Positions 1 to 64,000 of a DNA stretch of 64,000 bases are shown piece by piece; the first letter of the stretch is position 1, and each line of letters opens with the position of its first letter. The stretch covers positions 2,597,501 through 2,661,500 of the forward strand of contig NZ_CP083952.1 of the NCBI RefSeq assembly GCF_006442545.2, read 5' to 3'. The position numbers and the translations under genes are program-made. Origin of the DNA: Mesorhizobium sp. B2-1-8. GTDB taxonomy: Bacteria > Pseudomonadota > Alphaproteobacteria > Rhizobiales > Rhizobiaceae. A model generated the notes under the pieces. The model saw nothing but the letters and a program-made list of their open reading frames with translations, was not told the DNA's origin and did no database searches.

Positions 1-450
1 CAGCCGCTTGCGTCCCGGGCCGCCAAGTTCGTCGGCGCGCTGGTCGACGGATTTGCCAAGGCCGACGAAGTCGAGGTAGCCGCGCGCCCTTTCGCGCGCG
101 CGGTTGAGATCGGCTTCGCCACCGCCATGGCCGAACAGCGCGCCGACGGCGACGTTGTCCAGAACCGACAGGCCGGGAAAGGGCCGCATGATCTGGAAGG
201 TGCGGCCGATGCCGAGCCGTGCGCGCCGGTAAGCAGGCAGTTTGGCGATCGACTGTCCGGCGAAAATGATATCGCCGGAACTTGGCGCCAGCGTGCCGCT
301 GATCAGGCTGACCAGCGTCGTCTTGCCTGCGCCGTTGGGCCCGATGACGCCGAGGATTTCGCCTTCGTCGAGCGTGAAGGAGACATCGTCGACGGCGATC
401 AGCCCAGCGAAGCGGCGCGTGGCATGGCTGATTTGGAGGATCGTGCTCAT
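1..450 (-). CDS. Branched-chain amino acid-type ABC transporter ATP-binding protein (LivG-like), 3' part outside window
   Basis: Cytoplasmic ATPase of a Liv-type ABC importer that energises uptake through the LivH/LivM pair encoded just upstream. Only the N-terminal ~150 residues are present; the gene runs off the left edge. Reading from the ATG at 450, the Walker A region reads GPNGAGKTT near residue 40, followed by the LivG-type stretch containing GRTFQIMRPF and the Q-loop. The start overlaps the livM stop in an ATGA arrangement, implying translational coupling. The partner LivF ATPase would be expected left of the window. The substrate cannot be read from this subunit. Confidence 0.93.
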   Translation of the reverse strand, partial: MSTILQISHATRRFAGLIAVDDVSFTLDEGEILGVIGPNGAGKTTLVSLISGTLAPSSGDIIFAGQSIAKLPAYRRARLGIGRTFQIMRPFPGLSVLDNVAVGALFGHGGGEADLNRARERARGYLDFVGLGKSVDQRADELGGPGRKRL

Positions 451-1394
451 ATGCGATGTGCCCGGATGTTCTCGATGAAATAGCGCCATCCCGACTTGCG
501 GAAACGACGCACCACGTCGGCCAGCCCACGCGGCATCAGCACCACGGCGGCCACCACCACGATGCCGAAGAACAGGCCGGCGACACTGGTCACCTCGCTC
601 GACAGGAATTCCGACACCGCTGAAAGGGTGAAGGCACCGACGACAGGGCCAAGGATGGTGCCCGGCCCGCCGAATACGGCCATGATGATCATCTTGACGT
701 TGAGGCTGATGTCGAAGGCGCTTTCGGGATCGAGAAAGGTGATCCAGTAGGCGTGAATGCCGCCGGCGAGCGCGCTGAATATGCCGGAGAGGGCAAAGGC
801 GAGCACCTTGTAGAGCGTCGTGTTGACGCCCATGACGGCAGCACCTTCCTCGTTCTCCCGGATGGCGATCAACCCGAAACCAAAGCGGCTCCGTGTCAGC
901 CAGAAGATGGTCAGCGTCGTCAGCACCAGCAGCCCGAGCGCCAGTTCGTAGAACAACGGGTCGTTGTTGAGCGGCGGCAGCACGAGGCCGATATTCTGGC
1001 CGGCCAATTCGATATTGGAGACAATGGCGATCATGACCTGCGCCAGAGCCAGGGTCGCGATCGCGAAATAATGCCCTTTGAGCCTGAGCACCGGCAGGCC
1101 GAGCAGAAAAGCGAAGACGAGGGCCAGCGCCACGCCGAACACCAGCCCGATGGCGAAGGGCAGTTCCCACTGGACCATGGCGATGGCGACGCCGTAGCTG
1201 CCGAGGCCGTAAAACACCGAATTGCCGAACGAGGCATAGCCGGCATAGCCCCCGATGATGTTCCAGCCTTGCGCCAGAACAGCCAGCAGCAGTGCATTGA
1301 TGCCGAATTGGACCAGCACGTCCGAACCGAACCACGGCACGGTGGCGAGCGCGGCGATCACGACCAACGCGATGATTATGCGGAGAGCGGTCAT
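447..1394 (-). CDS. Liv-type ABC transporter permease (LivM-like)
   Basis: Inner-membrane permease of about 315 residues, one of the two channel subunits of a Liv-type importer. It is almost entirely hydrophobic and carries the family stretch GYAGYASFGNSVFYGLGSYG and the cytoplasmic EAA-like segment RSRFGFGLIAIRENEEGA that contacts the ATPase. The reading frame is open much further upstream, but the ATG at 1394 overlaps the livH stop (ATGA), the normal arrangement, so the longer start was rejected. It is the second permease gene of a livH-livM-livG operon read leftward from the binding protein at 3497. Confidence 0.92.
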   Translation of the reverse strand: MTALRIIIALVVIAALATVPWFGSDVLVQFGINALLLAVLAQGWNIIGGYAGYASFGNSVFYGLGSYGVAIAMVQWELPFAIGLVFGVALALVFAFLLGLPVLRLKGHYFAIATLALAQVMIAIVSNIELAGQNIGLVLPPLNNDPLFYELALGLLVLTTLTIFWLTRSRFGFGLIAIRENEEGAAVMGVNTTLYKVLAFALSGIFSALAGGIHAYWITFLDPESAFDISLNVKMIIMAVFGGPGTILGPVVGAFTLSAVSEFLSSEVTSVAGLFFGIVVVAAVVLMPRGLADVVRRFRKSGWRYFIENIRAHRI

Positions 1395-2254
1395 GCGGTT
1401 TTGCCCAGCAGGCCGCTCGGCCGCACGATCAGTACGGCGACCAGCACGCCGAAGCTTGCCACGTCGGCGAAAGTCGCGCCGATATAGAGCACCGCCAGTG
1501 ACTCGATGATGCCGAGGAACAGCCCTCCGATCAGGACGCCGAACGGATTGTCCAGTCCGCCGATGATGGAGATGGCGAAACATTTGGCGGTCAATGCCGC
1601 GCCGATATAGGGATTTATCTGCGACACCGTGCCGTAAAGCCCGCCGGCAGCACCGGCAAGTCCGATGCCTATGCCGAAGGTCACGGCATAAAGGTGACGC
1701 GGCTCGACGCCGTAAAGCCTTGCTGCCACGAGGTTCTGCGCGGTGGCGCGGATGGCGCGGCCAAGCTTGGAGCGCAGCAGGAAAGCCCACATGGCGAGCG
1801 TCAGCACGACGGCGACGCCGAACGCCATCAGTCGCGCCTGCGGCAGTACGACCGGACCGAGCGCGATGCTGTTGCCGGCGTAGGGCGGGTTGATGGTGCG
1901 GAAGTCGGCGGAAAAGGCAAGCTGTGCCAGATAGGTCAGCACCACCTCCAACCCGAAGGTGATCAGCAACGTGTTGAACATCGGCCCGCGCACGACAAGG
2001 TTGAGCAGGCCGCGCTGCACCGCGTAGCCGAGCGTGAACATGACGACGGCCGTCATCGGCAGGCCGAGGAAAGGGTCGATGCCGAGATAGGTGTAGAGAT
2101 GCCAGGACAGGTAGGCGCCCAGCATGATGAAGGCGCCATGCGCCAAGTTGACGATGTTGAGCACGCCCCAGACAAGGGCGAGCCCGAGCGCCATGATGGC
2201 GTAGAGGCCGCCCAGCAGGATGCCGTTGATCAGGATTTGCGCCAGCAGATCCAC
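1391..2254 (-). CDS. Liv-type ABC transporter permease (LivH-like)
   Basis: Inner-membrane permease of 287 residues, the usual LivH length. It begins with the hallmark N-terminus (ILINGILLGGLYAIMALGLA), continues through NLAHGAFIMLGAYLSW, and has a RAIRATAQN coupling segment near residue 190. It lies 31 bp downstream of the periplasmic binding-protein gene and overlaps livM by four bases, so the four genes very probably form one transcript. The substrate is set by the binding protein and is not evident here. Confidence 0.93.
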   Translation of the reverse strand: MDLLAQILINGILLGGLYAIMALGLALVWGVLNIVNLAHGAFIMLGAYLSWHLYTYLGIDPFLGLPMTAVVMFTLGYAVQRGLLNLVVRGPMFNTLLITFGLEVVLTYLAQLAFSADFRTINPPYAGNSIALGPVVLPQARLMAFGVAVVLTLAMWAFLLRSKLGRAIRATAQNLVAARLYGVEPRHLYAVTFGIGIGLAGAAGGLYGTVSQINPYIGAALTAKCFAISIIGGLDNPFGVLIGGLFLGIIESLAVLYIGATFADVASFGVLVAVLIVRPSGLLGKTA

Positions 2255-2285
2255 GCCGTTCCCCTCAGTCCGACCTTGTCAAAGG

Positions 2286-3497
2286 TCAGCGCTTGTCCCA
2301 GGCCGGCATCGGATATTTCGGTTTCTCGACGAAACCGTTGGCGCCATAGATTGCCTTGAGCTCCGTTCCCTGAACCTGGATCACCGTCTGGGACAGGTTG
2401 ATCTGACCGTTTTCGGCGAAGGCAATCTTGCCGTAAAGGCTGTCGAGGTTGAGCTTGGCGAGCGCATCGCGCACCTTGGCGGGGTCGGTGCCACCGGCAT
2501 CCTCGATCGCCTGTGCCAGTGCCTCGACATCGGCCGCGGCCGACGCGGCGTGGTAATCGGGATCGTAGTTGTATTTCGCCTTGTAGTCCTTGGCGAAGGT
2601 AGCGGCATTGCCGAACCATTTGTCCTTCAGCTCCGCCGAAGGCAGCCAGGCGGTCATGCCGAAGGCATAGTCGGCGTCGGCGCCCAGCGCCTTGCGGAAA
2701 TCCTCGCTCGGTACGCCGACGGTGAAGGAGTAGAGCTTTGGGGCGACGGCGAGGCTTTTCGCCTGGCGCACGAAATTGAGGATTTCGGTTTCGTGGCCGG
2801 CTACCAGGACGACCTCGGCGCCATTGCTCTTGATCTGTGACAGCAGCGAATTAAAGTCGCTGGCGTTGGAACTGTATTTCTCGTCCATGGCAATCGTCAG
2901 CCCCGCATCCTTCAGCAATGGCCGCGTGCCATCCGCTACCGAGACGTCGAAAGCGTCGTCGGCATAGAGAAGCGCGACGGATTTGGGTGCCGGGTCGAGT
3001 TCCTTCAGCATCTTCACCGTCGAGCCGAAATAGTTGCTCGCCGGCGCCAGCGTGCCGAATATGTATTTGAACTTGCGCGAGAAAATCTGGTCGGATGCGC
3101 CGCCGCCCTGAACCATCGGTATCCGGTACTTTTCCGAGACGGCCGAATCCGCCAGCGCGAAATTCGACGCGAACGGCCCGAGCAGCAGGGCGACCTTGTC
3201 CTGCGAGACCAACTGCGTGTACTGCCGCACGCTCAAATTCACATCCGACTGGTTGTCGTAGATTTTCAGCGCCAGCTTGTGTTTCTCGCCGCCCACGGTG
3301 ACACCGCCGGCTGCGTTGATCTTATCGATCGCGAACTCGTAGGCGTCCTTGTAATAGCGGCCGGTATTGGCCGAGGCGCCGGTCAACTGCACCGATGCGC
3401 CAAGCACGATGTCGTCCGCGGATGCCGCGCCCGATGAAAATGCGAGGGCCGCGCCGGCCAGCAAGGCGCCGGCCAGATGAAGCATGCTGTTTGACAT
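2286..3497 (-). CDS. Periplasmic substrate-binding protein of Liv-type ABC transporter
   Basis: Exported binding protein (403 residues, Peripla_BP_6/LivK-like fold) that captures the substrate and delivers it to the LivHM channel. Residues 1-27 form a Sec signal peptide ending around ASA. The mature protein starts with [20 protein letters not shown], the usual ligand-loop region, and includes the LLGPFAS stretch. A strong ribosome site (GGGAGGAG) precedes the ATG at 3497. It is the first gene of the operon and lies 189 bp downstream of the Crp/Fnr-type regulator on the same strand. Relatives bind amino acids, amides or aromatic acids, so the ligand stays open. Confidence 0.92.
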
Positions 3498-3686
3498 GGT
3501 GTCTCCTCCCTAAGCGTCTTTTGTTGTGCCATCGGCAATGAGCCGCAGGCTGGTGGTGGCATCAACCAAAGCCGTTCGGGAACGCCATTGGCTAGAGCCT
3601 GAAACTGGAGTTCAAGCGCTCCGGGGCAAGAGGGGCGATACGACATTCGTTTGACGCGCGACCGTAGCCAGGCGTGGCCTCTATCG

Positions 3687-4460
3687 TCAGCGGTGCCCTT
3701 CCAGCAAGGGGATCGGCACGAGGTTCTGCGGCTGATACTGGGCCAGTCGTCGCAAGCCCGCGGGGTCGCTCAACGCGATGAGCCGCGCTTTGCTGGTGAT
3801 CAGCTGTTCGGCGCGCAGCTGCTGCATGACCCGGTTGAGATGTGGCACGCTCAGCCCGAGTGCGTCCGCCATGACCTCCTGCGAGAAGGGCAGATCAAAA
3901 CTCGTCTCTGGCGCAAGTCCTACCTCGACAAGGCGCGCATGAATCTCGAGAAGAAGGTGGGCCAACCGTTCGATCGGTGTGCGGCGGCCGAGATTGACAA
4001 TGTGCTCCGCGTAGTTCGCTGCCTCCTGCGCGGCGAGCCAACTCAAGACCAGTCCGAATTGCGGCTGCTCGTAGCAGAGGCGGATATAGGAATCGAGCGA
4101 GCAGACGGTGCACGTCAATTCCGTCAGTGCCACGACAGCATAGGTGGACCGATCGAAAAAGCTGACCGGAAACCCGATCACGTCGCCGGGCAGGATGAGC
4201 TTGAGGATCTGTCGCTTGCCACTCCGCAGCAGTCTGTAGCGGATCGCGTAGCCCTCTTTGATAAAGCACAGGCTCCGGAACTGCGACCCATGGATGACGA
4301 GTTCCTCTCGCTTCCTGACAGTCACGTCGCGTTCGAAGATTGCTTCAAGACTGGCGAGGTCGGCCGCGTCCAGTTTCATGACGCGCGTCAGTCTGGTCAT
4401 GATCGCGTGACCGGTCAGCGGCATACCAATGTTCCAAACTGCGAGAGGCCGATCGTCCAC
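3687..4460 (-). CDS. Crp/Fnr-family transcriptional regulator
   Basis: DNA-binding regulator with an N-terminal cyclic-nucleotide-binding-like beta roll (GYAIRYRLLRSGKRQILKLILPGDVIG) and a C-terminal winged helix (FSQEVMADALGLSVPHLNRVMQQLR). No Fnr-type N-terminal cysteine cluster is visible, so an oxygen-sensing iron-sulfur role is unlikely. Start choice is uncertain: GTG at 4460 has an AGGA six bases upstream, while ATGs at 4424 and 4400 lack a clear ribosome site. It sits between two Liv transporters, on the same strand as one and divergent from the other, so it is a plausible local regulator of either. That is inference from position. Confidence 0.88.
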   Translation of the reverse strand: MDDRPLAVWNIGMPLTGHAIMTRLTRVMKLDAADLASLEAIFERDVTVRKREELVIHGSQFRSLCFIKEGYAIRYRLLRSGKRQILKLILPGDVIGFPVSFFDRSTYAVVALTELTCTVCSLDSYIRLCYEQPQFGLVLSWLAAQEAANYAEHIVNLGRRTPIERLAHLLLEIHARLVEVGLAPETSFDLPFSQEVMADALGLSVPHLNRVMQQLRAEQLITSKARLIALSDPAGLRRLAQYQPQNLVPIPLLEGHR

Positions 4461-4479
4461 AGCATCCTGCGGTGGCTTG

Positions 4480-4496
4480 TTAATCTAGATCATTAA
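4480..4496. promoter_or_regulatory. Imperfect palindrome in divergent promoter region, candidate Crp/Fnr-type operator
   Basis: The sequence TTAAT-N7-ATTAA with a central ATCTAGAT palindrome lies between the Crp/Fnr-type gene and the divergent ABC operon starting at 4640. Its A/T-rich arms and spacing resemble Crp/Fnr boxes in general form but do not match the TTGAT-N4-ATCAA consensus. Its function is inferred from position only. Confidence 0.35.
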
Positions 4497-4639
4497 TCCA
4501 AATCATCCAACGAAAGTTGCATTGACCGAACCGCTCCCGCAGCTGCGAATGCCAGTGCGATCCGGCTTGTTTCCACGGCCGGTGGAAAATGGGGCAACAA
4601 CGAGTGCCTCTGGAGGTCTTGCCGAGGGAGGAATATCCG

Positions 4640-5995
4640 ATGCTATTCGACGATCATAAACCAGCCAGCCTGTCCCGCCGTACCTTGCTTCATGCTGGTG
4701 CCGGCTTTGCCGGCAGCTTCATGTTGCCGGCTTCCTTCATTCGTCCGGTTTATGCCGCGGACGACAAGCCGGCAATCGGCACGTGGCCGGCAGGCTCGCA
4801 GGGCGACACCGTCTATATCGGCGCCACCGTGCCGCGCACTGGCGCCTATGCCGTACAGGGTGAGGACGAGCTCAAGGGTATGCAGCTAGCCGTCGAGCAC
4901 ATCAACGCCGGTAGCGATCTGCTCAAGCAGATCGCGCCGAAGGTCGACAAGGGTGTGCTCGGCAAGAAGGTGGAACTTGTCGTCGCCGATTCCGGTGCCA
5001 AGCCCAACAATGCCGTGCAGTCTCAGCAGACGTTCATCAACGACCACAAGATCATCGCCATGACGGGGTCGACCTCGTCGGCAGTCGCGGTGGCGCTGAA
5101 CAAGTTCGCGGAACGTGAGAAGATCCTCTATCTGGTGGCCATATCCGGCTCGAACGACACCACCGGCAAGGATTGCGCACGCTACTCGTTCCGCCAGTGC
5201 GTCTATGGTGAGACTTGCGCCAACGCTATAGGCCCGGTGCTGTTGAAGAACTTCGGCAAGGGCAAGAAAGCGGCGTTCATGACGCCCGACTACACCTATG
5301 GCCATACGGTAACCAAGTCGGTCAACGACTATCTGACAGCCAATGGCGGCTGGGAAATGGTGACCAATCAGATCTCGCCGCTGGGCACGCAGGACTTCAG
5401 CCAGTATCTCACCAACATCGCCAATTCCGGTGCCGAGTTCATCATCAACGTCAACTGGGGGCGTGACGCCGTGCTGTCGGTGCAGCAGGCCAAGCAATTC
5501 GGCCTCACGCCGAACATGAAGATGGTGATCCCTTACCAGATTCCGTTCCTGGCCAAGGAAGTGGGTGCCGAACTCACTGAAGGCGTGTTTGCCGCCACTG
5601 ATTTCTGGTGGACGATGGAGGACAAGTATCCGCTCGCCAAGATGTTCGTCGACGAGTTCCAGAAGAAGTACAACTACCGGCCGGAATGGGGCGCCGAGAA
5701 CAGTTACATGCAGTTCGCCATCTGGGCGCGCATGGTCTCGGAAGCCGGCACCTTCTATCCGCCGGACGTCATCAAACAATACGAGAAGGGCGAAACCTTC
5801 CCATCCATGGTCGGCGACGTGAAGTTCCGGCCCGAGGACCATCAGCTGATCCGTCCCGTCGTCATCGTCCGCGGCAAGGCGCCGAAGGACATGAAGAACG
5901 AGGAGGATTTCTGGGAGGTGCTCGACGTCGTGCCGGGCGAAGGACTGATGCAGAAGCCGGACGCCTTCGGCTGCAAGCTTGGCGATTACACCTGA
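4640..5995 (+). CDS. Periplasmic substrate-binding protein of second Liv-type ABC transporter (Tat-type signal)
   Basis: Exported binding protein of 451 residues, Peripla_BP_6 type. The N-terminus contains SRRTLLHAGAGFAGSFM, a twin-arginine-like signal followed by a hydrophobic stretch ending near VYA. The mature protein begins with a loop and then YIGATVPRTGAYAVQGEDE. The ATG at 4640 is preceded by GGGAGGA, which decides against an upstream in-frame ATG at 4589. It heads the operon binding protein-livH-livMG-livF. At about 450 residues it is longer than LivK and closer to the amide/urea and aromatic-acid binding proteins, but the ligand cannot be named from sequence alone. Confidence 0.9.
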   Translation: MLFDDHKPASLSRRTLLHAGAGFAGSFMLPASFIRPVYAADDKPAIGTWPAGSQGDTVYIGATVPRTGAYAVQGEDELKGMQLAVEHINAGSDLLKQIAPKVDKGVLGKKVELVVADSGAKPNNAVQSQQTFINDHKIIAMTGSTSSAVAVALNKFAEREKILYLVAISGSNDTTGKDCARYSFRQCVYGETCANAIGPVLLKNFGKGKKAAFMTPDYTYGHTVTKSVNDYLTANGGWEMVTNQISPLGTQDFSQYLTNIANSGAEFIINVNWGRDAVLSVQQAKQFGLTPNMKMVIPYQIPFLAKEVGAELTEGVFAATDFWWTMEDKYPLAKMFVDEFQKKYNYRPEWGAENSYMQFAIWARMVSEAGTFYPPDVIKQYEKGETFPSMVGDVKFRPEDHQLIRPVVIVRGKAPKDMKNEEDFWEVLDVVPGEGLMQKPDAFGCKLGDYT

Positions 5996-6197
5996 CGGTC
6001 ACAACTGCCTTCTCCGCGTCATCGATGCGGAGAAGGACTTCATCCCGTATATGGCAGACCAAAGAGGGCGCGAAGCAGTGTCTTTGCGGCTTGAGGTCTG
6101 GCCGATTAACTATCGCATGGCAACGGATTGCCTGTCATTATGGCGGGCTGGACGGCGACGCGACAGGCTATTCATCAACCTCAAAGCGGGCGGCAGC

Positions 6198-7073
6198 GTG
6201 GTCAATTGGGCTAATTTCATTTCGCAATGCTTCAACGGGCTGGTGCTCGGCGCGCTTCTGGCGCTGATTTCCTCCGGTCTGACCATCATCTACGGCACGC
6301 TCGGCGTGCTCAACTTTGCGCATGGCGCGATGTTCATGCTCGGCGGCTATGCCGGTTGGGTCGCCTATGACTATACGGGCTCCTTCATTGTTGCGCTCAT
6401 CGCCGGCTCCCTCTTCGTCATGCTGGTCGGCGTCCTTATGGAGCGGCTTATCATCCGCTACTTCTACGCTCGTCCGCAGGAGGATCAGATCCTCGTCACC
6501 TTCGGACTGGGCATCGTCTTCGTCGAGGGGGTGCGCTTCTTCTTCGGCAGCCTGTCAAAGACGGTGCCGCCACCGAGCCTGTTCCAAGGCATCACCAATC
6601 TCGGCTTCATGGTCTACCCGACCTATCGTCTGGCGTTGCTCGGCATCGTTGCCGTGGCGTTGCTGGCGCTCTATTTCGTGCTCTACCGTACCCGCATCGG
6701 CATGATCGTGCGCGCTGGCATCGAGGATTCGGTCATGGTCGGCTCGCTGGGCATCGACGTCTACAAGGTCTTCATGCTGGTGTTCGGCATCGGCGCCATG
6801 GCGGCGGGCTTCGCCGGCATCGTCAACGCGCCGGTGGTATCGATCGCGCCTGATGTCGGCGAGGCGATCCTGGTGCAGACCTTCGTCGTGGTGGTCATCG
6901 GCGGCGTCGGATCGTTCCCGGGTGCGGTGCTCGGCGGCATCATCGCCGGCGAGATCATCTCCATCACCTCGATGTTCAACCCAGGCTATGCCTATGTCAT
7001 GCTTTTCGTGGCGATGACTCTCGTGCTGGTGCTGCGTCCTTACGGACTGCTCGGCACGGCGGGCCGCGAGTGA
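6198..7073 (+). CDS. Liv-type ABC transporter permease (LivH-like)
   Basis: Inner-membrane permease of about 291 residues. The conserved LivH start (ISQCFNGLVLGALLALISSGLTIIYG) begins a few residues after a GTG at 6198, chosen as start because the frame upstream of it (from 5979) encodes non-hydrophobic sequence unlike any LivH and overlaps the preceding gene. NFAHGAMFMLGGY and the cytoplasmic RAGIEDSVMVGSLGID segment are typical. It is followed 13 bp later by the permease-ATPase fusion gene of the same operon. Confidence 0.9.
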   Translation: MVNWANFISQCFNGLVLGALLALISSGLTIIYGTLGVLNFAHGAMFMLGGYAGWVAYDYTGSFIVALIAGSLFVMLVGVLMERLIIRYFYARPQEDQILVTFGLGIVFVEGVRFFFGSLSKTVPPPSLFQGITNLGFMVYPTYRLALLGIVAVALLALYFVLYRTRIGMIVRAGIEDSVMVGSLGIDVYKVFMLVFGIGAMAAGFAGIVNAPVVSIAPDVGEAILVQTFVVVVIGGVGSFPGAVLGGIIAGEIISITSMFNPGYAYVMLFVAMTLVLVLRPYGLLGTAGRE

Positions 7074-7086
7074 ACGCGGTCCGCGC

Positions 7087-8937
7087 ATGAACATGAAACG
7101 CTCCTTCCTCGTCGAGGTGCTGACGGTGATCGCACTGATCGCCGCGCCTTTCGTCCTGCCGCATCTCGGCTTCGCGCCGACAACCATCAACCGGATCCTG
7201 ATCTGGGGCCTGTTCGGGCTCGGTTTCGACATCCTCTTCGGCTACACCGGCCTGCTTTCCTTCGGCCAGTCGGCCTTCTACGGCACCGGCGGCATGTTCG
7301 CCGCCTACCTGTTGACCGAACTGAATTTTCCTTACGTCATGGTGGCGATCGTCATCGGCGCTGTCGTCGCCGGCTTCGTCGGCTATCTCGTAGGGATGGT
7401 CGCGCTCCGGCGCACCGGCATCTATTTCGCCATGATCACCGTGGCGATCTCGGAAGTGTTCTTCTTCGTCGAGTTCAACCCGCTATCGGCCTATACCGGG
7501 GGGGAGAACGGTCTGCCGGGCGTGCCGACGCCGAGCGTCTTTCTCGGCTTCACCACGCTTAGGTTCGATTCCGACTGGGCGACGTATACCTTCCTGGCAT
7601 TCTGGTACTTCGTCGGCTTGGTGATTGCCCTGCGTATCGTGCGCTCGCCGGTCGGAGCCATTCTTTCCGCCATCCGCGACAATCCCCTGCGCGCGGTCGC
7701 GCTCGGCCACAACATCCACGCCTACAAGCATACCGCCTTCGTGGTCGCCGCGATCTACGCCGGCTTTGCCGGGGGCCTGCTCGGCGTCATGCAGGGCTTC
7801 ATGCCGCCGGATGCGTTCATGTTCGATACATCAGGTCAACTCGTCATGCAGACCGCGATAGGCGGTGCCGGCACACTGTTCGGGCCTCTGGTGGGAGCGA
7901 CCGTGTGGCTTTTCCTCAGCGATTTCTTCCAGAACACGCTCCACCTTGGCGCGACATGGAAGCTGGTGCTCGGCATTGTTTTCGTGCTGCTGGTCGTCTT
8001 CCTGAGGCGCGGTATCGTCGGCGCCATCGCGGACGTCTACGACCTGGCGACGGGCGCCAGGAAAACCGTTGAGCCGGTCGAGGCGGCAGCAATCACCCCG
8101 CCGATCGCGCCGGGTTCGTCGCCGGTCGTCGTCGAGGCGATGCCGGCGCGCCACCGTTCCACGGACCACGCTTCCGGTCCCATCTTGCAGGCTACGGGAT
8201 TGAGCAAACGCTACGGCGGCCTGATGGCCAACAGCGATATCGACTTCACCATCAACCATGGTGAGACGCGGGGCATCATCGGACCAAATGGTGCCGGCAA
8301 GAGCACCTTCTTCAAGATGCTTACCTGCGAGGTGTCGCCGACCTCGGGCAAAATCGTGTTCGAGGGCCGCGACATCACCGGTATGAGCGTGACGGATGTC
8401 TGCCAGCTCGGACTGACCAAGAGCTACCAGATCAACCAGCTCTTCGACCGGCTGACCGTCAGGCAGAACCTTACAATCGCCGCGCTTGGCGAAATCCGCG
8501 GCAAGTTCAGGCTCGACCTGTTCCGCAATATCCGCAAGATCCCGGGCCTCGACGAGCAGGTCGAGCGCACGCTGGCGCTGGTCAACCTGACGCACTGCCC
8601 GGACACGCTGGTCTCGCAACTCGCCTATGGCGAGAAGCGCCGGCTGGAGATCGGGCTGGCGCTGGCGACTTCGCCGAGCCTGCTGCTGCTCGACGAGCCG
8701 CTGGCCGGCATGAGTCCGCGCGAGCGCGTCGAAACGGTTGCGCTGCTGAAGTCGATCGCGGGCGGCCGCACGATGATCATCATCGACCACGATATGGATT
8801 CGCTGTTTGAACTGGTCGAGACGGTCACTGTGCTGCAAGAGGGTCGCATCCTCGCTCACGGCATCCCGGAGCAGATCAAGACCAATCCAAAAGTGCAGGA
8901 AGCCTATCTCGGCGGCGTTCACGGAGAGATTGCCTGA
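7087..8937 (+). CDS. Fused Liv-type permease (LivM) and ATP-binding protein (LivG)
   Basis: A single 616-residue protein joining two normally separate subunits. Residues ~1-320 are a LivM-like permease (GYTGLLSFGQSAFYGTGG; IRDNPLRAVALGHN coupling segment). A proline/alanine-rich linker follows at ~325-360, then a LivG-like ATPase with Walker A GPNGAGKST near residue 400, a signature region AYGEKRRLEIGLAL and Walker B LLLLDEP near 540. The fusion fixes permease and ATPase in 1:1 ratio. The stop overlaps the livF start (TGATG). I see no frameshift; the join is a clean linker, and such fusions occur in rhizobial Liv systems. Confidence 0.93.
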   Translation: MNMKRSFLVEVLTVIALIAAPFVLPHLGFAPTTINRILIWGLFGLGFDILFGYTGLLSFGQSAFYGTGGMFAAYLLTELNFPYVMVAIVIGAVVAGFVGYLVGMVALRRTGIYFAMITVAISEVFFFVEFNPLSAYTGGENGLPGVPTPSVFLGFTTLRFDSDWATYTFLAFWYFVGLVIALRIVRSPVGAILSAIRDNPLRAVALGHNIHAYKHTAFVVAAIYAGFAGGLLGVMQGFMPPDAFMFDTSGQLVMQTAIGGAGTLFGPLVGATVWLFLSDFFQNTLHLGATWKLVLGIVFVLLVVFLRRGIVGAIADVYDLATGARKTVEPVEAAAITPPIAPGSSPVVVEAMPARHRSTDHASGPILQATGLSKRYGGLMANSDIDFTINHGETRGIIGPNGAGKSTFFKMLTCEVSPTSGKIVFEGRDITGMSVTDVCQLGLTKSYQINQLFDRLTVRQNLTIAALGEIRGKFRLDLFRNIRKIPGLDEQVERTLALVNLTHCPDTLVSQLAYGEKRRLEIGLALATSPSLLLLDEPLAGMSPRERVETVALLKSIAGGRTMIIIDHDMDSLFELVETVTVLQEGRILAHGIPEQIKTNPKVQEAYLGGVHGEIA

Positions 8938-9635
8938 TGAGCCTGCTCGAGGTCGAAGGTCTGAACAGCTACTACGGCGACAGCCACATTCTGTTCGACG
9001 TATCGCTGCGCGTGGAGAAAAACGAGGTTGTCGCGCTCCTTGGCAGGAACGGCGCCGGCAAGTCGACGACGCTGAAGAGCCTGATGGGTGTCGTCACGCC
9101 GCGCACAGGCAGCATCAAGTTCGATGGCGAGGAACTGGCGGGCAGGAAGGCGCACAGAATCGCGCAGCTCGGCATGCAACTCGTGCACGAGGATCGCCGC
9201 ATCTTCGGCAGCCTGAATGTCGAGGACAACATCATCCTTGCGGGCCTGACCGCCGATAACAGGTGGCCGCTCGAGCGCATCTACGAGATGTTCCCGCGGC
9301 TGAAGGAGAGGCGCACCAGCCGGGGCACGGACCTCTCCGGGGGCGAACAGCAGATGTTGGCGATCGCCCGCGCGCTCGTGCGCGACCCGAAGATCGTCCT
9401 GCTGGACGAACCGTTCGAGGGGCTTGCCCCGGTTATTGTCCAGGATCTCGTCAAAGCCTGTCGCGAACTGGCCGAGGCCGGGCAGACCATCGTTCTGGTC
9501 GAACAGAACCTGGCCGCGACCTTGGCGCTTGCAAAGCGCGTCTATATCATCAACAACGGCCACATTGCCCATGAAGGACCTGCCGCCGAGATCAAGGCGC
9601 AGCCGGAACTCTTGCAGCGCTACCTCGGCGTATAG
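8937..9635 (+). CDS. Liv-type ABC transporter ATP-binding protein (LivF-like)
   Basis: Second ATPase of the importer, 232 residues as expected for LivF. Walker A GRNGAGKST lies near residue 40, the LivF-type stretch VHEDRRIFGSLNVEDN follows, the ABC signature is LSGGEQQMLAIARAL and Walker B is KIVLLDEPFEGLAP. It pairs with the ATPase half of the upstream fusion protein. The start overlaps the preceding stop by one base, so it is probably translationally coupled. It is the last gene of this operon. Confidence 0.95.
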   Translation: MSLLEVEGLNSYYGDSHILFDVSLRVEKNEVVALLGRNGAGKSTTLKSLMGVVTPRTGSIKFDGEELAGRKAHRIAQLGMQLVHEDRRIFGSLNVEDNIILAGLTADNRWPLERIYEMFPRLKERRTSRGTDLSGGEQQMLAIARALVRDPKIVLLDEPFEGLAPVIVQDLVKACRELAEAGQTIVLVEQNLAATLALAKRVYIINNGHIAHEGPAAEIKAQPELLQRYLGV

Positions 9636-9706
9636 ATTAGAAGCGCGGAGTGGATTGCTCGGCAAGCCATCGGACGAGCTTCCCGACATTTCGGGGGACG
9701 TTTTCT

Positions 9707-9955
9707 TCAGTTGCCGGGCAACAGGCGCGCTTCCCGTGCGGCCTCGATGAACGCCATTCGGGCGGCTTCCGCCTTTGCTTCATCTTCCATCGCGGCTCGA
9801 CAGGCGTGATGAGCGGCCAGAATCTTGGGTGAGCCGCCATGGCGCAGCCTTTCACGGAGCAGTTCATCCGCCTGGCGCGCGCTAATGATGTTTCTGATGC
9901 TTCCGAAGATGCCTACCGTCACCGATACAGGAGCGGCAAACCAACCCTGAGCCAT
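9707..9955 (-). CDS. Small protein, probable DUF982 family
   Basis: An 82-residue protein of unknown function. The pattern VSVTVGIFGSIRNIISARQADELL, then H-x2-A-x2-A-x-E and ending AARMAFIEAAREARLL, resembles the rhizobial DUF982 proteins, which carry a ...AR.AFI.AA.EA... tail; this is recall of the family, not a search. The ATG at 9955 has GAGG eight bases upstream; a TTG at 10039 in frame is less likely. A 22-nt palindromic sequence matching the one in front of marR (31.1 kb) lies about 130 bp upstream on the same strand, which suggests shared control. Confidence 0.6.
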   Translation of the reverse strand: MAQGWFAAPVSVTVGIFGSIRNIISARQADELLRERLRHGGSPKILAAHHACRAAMEDEAKAEAARMAFIEAAREARLLPGN

Positions 9956-10081
9956 AACCAGACCTCGTACGTTACATCGCAGACATGAACAGAACCGCTC
10001 GCTTGGGCGGACCAACGGTTTCTTGCCTTCCGGAATCAAAGCCGGCTAACTGACCGTTGGGGCTGTCTTCGATGCGGAATT

Positions 10082-10103
10082 TATGTCACAGCATGACATA
10101 TAT
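10082..10103 (-). promoter_or_regulatory. Operator-like palindrome TATGTCA-N5-TGACATA (copy 1)
   Basis: TATGTCA (10082-10088), CAGCA, TGACATA (10094-10100), followed by TAT. Read on the minus strand the 22 bases match the site at 31099-31120 with two differences, both in the spacer. It lies upstream of the DUF982-type gene in the same orientation as the other copy lies upstream of marR. Confidence 0.65.
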
Positions 10104-10259
10104 GCATGAGAGCGGCGCCCGACAAGGTGTTCGAATTTCCAAGGCCGATTCTCTGTGTCGGAACATTGGCTACCCAGGATGGCCAGGCTGACATGGGTTC
10201 CATGGCTCCCCATACTCATGACGATCCTGCGACTTTGCGACGGACGATTGATCATCCAT

Positions 10260-11108
10260 TCACCGGTGACCCATGCCCCAGGCATGGCGCAATGAGGCGG
10301 GGGTTCGGATTGGCCGTCCAAAGCCTCGGAGCATACGCGCGACAGTATCGACCAGAAATGCGTTGGTGGGCGCCGTCGAACCGTCCGGCAGCAGAAGATT
10401 GTTCTCGAAGCCGACCCGGACATCTCCACCCAGCAGCGCCCCGGCGGACACGCAGGCAGCCTCGTCGCGGCCGAAGGCGCAGACCATGAAGGAACTGAAG
10501 GCCGGAATACCTGGCGAAAGAAACGGCAGCAGATCCATGGGCGCCGATTGCTGCGATGTCGTGTAGCGGCCAAGGACGAAGAGCACGGGAATGTCGTCCC
10601 AGGGGATCATGCCCCGCCGCTGTAGATCGCACAGGTACAGTGCCTCGCCGGGATCGTAGAGTATGATCTGCGGCAACACGCGTTCGCGCTTCAGCCAGCC
10701 GAGGAACGAGGCGAAAACCGGCTCGGCATCCCGGTCCGGGACAAGCTCGCGCAGTGCCAGCGAGACGGCCTCGGGCCTGGTCTCGCGAACCGCTTCCATC
10801 TGCCTGCCGGGCTGATAGACGCCAAGCGCCTCGCTGGTGATTTGCACCACCATTGCATTGCCAACCGTCCGTCGAATGGCGGCGGTGGCGGCGCGATAGG
10901 CGTCGGGGTCGAGAATGTGCCGGCCATCCCGGTCGCGCACATGCAGGTGAATCATGGCCGCGCCGGCCTCGAGGCACTCGGCCGCCGTCCGCGCCAGTTC
11001 GGCCGGCGTCATCGGCAAGCCCGGATGGTCGGCCTTGCTGCGTCTGCCGCCATTCGGCGCGACGGCGATCGCGACGGGCCTGTCCGAGGATTGGGACTGC
11101 ATGCGCAT
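10260..11108 (-). CDS. Beta-keto acid cleavage enzyme family protein (BKACE / DUF849, Kce-like)
   Basis: Predicted zinc enzyme of 282 residues. The founding member, 3-keto-5-aminohexanoate cleavage enzyme, condenses a beta-keto acid with acetyl-CoA to give an aminoacyl-CoA and acetoacetate; others act on different beta-keto acids. The metal-binding motif HLHVRD (His54, His56) and the distal GFENN segment near residue 235, matching the family's zinc-ligand Glu, are both visible. The family's extended active site and N-terminal strand (AIAVAPNGGRRSKADHPGLP) also fit. It is divergent from an RpiR regulator-aminotransferase-TRAP operon, suggesting a shared catabolic route. The exact substrate is unknown. 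Confidence 0.85.
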   Translation of the reverse strand: MRMQSQSSDRPVAIAVAPNGGRRSKADHPGLPMTPAELARTAAECLEAGAAMIHLHVRDRDGRHILDPDAYRAATAAIRRTVGNAMVVQITSEALGVYQPGRQMEAVRETRPEAVSLALRELVPDRDAEPVFASFLGWLKRERVLPQIILYDPGEALYLCDLQRRGMIPWDDIPVLFVLGRYTTSQQSAPMDLLPFLSPGIPAFSSFMVCAFGRDEAACVSAGALLGGDVRVGFENNLLLPDGSTAPTNAFLVDTVARMLRGFGRPIRTPASLRHAWGMGHR

Positions 11109-11140
11109 ACCGGTGGCTGGACAATTGGATCACCAACATA

Positions 11141-11157
11141 ACTTGTGAAACACTTGT
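11141..11157. promoter_or_regulatory. ACTTGT direct repeat in divergent promoter region, candidate RpiR operator
   Basis: Two ACTTGT hexamers (11141-11146 and 11152-11157) lie 11 bp apart, one helical turn, inside the 83-bp gap between the divergent BKACE and RpiR genes. The position fits an autoregulatory operator. No match to a published consensus is claimed. Confidence 0.35.
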
Positions 11158-11191
11158 TGCAAACGAAATCGATGCGCGGCAGACTGCCTCG

Positions 11192-12076
11192 ATGGACCAG
11201 GGGCCCTTGGCGGAACGCATCGTCGCGGAGTTCGACGGCATGTCGGCGCAGCTGCAGACCGCGGCTCGCTACATGCTCGACCATCCGAGCGACGTGGCCT
11301 TGCTTTCCATGCGCGAGCAGGCGCGGCAGGCGGGGGTGCAGCCGGCCACCATGACGCGTCTGGCCCAGCATCTCGGCTTCGAAGGATATGATGTCGTGCG
11401 CGATTCCTACGCCGCGGCGGTGCGCAGCGGATATCCCGGCTTTGCAGGAAAAGCGGGGGTCCAGCTGCGCAGCCAGAAGCTCAAGGGCGACCGCGCTCAA
11501 GCCGCCGAGATGCTGGACTCGCTAGCCGCCCAGTTCGCCCAGCTTGCCAGGCCAGATAGGCTGGACCGCATCGTGGCTGCGGCGAGACGGCTCTCGGCCG
11601 CGCGCCGGATCTATTGCCTCGGCCTGCGCTCCAGCCATCCTGTCGCCTGGCATATCCACTATGTCCTGTCGCTCGTTGGCGAGAAATCGGTGCTGCTCGA
11701 CGGCGTGGCCGGAACCGGTGCCGACGCGATTGGCCGCGCCACCAATGACGATGTGCTGCTCGTGGCGAGCGTGCTCCCCTACACCCGCCAGACGGTCGAG
11801 GTCGCCGAATATGCGGCCGGACGCGGTGTCTGCGTCGTCGCGATCACGGACAGCGAGGTGGCGCCGCTCGCCCAGATCGCGGCCGAGGTCATCCTCGTTC
11901 CAACGCAGACCCCATCCTTCCTCCACACCATGGCGCCGGCCTTCGCCGTAGCGGAAATCCTGGCAGCGGTCGTCGCCGGCCATGGCGGCGAGCAGGCGCT
12001 GGCGGAGATACGACGCACCGACGAACACCATGCGGCGCTCAATGTTCACCTGAAACCGCGGCTCGGCAAGAAATGA
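11192..12076 (+). CDS. RpiR-family transcriptional regulator (HTH + SIS domain)
   Basis: A 294-residue regulator with an N-terminal RpiR helix-turn-helix (MREQARQAGVQPATMTRLAQHLGFEGYD, ~residues 35-65) and a C-terminal SIS sugar-isomerase fold (RIYCLGLRSSHPVAWHIHY; VLLVASVLPYTRQTVEVAEYA) that normally senses a phosphorylated or related ligand. The ATG at 11192 is used because the HTH begins about 30 residues later as in relatives; the longer open frame upstream reads as antisense to the BKACE gene. The stop overlaps the aminotransferase start (ATGA). It probably controls both the downstream genes and the divergent BKACE gene. Confidence 0.9.
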   Translation: MDQGPLAERIVAEFDGMSAQLQTAARYMLDHPSDVALLSMREQARQAGVQPATMTRLAQHLGFEGYDVVRDSYAAAVRSGYPGFAGKAGVQLRSQKLKGDRAQAAEMLDSLAAQFAQLARPDRLDRIVAAARRLSAARRIYCLGLRSSHPVAWHIHYVLSLVGEKSVLLDGVAGTGADAIGRATNDDVLLVASVLPYTRQTVEVAEYAAGRGVCVVAITDSEVAPLAQIAAEVILVPTQTPSFLHTMAPAFAVAEILAAVVAGHGGEQALAEIRRTDEHHAALNVHLKPRLGKK

Positions 12077-13419
12077 CCCATCTTCTCCATCGCACCACCA
12101 AAGGTTCGCTTCCGATCGCCGTCGGCGGCAAAGGCATCCAGATATTCGACAGCGACGGCCGCTCCTACATCGATGCATCCGGCGGCGCGGCGGTGTCGTG
12201 TCTCGGCCACGGCCATCCCGACGTCATCGCCGCCTTGCATGAACAACTCGACCGCATCGCCTATGCCCACACCGGCTTCTTCAGTACGGAGGCGGCCGAA
12301 CGTTTGGCCGACCGCCTGGTTGAAGACGCCCCGGCCGGGATCAGCCATGCCTATCTCTTGAGCGGCGGATCGGAAGCGGTGGAGGCGGCGCTGAAGATGG
12401 CGCGGCAATATTTTGTCGAGAAAGGCGAGCCGCGGCGGCGTCACGTCATCGCCCGCCGCCAGAGCTATCACGGCAACACTCTTGGCGCGCTCGCCACGGG
12501 CGGCAATGAATGGCGGCGGCGGCAATTTCAGCCGCTTCTCATCGAAACCCATCATATCGATCCATGTTTCGCCTATCGCCATCAACTGCCTGATGAAAGC
12601 GATGCCGACTACGCAGCGCGGGCAGCACAGGCCCTGGAGGACAAGATACTCGAACTCGGCTCCGGCGAGGTCATCGCCTTTGTCGCCGAGACGGTGGTCG
12701 GTGCGACCGCCGGCGCCGTGCCGCCGGTGGCGGACTACCTGAAGCGCGTCCGCGCCATCTGCGACCGTTACGGCGTGCTGCTCATCCTCGACGAGGTAAT
12801 GTGCGGCATGGGCCGCACCGGCACGCTTCACGCCTGCGAACAGGACGGTGTCGTTCCCGATCTCATGACCATCGCCAAGGCGCTAGGCGGCGGTTATCAG
12901 CCCGTCGGCGCCGTGCTGCTCGGCCAGCATATCTTCGACGCCTTCGCCAACGGCTCCGGCTTCTTCCAGCACGGCCACACCTATATGGGTCATCCGATGG
13001 CCGCGGCGGCCGGCCTTGCCGTCCAGGAGGTGATCCGTCGCGACCATCTGCTCGACAACGTCAAGGCGATGGGCATGCATCTGCAACGGCGCCTGGGCGA
13101 ACGCTTCGGCAATAATCATCATGTCGGCGACATTCGCGGCCGTGGCCTGTTCCAGGCGATCGAACTGGTCGCCGACCGCGGTTCGAAGGAGCCTTTCGAT
13201 CCGGCGCTGAAGCTCAACGTCCGCATCAAGCGCGAAGCCATGAACAACGGCCTGATGGTCTATCCCATGGGCGGCACGATCGACGGCGTCAGAGGCGACC
13301 ATGTGCTGCTCGCGCCGCCGTTCATTTCCACCAGCCAGGACATCGATGCCATCGTCGAACGGCTCGGCGATGCCGTCGATGCAGCCTTGCGCGCTCCCGA
13401 CTTGGCGGGACGCGCCTGA
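12073..13419 (+). CDS. Class III (PLP-dependent) aminotransferase
   Basis: A 448-residue fold-type I aminotransferase of the omega/beta-alanine-pyruvate type. Visible landmarks are GGSEAVEAALKMARQY (PLP phosphate loop), RRQSYHGNTLGALATGG, the Asp-containing LLILDEVMCGMGRTGT and the PLP lysine in MTIAKALGGGYQPVGAVL. It would move an amino group from a substrate amine or beta/gamma-amino acid to a keto acid. Together with the divergent beta-keto acid cleavage enzyme it suggests catabolism of an amino-bearing compound that passes through a beta-keto acid. The start overlaps the rpiR stop by four bases. Confidence 0.92.
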   Translation: MTHLLHRTTKGSLPIAVGGKGIQIFDSDGRSYIDASGGAAVSCLGHGHPDVIAALHEQLDRIAYAHTGFFSTEAAERLADRLVEDAPAGISHAYLLSGGSEAVEAALKMARQYFVEKGEPRRRHVIARRQSYHGNTLGALATGGNEWRRRQFQPLLIETHHIDPCFAYRHQLPDESDADYAARAAQALEDKILELGSGEVIAFVAETVVGATAGAVPPVADYLKRVRAICDRYGVLLILDEVMCGMGRTGTLHACEQDGVVPDLMTIAKALGGGYQPVGAVLLGQHIFDAFANGSGFFQHGHTYMGHPMAAAAGLAVQEVIRRDHLLDNVKAMGMHLQRRLGERFGNNHHVGDIRGRGLFQAIELVADRGSKEPFDPALKLNVRIKREAMNNGLMVYPMGGTIDGVRGDHVLLAPPFISTSQDIDAIVERLGDAVDAALRAPDLAGRA

Positions 13420-13467
13420 CCAGAGCCCGGCGCAAGGCCGGACCAAACCACCAGAGAGGTAGTCGAA

Positions 13468-14436
13468 ATGCGTAGTCTGCTGAAAACCCTGATAGCCGCG
13501 GGCGCGGCGGGGTGTCTGCTTGCCGCCACACCCTCGTTCGCCGAGCAGAAGTTCATCACCATAGGCACCGGCGGCGTGACCGGCGTCTATTATGCCGTTG
13601 GCGGCGCCATTTGCCGGCTCATGAACAAGGACAGGCAGAAGACCGGCATACGCTGCTCGACCGAATCGACCGGCGGTTCGGTTTTCAACGTCAATTCGAT
13701 CAATACCGGCGACCTCGATTTCGGCCTTACCCAGTCCGACGTGCAGTTTCAGGCCTATAACGGCGTCGGCAATTTCGACGGCAAGGCGGTAAAGGATCTG
13801 CGCGCGGTCTTCTCGGTCCACCCCGAACCGTTCACCGTGCTGGCGCGGCCCGATGCGGGCGTGAAGACCTTCGAGGATTTCAAAGGCAAGCGCTTTAATG
13901 TCGGCAATCCCGGTTCCGGCACGCGGTCCTCGATGGAAGAGCTGTTGAAGCAGATGGGCTGGACCCTGAAGGACTTTTCGCTAGCCGCCGAGCTCAAGGC
14001 CGATGAGCAGGGCAGTGCGCTTTGCGACAACAAGATCGACGGCTTCTTCTATGGCGTCGGACATCCGTCAGCCGCGATCCAGGATCCGACGACCGCCTGC
14101 GGCGCCAAGCTCGTTCCGCTGACCGGCCACGCCGTCGACGCGCTGGTGAAGGCGCACCCCTATTATTCGGTCGCGACCATCCCCGGCGGCATGTACGCCA
14201 ACAATCCCGATCCGACGACGACGTTCGGCGTGCGCGCCACCGTGGTCACGAGCGCCAAGACCCCGGACGACGTGGTCTACGAAATGGTCAAGGCGGTTTT
14301 CGAGAACTTTGACGACTTCAAGAAGCTGCATCCGGCTTTCGCCAATCTCGACCCCAAGGAGATGATCAAGGCCGGCCTCTCGGCGCCGCTGCATCCCGGC
14401 GCCGAGCGCTACTACAAGGAAAAAGGCTGGCTCTGA
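13468..14436 (+). CDS. TAXI-family TRAP transporter solute receptor
   Basis: Periplasmic receptor of 322 residues. A Sec signal peptide ends near residue 26 (ATPSFA). The mature N-terminus [25 protein letters not shown] is the diagnostic TAXI motif that binds small acids such as glutamate or related ligands in characterised cases. [15 protein letters not shown] and GFLTQSD-like [12 protein letters not shown] follow. A GAGAGG ribosome site precedes the ATG. It lies 48 bp after the aminotransferase gene and 87 bp before the fused TRAP permease gene, giving a complete TAXI-TRAP system. Confidence 0.94.
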
Positions 14437-14523
14437 GCTTCAGCTGGGCCGGGCTGCCTGAAGGGCGGTCCGGCCACGGAGCCGAAAAGACCAAAATGAA
14501 AAAACAATCGGTCGAGGGGAACA

Positions 14524-17130
14524 ATGACAGACCAGTTCCGCAAGGCAGGAGCACCTGAAGACGTCGATATCGACAGACTGAACGAGATTGTCGCGGAAGC
14601 GGATACGGGCGGCCGCAAGCCGACCGGCCTGGCCGCGCATCTGGTCTTGGCGGTCGCGCTGGCCTGGTCGCTGTTCCAGCTTTGGTACTCCTCGCCGATC
14701 CCTTTCATGCTCGGTTTCGGCGTCGTCAGCGACGGCATTGCGCGTTCCATTCATCTGGCCTTTGCGCTGTTCCTGGCGCTCGTCACCTTCCCCGCTTTCA
14801 AAAGCTCTTCACGCAGCCGCGTTCCATTGCCCGACTGGATCCTTGCCATAGCCGGCGCTGCGGCGGCGCTTTACCTCGTCGTCTTCTACGGCGAGATCGC
14901 CACCCGGCCCGGGCTCCCCACGACCGCGGATCTCGTCATCTCCATCATCGGCATCGTCATACTGATGGAAGCCGCCCGGCGAGCCGTCGGTCCCGCCATC
15001 ACCGTCATCGCCGGGCTGATGCTGATCTACATTTTCGTCGGCCCCTATATGCCCGGCCTGCTGGCGCACAAAGGCGCGACGCTGTCGCGCGCCGCCTCGC
15101 AGATGTGGCTCACTTCCGAGGGCGTGTTCGGCGTCGCGCTCGGTGTCTCGACCAACGTCGTCTTCATGTTCGTGCTGTTTGGAACGCTGCTCGAGCGTGC
15201 CGGGGCAGGCGGCTATTTCATCCTGCTTGCCTTCTCCGTCCTCGGCAAATATCGCGGCGGCCCCGCCAAGGCCGGGGTCGTCGCATCAGGCCTGACAGGC
15301 ATGATTTCCGGATCGTCGATCGCCAATGTCGTCACCACCGGCACCTTCACCATTCCCCTGATGAAGCGCGTCGGCTACACGCCGGTCAAAGCCGGCGCCA
15401 TCGAATGTGCCGCCGGCGTCAACGGGCAGATCATGCCGCCCGTGATGGGGGCAGCCGCCTTCCTCATCGCCGAATATGTCGGCATTTCCTATGCCGAGGT
15501 GGTCAAGCACGCCTTCTTTCCCGCGCTGCTTACCTACGGCTCGCTCTTCTATATCGTCGACATCGAAGCGATGAAGATGGGCCTGAAGGGCCTGCCGTCG
15601 CGCAGCCGCCATCCCGCCTTGCAAGGGGCGCTGCGCTCGCTGATGGGCATCTGCGCCTTCGTCATCCTGGCCGGACTCGTCTATTACGGCATCGGCTGGA
15701 CCAAGACCGCGTTCGGCAGCGCCGCGACCTGGATGATCGTCGCGGCGCTTGCCGTCGTCTATGTCGGTCTCGTCGCTTACAGGGCAAAGCATCCCGACTT
15801 GCCGCTCAACAGCCTCAAGGGCGATATCCTGGAAATTCCGCATTTCGGTGAGACGGCACGGACAGGCCTGCATTTCCTGCTGCCGGTGGTGCTCCTCATC
15901 TGGTGCCTGATGGTCGAGGAGCTTTCGCCCGGCCTTTCCGCCTTCTGGGGCTCCGCCGCCTTGATGGTATTGGTCGTCACACAGCGCCCGCTGACGGCGT
16001 TCTTTCGCAAGCAAGATCTCATGCCGCGTTGGCGCGAAGGTTTCGTCGATCTCATCGAGGGGCTGTCGGCCGCGGCGCGCAACATGACCACGGTCGGCAT
16101 CGCCACGGCGACGGCCGGCATCATCGTCGGCACGGTGCTGTTGACCGGTGTCGGGCTTGTGATGACCGAACTCGTCGAATTCATCTCGGCCGGCAGCTTC
16201 ATCGTCATGCTGCTGTTCACCGCCCTCATCTGCATCATTCTGGGAATGGGCATGCCGACCACGGCCAGCTATGTCGTCGTCGCCACGCTGATGGCGCCGG
16301 TGATGGTCGACCTCGCCGCGCAGAACGACCTGGCCGTACCGCTGGTAGCCGTGCATCTCTTCGTCTTCTATTTCGGGCTGATGGCCGATGTGACGCCACC
16401 GGTCGGTCTAGCGGCGTATGCCGCGGCCGCGATTTCGGGCGCCGATCCGGTCAAGACCGGCTTTCAGGGATTCAAGTACGAAATCAGGACGGCATTGCTG
16501 CCGTTCATCTTCATCTTCAACAACGGCCTGCTGATGATCGACATCCAGGGGCCGCTGGATTTCATCATGGTCATCGCCACATCGGCGCTGGCAATGGTGG
16601 CCTTTGTGGCGGCGACGCAGAACTGGTTCCTGGTTCGCAACCGGTGGTACGAGGCCATTGCGCTGTTGCTGATCTGCTTCACGCTGTTTCGGCCGGGCTA
16701 TTGGCTCGATCTGGTCGATGAGCCCTTTGTTGCAAAACCCGTATCGCAATTGAACCAGACGATCGATGCCACGCCCGCCGGTCAAGCGGTTCGTGTCAAG
16801 CTGAAGACGGTCAACATCAACGGCGACGAGATCGAGAAACTGATCAGGCTCGATCTCGCCGAAGGCAAAAATGCGGCGGAGCGGCTGGAAAGCGCGGGAC
16901 TGACCGTGAGTGCGCTCGGCGACACGATGACAGTCGGGATCGTGCGTCTCGGCAGCCAGGCGGCAAAATTCGGTCTGCAGCCCGGAGACGAAATCATCGG
17001 GGTCATGGTGCCGAGCAGCCGGCCGTCACGCTACTGGTTCGTGCTTCCGGCGCTCTTGCTGTTCGGGCTGGTTTTCTGGCTGCAGAGACGCCGAAGGGCG
17101 GATAGCCTGGCGGCTGCAGCAGCACCTTAA
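14524..17130 (+). CDS. TRAP transporter fused permease (DctQM type) with C-terminal DUF3394/PDZ-like domain
   Basis: An 868-residue inner-membrane protein that combines the small and large TRAP permease subunits, the usual partner of TAXI receptors. After a soluble N-terminus (~45 residues) come the DctQ-like helices, then the DctM-like domain with GVVASGLTGMISGSSIANVVTTGTFTIPLM and GMGMPTTASYVVVATLMAPV. Residues ~730-845 are soluble and include AAERLESAGLTVSALGD and GLQPGDEIIGVMV, the PDZ-like DUF3394 region, followed by one last helix. It uses an ion gradient for uptake. The gene ends convergently with the small membrane-protein gene on the other strand, overlapping by four bases. Confidence 0.94.
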   Translation: MTDQFRKAGAPEDVDIDRLNEIVAEADTGGRKPTGLAAHLVLAVALAWSLFQLWYSSPIPFMLGFGVVSDGIARSIHLAFALFLALVTFPAFKSSSRSRVPLPDWILAIAGAAAALYLVVFYGEIATRPGLPTTADLVISIIGIVILMEAARRAVGPAITVIAGLMLIYIFVGPYMPGLLAHKGATLSRAASQMWLTSEGVFGVALGVSTNVVFMFVLFGTLLERAGAGGYFILLAFSVLGKYRGGPAKAGVVASGLTGMISGSSIANVVTTGTFTIPLMKRVGYTPVKAGAIECAAGVNGQIMPPVMGAAAFLIAEYVGISYAEVVKHAFFPALLTYGSLFYIVDIEAMKMGLKGLPSRSRHPALQGALRSLMGICAFVILAGLVYYGIGWTKTAFGSAATWMIVAALAVVYVGLVAYRAKHPDLPLNSLKGDILEIPHFGETARTGLHFLLPVVLLIWCLMVEELSPGLSAFWGSAALMVLVVTQRPLTAFFRKQDLMPRWREGFVDLIEGLSAAARNMTTVGIATATAGIIVGTVLLTGVGLVMTELVEFISAGSFIVMLLFTALICIILGMGMPTTASYVVVATLMAPVMVDLAAQNDLAVPLVAVHLFVFYFGLMADVTPPVGLAAYAAAAISGADPVKTGFQGFKYEIRTALLPFIFIFNNGLLMIDIQGPLDFIMVIATSALAMVAFVAATQNWFLVRNRWYEAIALLLICFTLFRPGYWLDLVDEPFVAKPVSQLNQTIDATPAGQAVRVKLKTVNINGDEIEKLIRLDLAEGKNAAERLESAGLTVSALGDTMTVGIVRLGSQAAKFGLQPGDEIIGVMVPSSRPSRYWFVLPALLLFGLVFWLQRRRRADSLAAAAAP

Positions 17131-17459
17131 AGCACGTCGCGTTCGAGCGGATTCATGCGACGCGGTTCGGGCCTCTGCCTCACGCATGTCGCTGGCTTCT
17201 GTCCGTCATCGCCTTTCCTGGTCACGGGCCGGGCGATGCGGCTGACGGATCTGCGGCCGCGCCGGAATTGCAAGGCGCTGAGCCCGAATATTGCCCCGAG
17301 AGCGGCCCACAGGAAGGTGCTGAAGGTGAGCGGACTGGTAAGCCAGTCCAGCATGGACACCGCGTCGCCCGGCGCGGCGTAGGCGAGATAGCCAAGACTG
17401 GTCGACAGTGCAACGCCAGCACTCACCGCCAGTATGGTTTCGAAAATCGGTCTCGACAC
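17127..17459 (-). CDS. Small predicted two-helix membrane protein
   Basis: A 110-residue protein of unknown function with two likely transmembrane helices (ILAVSAGVALSTSLGYLAYAA and FSTFLWAALGAIFGLSAL, the first about residues 8-28) and a basic, arginine-rich cytoplasmic tail. It lies 86 bp downstream of the dctM gene on the same strand and could be the last gene of that TRAP operon. I recognise no family. The main doubt is that a short hydrophobic frame can arise by chance next to membrane-protein genes. Confidence 0.5.
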   Translation of the reverse strand: MSRPIFETILAVSAGVALSTSLGYLAYAAPGDAVSMLDWLTSPLTFSTFLWAALGAIFGLSALQFRRGRRSVSRIARPVTRKGDDGQKPATCVRQRPEPRRMNPLERDVL

Positions 17460-17545
17460 AGCGCCAAGGAACGCAAAAATGTGGCGCCATTCAAGCGCAA
17501 ACTATCAAATTCGATTGTTCCGCCGGCCTCGAATGGCCAAGCCAG

Positions 17546-18916
17546 TCAATTGCCGCCGTACATGACCTTCGGCAGCCACACGACGATCGAGGGGAACACA
17601 ATGCACAGGCCCACTCCGATGGCTTGCAGACACAAGAAGGGCACCGCGGATCTGAAGATCGTCGCCATTGAAATCTCCGGCGGCGCAACACTCTTCAGGT
17701 AAAACAGCGAATAGCCAAACGGCGGGCTCAGGAAAGCCATCTGCATGTTGACCATGAATATGACGCCGTACCAAAGCGGGACGTCTTCGGGAGCCACGCC
17801 GGCGAACCCAAACGCGCCGCCGAACTGAAGCGACTTGAGGATGGGCAGAAAGATCGGCACGGTCAGAAGGAGGATTCCCACCCAGTCCAGAAACATGCCG
17901 AGGACGAAAAGGATCGCCATCATCAGAATAAGAACGCCGTAGGGCGCCAGACCCGTTCCCAGAATGGACTCGGCCACGAAGTTCTGCCCGCCCTTCAAGA
18001 TGAAAAAGCCGACGAACATGGTGGCGCCGAAAAATATCCACATGACCATCGCCGTCGCCTTCAGGGTCGATACGCTGGCGTCGCGGATCGTGCCCCAGGT
18101 CAGGCGCCGGTGTGCGGCGCAGACGATGAAGGCACCGAACGTACCGATGCCGGCGGCCTCGACAGGCGTGGCAATGCCCATGAAGATAACCCCGAGCACA
18201 AGCAGGATCAGCAGTATCGGCATGAACGTGCGGCGCAAAAGCTTGAGTTTTTCGGTGAAGGCGATGCGCTCGTTCGGCGGCAACGCGGGTCCGAGCTTCG
18301 GGTTGATGTAGCAGCGCGCCGTCACGTAAGCGACATACATTCCCGACAGCAGCAGCCCGGGAAACACCGACCCGATCAAAAGTTCGCCCAGCGACTGCTG
18401 CGCGACGACGGCGTAGACGATCGCCATGACGGAGGGTGGGATGAGAATGCCAAGCGTCCCGCCGGCGAGAAGTGAGCCGCAGGCGAGCTTGGCGTCGTAG
18501 TTTCGGCGCAACATCGCCGGCAGCGCTATCATGCCCATCGTCACTTCCGTCGCCCCGACCACGCCTACCATCGCGGCCAGCAGCGTGCAGGAGATCACAG
18601 TGGCCGAGGCGAGCCCGCCCTTCAGCCCGCCCAGCCATTTGTAGACGACGTCGAACAACTCCTCGATGATACCCGCCTTCTCGAGAATCGCGGCCATGAA
18701 GATGAAAAGCGGCACCGCCGAGAGCTGGTAATCCGTCATGAACGGGAAGACCCGGGAGGGCAGCATGTTCAGCATGGCCGAGTTGCCGAACAGGAAGAGG
18801 AAAAGCACAGCAAGGCTGCCGGTGCAAAAGGCCATCGGCAGCCCGAGCAGCAGAAGTACGCCCAGGCCCCCGAACATCAATATGCTGAGCCACAGGATCG
18901 GAAGTTCGAGACCCAT
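17546..18916 (-). CDS. TRAP transporter large permease subunit (DctM-like)
   Basis: Integral membrane transporter of 456 residues in the DctM family with about 12 helices. Typical features are the N-terminal MAFCTGSLAVLFLFLFG region, GVVGATEVTMGMIALPAMLRRNYD, GGTLGILIPPSVMAIVYAVVA and MVNMQMAFLSPPFGYSLFYLKSV. Together with the DctQ-type protein it moves the ligand delivered by the DctP-type receptor, driven by an ion gradient. Three bases separate it from the upstream dctQ-type gene, so one transcript is likely. Confidence 0.94.
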   Translation of the reverse strand: MGLELPILWLSILMFGGLGVLLLLGLPMAFCTGSLAVLFLFLFGNSAMLNMLPSRVFPFMTDYQLSAVPLFIFMAAILEKAGIIEELFDVVYKWLGGLKGGLASATVISCTLLAAMVGVVGATEVTMGMIALPAMLRRNYDAKLACGSLLAGGTLGILIPPSVMAIVYAVVAQQSLGELLIGSVFPGLLLSGMYVAYVTARCYINPKLGPALPPNERIAFTEKLKLLRRTFMPILLILLVLGVIFMGIATPVEAAGIGTFGAFIVCAAHRRLTWGTIRDASVSTLKATAMVMWIFFGATMFVGFFILKGGQNFVAESILGTGLAPYGVLILMMAILFVLGMFLDWVGILLLTVPIFLPILKSLQFGGAFGFAGVAPEDVPLWYGVIFMVNMQMAFLSPPFGYSLFYLKSVAPPEISMATIFRSAVPFLCLQAIGVGLCIVFPSIVVWLPKVMYGGN

Positions 18917-18919
18917 CGC

Positions 18920-20023
18920 TCAGCCGATCCTTCTGGTGGCAATGGTGATGTCGCGCATCAGCCGGGACAGACCCTGAAGCAACAGCAGCGCCGCCCCGAT
19001 GGGGATGGCGAGCTTTACCGGCCAGTACTGGATACCCCATTCGGTGAAAGAACGCTCGCCTACCGCCATTGCGTCACTGGCAAAACGCCAGCCCGTGACG
19101 AGCATGGTGCCCGTGAACAGGAAAAAGAAGGCCGAGGTGATGATGTCGCAGACCGCACGGCCACGTTCCGAGAGATGGCTGTAGATGATGTCTACCCTGA
19201 CATGGGTTTCGTCGCGATAGGCATAGGCTCCGGCCAGCATGTACTGGATGCCGAACATGAGAAACATGCTCTCGTGCACCCAGTTCGTCGGCGAGTTGAA
19301 AACGTAACGCGCCACGACCTCGTAGTAGTAGGCGATGACCGCGAGGACCGCCCAGTAGGCGACCAACTCGCCTGTCACCCTGACCAGCCAGTCAACGGGC
19401 CGGAAAACAGCGAGTGGCTGCTTGACGGGTGTGACGGGCACGTCGGTCACGAGAGGGTGGACGTCGGTAGGGGCCGGTTGCCGCTCACGTTCCCGGGCGC
19501 GGCGAACCAGGCCGGGCACTAGAAAGATGTCGCCCACGAGAACGATGCCGAGGAGAATTCCGGCAATTCGCGCGAGGTTGTTCGATCGGACGAGCCCGCC
19601 AATGGCGGCAGCGTTGTTGTCGCGGGCGCTCACCGCATCCGAGTCGGCCTTGGCGAGGCGATCGGCGGCGCCGGCCTTGCCGGATGCAACGTCCGCCTTG
19701 GCATGCGTCAAGACCCTTTCGGCATGCTCGGCCTGCGACCGCGCCAGCGACAATGCCTCGCGTCCGTCGCGCACCTGCCCACTCGTCCAGAGCACGGCGA
19801 CGAAGAACGGGATGAACAAGAACCCCCAGCGGCTCTTCAGGTAGAAACGATGCATGCCGAGAAATCCGGCGGTGATCAGAAAGAAATAGGCGAGGAACAG
19901 GTTGGCGCGGCCGGCGTCGCGTTGTGCCCGCTCGCGGTAGACAAAGAAGACCGCGGCAAGCGGAAAAAGCACGAGGCTCGACCAGTAGAGCCAGTGCGGC
20001 AGCACAAAAGTGAGTGAGGGCAT
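18920..20023 (-). CDS. Fusion of TM2-like membrane domain, coiled coil and TRAP small permease (DctQ-like)
   Basis: A 367-residue protein, about twice the normal DctQ length. Residues ~1-90 hold membrane helices with a TM2-like motif (GFLGMHRFYLKSRWG). Residues ~95-150 form a charged alpha-helical segment (REALSLARSQAEHAERVLTHAKAD...), probably a coiled coil, followed by another helix (ILLGIVLVGDIFLVPGLV). Residues ~205-360 are a standard DctQ domain (YYYEVVARYVFNSPTNWVHESMFLMFG; RDETHVRVDIIY). ATG at 20023 is preferred; a GTG at 20062 is also in frame. It lies between the dctP- and dctM-type genes. The role of the added domain is unknown. Confidence 0.87.
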   Translation of the reverse strand: MPSLTFVLPHWLYWSSLVLFPLAAVFFVYRERAQRDAGRANLFLAYFFLITAGFLGMHRFYLKSRWGFLFIPFFVAVLWTSGQVRDGREALSLARSQAEHAERVLTHAKADVASGKAGAADRLAKADSDAVSARDNNAAAIGGLVRSNNLARIAGILLGIVLVGDIFLVPGLVRRARERERQPAPTDVHPLVTDVPVTPVKQPLAVFRPVDWLVRVTGELVAYWAVLAVIAYYYEVVARYVFNSPTNWVHESMFLMFGIQYMLAGAYAYRDETHVRVDIIYSHLSERGRAVCDIITSAFFFLFTGTMLVTGWRFASDAMAVGERSFTEWGIQYWPVKLAIPIGAALLLLQGLSRLMRDITIATRRIG

Positions 20024-20081
20024 CGGTGAACGCCTGTTGAAGGAGAGTGCGTCCGCCGTCACCGACGGACGCCAAGTGGCT

Positions 20082-21200
20082 TCACAGGTTGATCGACAAC
20101 CCCTGATACATGTCCGGCGTGACGTAACCGACGGTCGGGTTTTCCATCACCTCGAGCTGCAGCTTGAAGATGCGCGCCGCGTCCTTGTCCTTGTTGGCCC
20201 ACTCGAACCAGATCGGAACGGCGATTTCCTGGAACTTCTGCAGATCGTCGGATCCAAGCCGATTGATTTCAATTCCGGCATCCAGGAATTTCTGCCAGGC
20301 CTCCATGTCGGCCTTCTGGATGGCTCCGAAATGGATATTGGAATAGACTTGGATTTCGTCTTCGACGAACTTCTTGAGATTGTCCGGGAGTTGGGTCCAG
20401 ACATTCATGTTGACGGCAAAATCCATCAGGTCGACTGGCTGATACACCGACATCAATCCGGGCGGCCCCATGGAAATGTACTTGGTCACCTGCTGGAACC
20501 CGAGCGCCCAGTTCACCGCCGGGCCTGTGTAGTCGGCGGCATCGATCGTGCCTTTCTCCAGCGCGGAGAACACCTCGCCGCCCGGCAGCAGCGTTGTCTT
20601 GGCGCCGGCCTTCGCGAACGTCTCGGCAATCATGCCGCCCGGCACGCGCAGCTTGAGGTCCCTGAAATCCTCGATCGAACGGATCGGCGTCTTCGAATGG
20701 ATGATGTTCGGGCCGTGATGAATGCGGTTGACATAGTAAAGGCCCTGAGCGGCATAAAGGTCGCGCGCAGCCTGCAGGCCACCCTTTGAATAGAAAAAGA
20801 TGTCCCACTCGTGCGGGTAGCGCAGTCCCATCGTGTAGGACGAAAGAAAGGCGGTCGCCGGAAGCTTGCCGGCCCAGTACAGCGAGAACGAGTTCATCGC
20901 TTCCAGAACGCCGTTCTTCACGCCGTCGAAAAGCTCGAAATCGCCAACGATATCCTTGGCCTTGAAAGGCTGGAATGCGAGCTGGCCTCCCGTCTTGTCC
21001 TTGATGGTCCCGCACCAGTTCTGAAAGGTTTCGAGTCCGACGCCCGCCGGCCACGAGGTCTGGATTTTCCAGGTGATGGTATCCGCTGCTCCGGCCCTGC
21101 GAACCCAGGGAGCCGCAACCGCCGTCGCCGTGAGCCCGGCGACAAGTCCGCTCGACTTCAGAAAGCTTCGCCTTGATTTGGAATGCGTTTCTCCGTCCAT
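20082..21200 (-). CDS. TRAP transporter DctP-family receptor (Tat signal), TakP-like
   Basis: Periplasmic receptor of 372 residues with a twin-arginine signal (SKSRRSFLKSSGLVAG, cleavage near residue 38). The mature part has TITWKIQTSWPAGVG, the family arginine in DLKLRVPGG, LLPGGEVFSALEKGTIDAADYTGP and a tail typical of the TakP-like branch, whose characterised members bind 2-oxo acids. A ligand of that kind is possible but not shown. GGGAGGA precedes the ATG at 21200. It is the first gene of the dctP-dctQ fusion-dctM operon. Confidence 0.93.
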   Translation of the reverse strand: MDGETHSKSRRSFLKSSGLVAGLTATAVAAPWVRRAGAADTITWKIQTSWPAGVGLETFQNWCGTIKDKTGGQLAFQPFKAKDIVGDFELFDGVKNGVLEAMNSFSLYWAGKLPATAFLSSYTMGLRYPHEWDIFFYSKGGLQAARDLYAAQGLYYVNRIHHGPNIIHSKTPIRSIEDFRDLKLRVPGGMIAETFAKAGAKTTLLPGGEVFSALEKGTIDAADYTGPAVNWALGFQQVTKYISMGPPGLMSVYQPVDLMDFAVNMNVWTQLPDNLKKFVEDEIQVYSNIHFGAIQKADMEAWQKFLDAGIEINRLGSDDLQKFQEIAVPIWFEWANKDKDAARIFKLQLEVMENPTVGYVTPDMYQGLSINL

Positions 21201-21597
21201 TGTCTTTCCTCCCTATGCGGCAACGGACACATGGTGGACACGCCGCCGACCTCAAATGTTAGACAATAACACCAGACACCCTTAGCTGGCTGAGACCTGC
21301 CCCCTCGCAATCCTTTCCGGCCGAGTTGCAAGTGCCGTCAAAGATGCGGAAGAAACCCCACAGCCAGTAAGTAACATAGCGTGGCGCGAACATTTTCAAC
21401 CTCCATGCGCTCAGCACAAGCTTCCGGCGGCATTTTTTGGCGCGGATCTTGCCGATTGTCCCGGTTCATAAATCTCTGCTAGGCGGCTGCGACCATGGTT
21501 CTGTTCGACATCGGTGCTGCGCTGCCGCTGCTGATCCTCGGCATGTTGTCGCGCGAAACCCTGTTGCGCTGGCTCCGCCGCGATGGGCCGGTCGTGC
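21201..21597. other. Intergenic region upstream of TRAP operon, no intact gene
   Basis: About 400 bp with no supported gene. It should contain the promoter of the leftward TRAP operon. The stretch at 21258-21271 (TGTTAGACAATAAC) has the A/T-rich character of GntR-type sites but I cannot show a palindrome. The decayed GntR fragment begins at the right-hand end. Confidence 0.5.
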
Positions 21598-21795
21598 CGA
21601 AGGGCAGCGGGGCTTCGAGGTCGCGCCGGTCTCGCCCGAGGATCTCAAGGAGATCGCGGCGCTGCGGCAATTGCTGGAATGCCATGCGATGGAATTGTCC
21701 TTCGCCGCTGGCGAATGGACTGGGAGGGCAGGGTGGTGTCGGCCCATCACAAGCTCCACCCGATGGAAATCAGGATGATCAGCACGTCGGGGTGA
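21598..21795 (+). pseudogene. Decayed fragment of a FadR-type GntR regulator
   Basis: About 200 bp closely resemble the middle of the intact GntR gene at 23453-24148. In one frame the fragment encodes AEGQRGFEVAPVSP and DLKEIAALRQLLEC, identical or nearly so to the intact protein; a one-base loss near 21715 then shifts the frame and the match continues as DWEGRVVSAHHKL and RMIS. The DNA-binding N-terminus and the rest of the FCD domain are missing. It lies upstream of the leftward TRAP operon, as if that operon once had its own GntR regulator. Confidence 0.8.
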
Positions 21796-21843
21796 TCGCT
21801 TGTTGGTTGGTTTGGACGACCCCGGTCGAATTGTGCCGCCCTT

Positions 21844-22410
21844 TTACAGCACCTCGCCGGGATAAACGCCCCACAAACCGATTTGCCTGACAAAGCCAGA
21901 CATCGGGCCCAACTCCACCGCGCACCATTGCCCGTCGCAGCGCGTCAGTTCCACGCGAACGCGAGGTTGGAGCAAGGCAGTTATGGGGCTGTCAATTGTC
22001 GGCTTCTTGCACAGCGCAAGGTCGTCCTTGGCCCAGGGCGCGACGATGCCGGTCCTGCGGCCTGAAAGCAGCGGTCCATAGATCCATCCGCTGGTTCCGT
22101 CCCAATCCCTTACCCTGCGCCAATTGCCATATTGCTGGTATATTTCCAGCGGGATGCCCGGCCGCGTAAAGACCCATTCAATGTCGTAGCCGACACCAGG
22201 CCCGACACGCAGATTGGCGGACGAAGCTTTCAGCGAGACAAAGCGGGGCAGAGGAAGAGCACCGGCCTCTGCTCGCAGTCCCGTCGTCGTCGCGGATGCC
22301 GCAAGCGATGCGGTCGCCAGAATGAAGCGAGCGAGCGCGACATACAAGTGATGTCTGATCTCCCCGCCGACCATTCGGAAACCGAAAGCAGCTCTCGATT
22401 TCATGCGCAT
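21844..22410 (-). CDS. Exported SH3-domain protein
   Basis: A 188-residue protein with an N-terminal hydrophobic segment (about residues 23-47) that looks like a signal peptide, then two SH3-like repeats: SLKASSANLRVGPGVGYDIEWVF with WRRVRDWDGTSGWIYGPLL, and a second one ending GQWCAVELGPMSGFVRQIGLWGVYPGE. This matches the bacterial SH3 (SH3_4-type) periplasmic proteins of alphaproteobacteria, thought to bind cell-wall or protein ligands. The exact start is uncertain, with ATGs at 22410, 22404 and 22371. It appears to be a single gene. Confidence 0.8.
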   Translation of the reverse strand: MRMKSRAAFGFRMVGGEIRHHLYVALARFILATASLAASATTTGLRAEAGALPLPRFVSLKASSANLRVGPGVGYDIEWVFTRPGIPLEIYQQYGNWRRVRDWDGTSGWIYGPLLSGRRTGIVAPWAKDDLALCKKPTIDSPITALLQPRVRVELTRCDGQWCAVELGPMSGFVRQIGLWGVYPGEVL

Positions 22411-22599
22411 TCACCATCGAATGTAGAAGGGGTCGATCATCACCGCCCGGCACCATCAGAAGCCATGGAAGGGGGCCACCCGAGCCGTGCTTCCGGTTCT
22501 GGCGTGTTGGGAACTTCGCTGAAAGCGTCCTTGCGGCGCTTGAGCTTCTCTGACCGCCGCCCGGCAAACTCTCGCTGCCGGGCGAACTCTAGCGTTGGG

Positions 22600-23028
22600 C
22601 TATGAACCGTTCGTTTGATTCTGGGAAACGTCGTGAGCGGGTATCGCATCCATCGCAGCCAACTTGTCCGCGCACAGATCCGCGGCGCCGGGAGCATCCT
22701 TCTTCATGCCGGCCAGTTTGACCCACCCGCCATCGCTGATGAAACCATCTCTTTGATAGGAGGATGTTTCCTTTAGCTTGGCCAGATTCTGGCTCGCGTC
22801 GGACGCCGTGACGAACTTTTGGACACAAAGATTGGCGACCAGTTCCGCCCTCGCCTTGATGGCTGAGGTCTTCGCCATTTCCGCCGCTGTTCCTGCCAGG
22901 GTCCAACCGCCGGCGGTAAAACCGACGATCATCGTCAGCACCGCGGCGCCTACTACCGACCAGAACCAGATTGTCTTGGAAGGTTGGTAGTCGTCGAAGC
23001 GTTGCGACAGTGTTTGATTGTCCTCCAT
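22600..23028 (-). CDS. Hypothetical single-helix membrane protein
   Basis: A 142-residue protein with a short soluble N-terminus, one transmembrane helix (TIWFWSVVGAAVLTMIVGFTAGGW, about residues 19-42) and a probably periplasmic C-terminal domain containing two cysteines (NLCVQKF and ADLCADKL). The ATG at 23028 has AAGGAG upstream, which decides the start over one 33 bases earlier. I do not recognise a named family; similar short proteins with this layout are seen in rhizobia. Its neighbours give no functional hint. Confidence 0.72.
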   Translation of the reverse strand: MEDNQTLSQRFDDYQPSKTIWFWSVVGAAVLTMIVGFTAGGWTLAGTAAEMAKTSAIKARAELVANLCVQKFVTASDASQNLAKLKETSSYQRDGFISDGGWVKLAGMKKDAPGAADLCADKLAAMDAIPAHDVSQNQTNGS

Positions 23029-23061
23029 GGCTTTCTCCTTTCGACTATGACCTGAACGCAA

Positions 23062-23452
23062 CCCGATCGTTCGGGCTGGTGAAACGTTGCCGCGGGAAGC
23101 GGCCAGCAGTTAGGGAACGGGGAAGGGGAACCGGTTCTGACGGGCGGAGCTTCCGGACGCGAGCAAAAATCCGTTGGCGCCGGTCTTCGAACGCTCGCAC
23201 TAGACCCAGCATTTCAGCATAGCGACGTAGCGCTCGGGCACCTGGAGATCCTCCAAATGAGAAGGGCGGACGAAGTTCGCCTTGATGCTCCATATACCGA
23301 GGCCGATCGGAAACTATTCCAAGCCAGTCGCAATTTTGTGAATGGCAGGACGCCGACATGCTGGCTGTACGCCTGCATGGCCAGGCTGGCCAGGTGACCG
23401 GTTCAGCGGCATGATCTATGGTATTTCAGAAAATTTATGATATTTTTTTGCA
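23062..23452. other. Intergenic region with no supported gene
   Basis: A 390-bp stretch. A 104-residue frame on the minus strand (23045-23359) begins with ATG but shows no recognisable motif and overlaps the ribosome site of the preceding gene, so it is not called. The last 50 bp (23410-23452) are A/T-rich and probably carry the GntR gene promoter. Confidence 0.5.
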
Positions 23453-24148
23453 ATGCATGAAAACACGCAGAATTCGACAATATCTGAAACAACGTACCGA
23501 CAGATTCGCGCCGACATTATTTTCGGCCGACTCACACCCGGCGAAAAACTCAAGCTTGACAGGCTGAAAAACCTTTATGGCGCCAGCGTCTCTACCCTGC
23601 GCGAAATCCTAAACCGCTTGTCCTCCGACGGGCTGGTGACCGCCGAGGGGCAGCGTGGTTTCGAGGTCGCGCCAGTGTCACCTCAGGATCTGAAGGAAAT
23701 CGCCGCCTTGAGGCAACTGCTCGAATGCTATGCGATGGAGTTGTCGTTCGCCTCCGGCGACATGGATTGGGAAGGCCGCGTGGTCGCGGCGCACCACAAG
23801 CTTCAGCAAATGGAAAGGCGCATGATTTCAGGCGACCATTCGATTGCCAAGGAATGGAAGCGCTATGACTGGGAGTTCCACCAGGCATTGATCTCTGCCT
23901 GCGGCTCCAAGGTGCTGATGGATACGCATGCCGCCGTATTCGACAAATATCTGCGGTATCAAATGGTTTCATTGACGTTTCGCGGTCAGATCGCCGCTGA
24001 CGAGCATCGGCAGATGCTCGATGCGGCGTTGGCGCGCGACGCCATCACAGCCCAAATGGTGTTGCGCAAGCATGTCGAGGCAGGCGTCGAGCGCGGATTG
24101 CTGGCCAGCGCGCCCGAATTCCAGAAGAAGAAGGCCGGTTCGGCGTAA
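23453..24148 (+). CDS. GntR-family transcriptional regulator (FadR subfamily, FCD domain)
   Basis: A 231-residue regulator. An N-terminal GntR winged helix spans about residues 15-75 (LTPGEKLKLDRLKNLYGASVS and LREILNRLSSDGLVTAEG). The C-terminal helical FCD ligand-binding domain includes DLKEIAALRQLLE, the W-x-R-YDWEFHQALISACGS segment with metal-ligand-type Asp/His, and DEHRQMLDAALARDA. FCD regulators usually respond to small organic acids. It lies 142 bp upstream of a TRAP-AroE-DapA operon on the same strand and probably controls it. A broken relative lies at 21.6-21.8 kb. Confidence 0.92.
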   Translation: MHENTQNSTISETTYRQIRADIIFGRLTPGEKLKLDRLKNLYGASVSTLREILNRLSSDGLVTAEGQRGFEVAPVSPQDLKEIAALRQLLECYAMELSFASGDMDWEGRVVAAHHKLQQMERRMISGDHSIAKEWKRYDWEFHQALISACGSKVLMDTHAAVFDKYLRYQMVSLTFRGQIAADEHRQMLDAALARDAITAQMVLRKHVEAGVERGLLASAPEFQKKKAGSA

Positions 24149-24290
24149 CGCCCAGCTCAAGCGATATTGTGTCTGATAAAATGACAAATCTATGATGATT
24201 GCACTGTTCGTGGGTTGAAGCACCATTATGAACGTGGCATGGTTTGCCCAGACGGTTTGACCACCGCCCATGCAATTCAGGGAGGAAAGC

Positions 24291-25289
24291 ATGACCATCA
24301 CCCTCGATCGCCGCCGGTTCCTCGGCGGCTCCGCAATGGCATTTGCCGCCTTGTCCGTGATGTCGTCCGGCGCGAGGGCGCAGGACAAGATCACACTCCG
24401 GCTCTCGTCGCCGGCGACGCCTGGCGACCAGCGCGCGGTGGCGCTGACCGACGTTTTCGCCCCCGCGGTCAGCGCCTTCGCCACTTTCGAGCCACACTGG
24501 AACGCCGAACTGTTCAAGCAAGGCACCGAGCTGGAAGCAATCGCCCGCGGCAATCTCGAAATGTCGATCACCTCGGCGCAGGAACTGGCCTCGCTCTATC
24601 CCGAATGGGGGATATTCACCGCCGGCTATCTGCATCGTGACGCCGCGCATCAAAAGAAGGTTTTCGCGGCCGACTTCATGAACCCGATGAAGAAGAAGGT
24701 GGAAGATGAACTCGGCGTCAAGCTCTTGACGGTGATGTATCTCGGCCGCCGCCAATTGAACCTTCGCATCGACAAGGAAATCAAGACCCCGGACGATTTG
24801 GCCGGCGTCAAGCTCAGAATGCCCGGAACCGACGCCTGGCAGTTTCTGGGCAAGGCGCTCGGCGCCAATCCGGTGCCCGTGGCGTTCACCGAAATCTACA
24901 CCGCGTTGCAGACCGGTGCGATCGACGGGCAGGACAATCCGCTGCCATCCGACAAGGACTCCAAATTCTACGAGGTCACCAAGCAGATTTGCCTGACCAG
25001 CCACCTCGTGGACCTGAACTACCTCGCCTTTTCGAAGAAGGTCTGGGACGGCCTGGCACCGGATCAGCAGGCGGCGGTGCAGAAGGCGGCGGACGATGCG
25101 GCCGAGTCCGGACGGCAGAAGCAGCTGAAGCTGGAATCGGAACTCGAGCAGTTCTTCAAGGACAAGGGTTTGAAGGTCTACACACCCGACGTCGACGCCT
25201 TCCGCAAACATGTGCAGAAGGCCTATCTGGAGTCCGACTTCGCCAAGGACTGGCCGGAAGGCATGGTCGACAAGATCAACGCCCTCTGA
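24291..25289 (+). CDS. TRAP transporter DctP-family receptor
   Basis: Periplasmic receptor of 332 residues for C4-dicarboxylate-type or related acids. The Tat-like signal is LDRRRFLGGSAMAFAALSVM, cleaved near residue 32. The mature part shows ITLRLSSPATPGDQR, the arginine-bearing DLAGVKLRMPG segment that pins the ligand carboxylate, and EIYTALQTGAIDGQDNPLP, all typical. GGGAGGAAAGC precedes the ATG at 24291, so an earlier in-frame ATG at 24270 is rejected. It is the first gene of the operon dctP-dctQ-dctM-aroE-like-dapA-like. Confidence 0.94.
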   Translation: MTITLDRRRFLGGSAMAFAALSVMSSGARAQDKITLRLSSPATPGDQRAVALTDVFAPAVSAFATFEPHWNAELFKQGTELEAIARGNLEMSITSAQELASLYPEWGIFTAGYLHRDAAHQKKVFAADFMNPMKKKVEDELGVKLLTVMYLGRRQLNLRIDKEIKTPDDLAGVKLRMPGTDAWQFLGKALGANPVPVAFTEIYTALQTGAIDGQDNPLPSDKDSKFYEVTKQICLTSHLVDLNYLAFSKKVWDGLAPDQQAAVQKAADDAAESGRQKQLKLESELEQFFKDKGLKVYTPDVDAFRKHVQKAYLESDFAKDWPEGMVDKINAL

Positions 25290-25303
25290 GCCGGGAAAGA
25301 CCG

Positions 25304-25801
25304 ATGTCGGCAACCATCCGCTGGTTGCAGGCGCGGGCCGACAACGTGGCGGTGGCGCTTCTCGCCGCCATGTTCATCGCCTTCATCCTGCAGATATTCA
25401 CGCGCTACGTGATCAACGATCCGCTCGGATGGACACTGGAAGTATGCCTGACGACATGGCTGTGGCTGGTGTTCTGGAGTTCCGCATTCGTGCTCACCGA
25501 GCGCGACCATGTGACGTTCGACCTGTTCTACCTGATCGCCAGCCGCCGCATGCAGCGCGTCTTCGCGCTGATTTCGGCGGCGGCGATCGTCGCCGGGTTC
25601 CTGGCGGCGCTGCCGGCGACATACGAATACATCGCCTTCTACAAGATCAAGAAGAGCGCCACGCTGCGTATTCGGCTCGATGTGGTGTTCAGCGTCTACG
25701 GACTGTTCGCCGTCGCCGTCATCGTACGTTACGCCCTGCGCATATGGCAACTTGCTCGCGGCGGCGCGCCCGAACAGCATGACGAGGCGACACCGCTGTG
25801 A
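25304..25801 (+). CDS. TRAP transporter small permease (DctQ-like)
   Basis: A 165-residue four-helix membrane protein. The family signature is clear: VALLAAMFIAFILQIFTRYVINDPLGW then WLWLVFWSSAFVLTERDHVTFDLFY. It pairs with the large permease encoded next; its stop overlaps that GTG start by four bases (GTGA), implying coupled translation. The ATG at 25304 lies 14 bp after the receptor gene with GGGAAAGA in front. Confidence 0.93.
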   Translation: MSATIRWLQARADNVAVALLAAMFIAFILQIFTRYVINDPLGWTLEVCLTTWLWLVFWSSAFVLTERDHVTFDLFYLIASRRMQRVFALISAAAIVAGFLAALPATYEYIAFYKIKKSATLRIRLDVVFSVYGLFAVAVIVRYALRIWQLARGGAPEQHDEATPL

Positions 25802-27093
25802 CCGTCGCCTTCGCCCTTTGCCTGCTGGCGCTGTTCGTCCTTGCCGGGATCGGCACGCCGGTCGCCTATTCCATGATCGTGGCGGCGATCGTCTACCTTG
25901 CCGTGAAGGGCCAGGATCTGGGGCTTGCCGCAGAGCAGATCATCCAGGGGCTCTATGACGGTTTCATCATCCTGGCCGTGCCGCTGTTCATCGTCGCCGC
26001 CAACATCATGAACGCCGGCACGATCAGCGAGCGGTTGCTGGCCTTCTGCATGGCGATCGTAGGGCGCCTGCGAGGTGGGCTCGGGCATGTCAATGTCGTC
26101 GCCAATCTGATCTTTTCCGGCATGTCGGGTTCGGCGGTTGCCGATGCGGCCGGCCTCGGCAAGATCATCATCGAAATGATGACGAAAGATGGTCGTTATC
26201 CGCGCGGTTACGCCGCCGCCATCACCGCCGCCGCTTCGACCATCGGACCGATCATCCCGCCGTCGATCCCGATGGTGATGTACGCGCTGGTTTCGGATGC
26301 CTCGATCGGTTTCCTGTTCCTCGGCGGCATCCTGCCCGGCCTGCTGATGGGCGTGGTGCTGATGGGCCTCAACGCGTGGGTCGCCCGCAAGCGCGATTTC
26401 GCGGTCGAGGAAGCCGTGCCTCTGCGAGCCTTGCCGAAGGTGACGCTCAATGCATTTCCGGCGCTGCTTATGCCGGTCATCCTGCTCTACGGCATCTATG
26501 GTGGCGCGACGACGCCGACCGAAGCGGCGGCCGTGGCGGCCGCCTATGCGCTGATCCTGGCCGGCGTCTTCTACCGTGCGCTGAGCTGGCGGAGACTTTA
26601 CGCCATCCTTTCAGAAAGCGCGCGCTCGTCCGCGGCCGTCGGCCTGGTCATCGGCGGCGCCCTGATCTTCAACTACATCGTCGCCAGCGAAAACATTCCT
26701 GCCCACATGGCAGCCTCGTTGCAGGGACTGCACATATCCCCGCTCGCTTTCCTGTTCATGGTCAACGTGCTGCTGCTGCTGCTCGGCTGTCTGCTCGACG
26801 CGTCCACAATCATCCTGGTCATCGTACCGCTGTTCATCCCGACCTGCCGGCTGCTCGGGATCGACCTGGTGCATTTCGGCGTCGTCGTGGTGGTCAATAC
26901 CATGATCGGGCTGATCACGCCGCCCTATGGCGTCGTGCTCTTCGTCATCAATGCGACGACGCGCATTCCGCTGCGCGAAATCATCAACGAGATCTGGCTG
27001 TTCATCGGCGTGCTGGTCGTCGCGCTGCTGCTGATGATGCTGTTTCCGGAAATCGTATTGTGGCTGCCGAGGCAGTTCGGATACCAGGGATGA
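25798..27093 (+). CDS. TRAP transporter large permease (DctM-like)
   Basis: A 431-residue integral membrane transporter of the DctM family. Typical segments are LFVLAGIGTPVAYSMIVAA, MSGSAVADAAGLGKIIIEMM, TIGPIIPPSIPMVMYALVS, LYGIYGGATTPTEAAAVAA and GLITPPYGVVLFVI. It starts with GTG overlapping the dctQ stop and ends overlapping the start of the shikimate dehydrogenase-like gene (ATGA), so transport and metabolism are translationally tied. Confidence 0.95.
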   Translation: MTVAFALCLLALFVLAGIGTPVAYSMIVAAIVYLAVKGQDLGLAAEQIIQGLYDGFIILAVPLFIVAANIMNAGTISERLLAFCMAIVGRLRGGLGHVNVVANLIFSGMSGSAVADAAGLGKIIIEMMTKDGRYPRGYAAAITAAASTIGPIIPPSIPMVMYALVSDASIGFLFLGGILPGLLMGVVLMGLNAWVARKRDFAVEEAVPLRALPKVTLNAFPALLMPVILLYGIYGGATTPTEAAAVAAAYALILAGVFYRALSWRRLYAILSESARSSAAVGLVIGGALIFNYIVASENIPAHMAASLQGLHISPLAFLFMVNVLLLLLGCLLDASTIILVIVPLFIPTCRLLGIDLVHFGVVVVVNTMIGLITPPYGVVLFVINATTRIPLREIINEIWLFIGVLVVALLLMMLFPEIVLWLPRQFGYQG

Positions 27094-27974
27094 GCACGGC
27101 TCCGCACGATCGCCGAAGCGCCGGCCTCACCGGCCCGGTCAGGCTTGGGCTGATCGGCGACAACATAAAGCGCTCGCGTTCGCCGGACCTGCATCGTCTC
27201 GCCGGCCGACTCCTCGGTCTGGACGTCAGCTACGACCTCTTCATCCCGCGCGACATGGGCAAGGATTTCGACGCCGTATTCGACGCCTGCCGCGACAGCG
27301 GTCTTCGCGGCATCAATGTCACCTATCCCTACAAGGAGATGGTGGCCTCCAGGCTGCGCATAGACGACGAACTGACCAGACGGATAGGTTCGGTCAACAC
27401 GGTGCTGTTCGGGCCGCGGGGCGCAAGCGGCTATAATACCGACCATACCGGTTTCATCGCCGCCTATCGCGAGACTTTTGGCGACACGGCGCCGGGCAAG
27501 GTCTGCCTGATCGGAGCCGGCGGTGTCGGCAAGGCCGTGGCCTTCGGGCTGCTGGCGCTCGGCGCCGAGGCCCTGACTGTCGTCGACAGCGATGCAGAGA
27601 AGGCGCGCTCGCTTGCGACCGCGATCGCGACAGCCTCGCATGGCGCCGTCAAAACGTCATCCAGCGATGCTATCCGCACGGCGATGGGCGGAGCGGAAGG
27701 CGTCGTCAATTGCACGCCGCTCGGCATGATCGGCCATCCCGGGTCTCCGGTCCCGCCGGAAATGCTCGGAGCGCAGCGCTGGGCGTTCGACGCCGTCTAC
27801 ACGCCGGTCGACACGTTGTTCAAACGGCAGGCGGAGGCGGCGGGCCTCGAGGTGCTCAGCGGCTACGAACTGTTCTTCCATCAAGGCATCGACGCCTTCG
27901 GCATCTTCACGGGACAGGTGCCGGCCGATCTTGGCGCCTTGCGCCGAATGCTTCTCGAAACACCTCCCAACTGA
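27090..27974 (+). CDS. Shikimate/quinate dehydrogenase-like protein (AroE family)
   Basis: A 294-residue NAD(P)-dependent oxidoreductase. The substrate-binding serines lie in RSRSPDLHRL (~residues 28-35), the catalytic lysine in INVTYPYKE (~77), the Asp of the Asp-Lys pair in GYNTDHTGF (~114), and the Rossmann loop is GAGGVGKAVAF. The C-terminus has a normal FFHQGIDAF region. The start overlaps the dctM stop by four bases. Being cotranscribed with an importer and a DapA-like aldolase, it is more likely a catabolic paralogue acting on quinate, shikimate or a similar cyclic acid than the biosynthetic AroE. Confidence 0.9.
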   Translation: MSTAPHDRRSAGLTGPVRLGLIGDNIKRSRSPDLHRLAGRLLGLDVSYDLFIPRDMGKDFDAVFDACRDSGLRGINVTYPYKEMVASRLRIDDELTRRIGSVNTVLFGPRGASGYNTDHTGFIAAYRETFGDTAPGKVCLIGAGGVGKAVAFGLLALGAEALTVVDSDAEKARSLATAIATASHGAVKTSSSDAIRTAMGGAEGVVNCTPLGMIGHPGSPVPPEMLGAQRWAFDAVYTPVDTLFKRQAEAAGLEVLSGYELFFHQGIDAFGIFTGQVPADLGALRRMLLETPPN

Positions 27975-27990
27975 CCAAGGATTATCCGCA

Positions 27991-28923
27991 GTGTTCGACG
28001 ATCATCCCGTGCGCAAGAAAATCGGTGTCAGCGCGGCACTGGCGACGCCGTTCGACGATAGAGGCGCAATCGACTGGCCCCGTTTCGGCGCCCACGCCAA
28101 ATACCTTCTGGGGCAAGGCATGCGGGTGGTGACCGCCTTCGGCACGACCGGCGAAGGCATTTCCATTTCGACCTCGGCCCGCGCTCCGCTCTATGAGCGC
28201 ATGGCCGCCGCCGGGGTCGACGCGGGCGGTCTGGTCGAATGCGTTTACGGGCCGTCGTCGCAAGATGCGGGCGACCATGCCCGGCGATCACTCGATGCGG
28301 GTTGCGCCGGCATCCTTCTGACACCTCCCTTCTATTTCAAGCAGCCGACGGAGGAAGGTGTCTACCGCTGGTTCGCGGAAGTATTGGAACGTGTCGGACC
28401 GGCTTGCCGCGATGTCATCCTCTACAACATTCCAGGCTTGACCGGCGTGCGCATCGGCCCAAGCCTCGTCGCCCGACTACGGCTTGCGTTTCCGCAAGCC
28501 ATCGCCGGCGTCAAGGATTCCAGTGGCGACTGGCAGCAGACGACCGCTTTGCTGGCGGAACACCGGGATCTCGCCATCCTCGTCGGCCACGAAGGAGATC
28601 TGGCGCGCGCGGTGCGGGCCGGGGCCAGCGGTTCGATCAGCGGCGTGGCGAATTTCGCTCCCGACCTGATCGCGACGCTGGTGCGCGGGGAGGACGTCCC
28701 GCTGATCGATGACATTCTCGAAAGATTGCTCAAATTGCCGGTCGTGCCGGCGGTCAAGGCCGTTCTGGCCGTAACGACGGGCGACCCTGTCTGGTCACGC
28801 GTGCGCGCGCCCCTCGACCCGATCCATGACGTGGGCGGTTTGAGGGCTTGCGAAGAAATAGCCGTGCTGGTTCGAGATCGGTTACGGCCGGCGGAAGGCA
28901 GAGCGTCGCCAAGCGCTGGCTAA
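27991..28923 (+). CDS. Dihydrodipicolinate synthase/N-acetylneuraminate lyase family protein (DapA-like)
   Basis: A 310-residue class I aldolase-fold enzyme. GTTGEGISIS matches the GTTGE motif, the catalytic tyrosine lies in DVILYNIPGLTG and the Schiff-base lysine in AIAGVKDSSGDW. Family members condense or cleave pyruvate-containing compounds or dehydrate sugar acids. The GTG at 27991 with AAGGA upstream is the start. As the last gene of a TRAP-AroE-like operon it is more likely catabolic than for lysine synthesis. A 48-bp inverted repeat begins at its stop codon. Confidence 0.9.
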   Translation: MFDDHPVRKKIGVSAALATPFDDRGAIDWPRFGAHAKYLLGQGMRVVTAFGTTGEGISISTSARAPLYERMAAAGVDAGGLVECVYGPSSQDAGDHARRSLDAGCAGILLTPPFYFKQPTEEGVYRWFAEVLERVGPACRDVILYNIPGLTGVRIGPSLVARLRLAFPQAIAGVKDSSGDWQQTTALLAEHRDLAILVGHEGDLARAVRAGASGSISGVANFAPDLIATLVRGEDVPLIDDILERLLKLPVVPAVKAVLAVTTGDPVWSRVRAPLDPIHDVGGLRACEEIAVLVRDRLRPAEGRASPSAG

Positions 28924-28970
28924 TGCATGTCGCCCGGAAGTGTCCTCGGTTCCGGGATAACGACATGCAT
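28923..28970. repeat. Rhizobial-type interspersed hairpin repeat
   Basis: ATGCATGTCG (28923-28932) is repeated in reverse complement as CGACATGCAT (28961-28970). An inner pair CCCGGAA/TTCCGGG encloses a 10-base loop. No T-run follows on either strand, so a simple intrinsic terminator is unlikely. The ends ATGCATGTCG...CGACATGCAT recall a widespread intergenic repeat in Mesorhizobium and Rhizobium genomes; this is memory, not a search. Confidence 0.7.
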
Positions 28971-29138
28971 AAAATCAGAAGCTTTCAGCAGGTCGGGCGA
29001 ATCCCATTCGCCGCGACATGCTGTAGATCGGTCGAGAGGATCGCATATCCAATCCCCGGGCGACTAAACCGCCACTGGAGGGCGGGTCCGACCGTTTGCC
29101 ACCTCCGCCTGCGAAATGGCTCGCTGCAATTCCGATCG
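28971..29138. other. Short intergenic region between convergent genes
   Basis: Lies between the DapA-like gene and the end of the chloride-channel gene on the opposite strand. Apart from the repeat at its left end I see no gene or clear terminator here. Confidence 0.45.
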
Positions 29139-31010
29139 TCATCTGGGATAGATCTTCAGGCCGTCGGCTACGGAGTTGGCGACATGCTCCCTGGTGATGA
29201 CGCCGACAACGTCATCTTCTCGAGGGATTCCGTGTCCCTGCACGACGACGGCCATGAATGCGTTCTTCCGCCAAATCCGTTCGATCACGTCGGAGACGAT
29301 CATGTTCTCGCCGACAATCGTGTAGTCACGGCTGGCGATGTCCGCGAGCGTGACACCGGTATGCGCGCCTTCGAGCCCGCGCCGCAGCCCGGTGTTGACG
29401 CGGAGCACACCGAAGATCTGGCCATTTTTGATGACCACCACATGACGAAGTCTGCCCTCCGCTTCATGCTCACGCAGAAAACCATCGAAGCTGTGCTCCG
29501 CCTGCAGCACCAGGATGTCCGCATCCATCACTTCGCGGGCATGGCGGACCAGGAACATGTTGGCGTGCATCGCCTTGGGAATGGCACGCCCGCGGCGGAC
29601 CAGCTTCAACGTGTAGATGTTTTCACGCGAAAGCAGTCGTCGGACGCCGACACTGGTGGCAACGGCCAGGATCATCGGCATGACGATGTCATACTCGCGG
29701 GTCATCTCGAAGGTCATGGTGATGGCGGTCATCACAGCCCCCGTACCGCCGCCAACCATCGCCCCCATGCCGACCATGGCAAAGGCCGGAATGCTGAGGG
29801 GGATCGGAATGCCTGTCGCCTGCAGCAGCGCGGCGAAGCCGCCGCCCAAAGTGGCGCCCATGAACAGCGAAGGCGAGAAGATGCCGCCGGAAGACCCCGA
29901 GCCGAGACTGATCGATGTGGCTGCCGCCTTGCAAGCCAACAAAAGACCGAGCAGCCATACAGCCGAGGTGTGACCGACCAGGATGCTCTCGATCGTCGCA
30001 TAGCCCACGCCATCGACGTAATACTGTCCGAGCGTGACGAAGAGAACATACATCAGGAGCCCTAGCAGCAGCATTCCGAGTATGTGGCGCGTGTATCGCC
30101 CGGGGATTTTGTCGAACCAGTCCTCGGCCAAATGCAGGCTGCGGATGAAGCCGGCGGCCGCCACTCCGGTCACACCGCCGAGGGCGGCATAGAGCACAAG
30201 CAGCACGACTGCATTGCCATCCGTGGTCAGGGCCTGCAATGGCGGCACGGCAAATGCAGGCTGCGGGCCAATGAACCAGCGTCCCACGAAGGTCGCGGCG
30301 CCAGTTGCTATGGCGACCGGAAGGAAAGTGCTCACACTCACTTCGGGCATCATCAACTCGATGGCGAACATCACGCCTCCGATCGGCGTATTGAACGTAG
30401 CCGCTATACCCGCACCGGCACCCGCGGCGACCATCGCGATACGCTGGCCGACCGGCATGCGGATGATCTGCCCCAATGTCGATCCGAGCGCTGATCCGAT
30501 CTGGATTATCGGACCCTCGCGGCCAACCGACGAGCCACTGCCAATGGCAATGGCCGAAGCCAGCGACTTGACCAACGCCACGATCGGCCGAATTTTCCCT
30601 TCCCGATAGTAAATGGCGTCCATGACCTCGGGCACGCCGTGGCCTTTTGCCTCGGGCGCGAAATTGCTGACGAGGAACGTGACCAGGACGGCACCGATCA
30701 CCGGTGCCAGAATGATGAACCCGCCCCACCGGCTGGGCGCCGTGAACACGTTCGCGTCATATCCGACCGCGAAAGTGCCGTTGAAGAAGAGATTGTGGAG
30801 CAGCCCTATCAATTCGCGGAAGAGGACCGCGCCGAAACCGGTTACAATGCCAAGACCGAGCGCGAGGACGGTGAGAACCAGCAGGCTAAGCCGGTGGCTT
30901 TCTTCGTCTTCCATCGCTGCGCGATGCGAGGCATCTTGCGCGGAAGGTTTGCCGTCGTCTGATTCACCAGGTTTCGAGTTGCTGGACGTTGCCGTGTCGC
31001 CGCGTGCCAT
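29139..31010 (-). CDS. ClC-family chloride channel/transporter with C-terminal CBS domains
   Basis: A 623-residue membrane protein. The ClC selectivity motifs are present: GHGVPE (GSGIPE-type) near residue 125, GREGP with the gating glutamate inside GSGSSVGREGPIIQIG near 164, and GGIFSPSLF (GxFxP). About ten helices end near residue 440. A cytoplasmic region from ~460 to the end has two CBS-type segments (REVMDADILVLQ and ...DVIERIWRKNAFMAVVV) that usually bind adenine nucleotides. It moves chloride, probably in exchange for protons. It is divergent from marR, and the palindrome at 31099-31120 lies in their shared promoter region. Confidence 0.94.
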   Translation of the reverse strand: MARGDTATSSNSKPGESDDGKPSAQDASHRAAMEDEESHRLSLLVLTVLALGLGIVTGFGAVLFRELIGLLHNLFFNGTFAVGYDANVFTAPSRWGGFIILAPVIGAVLVTFLVSNFAPEAKGHGVPEVMDAIYYREGKIRPIVALVKSLASAIAIGSGSSVGREGPIIQIGSALGSTLGQIIRMPVGQRIAMVAAGAGAGIAATFNTPIGGVMFAIELMMPEVSVSTFLPVAIATGAATFVGRWFIGPQPAFAVPPLQALTTDGNAVVLLVLYAALGGVTGVAAAGFIRSLHLAEDWFDKIPGRYTRHILGMLLLGLLMYVLFVTLGQYYVDGVGYATIESILVGHTSAVWLLGLLLACKAAATSISLGSGSSGGIFSPSLFMGATLGGGFAALLQATGIPIPLSIPAFAMVGMGAMVGGGTGAVMTAITMTFEMTREYDIVMPMILAVATSVGVRRLLSRENIYTLKLVRRGRAIPKAMHANMFLVRHAREVMDADILVLQAEHSFDGFLREHEAEGRLRHVVVIKNGQIFGVLRVNTGLRRGLEGAHTGVTLADIASRDYTIVGENMIVSDVIERIWRKNAFMAVVVQGHGIPREDDVVGVITREHVANSVADGLKIYPR

Positions 31011-31098
31011 AAAAGATGCGCCCCGGAAAAGATGGACTGGAGGATGAAGGCCTGGGCCTTGCCAACCGAACCCGCTGGGTGATCGAGCTCAGCTTGAT

Positions 31099-31120
31099 AT
31101 ATATGTCATGCCATGACATA
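31099..31120 (+). promoter_or_regulatory. Operator-like palindrome TATGTCA-N5-TGACATA (copy 2), upstream of marR
   Basis: ATA then TATGTCA-like arm (31102-31108), TGCCA, TGACATA (31114-31120). With the central base ignored it is a perfect 19-bp palindrome. It ends 20 bp before the marR GTG start and lies about 90 bp from the divergent clc start. It closely matches the site at 10082-10103 and is the obvious candidate for MarR autoregulation. Confidence 0.75.
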
Positions 31121-31140
31121 CATTGGGAGCATTGAAAAGA

Positions 31141-31692
31141 GTGACGGCGACTGATCCTCCTGCTTTTTCGGAGCCATCCCGTGGCAAGGGCACCAAGCGT
31201 GGGCGCGCCAAGTTGGAAAAAACACCCCCTGGCGCCAGCAGCGTGGATCCGTCCGATGAACGTTCCCGAGGCCTGGATGAGAATGCCTACCAAGGATTGG
31301 CTGGATTTCGTCATGCGCTTCGCCGGTTTTTGGCGTTCAGTGAAGTTGCCGCCTCGGCGGCTGGAGTCACGTCGCAGCAATACCAGGCGATGCTGGCTAT
31401 CCGGGTACATCCTGATCAAGCCATTATGATCAAGGAACTCGCACGGCAGATGTTGCTTCAACCGAATGGCGCGGTGCAATTGGTGGACAGGCTTGTCGGA
31501 GCTGGCCTCGCCGAACGCCGGCAATCCTCAACGGATCGCCGCAGCGTGCTTGTCGTCATGACGGACAAAGGGGCGGCGCTGCTTGAACGCCTGGCCGCCG
31601 ATCACCTCCAGGAGATGTCCAAACACGAGCCGCTGCTCGCCGAGTCCCTCAGGCGACTGAGAAGCATGGAACGATCGGGTGACACCTCATAG
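31141..31692 (+). CDS. MarR-family transcriptional regulator
   Basis: A winged-helix regulator of 183 residues with a long disordered basic N-terminus (~45 residues) and a MarR core: FRHALRRFLAFSEVAASAAGVTSQQYQAML, the recognition helix region IKELARQMLLQPNGAVQLVDRL and the wing LAERRQSSTDRRSVLVVMTDKG. GTG at 31141 has GGGAG ten bases upstream; a TTG at 31123 is possible. A 19-bp palindrome lies immediately upstream. The stop overlaps the DUF4336 gene by 14 bases, so the two are probably coexpressed. The ligand is unknown. Confidence 0.9.
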   Translation: MTATDPPAFSEPSRGKGTKRGRAKLEKTPPGASSVDPSDERSRGLDENAYQGLAGFRHALRRFLAFSEVAASAAGVTSQQYQAMLAIRVHPDQAIMIKELARQMLLQPNGAVQLVDRLVGAGLAERRQSSTDRRSVLVVMTDKGAALLERLAADHLQEMSKHEPLLAESLRRLRSMERSGDTS

Positions 31693-32440
31693 CCATTCTC
31701 GCGAACACAACTGGCTGGAACCATACGCGCCGATCGATGTCCTCAAACCGGCGGCCGCCGATGTCTGGATTGTCGACGGACCAGAAATCGAGTTTGGTCT
31801 CGGCTGGCTGAAAGTGCCGTTCACCACCCGCATGACGGTTGTTCGGCTTCGTGGCGGCGACCTGGTTCTTCATTCGCCCGTGCGTCACACAGCGGCCCTC
31901 CAGACGGCGGTGGAGGCGCTGGGGCCAATCCGCTATCTCATCGCACCGAATTCGCTTCACTATTGGTGGCTGCCGGACTGGAAAGCTCGTTTGCCGGGCG
32001 CAACGGTCCTGGCGGTGCCCGGCCTGCAAAAGGGGGCCAAGCGCCGCGTCGTCGTCGACATGGAGTTGACGGGCCATGATACGCCTTGGCCGGAAGAAAT
32101 CGACATGCTGATTGTCAGTGGCGACGTGCTCACGGAGGCTGTATTTTTTCATCGCGCTTCACGAACCCTGATTCTCACCGACTTGATCGAGAATTTCGAG
32201 CCAAAACGCATCCATGGCTGGTTCTATCGCGCCCTCATGAAAATCGGCGGCGTTATCGACCCGGACGGCAAAGCCCCATTCGACATGCGATTGAGTTTCT
32301 TCCGACACCAGAAGTCATTGCGGTCGGCTGTTCGCCGCATGATCAACTGGCAGCCCGAGCGCGTGATCATCTCACACGGGCGTTGGTATGAGGCGGATGG
32401 CGTCAAGGAACTCAAGCGCGCCTTCCGCTGGGTGCTGTGA
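31679..32440 (+). CDS. DUF4336 domain protein (metallo-beta-lactamase-like fold)
   Basis: A 253-residue protein whose start (LEPYAPIDVLKPAAADVWIVDGPEIEFG) and following TTRMTVVRLRGGDLVLHSPV are characteristic of DUF4336 proteins, which are distantly related to metallo-beta-lactamase folds. The histidine-rich segments (NSLHYWW; PERVIISHGRW) could bind metal, but the full HxHxDH motif is absent. No function is established. GTG at 31679 is used as start and lies inside the end of marR, so translation is probably coupled. Confidence 0.82.
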   Translation: MTPHSHSREHNWLEPYAPIDVLKPAAADVWIVDGPEIEFGLGWLKVPFTTRMTVVRLRGGDLVLHSPVRHTAALQTAVEALGPIRYLIAPNSLHYWWLPDWKARLPGATVLAVPGLQKGAKRRVVVDMELTGHDTPWPEEIDMLIVSGDVLTEAVFFHRASRTLILTDLIENFEPKRIHGWFYRALMKIGGVIDPDGKAPFDMRLSFFRHQKSLRSAVRRMINWQPERVIISHGRWYEADGVKELKRAFRWVL

Positions 32441-32742
32441 CGCCGGTGCCTAAAGGAAGTGCGGAACGTGTCCGTATCTACTGATTTTGCGCCACGACAG
32501 GACTGATTGCTGGCTGCATTCAGACCGACGACATCGACCTCGCGGCGCCGCCGCCGTGCTTTCAATACAACGCGATCGAGTGCGCCCACCGCGGATATAT
32601 CCCCGGCACTGACATCAATAACAATACAGGATCCGCCACATCAAGGAGCCTGGGACGCTGGACGATGTTGCCGACCACGCAATCCGATGGTTCCTGCGCC
32701 ACCTTGCTCCGCGAGGCTGATTTCGCGTCGCTCTCGGCATGA
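32441..32742. other. Intergenic region with no supported gene
   Basis: About 300 bp between the DUF4336 gene and the convergent decayed hsp20. Short open frames exist but none has a ribosome site or recognisable sequence. Confidence 0.45.
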
Positions 32743-33244
32743 TCAGCTCTTGATCTCGATGCGCTTGACCTGCGATTGCGCCTTCTCCGTCTTGGGCAAG
32801 GCCACGGTCAGCACGCCATTCTTGAAGCGGGCTTCGACCTCGTCTCCGCGGACTTCATAGCCGAGCGGGATGCGGCGCTCGAAGCGGCCGTAGTAGCGCT
32901 CCGAGAACTGCCTGTCCTTGTCCTCGGTTTCGGATTGCTTTTCGCCCTTGAGCGTCAGCACACCGTCTTCGAGCAGTACCTCGATATCCTTCTCCTCCAG
33001 CCCGGGCACCTCGGCGGTGACCTTTATCTGTTTCTCGCTGTCGGAGATCTCGACGCTCGGCCAATTTTCGCCGAACGCGGCCCTCCCGACGACGGCATGC
33101 CTGTGCCGAAGCGGAAGACATCGTCGAACAGCCTGTTTACTTCTCGATGCAGCGACAGGAACGGGTCGCGCTCACCGTCGCGGAAAAGGCTGGGGCCTGG
33201 TCGCCATTGCCGCGACCCCAAGGTATCAGATCACGGACACTGAT
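32743..33244 (-). pseudogene. Decayed small heat-shock protein gene (Hsp20) with lost start codon and two frameshifts
   Basis: The alpha-crystallin domain is intact from about 33060 to 32743 (PGLEEKDIEVLLEDGVLTL, RFERRIPLGYEV, FKNGVLTVALPKT). The N-terminal part lies in two other frames: SVRDLIPWGRGNGDQAP directly after the ribosome site, then SLFRDGERDPFLSLHREV and RLFDDVFRFGTG. The expected ATG before AGT-GTC-CGT is ATC (33242-33244) although AAGGAG is still upstream. Shifts lie near 33185-33200 and 33060-33090. A truncated product from the GTG at 33009 is conceivable. It sits just downstream of an intact hsp20. Confidence 0.85.
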
Positions 33245-33320
33245 GATTTTTTCTCCTTTCGGTCGTTCGGTGACAAAATCGTCCTGACGGCGCCGGGCAA
33301 TGCCCGGCACCGTGCGGGGA

Positions 33321-33809
33321 TCAGGCGGCCTTCTTCTCGCCCTCGATCTGTTTCGTCGCGCCCTTGGGCAGCGTCGTGTCGGCTGCGATCTCGATCTTGC
33401 GCGGCTTCATCTCTTCGGGAATCTCGCGCTTGAGATCGATCGTCAGCAGGCCATTGACCAGGGCAGCGCCGACGACCTTGACGTGGTCGGCCAGTTCGAA
33501 GCGGCGCTGGAATGCACGCCCGGCGATGCCGCGATGCAGGTACCGACTCTTGTCATCGCCCTCGTCATCGCCAGTCTTCTGGCCAGACACCACGAGCATG
33601 TTCTGCTCCTGGGTGAGGGTCAGTTCGTCCTGCGAGAAGCCAGCCACCGCCATGGTGATGCGGTAGTCGTCCTCGCTTGTCTTGGCGATGTCATAGAGAG
33701 GCCAGTTGTCGATCGTTTCGATGCGGCTGGCGGCATCCAGAGCGTTCAGCATCCGGTCGAAGCCGATGCTCGATCGGAAAAGGGGAGAAAAGTCGAAAGC
33801 GGTTCTCAT
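33321..33809 (-). CDS. Small heat-shock protein (Hsp20 / IbpA-like)
   Basis: A 162-residue ATP-independent holdase chaperone. The N-terminus (RTAFDFSPLFRSSIGFDRMLNALD) and alpha-crystallin domain (YDIAKTSEDDYRITMAVAGF to LVNGLLTIDLKREIPEEMKPRKIEI) are complete and typical of class A rhizobial Hsp20. It binds unfolding proteins in the cytoplasm during heat stress. Translation is probably controlled by the ROSE-type thermometer in its leader. A second, decayed hsp20 follows on the same strand 76 bp downstream. Confidence 0.95.
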   Translation of the reverse strand: MRTAFDFSPLFRSSIGFDRMLNALDAASRIETIDNWPLYDIAKTSEDDYRITMAVAGFSQDELTLTQEQNMLVVSGQKTGDDEGDDKSRYLHRGIAGRAFQRRFELADHVKVVGAALVNGLLTIDLKREIPEEMKPRKIEIAADTTLPKGATKQIEGEKKAA

Positions 33810-33910
33810 AGCTATATCCTCCTTTGAGCAACATAGACACGAGAGGCGCCAAGGAAGCGGCGCCCCTTGACTTGCCGACCCGTTGGGCGTCGGCGAAACT
33901 GATCTGGTAA
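33810..33910 (-). ncRNA. ROSE-type RNA thermometer in hsp20 5' leader
   Basis: The leader read on the minus strand has three successive hairpins: GCCGAC...GTCGGC, GGCGCC...GGCGCC, and a weak one just before the start where CTATGTTGCTC faces AGGAGGATATAG. The latter, TTGCT followed by GGAGGAT just before ATG, is the hallmark of ROSE elements in rhizobial small heat-shock genes, which mask the ribosome site at normal temperature and open on heating. The 5' limit is approximate. Confidence 0.85.
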
Positions 33911-34012
33911 TTCACCTTTTTTCCGTCAAGAGTTGTTCATTAAAAGTTGTTCCCCCGGAACGGCAGATGGTTCGCGGCCGTTGATCTTGGATCACCCCGG
34001 AGGAAATCGTAC

Positions 34013-34234
34013 ATGCGCACGACTTTGACAAAGGACGACGTGACTTCAGTGCTCGGTCCGATCGAGGAGGCTACCGTGGCGGAGATAATCGCTACCGGCG
34101 CCTCCGCCGATGAGCTTCGCGAAGCCTGGGCGTGGCTTAACGGGGATGAGGCGTTGATGAGCGAAGGACGGCCGCTGCCCGGGACCCGCGTGGCCGCCTT
34201 GATCGACCTGCTGGAGCCGGAAGACGAGGAATAA
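34013..34234 (+). CDS. Small acidic hypothetical protein
   Basis: A 73-residue acidic soluble protein of unknown function (MRTTLTKDDVTSVLGPIEE..., ending LLEPEDEE). CGGAGGAAA precedes the ATG at 34013, a strong ribosome site. The protein is predicted alpha-helical with no membrane segment. Proteins of this kind are common in rhizobia, but I cannot name the family. It is divergent from the heat-shock operon. Confidence 0.75.
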   Translation: MRTTLTKDDVTSVLGPIEEATVAEIIATGASADELREAWAWLNGDEALMSEGRPLPGTRVAALIDLLEPEDEE

Positions 34235-34416
34235 GGATCCGATGCGATGAGGCCATCAATGGCAAGGTCGGGATCGCCCGGTACAAAGTTGTAGCAAGAC
34301 GGAACAATGCGGGAGCATTGACGTTTCCGGCCTACGAAAAATTCCACCGGGAGATAAGGAAGTCCTTGCCGCGGCCGAAATCGGAGATTGGCACTGCGAT
34401 CGGATCCGCGCATTGA

Positions 34417-35607
34417 TCAGCGATCGATCTCGCCGAAGACGATGTCGAGGGATCCGATGATTGCGGCGACATCGGCGATCATGTGACCCCTGGATAGGAA
34501 ATCCATCGCCTGCAGGTGGGCAAAGGACGGCGCGCGTATCTTGCATCGGTAGGGAACATTGCTTCCGTTCGAAACCAGATAGACGCCAAATTCCCCTTTC
34601 GGCGCTTCGACGGCGGCGTAGACTTCTCCGGCCGGCACACGAAGGCCCTCGGTATAAAGTTTGAAATGGTGGATGGTCGCTTCCATCGATCGTTTCATCT
34701 TGGCGCGCGGTGGCGGTGTGATCTTCTGGTTCGGAATTGCCACAGGCCCTTGGCCTTCGGGCGCGCGCAGCTTTTCCAGGCATTGCTTCATGATCCGGAC
34801 CGATTGGCGCATTTCCTCCATGCGAACCAGGTAACGATCGTAACAGTCTCCATTCTTGCCGACGGGAATATCGAAATCCATCTCGGGATAGCATTCGTAT
34901 GGCTGTGCCTTGCGCAGGTCCCATGGCGCCCCGGACCCGCGTACCATCACGCCGGAGAAGCCCCAGGCCCAGGCGTCGTCGAGGCCAATCGCGCCAACAT
35001 CGACATTGCGCTGCTTGAAAATACGACTGTTGGTGAGCAGGCCGTCAAGATTGTCGCAGACCTTGAGGAACGGGTCGCAAAAATCCCAGATGTCGTCAAG
35101 CAGCGCGGCAGGCAGGTCCTGGTGCACGCCTCCAATCCTGAAATAATTCGCGTGCATGCGGGCGCCGGAGGCGCGCTCGTAGAAGACCATCAATTTCTCA
35201 CGCTCCGCGAAACCCCAGAGCGGCGGAGTCAGGGCGCCTATGTCCATGGCCTGGGTCGTGACGTTGAGGAGATGCGACAGAAGCCGGCCGATTTCGCAAA
35301 ACAGGACGCGGATAAGCTGCCCACGCCTTGGCACCGATATCTGGAGCAATTTCTCGGCGGCGAGACAGAAGGCATGCTCCTGATTCATCGGTGCGACGTA
35401 ATCCAAGCGGTCGAAATAGGGCAGGGACTGCAGATAGTTCTTGTATTCTATGAGCTTTTCCGTGCCGCGATGGAGCAGGCCGATATGGGGATCGGCACGG
35501 TCGACGATCTCGCCATCCAGTTCCAGCACCAACCGTAGAACCCCGTGGGCCGACGGATGCTGGGGTCCGAAATTGATGGTGAAGTTGCGAACAGCGGCTT
35601 CGGCCAT
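34417..35607 (-). CDS. nuoD: NADH-quinone oxidoreductase subunit D (NuoD-like), orphan copy
   Basis: A 396-residue homologue of the 49-kDa subunit of complex I, which helps form the quinone site. The start [26 protein letters not shown], the [16 protein letters not shown] stretch and the end ([21 protein letters not shown]) are typical and the length is normal. No nuoC or nuoE-like gene lies next to it; upstream and downstream genes are unrelated, so this is an isolated second copy of the type found in some rhizobia. Whether it assembles into complex I cannot be judged here. Confidence 0.94.
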
Positions 35608-35672
35608 GGCGGCTCTCGGCGATATCTGCGTTTCATTGCTTCACGGCGCGGCCGTATCGTTCGGGGTGCCGA

Positions 35673-36080
35673 TCAAGTTGTCGTCTGGATGATCAGGGTC
35701 AGCGTGCCGTCACCATCGATGTTGGCGGCCACGACCTGTGAAGAGTTGAGCCCGTTCGCCCTCAGCGCCGTTGTTGCCTGAGGCGATGCATCGATGGAGT
35801 TCTGCAGCCGCAGCAGATCTTCCGCGCTGGTCTGGGTAATCACGGCTTCCGCCTGCGCTTTGATTTCCGCGGGTAGATCCTCGACTGCGACAACGGCAAC
35901 ATCGGTGAAATTCTGGTCAGCAGTTCCTTGCCCGGGCAGCGGTATCTGATCCGGCTGGGGCTCCAAGGGCGTCATCTGAGGAACGGGTGTCTGAGGAACC
36001 TGCGGGTTGACGGCTTGCCCGTAGAGGGGCTGCGTGACGACCACTCCGGAAAGCGCGGCAACTATCATCAACATCCGCAT
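35673..36080 (-). CDS. Exported hypothetical protein, proline-rich
   Basis: A 135-residue protein with a short signal peptide (MRMLMIVAALSGVVVTQPLYG) and a proline- and glutamine-rich stretch, followed by a small folded region (VAVVAVEDLPAEIKAQAEAVI to VVAANIDGDGTLTLIIQ). The ATG at 36080 has GCAGGGA upstream; the in-frame ATG at 36095 is also possible. No family is recognised. It lies 65 bp upstream of nuoD on the same strand but probably has its own function. Confidence 0.68.
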   Translation of the reverse strand: MRMLMIVAALSGVVVTQPLYGQAVNPQVPQTPVPQMTPLEPQPDQIPLPGQGTADQNFTDVAVVAVEDLPAEIKAQAEAVITQTSAEDLLRLQNSIDASPQATTALRANGLNSSQVVAANIDGDGTLTLIIQTTT

Positions 36081-36095
36081 CGTCGTTCCCTGCAT

Positions 36096-36628
36096 TTTTT
36101 CGAAACGTCGAACACAACCCTTGTGCCGAGTGATGGTTCCCTGCCACGACGGCCGCCGCGCGATTTCAATCGTTTCCGCCTGTTCAATCGTTCCGCTTGC
36201 CGCCCGAGCGGATCGCTGATGATGGTGATCTTGCTGGGTGTCCTGGTCAGCGGAACCGGTCGCGTGCGGCAGTGGATGGAGCCGGAAACGGATGCCGTGG
36301 TCACAAGCGTCAGAAACGCATCCCTCCGCCAGCATAATAGCCAACTCTGTGTCAGCTGGCAGCGCCGATCCGGGCATCCTCTTCTTCCTGGTGTTTGCCG
36401 TTGTCACCACAGCGGTGGCTCGCGCTCGGCGCAACGCCGCTGGTGCCACGCTAACTTGCCCAATAGATCATCGTCACGAAATCTTGGAAGCTGCTCCAGG
36501 CGGATCAATGTGAGTCCAGCAGGATGTACCCTGGCGACACGGGCCTCTCCAGCTGGCGACTGCTCAGGAACTTTTCGCCGCCTGACGATTTGGATATAAG
36601 ATCGAATCCGAACAGAAGGGTGTTTGCG
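36096..36628. other. Intergenic region with no supported gene
   Basis: About 530 bp between two divergent genes for exported proteins. Long open frames on both strands have arginine- and proline-biased translations typical of non-coding high-GC DNA, with no ribosome site or family motif. Confidence 0.5.
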
Positions 36629-36907
36629 ATGACGACCAAACGGTTAGCGATCTGCGCTCTTGCTCTCGCAATGGGCTGCGGCATGTCCTCGTCGGCATTC
36701 GCGGGGGCCAGGCACCGTCATTATCAACAAGCCGAACAGGAACGCTACGTTCCGGCCAATGACGATCTCATCGACTTCCTGTTCGGCGGCCCGCGCTATT
36801 ACGACCAGCAGTTGTTCACGACGGCTGCCGGGGCCTGTTCCTACCACCGGACAGGACCGGACGCGTTCGCGATAAACAAGATCAACGATCACCACTGCGG
36901 GAAATAA
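36629..36907 (+). CDS. Small exported hypothetical protein
   Basis: A 92-residue protein with a Sec signal peptide (MTTKRLAICALALAMGCGMSSSAFA, cleaved near residue 25) and a short histidine-, tyrosine- and aspartate-rich mature part containing two cysteines that could form a disulfide. GAAGGG precedes the ATG at 36629, deciding against the longer frame from 36524. No family is recognised. Confidence 0.68.
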   Translation: MTTKRLAICALALAMGCGMSSSAFAGARHRHYQQAEQERYVPANDDLIDFLFGGPRYYDQQLFTTAAGACSYHRTGPDAFAINKINDHHCGK

Positions 36908-37045
36908 TCGGCTGCCGGCCATCAGGCCAGCCCGGTGCGAACGGGACACGGTGCGCCGGCGCGGACAGCGGCCGGCGTGACGTTGTCCAGGACGGCAAGC
37001 CCCCATCCCGAGCCGCGATCGCGCGCTTCTCCTGCGGGTACGGCG

Positions 37046-37546
37046 CTACGAGGCTCGCATCAGCTTGCCGTAGCGCTTGATCAGCCGGTCGCGCTTGAGA
37101 CGCGTCAGCCTGTGCGTCCAGAAGAGCCCGTCGAGCTGATCGATCTCATGCTGGTGGCAGACCGCCAGCAGGCCCTCGGCGTCCTCGAACCGCTCATTGC
37201 CATCCAGATCCTGATAGCGGACGCGTATGCGGGCGTGCCGATCGATATCCTCGGTGATGCCGGGCATCGAAATACTGCCTTCCGCATGACGGATCATCTC
37301 GGTCGAGGCCTGGATGACAGATGGATTTGCGTAGATTCCCGGCTTTGTGGCGGAAAGAAGCTGGATCACGACCAGGCGTTTCAAGATGCCGACATGCGGG
37401 CCTGTGATGCCGATCCCGGGGGCTGCGTGCATGGTGTCGATGAGGTCGCTGGCCAAACCGTGCAGGTCGCTGTCGAACAGCTTTACCGGCTCCGCCACGG
37501 CGCGGAGGAGGGGATTGGGGAACTTCAAGATCGGTCGAACCGCCAC
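37046..37546 (-). CDS. Peptide deformylase-like protein with degenerate metal site
   Basis: A 166-residue member of the peptide deformylase fold, which normally removes the N-formyl group from nascent proteins using a metal held by one Cys and two His. All three family motifs can be located but are altered: motif 1 GxGLAA is GIGITG (44-49), motif 2 EGCLS is EGSIS (Cys replaced by Ser91) and motif 3 HEXXH is HEIDQ (last His replaced by Gln137). Two of three metal ligands are missing, so activity is doubtful. GTG at 37546 with ACGAGG upstream is the chosen start; a TTG at 37567 is also in frame. Confidence 0.85.
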   Translation of the reverse strand: MAVRPILKFPNPLLRAVAEPVKLFDSDLHGLASDLIDTMHAAPGIGITGPHVGILKRLVVIQLLSATKPGIYANPSVIQASTEMIRHAEGSISMPGITEDIDRHARIRVRYQDLDGNERFEDAEGLLAVCHQHEIDQLDGLFWTHRLTRLKRDRLIKRYGKLMRAS

Positions 37547-37627
37547 GGACCTCGTCCTATCTGCCAATCATCTTCGAGTGAGGCCATAGGCGGCCAGCGA
37601 ACACTGGCATAGCCTGGCACGCCGTCA

Positions 37628-38713
37628 TCACGGTTCCGCCAGGCCCGCGCGGATTTCGGCATCGTGTTCACCGCGCGCAGGGCTTTTGGCCGATGTCTTT
37701 TGTTCCCATCCGGAAAAGCGCGGCGCGGCCGCCGCCTGCAGGACGCCGTCCACTGTCTGCCATGTGCCGCGCGCGGTCATGTGCGGATGCAGTGCTGCTT
37801 CATGGGGGCTGAGGACTGGACCGACGCAGGCGTCGGACCCTTCGAACAGTTTGCCCCATTCGTCGCGAGGTCTCGTGGCAAAGATCGCTGCCAGCCGGTC
37901 GCCGAGTTCCGGCCACAGATCGCGATCGAACTGATCGGCGAATTGCGGATCGGCCGACAGGCCAAGCCTGTCGAGGAAGTCCGCGTAGAATTTCGGCTCG
38001 ATGCACTGGACGCTGACGAACCCGCCATCCGACGCGCGGTAGACACGGCACCAATGTGGACCATCGAGCAGGCTTTGGCCGCGCTCGGCTGCGAGCGCGC
38101 CGGACTGGCCGAGCGACATCAGCAGGTTCATCATGTGGGCCGAGCCGTCGACGATCGCGGCATCGACGACGGTGCCTTTGCCGCCGGCGCGGGCATTCAT
38201 GATGCCGGCCAGCATGCCGATCGCCAGATAGAGCGCGCCGCCGCCTATGTCGCCGACCAGCGTCGGCGGCGCCATGGGTGGTTCTCCCGGCAAGGAGGCG
38301 TACCAGAGCGCGCCCGATACGCCGACATAGTTCATGTCGTGTCCCGCGGCGGAGGCCAGCGGTCCGTCCTGGCCCCAGCCCGTCATGCGGCCGTAGACCA
38401 GGCGCGAGTTGTCGGCGAGGCAGGCATCCGGGCCGAGCCCGAGACGTTCCATGACGCCGGGCCGAAACCCCTCGATCAGCCCGTCTGCGGTGGCGATCAG
38501 GCGCATCAGCACGGCCACGTCCCCGGCATCCTTGAGGTCGAGGGCGATGGAGCGCTTACCGCGATCGAGCAGCGAGCGCTTGGGCGCGCCCGGCATGGAC
38601 GCCAGCTTGCGATGGACGACGATGACATCGGCGCCAAGATCGGCGAGCAGCATGCCGGCGAAGGGCGCCGGCCCCAGCGCCTCGATCTCGACGATGCGGA
38701 TTCCCCTGAGCAT
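37628..38713 (-). CDS. CoA-transferase family III protein (CaiB/BaiF; alpha-methylacyl-CoA racemase-like)
   Basis: A 361-residue class III CoA-transferase or racemase. The start LRGIRIVEIEALGPAPFAGMLLADLGADVIVV is diagnostic of the family. GMTGWGQDGP-like GRMTGWGQDGPLASAAGHDMNYVGVSGAL matches the alpha-methylacyl-CoA racemase branch, with the catalytic-type His and Asp in AGHDMNY. Substrates are acyl-CoA thioesters. GGAGGATGGG precedes the ATG at 38713. It is divergent from the luciferase-like monooxygenase gene and may act in the same pathway. Confidence 0.92.
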   Translation of the reverse strand: MLRGIRIVEIEALGPAPFAGMLLADLGADVIVVHRKLASMPGAPKRSLLDRGKRSIALDLKDAGDVAVLMRLIATADGLIEGFRPGVMERLGLGPDACLADNSRLVYGRMTGWGQDGPLASAAGHDMNYVGVSGALWYASLPGEPPMAPPTLVGDIGGGALYLAIGMLAGIMNARAGGKGTVVDAAIVDGSAHMMNLLMSLGQSGALAAERGQSLLDGPHWCRVYRASDGGFVSVQCIEPKFYADFLDRLGLSADPQFADQFDRDLWPELGDRLAAIFATRPRDEWGKLFEGSDACVGPVLSPHEAALHPHMTARGTWQTVDGVLQAAAAPRFSGWEQKTSAKSPARGEHDAEIRAGLAEP

Positions 38714-38834
38714 CCCATCCTCCACAGCGGTCAACTCTTTGGTGCTTTGCGAACTTTGGCACCGAGAGGGCGACGGTGTGTAACCCCGCTCTTTTGCCAT
38801 TGAAGCACGTGCCGCTCGCATATACTTCACGGCG

Positions 38835-39857
38835 ATGAAGAAAATCGGTTTCCTGTCGTTCGGGCACTGGACGCCCTCGTCGCAATCGCAGGTACGTTCG
38901 GCTTCGGACGCGCTGCTGCAATCCATCGATCTCGCGGTCGCGGCCGAGCAGCTCGGCGCGGACGGCGCCTATTTTCGCGTCCATCATTTCGCCCGCCAGC
39001 TCGCCTCGCCATTTCCGCTGCTGGCGGCCGTCGGCGCCAAGACCAGCCGCATCGAGATCGGTACGGCCGTCATCGACATGCGTTACGAAAATCCGCTCTA
39101 CATGGCCGAGGACGCGGGTGCGGCCGACATCATCGCCGGCGGACGCCTGCAACTCGGCATCAGCCGCGGCTCGCCCGAGCAGGTGATCGATGGCTGGCGT
39201 TACTTCGGCTACGTGCCGCAGGACGACAAGAGCGACGCCGACATGGCGCGCCATCACGCCGAGGTTTTTCTCGACACGCTGCGCGGCGAGGGGTTCGCCC
39301 AGCCCAACCCACGACCGATGTTTCCCAATCCGCCCGGTCTGCTCAGGCTCGAGCCGCATTCGCAGGGCCTGCGCGAGCGCATCTGGTGGGGCGCGGCCAC
39401 CAACGCAACCTCGCAATGGGCGGCAAAGCTCGGCATGAACCTGCAGAGCTCGACGCTGAAGTTCGACGAGAGCGGCAAGCCGTTCCATGTCCAGCAGGCC
39501 GAGCAGATCCGCATCTATCGCGAGGCCTGGAAGGCGGCGGGCCACAAGCGCGAACCGCGCGTTTCGGTCAGCCGCAGCATCTTCGCGCTGGTCGACGACC
39601 GCGACCGCGCCTATTTCGGCCGCGGCAATGAAAGCCGCGACCAGATCGGCTTCATCGAGGAAAACACGCGAGCGATCTTCGGCCGCAGCTACGCCGCCGA
39701 GCCGGACGTGCTGATCAAGGAGCTGGCGCAGGACGAGGCGATCGCCGAGGCCGATACGCTGCTGCTCACGGTTCCCAACCAGCTCGGCGTCGACTACAAC
39801 GCCCATGTCATCGAGGCGATCCTCACCCATGTCGCGCCGGCGCTCGGCTGGCGCTGA
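38835..39857 (+). CDS. Luciferase-like (LLM class) flavin-dependent oxidoreductase
   Basis: A 340-residue TIM-barrel monooxygenase of the bacterial luciferase-like class, using reduced FMN (or F420 in other groups). The start KKIGFLSFGHW, the segment GADGAYFRVHHFARQLASPFPLLAAVGAKTSRIEIGTAVIDMRYENPLYMAEDA and GGRLQLGISRGSPEQV are typical. The substrate is not evident. It is followed 48 bp later by a ThuA-like gene and is divergent from a class III CoA-transferase gene. Confidence 0.92.
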   Translation: MKKIGFLSFGHWTPSSQSQVRSASDALLQSIDLAVAAEQLGADGAYFRVHHFARQLASPFPLLAAVGAKTSRIEIGTAVIDMRYENPLYMAEDAGAADIIAGGRLQLGISRGSPEQVIDGWRYFGYVPQDDKSDADMARHHAEVFLDTLRGEGFAQPNPRPMFPNPPGLLRLEPHSQGLRERIWWGAATNATSQWAAKLGMNLQSSTLKFDESGKPFHVQQAEQIRIYREAWKAAGHKREPRVSVSRSIFALVDDRDRAYFGRGNESRDQIGFIEENTRAIFGRSYAAEPDVLIKELAQDEAIAEADTLLLTVPNQLGVDYNAHVIEAILTHVAPALGWR

Positions 39858-39905
39858 CCCATGCGGCGAGCGGTCGTCGGTCCATAGATCGAGGGAGGTT
39901 GCCGC

Positions 39906-40553
39906 ATGCCGAAGAAGGCTTTGATTGCCTGGGGCGGCTGGGAAGGCCACACGCCGGAGCGCAGCGCCAATGTCGTGCGCGACATGCTCCGGCGTAACGG
40001 GTTCGCGGTCACGCTCGGCCAAGGCACGGCGATGTTCGCCGATCCGGACCTTGCTTCATTCGACCTCATCGTGCCTGTCATCACCATGTCGACGATCGAA
40101 AAGGCCGAACTGAAGAACCTGACGCAGGCGGTTCGCCAAGGGAGCGGGCTCGGCGGTTTTCACGGCACGATGGGCGACAGTTTCCGCAATGAGCCGGACT
40201 ACCAGTTCATGACCGGTGGCCAATGGGTCGCGCATCCCGGTGACATCATAGACTATCGTGTCGTCATCACCCGGCCGGACGACCCGATCACCAGCGGCGT
40301 CAGTGGTTTCGCCTATCGGTCGGAGCAATATTACATGCATGTCGATCCCGGCAACGAGGTGCTGGCGACAACCACCTTCACCGACGCGCATTTCCCCGGG
40401 ATTGGCGGCGTCATCATGCCGGTCGTCTGGAAGCGCCGCTATGGCGCCGGGAAGGTCTTTTACAGCTCGCTTGGCCATACGGCCGACGAGTTCGCGGTGC
40501 CGGAAATGGCGCTGATCATGGAGCGCGGTTTGCTGTGGGCCGCGCGCGACTAG
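39906..40553 (+). CDS. ThuA-like domain protein
   Basis: A 215-residue protein with the ThuA-like glutamine-amidotransferase fold (KKALIAWGGWEGHTPERSA; GSGLGGFHGTMGDSFR; VWKRRYGAGKVFYSSLGH). ThuA proteins are tied to trehalose/sugar use in rhizobia, and the wider family includes glycosyl-hydrolase-associated proteins; the true reaction is unknown here. GGGAGGTTGCCGC precedes the ATG. It lies in the same orientation as the monooxygenase and is probably cotranscribed with it. Confidence 0.88.
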   Translation: MPKKALIAWGGWEGHTPERSANVVRDMLRRNGFAVTLGQGTAMFADPDLASFDLIVPVITMSTIEKAELKNLTQAVRQGSGLGGFHGTMGDSFRNEPDYQFMTGGQWVAHPGDIIDYRVVITRPDDPITSGVSGFAYRSEQYYMHVDPGNEVLATTTFTDAHFPGIGGVIMPVVWKRRYGAGKVFYSSLGHTADEFAVPEMALIMERGLLWAARD

Positions 40554-40554
40554 C

Positions 40555-40974
40555 CTACCAGTCGGCGACGCGGTCGCCGCCGGTGAATTGCGCGCTTTTG
40601 GCGGTGTATTCGAACAGTTCGATCTTCACGCCGTTGGGGTCGCGCAGCCAGGCCTGGTAGGTGTCGTCGCAAGCGTGTTTCCTGGCGGTGACATCGACGC
40701 CCATGGATGCGATGTGGGCGATCGCGGCGTCGATGTTCTCGACTTCCAGGCAGAAATGGTTGATCTGGTCCATCTCGCTGAACCGCGCCCCATCCTTCTG
40801 GAAAACCTCGACATGGCTGCGGCCGCCGCAATTGAGGTAGAACCCGAAAATCGCGCCGTCGCGCAGGAAGTTGAACTGGACGTCCATGCCAAGGACATCA
40901 CCGTAGAAGCATCGCGTCTCCTCGAGGTCATTGGCGAAGATGCAGACATGGGCGAGTTGCTTGACTTTGATCAT
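40555..40974 (-). CDS. VOC-superfamily protein (glyoxalase/dioxygenase-like)
   Basis: A 139-residue vicinal oxygen chelate protein with the paired beta-alpha-beta-beta-beta units: QLAHVCIFANDLEETRCFYGDVLGMDVQ and INHFCLEVENIDAAIAHIASMGVDV, ending WLRDPNGVKIELFEY. Metal-type ligands are His (LAHV), Glu (HVEVF) and the C-terminal Glu (IELFE). Such proteins isomerise, epimerise or cleave small substrates. The ATG at 40974 lies in the conserved start; the frame extends to 41073 but without family sequence. It is convergent with the ThuA gene. Confidence 0.9.
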   Translation of the reverse strand: MIKVKQLAHVCIFANDLEETRCFYGDVLGMDVQFNFLRDGAIFGFYLNCGGRSHVEVFQKDGARFSEMDQINHFCLEVENIDAAIAHIASMGVDVTARKHACDDTYQAWLRDPNGVKIELFEYTAKSAQFTGGDRVADW

Positions 40975-41026
40975 GGCTAGGTTCCGTGGTCTGGCCGGCT
41001 GCGCAGGCGGCCCGTACAGTGCACCA

Positions 41027-43048
41027 TCACTCAATCCCGCCGGCAACCGCGTAGGCACCGGCGATGCGGCCATCCCGCAGCCGCACCACCGCAGTCACGA
41101 TCGAGCCGTAGGAGCCCCGCCAGACACTGTGGAACCGCTGGTACTCGGCGGTCGGCACGAGCGCTTGCCCGGTAAAACGCGCACCGCTGCGCTGCATCGC
41201 GACGGGCTCTCCGTTGACATGCACCTTGATGCTGGTCGTTTCAGTTGTCTCGCCAGCCATTTCGAGGGTGATGGCGATCTCATCCAGATCCCCAGAAGCC
41301 CGCGTCTCGGCCGCAAGCTTGATGGTGAGCGCAGGCGCCTTGCCATCGCCGGCTCGGGCAGGACGATGCGAAAACACGTCGTCGGCCAGCTCGGGCGTGC
41401 GCGGCGGGCGGGTGCGGCGCCGGGTCGACCGTTCGTAATCTCCGGCCATCCGAAGCAGCCTTTCGTCGTCATAGGCCTTGCCGGCGAAGGTGAGGCCGAC
41501 AGGCATGCCGATGTCGGCCATGGTGCCCATCGGCACGGTGACGGTCGGGATGCCGAAATGGCGCCAGACCAGGTTGCCGTTGGCGACCCAGGTGCCGTTG
41601 CGCCAGGCGAGCGCGGCGGACGCCTCGTTGACGTCGGCATCGGCCGGGCCGACATCGGCGGCGGCCGGCAGGATCACGGCATCGAGGCGGTTGGCGTCGA
41701 GCCAATCCTCGAAGTCGATGCGCCTTGTTGCTTCAAGTCCCTTGATGCCGTCTTCGATCGTGGGAATGTCGGCCAAGGGCGCGACTCCCGATTTCGCGCG
41801 TTCGACATACTCCGCCAGATCGAAGCCGCCTTCATAGCGGTCCGGCAGCGTGCCCGGCGGCTGGGGAAAGATTTTCGGGCCGTCGACCGAGACGAGGTCG
41901 GGCAAGGCAGGGTCGGCATTGGCGCGCAGGAAATCGTCCCAGCCCCAGATGCAGAGATCCCAGAGTTCGCGCTCGGCGAAGTCCGGCGGCACCAGCCCGC
42001 GCTCTGCCATGGTTTGCGTGGCGGGCCGGTCGCGCTCATAGTTCGAGACGACGGGAAAATCGACCTCGACCACCTCGGCACCGAGCCGCCGCAGATCCGC
42101 CGCCGCCTGCTCCCATAGATCAAGCACCGAGGCGCGGGTTTCGATCGGACGGTCAGCCTCGACGTCGCGACCGATATACATTTTGGGTACGCCGAGCCGT
42201 TTGCCCCGGAGTGATCCTTCCAGCGTCAGATCCGTGTAGCACGGTGGGCGCGCCTCGGAACTCTTGGGCAGCGCGACCCAGGGCTGCGCGCGCCAGAAAT
42301 CGCCTCGCGTTTCCGGATCGTCGGCGACGATGACGTCGAGCAATTCCAGCATGTCGGGTACGCTGCGCGTGTGCGGCACCACCACGTCCATGGTCGGCAC
42401 CAGGGGCCAGTTGCCGCGCACGGAGATGATGCCGCGCGAAGGCGTGTAGGCGACGAGCGCATTGTTGGTGGCCGGCGCGCGGCCGGACGACCAGGTTTCC
42501 TCGCCGAGCCCGAAGGCGCAGAAGCTGGCCGCCGTCGCGGTACCCGAGCCATTCGAGGAGCCCGACGCGAAGGCGGCGGTCAGGCAGTCGGCATTGTAGG
42601 GGCTCTCGGCGCGGCCATAGACGCCGCGCTGCATGCCGCCATTGGCCATCGGCGGCATGTTGGTGAGGCCGATCAGCACCGCGCCGCCGGCACGCAGCCT
42701 GGCGATGGTGAAGGCGTCCTCGTTGGCGACGAGATGCTCGAAGGCCGGCGAGCCGGCGGCGACCGCCAGGCCCTTGACCTTGTAGCTGTCCTTGGCGGTG
42801 TAGGGCATGCCGTCGAGCGGTCCGAGCAGGGTGCCTGCGCGACGCCGCTGGTCGGAAGCGGCGGCTTCCCCGAACATATCAGGGTTGAGCACGGGCACGG
42901 CGTTCAGCGCGATGCCGTGCCGGTCGAAATGCGCGATGCGCCTGACATAGGCCGCGACCAGTTCGACTGAGGTGACGAGGCCGTCATCGAGCGCGCGGCG
43001 CAGTTGCTCGATCGTTGCTTCGACGAGATGAAGGCTTGTGTCGGTCAT
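41027..43048 (-). CDS. Amidase signature family protein with C-terminal extension
   Basis: A 673-residue hydrolase with the amidase-signature catalytic triad: Lys86 in TAKDSYKVKG, the cis-Ser in ASGSSNGSG (~163-168) and the nucleophile in EETWSSGRAPA (~187-188). Usual amidases are about 450-520 residues; the final ~110 residues (from about PALTIKLAAETRASGDLDE) form an extra beta-rich domain with no name I can give. Start ATG at 43048 or 43051. It would hydrolyse an amide bond in the cytoplasm. A LysR regulator gene of the same orientation follows upstream. Confidence 0.92.
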   Translation of the reverse strand: MTDTSLHLVEATIEQLRRALDDGLVTSVELVAAYVRRIAHFDRHGIALNAVPVLNPDMFGEAAASDQRRRAGTLLGPLDGMPYTAKDSYKVKGLAVAAGSPAFEHLVANEDAFTIARLRAGGAVLIGLTNMPPMANGGMQRGVYGRAESPYNADCLTAAFASGSSNGSGTATAASFCAFGLGEETWSSGRAPATNNALVAYTPSRGIISVRGNWPLVPTMDVVVPHTRSVPDMLELLDVIVADDPETRGDFWRAQPWVALPKSSEARPPCYTDLTLEGSLRGKRLGVPKMYIGRDVEADRPIETRASVLDLWEQAAADLRRLGAEVVEVDFPVVSNYERDRPATQTMAERGLVPPDFAERELWDLCIWGWDDFLRANADPALPDLVSVDGPKIFPQPPGTLPDRYEGGFDLAEYVERAKSGVAPLADIPTIEDGIKGLEATRRIDFEDWLDANRLDAVILPAAADVGPADADVNEASAALAWRNGTWVANGNLVWRHFGIPTVTVPMGTMADIGMPVGLTFAGKAYDDERLLRMAGDYERSTRRRTRPPRTPELADDVFSHRPARAGDGKAPALTIKLAAETRASGDLDEIAITLEMAGETTETTSIKVHVNGEPVAMQRSGARFTGQALVPTAEYQRFHSVWRGSYGSIVTAVVRLRDGRIAGAYAVAGGIE

Positions 43049-43065
43049 CATTGTTCCCAGGCTAT

Positions 43066-43095
43066 TGTCTGTACGCCATGTGTCTGTACGCCATG
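43066..43095. repeat. 15-bp tandem duplication upstream of amidase gene
   Basis: TGTCTGTACGCCATG occurs twice back to back (43066-43080 and 43081-43095) between the amidase and LysR genes. It looks like a recent slippage duplication in the amidase leader. No known site is recognised. Confidence 0.75.
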
Positions 43096-43156
43096 GATGA
43101 GCGAGGCCGCCGGCTTCGGCAAGCGCCAATCGGAATTCGTTGCGGGCCAGGTGGGC

Positions 43157-44083
43157 TCAGGCGCTCGCCTCGGCATCGCTCCGGCGCCTGACATGGTCGA
43201 TGAACGCGCGCAGCTTGGGCAGGACCTGACGCTTTCCCGGGTAATACAGGAAAAGCCCAGGCAAGGTCACGGCAAAGGGTCCCAGCACCTCCCGCAACCG
43301 GCCGTCGGCGATCGGCACGCTGGCAAGCGGTTGGGGTACCTGGGCAAGCCCGGCGCCTCGCATCGCCGCGCCCAGAAGCGTCGGATAATCATGCGCGATC
43401 AGCGGTCCGGAGACGATGGCCTCGACCGACTTGTTGCCGTCGATAAAGGGCCAGGGCGCGATCGATCCGTTTGACCGGCGCATGCGCAGGCAGGCATGGC
43501 CGCGCAGATCCTCGACGCGTTGCGGCACGTTTCGCTGGCGCAGGTAATCAGGGCTGGCGACGACCACGAATGGCAGCGGCGGCGTCAAGCGCACCGCGAT
43601 CATGTCGGCGTCGACAAATTCGCCGGGCCGGATGCCTGCGTCGAAGCCTTCGGCGGCGAGATCGACGAGTTCTCCACTGGCCACGATCTCCAGCTCGATT
43701 TCCGGATAGGCCTGGCAGAAGGATGCGATGAGCGGCTCCAGCAGGATCGGCACCACCGACGGAGGCACCGAGAGGCGCAGCAGTCCGGTCGGCCGCTGGC
43801 CGAGGTCGCGCGCCACCTCGCTCGCGGCGACCAGTTCCTCGAATGCGGGTCCTGCGCGCGATAGAAAGCGCTCCCCGGCTTCGGTCAGGCCGACGCTGCG
43901 CGTCGTACGGGTGAAGAGCGCCGCGCCGATGCGCGCCTCGAGTGTGCGGATCGCCTGGCTCATCGCCGACGGCGTCACCTTGAGCTCGGCCGCCGCCTTG
44001 CGGAAATTACGATGCCGGGCGACGCTCAGGAAGGCCTCGACGCCGTCGAGCGCTCCCTGCCGGACTGTGAAGTTCTGCTTCAT
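43157..44083 (-). CDS. LysR-family transcriptional regulator
   Basis: A 308-residue regulator with the N-terminal LysR helix-turn-helix (ALDGVEAFLSVARHRNFRKAAAELKVTPSAMSQAIRTLEARIGAALFTRTTRSVGLTEAG in pieces, ~residues 12-70) and a periplasmic-binding-like effector domain from ~95. The amidase gene follows on the same strand, and a methyltransferase/membrane protein operon is divergent on the other side, so it may control either. The effector is unknown. Confidence 0.93.
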   Translation of the reverse strand: MKQNFTVRQGALDGVEAFLSVARHRNFRKAAAELKVTPSAMSQAIRTLEARIGAALFTRTTRSVGLTEAGERFLSRAGPAFEELVAASEVARDLGQRPTGLLRLSVPPSVVPILLEPLIASFCQAYPEIELEIVASGELVDLAAEGFDAGIRPGEFVDADMIAVRLTPPLPFVVVASPDYLRQRNVPQRVEDLRGHACLRMRRSNGSIAPWPFIDGNKSVEAIVSGPLIAHDYPTLLGAAMRGAGLAQVPQPLASVPIADGRLREVLGPFAVTLPGLFLYYPGKRQVLPKLRAFIDHVRRRSDAEASA

Positions 44084-44167
44084 GACGCATCGACATTATC
44101 GCGGATAGTCGTGGTTCGAAAGCGCCTCTATCTCTGCAGCAACGACCGAAATCCGGAGGAAACCGCA

Positions 44168-44998
44168 ATGACAGATAATCTCGACGGCGTGCGCGCTCAC
44201 TACCGCGCCAGCGGCCTGACCGAGCGTCTCAAGACGGCGCTGGCCGCTTTGGGACCAGAGGACCAACGGCTCATGCCGGAACAGCTGGCCGGGCTCGACC
44301 AGTTCCACACTCGTGGGCTCGCGGCAACCGCCGAGCTTGCCGGCTTGGCCGGGATTGGCTCGGAAACGATGGTCCTCGATGTCGGCTCGGGACTTGGCGG
44401 GCCGGCCCGTTTCCTGGCGGCGACCCATGGCTGCCGGGTGACGGGCGTAGACCTCAGCGAGCCGTTCGTCGAGGCCGCACACTATCTGACCGAACGAATG
44501 GGGCTAAGCGAACAGGTGACGTTCGAGAGCGCCAGCGCGCTGGCGCTTCCCTTCGAGGACAGCCATTTCGACGTCGTGTTGCTGCAGCATGTGGCGATGA
44601 ACATTACCGACCGGGCAAGGCTCTATGGCGAGATCAGGCGGGTGCTGAAGCCGGGCGGCCGGTTTGCCACCTACGACGTCGTGATAAATAGCGGCGATCC
44701 GCATTATCCCGTTCCCTGGGCACGAAGCCCGGCGGAGAGTTTCTTGCTCACCGCGGCCGAAACGCGGACGCGGATCGAGCAGGCAGGCTTTGAAACCTTG
44801 GTGTGGCAAGACGACACGGAGGCGGCCAAGGCGTGGTTTTCGCAATTGCGGGCGTCCGGACCGCCTCCTTTGCTCAATCTCGGCGTCGTCATGGGGCCGG
44901 ACTTCGCGGGAGTTGCCGCCAACCTTGGACGCAATCTCGGGGAAGGCCGGTTGGGCATCCTGACAGCCGTCTTCGAAGCTATTCCGGGCAAGACCTGA
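44168..44998 (+). CDS. SAM-dependent methyltransferase
   Basis: A 276-residue class I methyltransferase. Motif I is MVLDVGSGLGGPARFLA, the acidic residue binding the ribose lies in CRVTGVDLSE, and SALALPFEDSHFDVVLLQHVAMNI and RVLKPGGRFATYDV follow. The overall layout fits the methyltransferase_11 group acting on small molecules; the substrate is unknown. GGAGGAAACCGCA precedes the ATG at 44168, which excludes the longer frame from 44012. It is followed closely by a membrane-protein gene. Confidence 0.9.
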   Translation: MTDNLDGVRAHYRASGLTERLKTALAALGPEDQRLMPEQLAGLDQFHTRGLAATAELAGLAGIGSETMVLDVGSGLGGPARFLAATHGCRVTGVDLSEPFVEAAHYLTERMGLSEQVTFESASALALPFEDSHFDVVLLQHVAMNITDRARLYGEIRRVLKPGGRFATYDVVINSGDPHYPVPWARSPAESFLLTAAETRTRIEQAGFETLVWQDDTEAAKAWFSQLRASGPPPLLNLGVVMGPDFAGVAANLGRNLGEGRLGILTAVFEAIPGKT

Positions 44999-45009
44999 GG
45001 GAGGCGGAA

Positions 45010-45519
45010 ATGTCGCCGGCAATCATCTTCGACATCCATCTCGCTCTGGGCTACGTGCCGTGGTTGCTGTGCTTCGGCGCCTATGTCTGGCCGAGGCTCA
45101 AGTCGATGGACCGCCTCGAGGCGCAACGCGCGATCGCCACCCTGCACAGCTTCCGCTTCTTCGGGCTTGTCTTCATGCTTCCGGGTGTCGTCGGGCCCAA
45201 TCTGCCGGCTGGTTTCGCCGTCCTCGCGGCTTATGGTGACTTCGCCACCGGCCTGCTGGCCATGCTGGCGCTTCTGACGGCCCGGAGACATCAGCTATTC
45301 TGGCCGCTCGTCGTCGCCTTCAATCTCGTGGGAACCGTCGACATCGTCGTCGACTATTATCACGGGGTCCAGCTCGACCTTCCCGATCTGGCAGGAGAAC
45401 TGGGCGCCGCCTACGCGATCCCGATCCTCTATGTGCCGCTGCTGATGATCACGCACGTCGCCGCGTTCTATCTGCTGATGCGCCGCCGGCCCGAGCCGGT
45501 TCAGGGCGCCCACCCCTGA
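45010..45519 (+). CDS. Hypothetical membrane protein with about five helices
   Basis: A 169-residue integral membrane protein with likely helices at about 8-24, 48-66, 73-91, 95-115 and 140-158, and a short basic C-terminus. It lies 11 bp after the methyltransferase gene, with GGAGGCGGAA in front, so the two are probably cotranscribed and functionally linked. It loosely resembles DUF-type small membrane proteins of alphaproteobacteria; I cannot name the family. Confidence 0.75.
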   Translation: MSPAIIFDIHLALGYVPWLLCFGAYVWPRLKSMDRLEAQRAIATLHSFRFFGLVFMLPGVVGPNLPAGFAVLAAYGDFATGLLAMLALLTARRHQLFWPLVVAFNLVGTVDIVVDYYHGVQLDLPDLAGELGAAYAIPILYVPLLMITHVAAFYLLMRRRPEPVQGAHP

Positions 45520-45609
45520 TCGGCCGCACGCGGCCGGAAAGAATCGATTTTTTATGCAACCTCTGATGGACGCGTGCGTTACAGCCTCCCCGGGAGGAGG
45601 TTTGCGATT

Positions 45610-45843
45610 TTGGAGCGTTTCGAGATCCTGTACGAGCCGACAGGCACGTATTCCATTTTCGACAGATACACCGAATTGCCGGTTACGGTGGAAGGCAGGA
45701 CCTTGATCGGGCTCCATCGGCACGAAGTGCCGCTGGCTCTGCTCGCCAGCATGGAGCCCGATGACAGCGGGGTGCCGTCGCTCTCGCTGTCGAGCGGCCG
45801 TCTCTCATACGAATATCAGCGAGACGCTTGCAAGCGTGAATGA
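45610..45843 (+). CDS. Small hypothetical protein
   Basis: A 77-residue soluble protein (LERFEILYEPTGTYSIFDRYTEL...). TTG at 45610 is preferred because GGGAGGAGG lies about ten bases upstream; a GTG at 45574 in frame lacks a ribosome site. The sequence has no recognisable domain. It precedes another small gene on the same strand. Confidence 0.6.
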   Translation: MERFEILYEPTGTYSIFDRYTELPVTVEGRTLIGLHRHEVPLALLASMEPDDSGVPSLSLSSGRLSYEYQRDACKRE

Positions 45844-45918
45844 ACGCTCTCATAAGTTGCGACAAGGCATACAGCATGAAAGAAAATGGTGCCGTTATCA
45901 TCGCATGAAAGGGGAATC

Positions 45919-46119
45919 ATGCCTGACCAGAATGCGCTTGTCCGCGCGGCCATCGCACGGCTGCTTTCGCAGAAAACCGGGGCCTCCGTGATTTCGATGA
46001 AGGAGTGTATCGAGGAACTGCCGGCGACAGCTGGCGCGGCGCTGACCATCGAGGACCTGCAGGATCTGCTGCTGGAAATGGCGGAGGAGCGTGGAGTGAT
46101 GGTGGAGCTCGATCTTTAG
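45919..46119 (+). CDS. Small hypothetical protein
   Basis: A 66-residue acidic helical protein (MPDQNALVRAAIARLLSQKT... MKECIEELPATAGAALTIED...). AAAGGGGAATC precedes the ATG at 45919. There is no membrane segment and no recognised family. A fragment of a rhizobial repeat starts at its stop codon. Confidence 0.65.
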   Translation: MPDQNALVRAAIARLLSQKTGASVISMKECIEELPATAGAALTIEDLQDLLLEMAEERGVMVELDL

Positions 46120-46172
46120 AGCATTCCAGGAAAAGCGTGAAACGGTTTCCCGGGAAAGGCGAGTTAGAACCG
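46118..46172 (+). repeat. Partial rhizobial interspersed repeat
   Basis: Begins AGAGCATTCCAGGAAAAGCG and continues with the GAAACGGTTTCCC segment typical of a Mesorhizobium-type element also present, in reverse orientation and more complete, at 51078-51178. The shared parts are the CCAGGAAAAGCG block and a following GTTAGA. Confidence 0.6.
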
Positions 46173-46230
46173 TTTACCGTGACCTTGAGACGGCGAGCGG
46201 CTCAGCGTGCCGATTAGGTAAGTAGCCATC

Positions 46231-46411
46231 CTAATTTTCAGCATGGCTGAAGACGACAGTTCCATTGTCCTTGCGAACTTCAACGCAAATGATCCCCTCG
46301 TCACCCCTTCGGGTCTGAAACATAGCGATTGCGTTTTGCCACCTTTTCGGCGTCAAAGATCACCTTGTCGATGATGCTCTGTCTTCCATACCAAATAACG
46401 GTGAACGCCAT
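46231..46411 (-). pseudogene. Frameshifted small gene
   Basis: From the ATG at 46411 the frame reads MAFTVIWYGRQSIIDKVIFD and then AEKVAKRNRYVSDPK before meeting a stop. Moving one base at the run of G near 46305-46310 lets it continue as GDEGIICVEVRKDNGTVVFS and then HAEN to a stop at 46231. The total length (181 bp) is one base off a multiple of three. It resembles small rhizobial proteins with a VIxYGRxSI start and a VVFSHAE-like end. It could be a real frameshift or a sequencing error. Confidence 0.5.
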
Positions 46412-46524
46412 TCGCCGCCTCCATTCGAGGCACCATAGGCGCTCTTACCGGTACCTTCAAACGGCTCGATAAGATACGCGTCTGTGGCAAAAAGGCGGCG
46501 CGAAACGGCCCTCTTTCCCGCAGA

Positions 46525-46818
46525 TTAGCCACCCATCTTCATGGCCATCGCGCAGAAATCTGCATGCGACTTGTTGATCGTGGTATCGCCGCAGTCTTTC
46601 AACACCGCCTTCTTTTCATCTGGCTTCATGGACATCCATGCGGTCTTGAAATCCGCTTCCGACCTGAGTGTTTTCATGCCGGCATCGGTGAAGAACGGCG
46701 ACATCTTTGCCGGATCGTCGAGCGCGGAGGTGCCACCACCAGATGCAGCCAGCGCCGAGCCAGTCATCATTGTGAGCGCCATCGCGCCCATAGTGAGCAT
46801 TTTGAAGGTCACTTTCAT
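46525..46818 (-). CDS. Small exported hypothetical protein
   Basis: About 97 residues with a signal peptide (FKMLTMGAMALTMMTGSALA) and a short mature domain rich in Lys, Asp and Met, with two cysteines (LKDCGDTT and DFCAMAMKMGG) that could form a disulfide. Start is uncertain: GAGGAG abuts the ATG at 46818 but lies a good six bases before the GTG at 46812. No family is recognised. Confidence 0.68.
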   Translation of the reverse strand: MKVTFKMLTMGAMALTMMTGSALAASGGGTSALDDPAKMSPFFTDAGMKTLRSEADFKTAWMSMKPDEKKAVLKDCGDTTINKSHADFCAMAMKMGG

Positions 46819-46848
46819 CTCCTCACGATTTACGTCGATCGCATGCAA

Positions 46849-47661
46849 CGATCATCCCACGAAACGTCATCGTGCAGGAAAGGTTGCCCGCCTGCGTCGA
46901 AAAGGCGGAATTCTATTCCGTGGAATGCAGCTTGGACGCAAAGGGCGCGGAGACCCAGCCTGAACCGAAGTCCTGCCGCAGCTCGTCCAGCCGCCGACGT
47001 GACCTTAAGCAGCGCGAGGCTCAGGTGCCCTGCATTGGCGGCCAGCGTCCGGCAGTCACATCCCTCCCGCCTCACCAGATGCTACCAACAACCATGCGAT
47101 CCAGGCTTTTGCGCAGATAGCGGTCCAGTACAGCGGACTTTTGACGAAAGAGGCGTCGACGGCTTCAAACCAGCTGTCAGGCATCGTCAACAGGGACCGG
47201 ACACATCTGACGGCTGATCTATCAAACGATCTCGGGTGAGGCGCTTGGTCCGGCTGGACCCTGCCAACTCAACACATCGTCGGCTTTGAAAACACTCTCG
47301 CGTAGTCCACCAGGACGAGGTCGTCATTAGCGAGCCGGATCAACGTGCGGATGTGCTCCCGTCGGCGGTGAACTGATGCTGAATCCTGGTTTGTCCCGCC
47401 GTTCGGATAGAGCCGCGCAGAATTGGATGCAGCGTTGCGGACAGCGGCAACGGCCGATACCTTCGCCAGAGCGTCGCGGTTCGTATGAGCCTTTGCATGG
47501 CCACGCTTCCTGGACACTCTATGGGAATCGATCGGAATCTTGGCGCTCCGAAAGCGGTTTCTTTCCAGTGGCTTGTCCCGGCCTTAGTGCTTTTCGCGGC
47601 CGCATAGCCGTCCTTACTTTGGTCGCCTGGACTAGCGTAATCCTGATTGCCGTAATTTGGA
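46849..47661. other. Gene-poor region, no supported gene
   Basis: About 810 bp with no frame that has both a ribosome site and a plausible protein. A minus-strand frame (47269-47517) and a plus-strand frame (47376-47828) show arginine-rich, low-complexity translations. The area could hold an eroded gene, but nothing recognisable remains. Confidence 0.5.
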
Positions 47662-48213
47662 TTACACCAGTGACGTCAGTTTGTTCATCAGGCCAGCCTT
47701 GGAAAGCCTGGGCGCTTGGTCGAGACGTCGCCCATGTTGCGGTCTCTGGGGTGAGGGCGGGTTCATGTTGGCACCGAGCGTTTCCTCAAGAGTTCGGGCA
47801 ATGCCGTCGGCGCCAAGCAGAAGCATAGGCAGTCGGTAGGCCTCGGCCCAGGCACGCCAGTCGGTGGCAACAAGTTCGAGGTCGTCGGACACCAGCAGCG
47901 GCACCGTCAGCATCGGATCATTGTGCAGAAGCTTGAGCTCCGCTGTGAATTTTCCATCCGGATCCTCCATCGCGCAGGCGGCCACGCCGCGGAAAGCCTT
48001 GGCGGGAAGGGCAATGATTGCTGGCACGCTGCTTAAATCCTGCCTGCGGCGGACCACCACACCACGCTGGTTGAGCGTGAAGGTCACGTCGCCATAGTCG
48101 TCGCGCGTGGTATAGCTCACAGTCTCCGGCAGGCGCGATGGGTCGAGACGCCTGTTGCGGCCGGTCCAAGAACTCGTCTCCGGTTCAGTATGAGTCCGCT
48201 TACCATCGGCCAT
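47662..48213 (-). CDS. DUF6101-type rhizobial protein
   Basis: About 183 residues. The core RRLDPSRLPETVSYTTRDD, followed by DVTFTLNQRGVVVRRRQDL, ALPAKAFRGVAACAMED and LHNDPMLTVPLLVSDDLELVATDWRAWAEAYRLPMLLLGADG, fits my recollection of DUF6101 proteins, conserved in Rhizobiales and of unknown function. The protein ends with a basic, disordered tail. ATG at 48213 (or 48216) is chosen since the extra upstream sequence to 48315 is not conserved-looking. It is an isolated gene in a gene-poor segment. Confidence 0.7.
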   Translation of the reverse strand: MADGKRTHTEPETSSWTGRNRRLDPSRLPETVSYTTRDDYGDVTFTLNQRGVVVRRRQDLSSVPAIIALPAKAFRGVAACAMEDPDGKFTAELKLLHNDPMLTVPLLVSDDLELVATDWRAWAEAYRLPMLLLGADGIARTLEETLGANMNPPSPQRPQHGRRLDQAPRLSKAGLMNKLTSLV

Positions 48214-48315
48214 CATTGGCACCTGGACAGAGAGGGCCTGAAGCACAGCACGCAACCAATGCCCCGAGTGAGCCCCAATCCTCTGCGGCGCCGCCGTTCG
48301 GCTTGCGTCCAGCAA

Positions 48316-49068
48316 CAGCTGCGTGCCTTCGCAATCTCCACCCCTTGTTGAGGTCGAACCGGATGTACCCGGCTCGAACTCTCAGCACATGTCCTATTGC
48401 CACATAAAATAGCAGTGTATTCTGTATTAGTGATTACTAATTTATGTCAATTTTTCGGTACTTTGGCAAAAGGCCGTCGGCTGAGCTATCCAACTCGACA
48501 AACGCGGCAGAACCCAGTCAGCGCATTTGTTGCGCGCCGATTCCGAGGAGGCTTCATTGGCTTCATCGGGTCGTTGGTGATGAGGATATCGGCCGGTTAG
48601 GTCAACGGGCGGAGGAGGGGTTGCTCCGAATCCTGCGCCGCTGCCAACCTTCGTCCCAGTGACCGTCATCCATATCGCCGCCCCACATCTTGCCAGCCGA
48701 TCAGACCCCTGATTATGCTTTAATGCCGATCATCCCTGGCTCCCAGGACGGAAGATTCCGTCGACAGGCGCGGGCCGGCCAAGCTGCCCGCGTGGCCAGC
48801 AGCGAAGGGACAACGGCTGCGTTCGCCCGAACTTGCCTTTCGTCGGGCTGTTGCCAACCGTGAAAAAAGCTCGTCGCTTTTCGGCAGCGGCCTTCTCGGG
48901 GGAATCCTGATTTGTCAATTGCTGTGGGCCCGCCTCACTGGCGCCGAAGCGGGCCCGGCCGTTGAGCGCGCATGTTTGGGACTGGGCTCGTTATCTGTCA
49001 TCCTAAAGGGCTGGCTGACTTTCTAGCCGCGGCGTCAGGCTTGACCATGCTCATGTGGGGTTAGATCG
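48316..49068. other. Gene-poor region with an A/T-rich stretch
   Basis: About 750 bp without a supported gene. The stretch 48411-48475 is unusually A/T-rich for this genome and contains the half-site TTATGTCA. A 62-codon minus-strand frame at 48730-48918 lacks a ribosome site and any motif. The region upstream of 49069 probably contains the promoter of the VOC gene. Confidence 0.5.
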
Positions 49069-49452
49069 ATGCTTCTAGGAATCCATCATATTGCAATCAT
49101 CTGCAGCGACTACGAGCTGTCGAAGGAGTTCTACAATAAACTCGATTTCGTCATCGTCGACGAAAATTGGCGCACCGAAAAGCAATCTTGGAAGTGCGAC
49201 TTGCGGCATGGTCCCGTCCAGATCGAATTATTCAGTTTTCCCATGCCACCCAGCCGGCCGACCAGGCCTGAAGCATGCGGACTACGACACGTAGCATTCT
49301 CGGTCGACTCGGTAGAGGCGACAGCCCGGTTGCTTCGGGCAAGAGGCGTCGACGTTGAGCCGGTCCGCATAGACCCTCACACAGGACGTTCGTTTACCTT
49401 CGTGGCAGACCCCGACGGTCTCCCCATTGAGTTCTACGAGGATCGAGTTTGA
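49069..49452 (+). CDS. VOC-superfamily protein (YaeR/GloA2-like)
   Basis: A 127-residue vicinal oxygen chelate protein. The start LLGIHHIAIICSDYELSKEFY, HGPVQIELFSFPMPPSRPTRPEACGLRHVAFSVDSVEA in pieces, and the end FVADPDGLPIEFYED match the SMU1112c/YaeR group of small metalloproteins of unknown reaction. Likely metal ligands are His (GIHHI), Glu (QIELF), His (LRHVAF) and Glu (IEFYE). The start codon is ATG with weak spacing upstream. It is convergent with the pcm gene. Confidence 0.9.
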   Translation: MLLGIHHIAIICSDYELSKEFYNKLDFVIVDENWRTEKQSWKCDLRHGPVQIELFSFPMPPSRPTRPEACGLRHVAFSVDSVEATARLLRARGVDVEPVRIDPHTGRSFTFVADPDGLPIEFYEDRV

Positions 49453-49517
49453 CAGTCGGAGGATTGCGACGAGAAGAGTGCGGAGCTGCCGGCACCCGGC
49501 TGACGGTGCGCACCTCG

Positions 49518-50192
49518 TCAGATGGTTTCAAGCCGGCTGAACCGAACCGGGATGAGTTTCCGAGTCTCGAGTTGCCCAGCAGCATCCTTGTCGATGACAG
49601 TCAGAAACTGTACTTCTTCAGAGGCCAAAGGCAGAACAAGGCGTCCCCCTGGCTTGAGCTGATTCAGTAAAGCCGGCGGCGTCCGCTCAGCTGCTCCGCT
49701 AACCAGGATCTTGTCGAATGGGGCGTGCTCGGGCCAGCCGCGAGACCCGTCTCCGACACGAACGGCGACATTCGAGAAGCCAAGGCCCTGCAGCAGAGCC
49801 TCGGCATGGCTCGCGAATTCCTCGATGATTTCGACGCTCCAAACTTGTCCTGCGAGTTCAGCGAGGATGGCGGATTGATAGCCCAGGCCAGTCCCGATCT
49901 CGAGCACCGTTTCGTGCGCTTGGGGAGTAAGGAGATCGGTCATCAGAGCGACCATGAAGGGCTGCGACACAGTCTTATCGAAGCCGATCGGCAGCGGCAT
50001 GTCCTGGTAGGCATAGGGCGCGACCGCAGAGGGCACGAAGAGATGTCGCGGGACCCGCTGCATCGATGCCATCACCCGCTCATCGAGCGTTGCCTTGCCG
50101 AGTTCTTCGCTTGCAAGGTCGGCATGGATCGCAATCATCTCGACCATGTGCCTGCGCAGAACCGCAAGATGCTCTTCGTTCATCGGTTTCAT
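49518..50192 (-). CDS. pcm: Protein-L-isoaspartate O-methyltransferase
   Basis: A 224-residue SAM-dependent enzyme that methylates isoaspartyl residues in damaged proteins to start their repair. The PCMT-specific VPRHLFVP, YQDMPLPIGFDKTVSQPFMVA and motif I VLEIGTGLGYQSAILA are all present, as is the C-terminal GGRLVLPL region. The ATG at 50192 has GAGGAAAG ten bases upstream; extra frame to 50285 is not family-like. It lies next to a response-regulator fragment on the other strand. Confidence 0.92.
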   Translation of the reverse strand: MKPMNEEHLAVLRRHMVEMIAIHADLASEELGKATLDERVMASMQRVPRHLFVPSAVAPYAYQDMPLPIGFDKTVSQPFMVALMTDLLTPQAHETVLEIGTGLGYQSAILAELAGQVWSVEIIEEFASHAEALLQGLGFSNVAVRVGDGSRGWPEHAPFDKILVSGAAERTPPALLNQLKPGGRLVLPLASEEVQFLTVIDKDAAGQLETRKLIPVRFSRLETI

Positions 50193-50272
50193 GACGGTGA
50201 GGCTTTCCTCGACCAGCTGCTGCCAAATAGCATTGTATCCTGTTCGTCTCGCCACCGTAACCGACAAGGCCG

Positions 50273-50458
50273 ATGCGCTGGGCATTTCCCGACGTTAGGC
50301 TTCCGATCGTTTTCATCAGCGGCTACGCAGACGTCACCATGTGCGTATGGGCGATAAAGCCGGGAGCGTCCGACTTTTTGACCAAGCCCGTTCGACACTA
50401 CGACTTGCCAAACACCATCGGTTTTGCCATGGCGGCCACACCAAGTTACCTCGTTTAA
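50273..50458 (+). pseudogene. Remnant of a FixJ-type response regulator receiver domain
   Basis: Sixty-one codons encode the C-terminal half of a receiver domain: LPIVFISGYADVTMCVWAIK and GASDFLTKPVR, matching the FixJ-like pattern with the conserved Ser/Thr and Lys. The phosphoacceptor Asp region, the rest of the receiver domain and the output helix-turn-helix are all missing, and the following sequence diverges. No kinase gene is near. It is best read as a gene relic. Confidence 0.75.
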
Positions 50459-50527
50459 GTGTTGCCCTTGGCGCTCAGCCGCCGCTTCTGCCATCGCCGT
50501 TGCATTTGGCGCCGCCCCGGGTCGAAA

Positions 50528-51079
50528 ATGCCTCCGATGAAAGCAGTTCCCAGGCTCACCACACCAAGGCTCGTGCTTCGGGCGCCGGGCGAGCGGGATA
50601 TCCCGGCATGGTTCGCGCGCGCCACGGACGTCGAATCCGCCTCCCTTGCCGGCGATCCCGTTCCAGACGACATCAGCGCGGGCGCGCGATGGCTCGCGCT
50701 TTCGCGTCAGCGCTTCGCCGACGGCAAGGCGATCCAGTGGTCCATAGACCGGGCATCGGAAGTGATCGGGACGATAACCCTGTCCTTCGCAACCGACGCC
50801 AAGGCGGCCGCATTGGGATTTGTGCTGGCGCGTGCGCATTGGGGGCAGGGACTGGGCAACGAGGCCGCGCGCGAAGTCGTTCGCTATGCTTTTGAAACCC
50901 TGGCTCTGGAACAGGTGACGGCCGAGGCGGTGACGCGCAATGTCGCGTCGCTGCGGATATTGGCGAAGCTCGGCTTCAAACATATCGAGAGCTTCATCGA
51001 TGAGTCCGACGGCGAGCATTGCCAGCGTTTTGCGCTCGACGCAGACATCGGAACGTCACTCCTGGCGAGCCAGACTTAG
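50528..51079 (+). CDS. GNAT-family N-acetyltransferase
   Basis: A 183-residue acetyl-CoA-dependent acetyltransferase of the RimJ/RimL type: LTTPRLVLRAPGERDIPAWF at the start, ALGFVLARAHWGQGLGNEAAREVVRYAF with the acetyl-CoA loop Q/GxGxG-like stretch, and VTRNVASLRILAKLGFKHIE. The acceptor is unknown. ATG at 50528 is used; 50537 is also possible. The stop lies in a repeat that begins with an inverted repeat and could act as a terminator. Confidence 0.88.
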   Translation: MPPMKAVPRLTTPRLVLRAPGERDIPAWFARATDVESASLAGDPVPDDISAGARWLALSRQRFADGKAIQWSIDRASEVIGTITLSFATDAKAAALGFVLARAHWGQGLGNEAAREVVRYAFETLALEQVTAEAVTRNVASLRILAKLGFKHIESFIDESDGEHCQRFALDADIGTSLLASQT

Positions 51080-51178
51080 AGCGGTTCAGCGTTTGATAGA
51101 ATCGCCGAACCGCTCTAACTCTTTGTTTTTACGCAATTCCCTAGGGAAAGCGCTACGCGCTTTTCCTGGAATTGCTCC
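51078..51178 (-). repeat. Rhizobial interspersed repeat with terminal hairpin
   Basis: AGAGCGGTTC (51078-51087) pairs with GAACCGCTCT (51107-51116). The rest contains CTCTTTGTTTTTACGCAATTCC, split around a CCCTAGGG palindrome, and GCGCTACGCGCTTTTCCTGGAATTGCTC, the usual layout of a Mesorhizobium intergenic repeat read in reverse. Part of the same element occurs at 46118-46172. The first hairpin starts at the stop of the acetyltransferase gene. Confidence 0.75.
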
Positions 51179-51241
51179 TGAGCCATCCGCTCGCGGCCCC
51201 GGGCTGAGATCGGAGCACGCCAAGCCCCGTGGTTATCCAAG

Positions 51242-52300
51242 TCAATCACACGACCTCGCGGCCTTGAGCGCTTCGGCACGGGCCGGTTCGGGCAAATTCG
51301 CGATCCTTCGAACGGATGCATAGAACCTCGGATAATCGCCGGAGCACAGGTCGAACAGGCGAAGAAACGCCGGAACCTGTTCGCCGTAGACGGCGGTCGC
51401 GGCGAGCTTTGCGTTGTTGATCGGGGAATTGAACCAGGCGTCGTATCCCCGGTATCCGGCCCATCGTTTGTCGCGCATTTGCCGATAGCGCATCCGCAGC
51501 CTGTCGAGCGTGGCGGCCTTGGCGGCCGCCATCTCATCCGGGGCACGGGAGCTTTCATAGACCTGCCGCAACTCGTCGCGCGTTTTCGATACCAGTGCGA
51601 CAAAATCGGCGCTGCGCTTGCGATCGGCTTCGTAGCGGCGCAATCCGGCGCGATCGCCGGCTGCGCGGAGCCACTTTCTTGTGCCGGTAGTCTCGACGGC
51701 CACCGCGAAAGCCTCGTTGAATGCGGAATCGCCGTTCACATAGAGGCGCTGATGCGCCAGTTCATGAAAGATAAGGCTTGCGAGATAGGTGTCGTCCTGA
51801 CGGAGCATGGTGCTGAGCAGCGGGTCACTGGACCAGCCCAGTGTGGAATATGCGGTGACGCCCGTGACGTAGACGTCGAACCCCTGTTCATGAAGCGCGA
51901 CGGCGCTTTCCGTCGCGGATTTCCGATCGAAGTAACCCCGGTACGGAACGCAGCCGAAAACCGGAAAGCACCATGTTTTTGGCGTGAGCGAGAATTGCGG
52001 GGCGGCGAAAACGGCCCAGGTCACGGCGTCCCGGTGGATGTCGACATAGCTGTGGTAGCTGCTGTTTTCAGGCAATGCCAGCTCGTCCGTCGCGAACCGC
52101 CTTATGGCGCTCGCCGACGTCAACCTGGCGCGCAGTGCCTCAGGGGTCGAAGGGGCCTTGATCAATTTTCCAACGTCTTCGCGCGCGGCCATGATCCGAA
52201 CATGACCCTCCAGCGATTGCGCGTAGTAGGAAATGCTGGTGCAACCGCTCACTGCGGACGCCACGATCACCGCGGCGAGCAATCGAAAAACGCGCTTCAC
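51242..52300 (-). CDS. Lipoprotein zinc aminopeptidase (PF10023-type)
   Basis: A 352-residue predicted lipoprotein. The signal peptide ends in a lipobox VSGC (Cys20). The zinc site HELAH (His179, Glu180, His183) is followed by NEAFA, whose Glu196 suits a third ligand. The body matches the family of predicted aminopeptidases (COG4324), which act outside the cytoplasmic membrane. The substrate is not known. A clear ribosome site GAAGTG is weak, but the family start matches. It is an isolated gene. Confidence 0.88.
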   Translation of the reverse strand: MKRVFRLLAAVIVASAVSGCTSISYYAQSLEGHVRIMAAREDVGKLIKAPSTPEALRARLTSASAIRRFATDELALPENSSYHSYVDIHRDAVTWAVFAAPQFSLTPKTWCFPVFGCVPYRGYFDRKSATESAVALHEQGFDVYVTGVTAYSTLGWSSDPLLSTMLRQDDTYLASLIFHELAHQRLYVNGDSAFNEAFAVAVETTGTRKWLRAAGDRAGLRRYEADRKRSADFVALVSKTRDELRQVYESSRAPDEMAAAKAATLDRLRMRYRQMRDKRWAGYRGYDAWFNSPINNAKLAATAVYGEQVPAFLRLFDLCSGDYPRFYASVRRIANLPEPARAEALKAARSCD

Positions 52301-52626
52301 TTCTTCCCCACCACTTCGTCACCGCCCCATGGAGCACATGTCCCGCGGACCGTCCACTGGGCATGCCCTTGAAGCTGCTGGTTCGCCGCCGGCCCCCAAG
52401 CCATATGGCTGCTATGCACCCTATGCCGGCCGTACAACCAGCCTCTGCCTGCACCTAGAAACAGACATCGCCGTTTGCAATGTTGTGCCTCTCGGTTGCG
52501 CAGTCTCGACCGCAGATATCGGCTTCACCTGGTCCTGAAGGAGATATCGTCGGGATCGATATGGAGGAGGTAGTCACTGACGCCGACGCTAGGAATACTA
52601 GCCAAGCCGCCTCAATAACTATCAGC
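52301..52626. other. Intergenic region with no supported gene
   Basis: About 325 bp between the aminopeptidase gene and the protease gene, both on the minus strand. No recognisable protein or RNA feature. It should contain the aminopeptidase promoter. Confidence 0.45.
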
Positions 52627-53802
52627 CTACTTCAAGCAAACAACGAGAGCCGTAAAACCTTTGGCGCGATCTGCAAGGTCTTCAGGCTTCAGCACGCTCG
52701 ATTGATCGCCGACGGAATATGAAATGCCATTCGATTTCAGAAAGCTTGTTATGATCTCAGACTTTATCGCAAAATTGATATTTTCAGCGATGTCATTGGT
52801 TACTGAAGCCATCCTGATCGCGTTGAATTTGGCCTGAACAATGCCGACAACATTGCCGGACAGATCCAAAAGCGGCCCGCCACTGTTGCCGGGCTGGACC
52901 GGCGCCGAAATCTGCAAATGCCTGCTGTCATCGCCCAAGCCTGACGTCGCTGTCACATTTCCCAAGGTGAAATTTCCGCCACTGGACAGGATGCCATTGA
53001 GCGGAAACCCAAACACCGCGATCCCTTCACCCAGCCGGGCGCTTTCACGCATCGAAACAGCGGTCATGCCCGGATTGTGCGTGTCGAGAACAGCCAGATC
53101 GTTTGCAGGGTCACGAGCTATCAGGTTTGCTGGCAACGTCACATTGTGAAACTGCACCGCTATGGTCTTGCATTCATGAACCACATGCTCGTTCGTCACC
53201 AACTGGCCCGAGGGCGTCACAAAGAAGCCGGATCCGGTATCGCCAGTGAGGCTTTCGGCTGGGTCAGTGCGATTTCCTTCGGGCGGAGGTGGAGAGACAG
53301 CTTGCTGTGGTGCGGGAGGCGGTTCAACCGAAGGCGCTGGCGGAGGATTGGCGGAGGCGCTGGTGGCGGCTCCCACCAAGGCGCTTGGCGGAACGCGCTC
53401 TTGCAACAGCTCGACATTCGCTCGAAACAGATCGGACATCACGGTTGAAAGGCGCTCGCCGTGAAGCGGTGAATCGGCTTGCCAACTGATCGTGAAGCCG
53501 ATGAGGCCCCCTAACGCAGCCTCGTATCTGGCATAGGTGTTCCGATTGTTGTCGAGGAAGTTCAAGGCGAAGAACCGGGATTTTTTCACCTTGTAGACAA
53601 TTTGATACTGTCCGGCATACCTCAAGAGAGAGTCATAACTCGCTGAAAGGTTGCTCCCGGGGTAATAGTCAAAGGAGATCGCGATCCCTGAGCTGGAAGC
53701 GAAGCTGTACCCCGATTTGGTCGGAATCTGACTCAGTCCAATGCCGGCCGGAACCCAAAGCCGTGAGGCAGCCGCGGGGTGTGAAATCTCCTTCAGCCCC
53801 AT
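52627..53802 (-). CDS. Trypsin-like serine protease (S1C type), probable C-terminal half of a split gene
   Basis: A 391-residue protein whose last ~200 residues are a chymotrypsin/HtrA-type protease: His206 in VTNEHVVHE, Asp235 in DPANDLAVLD and Ser307 in PGNSGGP. Residues 1-130 form another domain (LWVPAGIGLSQIPT, SGIAISFDYYPG), then a proline-rich linker. No signal peptide is present although such proteases act in the envelope. Its start overlaps the stop of the upstream gene by ten bases, and the frames join smoothly if one G is added, so it is probably the second half of a single envelope protein. Confidence 0.85.
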   Translation of the reverse strand: MGLKEISHPAAASRLWVPAGIGLSQIPTKSGYSFASSSGIAISFDYYPGSNLSASYDSLLRYAGQYQIVYKVKKSRFFALNFLDNNRNTYARYEAALGGLIGFTISWQADSPLHGERLSTVMSDLFRANVELLQERVPPSALVGAATSASANPPPAPSVEPPPAPQQAVSPPPPEGNRTDPAESLTGDTGSGFFVTPSGQLVTNEHVVHECKTIAVQFHNVTLPANLIARDPANDLAVLDTHNPGMTAVSMRESARLGEGIAVFGFPLNGILSSGGNFTLGNVTATSGLGDDSRHLQISAPVQPGNSGGPLLDLSGNVVGIVQAKFNAIRMASVTNDIAENINFAIKSEIITSFLKSNGISYSVGDQSSVLKPEDLADRAKGFTALVVCLK

Positions 53803-55247
53803 TGCTGCAGCAATGGCGAAGCGGCCTGTGCCAGAATGCCTTGCGTTTCCTGCGTCGGCGAACCCGTGACAGGCAGGTGATTGTCCGTTTGAAAGCTCTG
53901 GATCGCCTCGAAGAGGCGTCTGCCAAAATTGTCATTGCTCACGGCAGGCCAGTATCCGGCCACGCCTAGCAGCATCTGGAACTGGTAGCGTGTTTCAAGC
54001 GGCATGCTTTCAAATGCCGTCCGCGCTGCATTGTAGTCCGCCGGCGTCGACGCTGCGCTGCCAGGCCCATCCGTGACGTTGGGGAGTGGCGTGTAGCGCA
54101 ACTCCTTGAGAAGTTTTAGCAGAGCCGTGGGGAAAGGGATTTTCCGCACCAGATCAGGCGGACATCCTTCTACCGCGCCACCGTTCGCGCACGTCTCAGG
54201 GCCAAAATCCGAGATAGCGGTATAACTCGTCGTCATGCGGGACCACGCCTGGTCGCCCTGCTCCACGAGAATCTTCGAAGCCACCCATCCAGCCAGGAAG
54301 CCATTTGAATGCCAGAGATCTGGTTGTCGCCTGGCGGCATACTCAAGTTGGTTCGCGTGCTGAATTAAGCGATGCTGCATCGCCGGCCGATCCGTGACGT
54401 CGATCAATCCGCCGTCAACAAACTTGCTGATCCGGATCGGAGAAAAAGAGTCCGCATACGAGCTGAAAGCGTAGAGGAAATGATTGTCGGAATTGATCAG
54501 TTCGGCATTGCCATCACCGTCGACGTCCTCAAGCCCGTATCCGCCTCCGTCGAGATCTTCTCCCTTGGCCAATTGCCACGTATTGGAGGGGGTCTTTCCG
54601 ATAAGAACCGCTTTGACGCAGCAATGGGCACCGCCAGTGAATGTCGTGATTACAATCTGTGGCTTGCTCGACGTTTTATCGAGCCAGACAATATTGGCAC
54701 TGAGAACAGCCGAAGGCATCGCATATTCGTCTGACCCGACGAAGCTGAAGGCCGCCTTGTCACCCTCCCAGACGCTGACCACCGGCACCGACATGTCACC
54801 ATGTGGCGCGACACTGAGATCAACCCGAATGTCCTGGTACCGGATGCTCGTGGCCGCGCCGGCCTTGTAGTTACCGCCTGCCAGAACTGGCGACGAAAAG
54901 CTCCAAATCTTTCGCTCGAACTCGGATCCGGACGAAAGATAGGCATCATCGGGCAATGGATCCCATTTCGTAATCTGTGCCTTGGCGTCCGAAATGGTTC
55001 GCGCACTGATCGGACCAGTAACCACCGTGTAGGAGCCATTTCGCGCCTGAAAAACCTGCGCCCCTTGTGTGAGCCCGCCGTAGCTCCTGGCGACGCCTAT
55101 TGCGATGTCCGGGTCCGGTGTGGCCGCAAGGATCACCCAATGCATGGATCCGTTCAGACGGAGCGTCTCCGCATGGCTCGGAAGCGTGCAAAGAAGCATC
55201 AGGACCGAGAGGCCAGCCGCCACGGCGAAGATTGTTTGCCTGAACAT
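53793..55247 (-). CDS. Exported protein with C-terminal peptidoglycan-binding-like domain, probable N-terminal half of a split gene
   Basis: About 484 residues with a signal peptide (FAVAAGLSVLMLLCTLPSHA). The body has no named domain; it contains TFTGGAHCCVKAVLIGKT and a GLEDVDGDGNAELI stretch typical of repeat-like beta folds. The last ~80 residues (ETRYQFQMLLGVAGYWP; FGRRLFEAIQSFQTDNHLPVTG) are a PG_binding_1 motif. It ends abruptly at QQWG-stop where relatives continue. The downstream protease frame starts GLKEISHP, giving ...WGLKEISHP... if one base is restored. Confidence 0.82.
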   Translation of the reverse strand: MFRQTIFAVAAGLSVLMLLCTLPSHAETLRLNGSMHWVILAATPDPDIAIGVARSYGGLTQGAQVFQARNGSYTVVTGPISARTISDAKAQITKWDPLPDDAYLSSGSEFERKIWSFSSPVLAGGNYKAGAATSIRYQDIRVDLSVAPHGDMSVPVVSVWEGDKAAFSFVGSDEYAMPSAVLSANIVWLDKTSSKPQIVITTFTGGAHCCVKAVLIGKTPSNTWQLAKGEDLDGGGYGLEDVDGDGNAELINSDNHFLYAFSSYADSFSPIRISKFVDGGLIDVTDRPAMQHRLIQHANQLEYAARRQPDLWHSNGFLAGWVASKILVEQGDQAWSRMTTSYTAISDFGPETCANGGAVEGCPPDLVRKIPFPTALLKLLKELRYTPLPNVTDGPGSAASTPADYNAARTAFESMPLETRYQFQMLLGVAGYWPAVSNDNFGRRLFEAIQSFQTDNHLPVTGSPTQETQGILAQAASPLLQQWG

Positions 55248-55451
55248 GATCTCACCCGAACCCACACGCATTCGTAAAACTGCCCCGACGTATCCTTTGC
55301 CGTTGCGGTCATTTTGGCAATCGCTTGCTGCTCAACGATCGCTTTGCGCGTCGGCGTCATGTCCAGACACCATCACCAAATCTCGCTCACCCCTGACTCT
55401 TTTCCCGACCCTCAAAAGTCTTAGCTACAGTGAAACACTGGAGCAGGGTCA

Positions 55452-56204
55452 ATGAGCCTCAGGGATAAGAAGATTGTGGTCACCGGTGGCAGCCGGGGGC
55501 TCGGCCTCGGATTGGTCGAAGCGCTGGTCGAGCAGGGGGCCAGCGTGACCGTGGTCGCGCGCGGCGCCGAGGCGCTGGATGCGGTCGGTGCGCGGCTTGG
55601 GGTCGCCACCGTCGCGGCCGATGTCACGGACGAGGACGCGGCCTATCGCATCCTTGGCGAGGTCCGCCCTGACATAGTGGTGCTGAACGCCGGTGCAACG
55701 CCCCGGATGGGGCGGCTGGACCAGTTGAAGTGGGAGGATTTCTCCGTCACCTGGGAGACCGACGTCAAGGCCGGGCTCTACTGGCTGCAGGCGGCGCTGA
55801 ACCTGCCGCTCAAGCCGGGCAGCCGGGTGTTGGTCGGGTCGAGCGGTGCCGCCGTCACGGGGTCGCAGATGTCGGGCGGCTATGGTGGCTCCAAGCGGAT
55901 GCTCTGGTTCATGGCCAAATACGCCAATGGCGTGGCGCAGGAGAAGGGCCTCGGCATACGCTTTCAGGCGATCCTGCCCCGCCAGATGATCCTCGGTACC
56001 GGGATCGGCGATGCGGGCGCCGGCGCCTATGCCGGCTCGATGGGCATCACGCCGGAACAATTCGTCACCCGTTTCGGCGCGCCGATGCCGCCCCGGGCGT
56101 TCGGCGACAGGGTGGTTTCCGTGCTGGAAGACCCGCAATATGCCGAGGGCGTCGTCTTCGGCCTCAGCGGCGACGCGGGCGTAACGATCATGGAGGGTCC
56201 TTGA
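55452..56204 (+). CDS. Short-chain dehydrogenase/reductase (SDR)
   Basis: A 250-residue NAD(P)-dependent oxidoreductase. The cofactor loop is TGGSRGLGLGL (11-21), the structural NAG in LNAGATPR, and the catalytic Ser (VGSSGAA) with YGGSK as the Tyr-x3-Lys pair. The start has GGAGCAGGG in front. The stop overlaps the TTG start of an ECF sigma factor gene, so the two are translationally coupled, and the enzyme is a likely member of its regulon. Confidence 0.93.
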   Translation: MSLRDKKIVVTGGSRGLGLGLVEALVEQGASVTVVARGAEALDAVGARLGVATVAADVTDEDAAYRILGEVRPDIVVLNAGATPRMGRLDQLKWEDFSVTWETDVKAGLYWLQAALNLPLKPGSRVLVGSSGAAVTGSQMSGGYGGSKRMLWFMAKYANGVAQEKGLGIRFQAILPRQMILGTGIGDAGAGAYAGSMGITPEQFVTRFGAPMPPRAFGDRVVSVLEDPQYAEGVVFGLSGDAGVTIMEGP

Positions 56205-57133
56205 GCGACGGAAAGCGACCCGTGGAGCGCGACCGGCAGGAAGGGCTGCTTGCCCTTGCGGCGGCCTTGCGGCCGGAGCTGCACCGCTATTGCTCGCGGC
56301 TGATGGGCTCGGTGATCGACGGCGAGGATGTCGTGCAGGACACGTTCGCGCGCGCCTTCGTTGCGCTCGACGAATTGCGCGAGGTGCCGCAGCTCCGGCC
56401 CTGGCTGTTCCGGATCGCCCACAATCGTGCGCTGGATCTTTTGCGCAGCCGCGCGATCCGCGCTGCGGAGCCCATCGAGGCGGCGCTTGAGATTGCCGAC
56501 GAGGCCGACCCGGCGGAGATGCTGATGCGCAGGCAAGCCGTGCAAACCGCCGTGTCGCGCTTCGCGGAGCTTCCGGTGCCGCAACGCAGCGTCATCATCC
56601 TCAAGGATGTGCTCGACGAACCGTTGGCCGACATCGCCGCTTTGCTTGGCGTCACGGTCGATGCGGTGAAGGCGCATCTGGCGCGCGGCCGCGCCCGGCT
56701 TCGGCGGATCAACGCCGAGGCCAAGCCGCTTCCCGATGCACGCATCGCATCGGCGGCCACCGTGCGCTACGTCAATCTGTTCAACCAACGCGACTGGGAC
56801 GGCTTGCGCGCGCTGCTCGCCGATGATGTGAAGCTCCACCAGTCCATGCACCCGCCGCGCGCGGGCGCCGCCGACGTCGGCATGTTCTTCACGATCTATG
56901 CCAAGAGCGACGGCTTGTGGTTCCGGCCGGCATGGGTCGAGGGCCGCGAGGTGATCGCGGTGTTCGAGGACCGGGCCGCCCCGAAGCCGCATCATTTCAT
57001 GTGGCTGGAATGGCGCGACGGCCGGATCAGCTTCATTCGCGACTACCGTTATACCAGCTACGTTCTCGACGACGCGGAACTGGTGCTGGCAAGGGAAGCC
57101 GGATACTCCAGCGGCGGCGGTGGACGCCGATAG
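56201..57133 (+). CDS. ECF sigma factor with C-terminal SnoaL-like domain
   Basis: About 310 residues. Sigma region 2 contains HRYCSRLMGSVIDGEDVVQDTFARAFVAL and PWLFRIAHNRALDLLR; region 4 has LPVPQRSVIILKDVLDEPLADIAALLGVTVDAVKAHLARGR. From ~190 to the end a SnoaL-like fold follows (RYVNLFNQRDWDGLRALLADDV; DYRYTSYVLDDAEL), as in the ECF groups regulated by their own tail and with no anti-sigma gene. TTG at 56201 with GGAGG just upstream is chosen; GTG at 56222 is the alternative. Groups of this kind usually sit beside an oxidoreductase gene, as here. Confidence 0.9.
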   Translation: MSDGKRPVERDRQEGLLALAAALRPELHRYCSRLMGSVIDGEDVVQDTFARAFVALDELREVPQLRPWLFRIAHNRALDLLRSRAIRAAEPIEAALEIADEADPAEMLMRRQAVQTAVSRFAELPVPQRSVIILKDVLDEPLADIAALLGVTVDAVKAHLARGRARLRRINAEAKPLPDARIASAATVRYVNLFNQRDWDGLRALLADDVKLHQSMHPPRAGAADVGMFFTIYAKSDGLWFRPAWVEGREVIAVFEDRAAPKPHHFMWLEWRDGRISFIRDYRYTSYVLDDAELVLAREAGYSSGGGGRR

Positions 57134-57191
57134 GTCGCGGGCCGGATCGACGCTTGACGCGGGCCGCCGCATCAGGCGAGGCGTCGTGCCT

Positions 57192-57815
57192 TCACGACGG
57201 GATGAGGGCCGAGACCTCGCGGTCGGACGGCCGCTCGCTCGCGGCCAGCCCGGCGGCCACGCCGGCGCGGTCGGCGGCGTTGCGGTTCTGGCTCATCTTG
57301 CGCTTGCCTTCGAGCCTGACGACCGGCATGCGCAGGCCGACAATGCCGCGAAGCTGCGACTGGATGAAGTCGGGCGGCGCGTCCGACACCGCCCAGGGCG
57401 CGGCGCGCGCGCCCTCATGCAGGTTCGTCAGCCGGGTGACGACCTCCAGGAGCCTGTCCGCATCGTCGAAGAACTCGACCGGCCCATAGGCGTGGACCGC
57501 GGCGTAGTTCCAGGTCGGCACGACCTTGCCGGTTTCCTGCTTGGTGGCATACCAGGCCGGCGTCACATAGGCGTTCGGCCCCATGAAGATGGCGAGCCCG
57601 TCGCCAATCGCAGGAACATGCCACTGCGGGTTGGCCCTGGCCATATGGCCATGGATGACGCCATGCTCGCCCTCGGTCTCGTCGAGAAAGAGGGGCAGGG
57701 GGGTGGCGAGCGGCCCGTCCGCCGTGGCGGTGACCAGGTTGGCCAGCCGCGCGGCGCGGATCGTCGCCAGGATGCTGTCCTTGTCGTCGTCGCGGAAGGC
57801 GGGCGGCGTGTACAT
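57192..57815 (-). CDS. FMN-binding negative transcriptional regulator (PaiB-like)
   Basis: A 207-residue FMN-binding split-barrel protein of the PaiB family: MYTPPAFRDDDKDSILATIR, then GPLATPLPLFLDE, GHMARANPQWH and WYATKQETGKVVPTWNYAAVHAYG are characteristic. PaiB in Bacillus was reported as a negative regulator; in other bacteria it may be an FMN enzyme. CAAGGAGTTCGAAA precedes the ATG at 57815. It is divergent from a MocR gene, the usual partner arrangement, and three TCCAGTT motifs lie in the shared promoter region. Confidence 0.92.
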   Translation of the reverse strand: MYTPPAFRDDDKDSILATIRAARLANLVTATADGPLATPLPLFLDETEGEHGVIHGHMARANPQWHVPAIGDGLAIFMGPNAYVTPAWYATKQETGKVVPTWNYAAVHAYGPVEFFDDADRLLEVVTRLTNLHEGARAAPWAVSDAPPDFIQSQLRGIVGLRMPVVRLEGKRKMSQNRNAADRAGVAAGLAASERPSDREVSALIPS

Positions 57816-57871
57816 TTTCGAACTCCTTGCATTGCAGGGGAAGATGCCACACAATCTGGCCTGTTGGAATA

Positions 57872-57916
57872 TCCAGTTTTAAAGAGTTTGGATGGTCCAG
57901 TTGAGGTGGTCCAGTT
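57872..57916. promoter_or_regulatory. Three TCCAGTT repeats between divergent PaiB-like and MocR genes
   Basis: TCCAGTT occurs at 57872-57878, 57896-57902 and 57910-57916, the last two within GGTCCAGTTGA copies spaced 14 bp apart. The cluster overlaps the chosen MocR start and precedes the PaiB-like gene. MocR regulators commonly bind direct repeats in such positions. Function is inferred. Confidence 0.5.
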
Positions 57917-59333
57917 GACTGGCGACGGAACCGCGCGCCGCATCATCGCCGCGATCAAGGAACAGATCCACAGCGGCGCCTATCAGCCGGGCGACCGTTT
58001 GCCGTCGACGCGGGTCTTCGCCGCCGAATGGGGGGCGTCGCGCACGACCGTGACGGCGGCCTACAGCCAGCTCATCGCCGAGGGTTACCTGGCCTCGCGG
58101 GCCGGTGCGCGCGCGGAAGTGGCGCAAGGGTTGGGGGCCGCGGCGGCGCCGAAGCCCGCCATGGCGGCCTTGCCCCGGCACCTCTCGGCCTTCGCGCAAC
58201 GCCTGCTTGCCCTGCCGGCGCCAGCCTTGGCGCAACCGGCGCTGGTCGCGGACTTCCGCTATGGCGACCTGTCGGGCGCCGACTTTCCGGTGCTGGCCTG
58301 GCGGCGCGCCATGAACAGGGCCAGCGTGCGGCGCGGCGCGCGGCTGGCCTATGGCGATCCCCAGGGGTCGGCCGCTCTGCGCGCCGCGCTGCAAGGCTAT
58401 CTCTGGCGGGCGCGCGGCATCAGCTGCACGCCGGACCGGATCGTGATCGTAAACGGCTCGCAGCAGGGCCTCGACCTCTGCGCCCGGCTGCTGCTCGACG
58501 CCGGCGACCGTTTCGTCATCGAGAACCCCGGCTACCTGCTTGCCCGCCAGGCCTTCGCGGCGGCGGGCGGAGTTGCCTCGCCCGTCGCCGTCGACCGCGA
58601 CGGGCTGAGGACGGACGCGCTGCCGCCGGCTCGGCTCGCCTATGTAACGCCCTCGCACCAGTTTCCGCTCGGCGGCATCCTGTCGGCGACGCGCCGGCGC
58701 GCGCTCCTGGCCTGGGCCGCGCGGGAAGGCGCCTACATCATCGAAGACGATTACGACGGCGAATACCGCTACGACATCGCACCCATTCCGCCGCTGCAGA
58801 CGCTGGACGCAGACACGGTCATCTATGCCGGCACGCTGTCCAAGACGCTGTCGCCGACGCTGCGGCTCGGCTATCTCGTCGTGCCCGCCGGCCTGCGCGT
58901 GGCTTTCAGCGCCGCCAAGCGGCTGACGGACCGGCACTCTCCGCTGCTGGAGCAGGAGGCGCTGGCCGACATGCTGGCCGGCGGCGCCTATGAGCGCCAC
59001 GTGCGCGCCATCCGCAGGAAGAACGCCGAACGAAGGGCGCTGCTGCTGAAGGCGCTGGCGGACAATCTCGGCCCGTCGGTCACCATCGAGGGCGCCGACA
59101 CGGGGCTGCATCTCGTCATCTGGGTGAACGGCGTCGGCGCCGGGCGCGTTGCGGCGATCGTCACGGCCGCGCACGCCGCCGGGATCGGCCTCCATCCGGT
59201 GTTGCCGCTCTACGACCCGGCCGGGCCGCAGCCGGCCCTGGCGGGGTTCATCCTGGGCTATGCCGGGCTCCACGCCGAGGCCTTGCGGCAGGGCGTGGCG
59301 GTGCTGGCGACGGTGCTGGCCGGGTTCCGTTGA
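57906..59333 (+). CDS. MocR/PdxR-type regulator (GntR helix-turn-helix + aminotransferase domain)
   Basis: A 475-residue protein with an N-terminal GntR winged helix (RIIAAIKEQIHSGAYQPGDRLPSTRVFAAEWGASRTTVTAAYSQL, ~residues 10-55) and a fold-type I aminotransferase domain: IVIVNGSQQGLDLCARLLL, IIEDDYDGEYRYD and the PLP lysine in AGTLSKTLSPTLRLGYLV. Such proteins are PLP-sensing transcription factors. GTG at 57906 is used; a TTG at 57891 is also in frame. It is divergent from the PaiB-like gene, which it probably controls. Confidence 0.92.
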   Translation: MVQLTGDGTARRIIAAIKEQIHSGAYQPGDRLPSTRVFAAEWGASRTTVTAAYSQLIAEGYLASRAGARAEVAQGLGAAAAPKPAMAALPRHLSAFAQRLLALPAPALAQPALVADFRYGDLSGADFPVLAWRRAMNRASVRRGARLAYGDPQGSAALRAALQGYLWRARGISCTPDRIVIVNGSQQGLDLCARLLLDAGDRFVIENPGYLLARQAFAAAGGVASPVAVDRDGLRTDALPPARLAYVTPSHQFPLGGILSATRRRALLAWAAREGAYIIEDDYDGEYRYDIAPIPPLQTLDADTVIYAGTLSKTLSPTLRLGYLVVPAGLRVAFSAAKRLTDRHSPLLEQEALADMLAGGAYERHVRAIRRKNAERRALLLKALADNLGPSVTIEGADTGLHLVIWVNGVGAGRVAAIVTAAHAAGIGLHPVLPLYDPAGPQPALAGFILGYAGLHAEALRQGVAVLATVLAGFR

Positions 59334-59335
59334 AA

Positions 59336-60484
59336 TCAGCCGAGAAGGTTGCGCGCTGTCCTCATGAAAATCTTCGAGCCGATCGGGATCAGGTCGTCGG
59401 GAAAGTCATAGTCGGGGTTGTGCAGCGCCGGGTGGCGTTCGCCGGCGCCGAGGAAGAACATCGCCGACGAGGCGCTGTGGCCGAACAGGCCGAAATCTTC
59501 CGAGGCGCGCATCGGCAGGGCTTCCTCGCCATGCGCGACGCTCTCTTCGTCGAGCGCGCGCCGCAGATGCTCGACCGCGTCGGGCGCGTTGACGCTGGCG
59601 ACGAAGATCTCGTGATAATCCCAACTGGCGGAGAGGCCGTGCCGGCCGGCGATCTCGGTGACCAGCGCTTCAGCGGCGGCGCAGAGATCGGCCATGCGCT
59701 CGTCGCGGCGGGTGCGCAGCGTCGCCCAGACCTCGGCGTGGCCGGGCGCGATGCCGAACACGGCTTCGCCCATCCGCGCATGGGGGACGGTGACCATTGA
59801 GAAATCATCGTCGGCGAAGGTTGCGCGGCCGAGCGCGGGCAGAGCCGGCATCAGCTCGCTGATCGCGAGCATGGGCGAGGTTCCGGTCTCGGGCATGGAG
59901 GAGTGCGCTGTCTTGCCCTCCAGCACGATGCGCATGCCGCGCGAGGCGCAGTTGACCACGCCGGGTTTGAGCCTGACCTCGCCGAACGGCACGCCGGGCA
60001 GATTGTGCAGCGAGAAGGCGAAATCCGGCGCGATCTGACCGAAGCGCGGATCGGCGACCACACCGGCCGCGCCATTGCCGGTTTCCTCCGCCGGCTGGAA
60101 CATCAGCACGACGCGGCCGCTGGCCGGCCGCTCCCGGCCGAACTGGCGGCCAAGCGAGGCCAGTATGGCGGTGTGTCCGTCATGGCCGCACATATGCGAC
60201 TTGCCCGGCACCTGCGATGCATGCGGCACGCCGGACAGTTCCTCGATCGGCAGTGCATCGAGTTCCGAACGAAACAGGACGGTTGGTCCGTTTTTGCCGC
60301 TGTCGTAGATGGCCGCAACGCCGTGGCCGCCGAGGCCGGTCAGCACCTTGTCCGGCCCGGTGTCGGCGAGGAAGGCGACGACCTCTTTCGCCGTCTTCTC
60401 CTCCTCGTTCGAGATTTCCGGCTGCCGGTGCAGCTTGCGCCGCCACTCGGTCAGTTCGACGATGTCGCGATTGGTCAGGGTCAT
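59336..60484 (-). CDS. M20-family amidohydrolase (hippurate/N-acyl-amino-acid hydrolase-like)
   Basis: A 382-residue metallopeptidase-type amidohydrolase. The metal-binding segments SHMCGHDGHTAIL, FQPAEETGNGAAG and the late FFLGAGERHPALHNPDYDFPDDLI are diagnostic, and the dimerisation domain (ASRGMRIVLEGKTAHSSMPETG) is normal. It removes acyl groups from N-acyl amino acids or similar amides in the cytoplasm. The gene stands alone; the MocR gene ends three bases from its stop in convergent orientation. Confidence 0.94.
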   Translation of the reverse strand: MTLTNRDIVELTEWRRKLHRQPEISNEEEKTAKEVVAFLADTGPDKVLTGLGGHGVAAIYDSGKNGPTVLFRSELDALPIEELSGVPHASQVPGKSHMCGHDGHTAILASLGRQFGRERPASGRVVLMFQPAEETGNGAAGVVADPRFGQIAPDFAFSLHNLPGVPFGEVRLKPGVVNCASRGMRIVLEGKTAHSSMPETGTSPMLAISELMPALPALGRATFADDDFSMVTVPHARMGEAVFGIAPGHAEVWATLRTRRDERMADLCAAAEALVTEIAGRHGLSASWDYHEIFVASVNAPDAVEHLRRALDEESVAHGEEALPMRASEDFGLFGHSASSAMFFLGAGERHPALHNPDYDFPDDLIPIGSKIFMRTARNLLG

Positions 60485-60594
60485 GGTTTTTCGCCTCCAC
60501 TGCGGTCCCGTGCTAGCGATAAACGGCCGTGCCTGCCACGGTCCAAGTTCCGGGCTTCGGCGGGCCAGAAGCGCGGCAAGCCCCTGGCGAGGGC

Positions 60595-61050
60595 CTACCG
60601 CACGCGGTTGGGGCAGAGCGCCTTGAACTGGTCGAGCGTGTAGTCGTAGCCCGAGGCGCCCGAACCATCGAGCACCACTTTTTCGTCGACGGCGGTGATC
60701 CGGTAATCGGTCGTCACATCGGTGCCCTTGTTGCGGCCCTGGAACAGCATCTTGGCGCCATAGAAGGTGGTGAACTCGCCGGTCTTGCAGTTGGCGGTGA
60801 TTTCAAAGTGCAGGGGCACCGTCATCTCCGCGTCGACGCACGCCTCGGTGAAGTCGTGGGCATATTCGCGGCAGTAGACGCGGGCGTTCGGCCTGCTGTG
60901 TCTGGCCAGGATGCTGGCGTGCGTGGAGCCGATGCCCGCCTTTTTGACGATGGTAAGCTCCATTCCGACCCTGGAGCCGTAATAGAGCGTCGCGGCGCCA
61001 GCCGGCGCGGCCAGCATCACGGCGCAAGGCACAGCCAAGAGACGTCGCAT
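60595..61050 (-). CDS. Exported hypothetical protein
   Basis: A 151-residue protein with a signal peptide (MRRLLAVPCAVMLAAPAGAA) and a small beta-rich mature domain with four cysteines (VYCREY, EACVDAE, TANCKTGE, ALCPNR), likely two disulfides. It includes TLYYGSRVGMELTIVKKAGI. No family is recognised. GGGAGGAGTTTCC precedes the ATG at 61050. The next gene on the other strand is about 210 bp away. Confidence 0.72.
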   Translation of the reverse strand: MRRLLAVPCAVMLAAPAGAATLYYGSRVGMELTIVKKAGIGSTHASILARHSRPNARVYCREYAHDFTEACVDAEMTVPLHFEITANCKTGEFTTFYGAKMLFQGRNKGTDVTTDYRITAVDEKVVLDGSGASGYDYTLDQFKALCPNRVR

Positions 61051-61263
61051 GGAAACTCCTCCCTTGGAGCGAAGGATTGACGCGCGGCATCATCCGGTCA
61101 AGCCTTAATGCGGCCCTGCACCTATGCTTCCCTGGGCGGACTTCCGTTCAGGTGGACCGCATTTTGCCGCACCTGGCCCAATCGCCTCGGCCCGGGAAAC
61201 GGATGGTCATTATGAGGCGATTGTTTATAACGGTCGCTGAAATCGCCATACCAAGGGGAGACG

Positions 61264-62124
61264 ATGCGTTACATACGTCCGCTTTCAATCGAAGACGCCG
61301 TCGGCCAACTGGCCGGATCGGCCGGCCCGGCCGCCATCCTTGCCGGAGGCAGTGACCTTCTGGTGAGGATGAAGGGCGGCTTTGTCGAACCCGAACTGAT
61401 CATCGACATCAAGTCGATCGCCGGCTTGCGCGACATCAGGGAAACCGCCGACGGCTTCAGCATCGGTGCCGCCGTGCCTTGCGCCGTGCTGGGCGAGAAC
61501 GCCGCGCTCAAGAAGGCTTGGCCAGGCGTCGTCGAAGCTGCGAAGCTGATCGGCTCGAAGCAGGTGCAGGGACGCTGCACGATCGTTGGCAATCTCTGCA
61601 ACGCCTCGCCGGCGGCCGACAGCGTGCCGGCGCTGGTGGCGGCGGGCGCCAAGGCCGTGGTCGTCGGACCGTCGGGCAAGCGCACCATCGCCGTCGAGAC
61701 CGTGCCGACCGCGCCGGGCCGGACATCGCTCGCCAAGGGCGAGATCATCGAGGCGATCCTGCTCGGCAAGCGCGCGCCGCGCTCGGCCGATGCGTATCTC
61801 AGGTTCATTCCGCGCACGGAGATGGACATCGCCGTGGTCAGCGCCGGCGTGAACCTGACGCTGGACGAAGCCGGCGTCGTGACGGCGGCCCGCGTGGCGA
61901 TCGGCGCCGCCGCGCCGACCGTGCTTTTGGTCGAAGAAGGGGCCGAGGCCCTGATCGGCCGCAAGCTCGACGAAGCAGCGCTGGAGCGGCTCGCCAAGGT
62001 CTGCGCCGGGACCTGCCGGCCCATCGACGACAAGCGAGGCACAATCGAGTTCAGGCGCAAGGTTGCGGGCGTGTTGGCCAAACGGGCCGCACAGACCGCC
62101 TATGCACGTGCAGGAGGCAAATGA
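61264..62124 (+). CDS. Molybdenum hydroxylase FAD-binding subunit (CoxM/XdhB-like)
   Basis: A 286-residue subunit that carries FAD and passes electrons from the molybdenum subunit to an acceptor. The FAD motifs AAILAGGSDLLVRMKGG and RCTIVGNLCNASPAADSVPALVA are typical, as is the C-terminal EFRRKVAGVLAKRA. AAGGGGAG precedes the ATG at 61264. It is the first gene of a FAD-iron-sulfur-molybdenum operon; its stop overlaps the next start. Confidence 0.94.
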   Translation: MRYIRPLSIEDAVGQLAGSAGPAAILAGGSDLLVRMKGGFVEPELIIDIKSIAGLRDIRETADGFSIGAAVPCAVLGENAALKKAWPGVVEAAKLIGSKQVQGRCTIVGNLCNASPAADSVPALVAAGAKAVVVGPSGKRTIAVETVPTAPGRTSLAKGEIIEAILLGKRAPRSADAYLRFIPRTEMDIAVVSAGVNLTLDEAGVVTAARVAIGAAAPTVLLVEEGAEALIGRKLDEAALERLAKVCAGTCRPIDDKRGTIEFRRKVAGVLAKRAAQTAYARAGGK

Positions 62125-62600
62125 TGGCTGGTGTAGCTGTTTCAACCACAATCAACGGCGACAGCGTCGAATATCTCTGCCAGCCCGACGAGACGCTGCT
62201 CGACGTGCTGCGCGACCGGCTCGGGCTGACCGGTGCGAAGGAAGGCTGCGGCACCGGCGACTGCGGCGCCTGCAGCGTCATCGTCGACGACCGGCTGGTG
62301 TGTTCGTGCCTGGTGCTCGGCGCGGAAGCGGAAGGCCGCCGCATCGAGACCGTCGAGGGCATGGCGCATGGCGACAAGCTGCACCCGCTGCAGCAGAAGT
62401 TTTTGGAGCACGCCGCACTGCAATGCGGCATCTGCACGCCCGGCTTCCTGATCGCGGCGAAGGACCTGCTGGCGAAAAACCCCGACCCGACCGAGGAGGA
62501 AATCCGCTTCGGGCTTGCCGGAAACCTCTGCCGCTGCACCGGCTACGACAAGATCGTGCGCGCCGTCCAGGATGCCGCCACCGTAATGAAGGGAGCCTGA
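62124..62600 (+). CDS. Molybdenum hydroxylase iron-sulfur subunit (CoxS/XdhA N-terminal-like)
   Basis: A 158-residue protein with two [2Fe-2S] clusters: the plant-type one in GAKEGCGTGDCGACSVIVDD with a later cysteine (VCSCLVLG), and the second in CGICTPGFLIAAKDLL and NLCRCTGYDKIVRAV. It moves electrons between the molybdenum site and FAD. AGGAGG lies six bases before the ATG at 62124. It overlaps the FAD-subunit stop. Confidence 0.95.
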   Translation: MAGVAVSTTINGDSVEYLCQPDETLLDVLRDRLGLTGAKEGCGTGDCGACSVIVDDRLVCSCLVLGAEAEGRRIETVEGMAHGDKLHPLQQKFLEHAALQCGICTPGFLIAAKDLLAKNPDPTEEEIRFGLAGNLCRCTGYDKIVRAVQDAATVMKGA

Positions 62601-62601
62601 G

Positions 62602-64000
62602 ATGAATTTCGATCCGCGTTTTTCAGGGCGTAAATTCGCTTCCGTCGGCACGCGCCCGATCCGTCCCGACGGTGTCGACAAGGTGACCGGCCGCGCCCGC
62701 TATGGCGCCGACTTCAACATGGCCGGCCAGCTGGTCGGCCGCGTGCTGCGCAGCCCACACGCGCATGCGAAAATCCGGAAGATCGACACTTCGAAGGCGG
62801 AAGCGCTTGCCGGCGTGAAGGCGGTGATCACCGCTGCCGACCTGCCTGATCTCACCGATGGCGATGCCGCCATGTACGACATCCTCGACAATTGCATGGC
62901 GCGCACCAAGGCGCTCTATGACGGCCATGCGGTGGCAGCCGTCGCCGCGATCGATGCCCACACGGCCAGGCAGGCGCTGAAGCTGATCGTGGTCGACTAT
63001 GAGGTGCTGCCGCATGTCACCGATGTCGACGAGGCGATGCAGCACCACGCCCCCCTGATCAACGACGCGATCTTCACCGAGGGGCTGGAGGAAAAGCCGG
63101 TCAAGGCGTCCAACGTGACCAAGCGCTCGCAGTTCGGCCATGGCGACGTCCATCAGGGTTTCGGCCACGCCGATTTCATCGTCGAGCGCTCGTTCAAGAC
63201 CGAGCAGACGCACCAGGGCTATATCGAGCCGCATGCCTGCGTGGCCAATGTCAGCACCGACGGCACCGCCGACCTCTGGGTCTGCACGCAGGGCCATTTC
63301 GTCTACCGCCAGCACTGCGCGCAGCTGCTCGGCATGGAAGCCTCGAAGCTGCGCGTCACCTCCTCGGAGATCGGCGGCGGTTTCGGCGGCAAGACCCATG
63401 TCTGGGCCGAGCCGGTGGCGCTCGCTCTGTCGCGCAAGGCCGGACGCCCGGTGAAGCTGGTGATGACCCGCGACGAGGTGTTCCGCGCCTCGGGCCCGAC
63501 CAGCGCCACCTCGATCGACGTCAAGATCGGCGCCCGCAAGGACGGCACGATCACGGCGGCCGAAGCGACGCTGCGTTACACAAGCGGCCCCTATGCCGGC
63601 ACCTGGGCCGAGATCGGCGCCATGACGGCGTTCGCCTGCTACAGGCTCGACAACGTCAAGACGGTGGGCTTCGAAGTGCTGGTCAACCGGCCGAAGACCG
63701 CCGCCTACCGCGCGCCGTCGGCGCCGATGGCGGCCTTCGCGGTGGAAAGCACCGTCGACGAGCTCGCCAAGGAGCTCGGCATGGATCCGGTCGAGTTCCG
63801 CATCAGGAACGCCGCCCAGGAAGGCACGCGGTCGTCCTACGGCCCGGTCTACGGGCCGATCGGCATCGGCCCGACGCTGGAAGCGGTGAAGAACCACGCG
63901 CACATGAAGGCGCCGCTCAAGGCAAACCAGGGGCGCGGCATGGCCTGCGGCTTCTGGTTCAATTTCGGCGGCCAGACCTGCACCGACCTGAACATCGGCA
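62602..64000 (+). CDS. Molybdenum hydroxylase large subunit (xanthine dehydrogenase/CoxL family), 3' part outside window
   Basis: The first ~466 residues of the molybdopterin-binding catalytic subunit; the gene runs off the right edge. The N-terminal aldehyde-oxidase hammerhead domain (RPDGVDKVTGRARYGADF) is followed by the molybdenum-cofactor domain with EQTHQGYIEPHACVA, SSEIGGGFGGKTHVWAEPVALAL and PKTAAYRAPSAPMAAFAVES. The last segment occupies the loop that reads AYRCSFR in true form I CO dehydrogenase, so a CO substrate is unlikely; the enzyme probably hydroxylates an unknown organic substrate. The catalytic Glu lies outside the window. Confidence 0.93.
   Translation, partial: MNFDPRFSGRKFASVGTRPIRPDGVDKVTGRARYGADFNMAGQLVGRVLRSPHAHAKIRKIDTSKAEALAGVKAVITAADLPDLTDGDAAMYDILDNCMARTKALYDGHAVAAVAAIDAHTARQALKLIVVDYEVLPHVTDVDEAMQHHAPLINDAIFTEGLEEKPVKASNVTKRSQFGHGDVHQGFGHADFIVERSFKTEQTHQGYIEPHACVANVSTDGTADLWVCTQGHFVYRQHCAQLLGMEASKLRVTSSEIGGGFGGKTHVWAEPVALALSRKAGRPVKLVMTRDEVFRASGPTSATSIDVKIGARKDGTITAAEATLRYTSGPYAGTWAEIGAMTAFACYRLDNVKTVGFEVLVNRPKTAAYRAPSAPMAAFAVESTVDELAKELGMDPVEFRIRNAAQEGTRSSYGPVYGPIGIGPTLEAVKNHAHMKAPLKANQGRGMACGFWFNFGGQTCTDLNIG

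Follow-up and report, generated by a model that had tools for sequence, protein, structure and literature searches.

In Mesorhizobium sp. B2-1-8, a 19-bp palindrome is very probably, judging from sequence comparisons, the operator of a MarR-family regulator, since the motif tracks marR across genomes and a weight matrix singles out its two sites in the 64,000-nucleotide stretch of DNA analysed here (hereafter, the window). We consider it highly likely that, through this palindrome, the regulator represses its own gene together with the DUF4336 gene, probably a divergent ClC gene, and a DUF982 gene, and that a signal releases this set of putative envelope, ion and stress genes. The sequence of the two sites, their rarity, their conservation and their co-occurrence with the MarR gene are the observations on which this model was built.

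The two palindromes and the genes beside them

The two sequences, ATATATGTCATGCCATGACATA at 31099-31120 (plus strand) and ATATATGTCATGCTGTGACATA at 10103-10082 (minus strand), are identical at 20 of 22 bases and have perfect TATGTCA-N5-TGACATA arms, as described in an earlier sequence-only reading of the window (Table 1). That reading also had both copies pointing in the same direction toward their downstream genes, a distinction that falls away because a palindrome has no real orientation. The further half-site that it placed at 48436 is in fact an isolated heptamer (48443-48449). The window has five such lone copies, with about three expected by composition, and this one hence carries no weight.

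Table 1. Positions of the operators and of the genes considered, numbered along the window
Feature	Position (strand)	Details	Basis or context
DUF982 gene	9707..9955 (-)	82 aa, ATG 9955	Pfam, 2kpq profile match, structure model
Operator 2	10082..10100 (-)	TATGTCATGCTGTGACATA on the minus strand	In the BKACE/DUF982 gap; matrix score
BKACE gene	10260..11108 (-)	Upstream of operator 2	
SH3-domain protein gene	21844..22410 (-)	Ortholog near marR in G022 and G148	SH3_4 Pfam match on the G148 ortholog
YQPSKT gene	22600..23028 (-)	Conserved hypothetical protein, membrane-type by eye	Operator before it in L086 and L119
ClC chloride channel/exchanger gene	29139..31010 (-)	Divergent from marR	Start 91 bp from operator 1
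Operator 1	31102..31120 (+)	TATGTCATGCCATGACATA	Between divergent ClC and marR; motif scan, matrix score, island conserved in ortholog promoters
marR	31123..31692 (+)	Start at TTG 31123 or GTG 31141; clade A	Pfam MarR_2/MarR, alignment, tree
DUF4336 gene	31679..32440 (+)	Overlaps the end of marR	Same order in 5/5 Mesorhizobium marR loci

Within the window alone the significance of the pair was weak when up to three mismatches were allowed, as at least two matches were obtained in 9 of 100 shuffles. The evidential strength comes from both sites being perfect and rare genome-wide. A genome-wide motif scan, the check that the sequence-only reading had suggested, returned two perfect copies of TATGTCA-N5-TGACATA in the 6.87 Mb of the genome, both of them the window sites, and no other copy at zero or one mismatch; 0.0036 perfect sites per genome were expected from base composition. 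We also scored the window with a weight matrix trained on 12 of 13 marR-proximal sites, all from outside the window's genome. Operators 1 and 2 scored 36.2 and 36.1, respectively (training sites, 23.5-38.8), and there was no other match with a score of at least 8 in the 64 kb.

Operator 1 ends 2 nt before TTG 31123 and 20 nt before GTG 31141, and 126 nt separate operator 2 from the DUF982 ATG. No sigma-70 promoter passed the scan thresholds at either operator, and an overlap of the operators with promoter elements is presumed here. Being a perfect inverted repeat, the palindrome could in principle act as a transcription terminator or belong to a repeat element instead of being an operator, but a terminator search at both sites found none, the arms are AT-rich with no T run, the motif's position is close before start codons, and the genome has two copies of it, so that we give this explanation almost no credit.

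The gene calls of the earlier reading held for DUF982, MarR, DUF4336 and ClC, except that marR may start at TTG 31123 and not at 31141. The MarR protein scored 40.5 bits with PF12802 (Pfam cut-off, 27) and 33.7 bits with PF01047 (cut-off, 24.6), and its 189-aa sequence has no cysteine, which excludes a thiol redox switch. The DUF4336 gene is likely co-transcribed with marR. The ClC gene is divergent from marR in 4/5 Mesorhizobium loci and was not found near marR in the fifth (G148); in another genus (L118) an operator precedes a ClC gene. We do not think that BKACE is regulated by operator 2; this gene is also found 9 kb from marR in G004, with a partial match 3 kb from marR in G148.

Co-occurrence of the palindrome with marR

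We searched 146 Mesorhizobium genomes and considered as MarR orthologs the matches with E<=1e-30. Five genomes had an ortholog (G000, which is the window's own genome, G004, G022, G141 and G148), and four had the perfect motif, at six sites in total (two in G000, one in G004, two in G022 and one in G141). All four motif-bearing genomes were among the five marR-positive ones, the remaining 141 genomes had neither, and the reversed pattern, used as a control across the same 146 genomes, gave no match. Four of the six perfect sites are directly before marR; the other two precede the DUF982 gene in the window's genome and, in G022, the gene for the periplasmic binding protein of an ABC operon. In G148, a copy with two mismatches precedes an open marR of 174 codons, and the similarity-search match to this gene, as extended, included one TGA.

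The second perfect operator of G022 (L049:14173-14191) lies before a set of ABC-transporter genes with homology to positions 4589-9635 of the window. At 7087-8937 of the window, ABC permease and ATPase domains are apparently fused, by eye, in a single ORF of 616 aa.

Outside the genus, MarR orthologs were 45-54% identical over the alignment. Precisely, we considered 17 distinct ortholog loci (five from Mesorhizobium, G308, which is the L091 contig, G462, G505, G526, G404 and L084-L090), and we counted as an upstream site any sequence with at most two mismatches to TATRTCA-N5-TGAYATA. An operator palindrome shortly upstream of the regulator's own gene, a trait of the MarR family, was found in 14 of these loci in Rhizobiaceae, the window included, and it appeared as a conserved island amid the diverged flanks of the ortholog promoters. 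No site was found upstream of marR in L085, a Caulobacteraceae MAG, or in L102 (G404, the weakest ortholog), while L089 had two sites within 1.4 kb of marR, neither directly before it. With the stringent pattern TATRTCAYNNNRTGAYATA, 16 sites were found in 11 of the 14 other marR-positive genomes (about 89 Mb) and none with the reversed control. All 16 are within 6.3 kb of marR; operator 2, at 21 kb, is farther away than any of them.

The gap between the end of the operator and the start of the marR ORF was at most 20 nt in 13/14 loci and 215 nt in G462. The operator touches the first ATG of marR in G526 and ends 2 nt and 5 nt before the ATG in G141 and G004, respectively. For targets other than marR the gap, measured from ORF starts, ranged from 4 to about 128 nt. 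The distance of operator 2 from its gene is at the long end of this range, yet it is matched by those of the G022 ABC gene and the L119 hydrolase gene.

Phylogenetic footprinting, which the sequence-only reading had also suggested, showed that the marR site is conserved among the orthologs and tracks MarR over the 146 genomes; the clade-A site before the DUF982 gene was seen in the window's genome only.

As binding of MarR to the palindrome is a prediction, and as the window holds further regulator genes, such as an RpiR-like one (by eye) next to BKACE, both marR and the DUF982 gene could be controlled by another regulator, for instance of the TetR or GntR type. We regard this as very improbable, because the motif follows the MarR ortholog from one genome to the next, accompanies marR in different genera whose neighbouring genes otherwise differ, and has a sister motif before the gene of a paralogous MarR (clade B, described below).

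In the relatives, the genes adjoining a site included marR, DUF4336, two ClC types, the YQPSKT family, a hydrolase-OsmC fusion, PRC-barrel proteins, an IalB-like protein, a cytochrome c gene, a PTS EIIA gene and a small 'MNDIAEV' protein with a secreted partner. The family names suggest that most of the target set in Rhizobiaceae would be proteins of the envelope, of ion transport or of a stress type. In Sinorhizobium kostiense, two overlapping clade-A operators (L084:14712-14745) form one 34-bp palindrome between the cytochrome c and PTS EIIA genes.

The YQPSKT family (YQPSKT...W.W...GFT.GGW) is a recurrent neighbour of this MarR. We found 141 relatives of it, none with a Pfam domain among the 120 listed. 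In the window, no operator was found before the YQPSKT gene or at the SH3-domain gene.

The DUF982 gene and a sister operator

The DUF982 protein of the window passed the cut-off of PF06169 (48.7 bits against 22.2). Its structure model (pLDDT 83.8) shows three helices along with two strands, and the fold agreed with that of its only convincing solved relative, 2kpq (Atu1219), which is an uncharacterised structural-genomics entry. The claim that the family had no assigned function agrees with our searches of the open-access literature and of structures, in which we found neither a function nor a regulator for it; in the open-access library, a single paper mentioned the family by name.

DUF982 genes are numerous, with 5 to 28 copies per genome in 15 genomes, and at least 4 of 15 marR-positive genomes had one within 4 kb of marR. 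By copy number, 0.28 such genomes were expected and P(4 or more) was 1.4e-4, but the 4-kb limit was a post hoc choice. With a limit of 25 kb, which takes in at least 5 of 15 genomes, that of the window among them, P was 0.019. Pfam confirmed the nearby genes in G148 (71.9 bits), G557 (53.2) and G308 (35.7). The fourth, in G022 (L049:18235-18663), lies roughly 3 kb from marR; its sequence is broken across reading frames, which gives it the look of a decaying gene.

No clade-A operator was found directly before any of these four genes, nor was one seen before a DUF982 gene in any genome other than the window's. This last point, which includes the other clade-A Mesorhizobium genomes, is what would be expected if only the marR site were a real operator and the DUF982 copy were a chance match or a relic of no regulatory effect, left for example by a rearrangement; the long gap between operator 2 and the ATG goes in the same direction, and BKACE, DUF982 and the ABC transporter are indeed shuffled among relatives. 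Against this, a perfect match is hardly expected in a genome of this composition and was absent from the 142 genomes of the genus without a motif match, operator 2 scores as high as the marR site, and it is intergenic, before a member of a family that is tied to this MarR group elsewhere. We consider a chance or relic origin unlikely, and we retain operator 2 as a putative functional site. The DUF982 link is well supported by these sequence comparisons and, for clade A, is seen in one genome. The regulon proposed in the sequence-only reading, which joined MarR, DUF4336, perhaps ClC and DUF982, thus survived the in-silico tests (scan, footprinting, and ClC and DUF982 contexts) as a predicted unit.

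A parallel came from a paralogous MarR clade B, with about 40% identity, present in most Mesorhizobium genomes examined for it. A sister operator, TATRTCG-N5-CGAYATA, was found before clade-B marR in 23/24 loci (matrix matches of at least 9), with none at L035. The perfect sister motif had 20 copies in 19 of the 146 genus genomes, with no match for the reversed control: 7 before clade-B marR, 8 upstream of a single group of DUF982 orthologs, at 16-18 nt from the gene start, and 5 in a convergent gap. The eight DUF982 copies were chosen for their perfect arms, so that constant arms alone are no evidence, and the proteins are at least 94% identical to the L063 member, itself included. What counts is that, of the 20 copies of so rare a motif, 8 lie at a DUF982 start. 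Among four examined members of the group, L062 and L063 have a perfect site and L064 and L077 a degraded one. Clade-B MarR was confirmed in two of the eight genomes with the sister motif before DUF982 (G004 and G015). By its sequences, the clade-B set of MarR, operator and DUF982 appears to be an independent parallel to that of clade A.

The five convergent-gap copies (L138-L141 and L148, at 1501) share TATGTCGGGCCGCGACATA, in two mirror-identical forms. The gap follows the end of a 478-aa ORF (NifA-like by eye) and has no start nearby; this is not a promoter position.

In a tree of 26 proteins, 15 from clade A and 11 from clade B, chosen from those retrieved, the two clades were separated with 100/99 support. 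The recognition helix has Gln (AVQL; residue 113 in 183-aa numbering) in 15/15 clade-A and Glu (AVEL or AAEL) in 11/11 clade-B proteins, and this residue tracks the TCA or TCG half-site, respectively, in a sample in which 2 of the 26 proteins had no recognised operator (L085 in clade A and L035 in clade B). Our hypothesis, drawn from this correlation, is that the Gln/Glu residue may read the TCA/TCG base.

Another upstream element was seen at many DUF982 genes. We scanned 160 bp upstream of 29 other DUF982 genes (L053-L081, which do not include that of the window) and found a GAAAC-N15-17-CGTT element at 13 of them, with 0.18 expected. It resembles the ggAAC-N16-cgTT element that an excerpt of PMC4167512 reports at stress-induced genes of Rhizobium etli. 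The element is of an ECF-sigma-like promoter type and would fit a stress role of the family.

Proposed mechanism and known systems

For the preferred model of a MarR repressor with two operators, we infer binding, repression, an inducer and a stress role as follows. A MarR dimer would bind the two TATRTCA half-sites just before the marR start and, once bound, would repress its own marR-DUF4336 transcript and probably also the divergent ClC gene. Operator 2 would place the DUF982 gene under the same repressor. The release of MarR, with induction of the set, could be due to a ligand, a pH change or an ionic signal, which is our guess, and not to a cysteine switch.

E. coli MarR, HpaR and OhrR are MarR-family autorepressors with palindromic operators. 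The window MarR is like them in its winged-helix domain, in the palindrome before its own gene and in a local regulon with a divergent neighbour. Its operator and its targets are not those known for the three systems, and it lacks the redox-active cysteine of OhrR. With the NCBIfam MarR-type models it reached 20-34 bits, far from their cut-offs of 121-250.

Another alphaproteobacterial MarR protein tied to stress is LdtR of Liberibacter, which is described (PMC3999280) as an activator linked to osmotic stress tolerance. The window MarR is proposed to be a repressor, and it scored 21.1 bits against the cut-off of 250 of the LdtR model, NF047395. The predicted regulon is a new one of a known kind.

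A broader idea, which we advance tentatively and with somewhat more doubt than conviction, is that the paralogous MarRs of rhizobia read the sister operators (TATRTCA-N5-TGAYATA and TATRTCG-N5-CGAYATA) via the Gln-to-Glu change and that each independently captured DUF982, which would be a dedicated effector of an envelope or ion stress response sensed by MarR. The two MarR clades, each with its sister operator, would also provide a small, clean test of a change in recognition-helix specificity. Hardly any work exists on the large DUF982 family, and the candidate regulator, the operator and the putative co-regulated set give a first regulatory handle on it.
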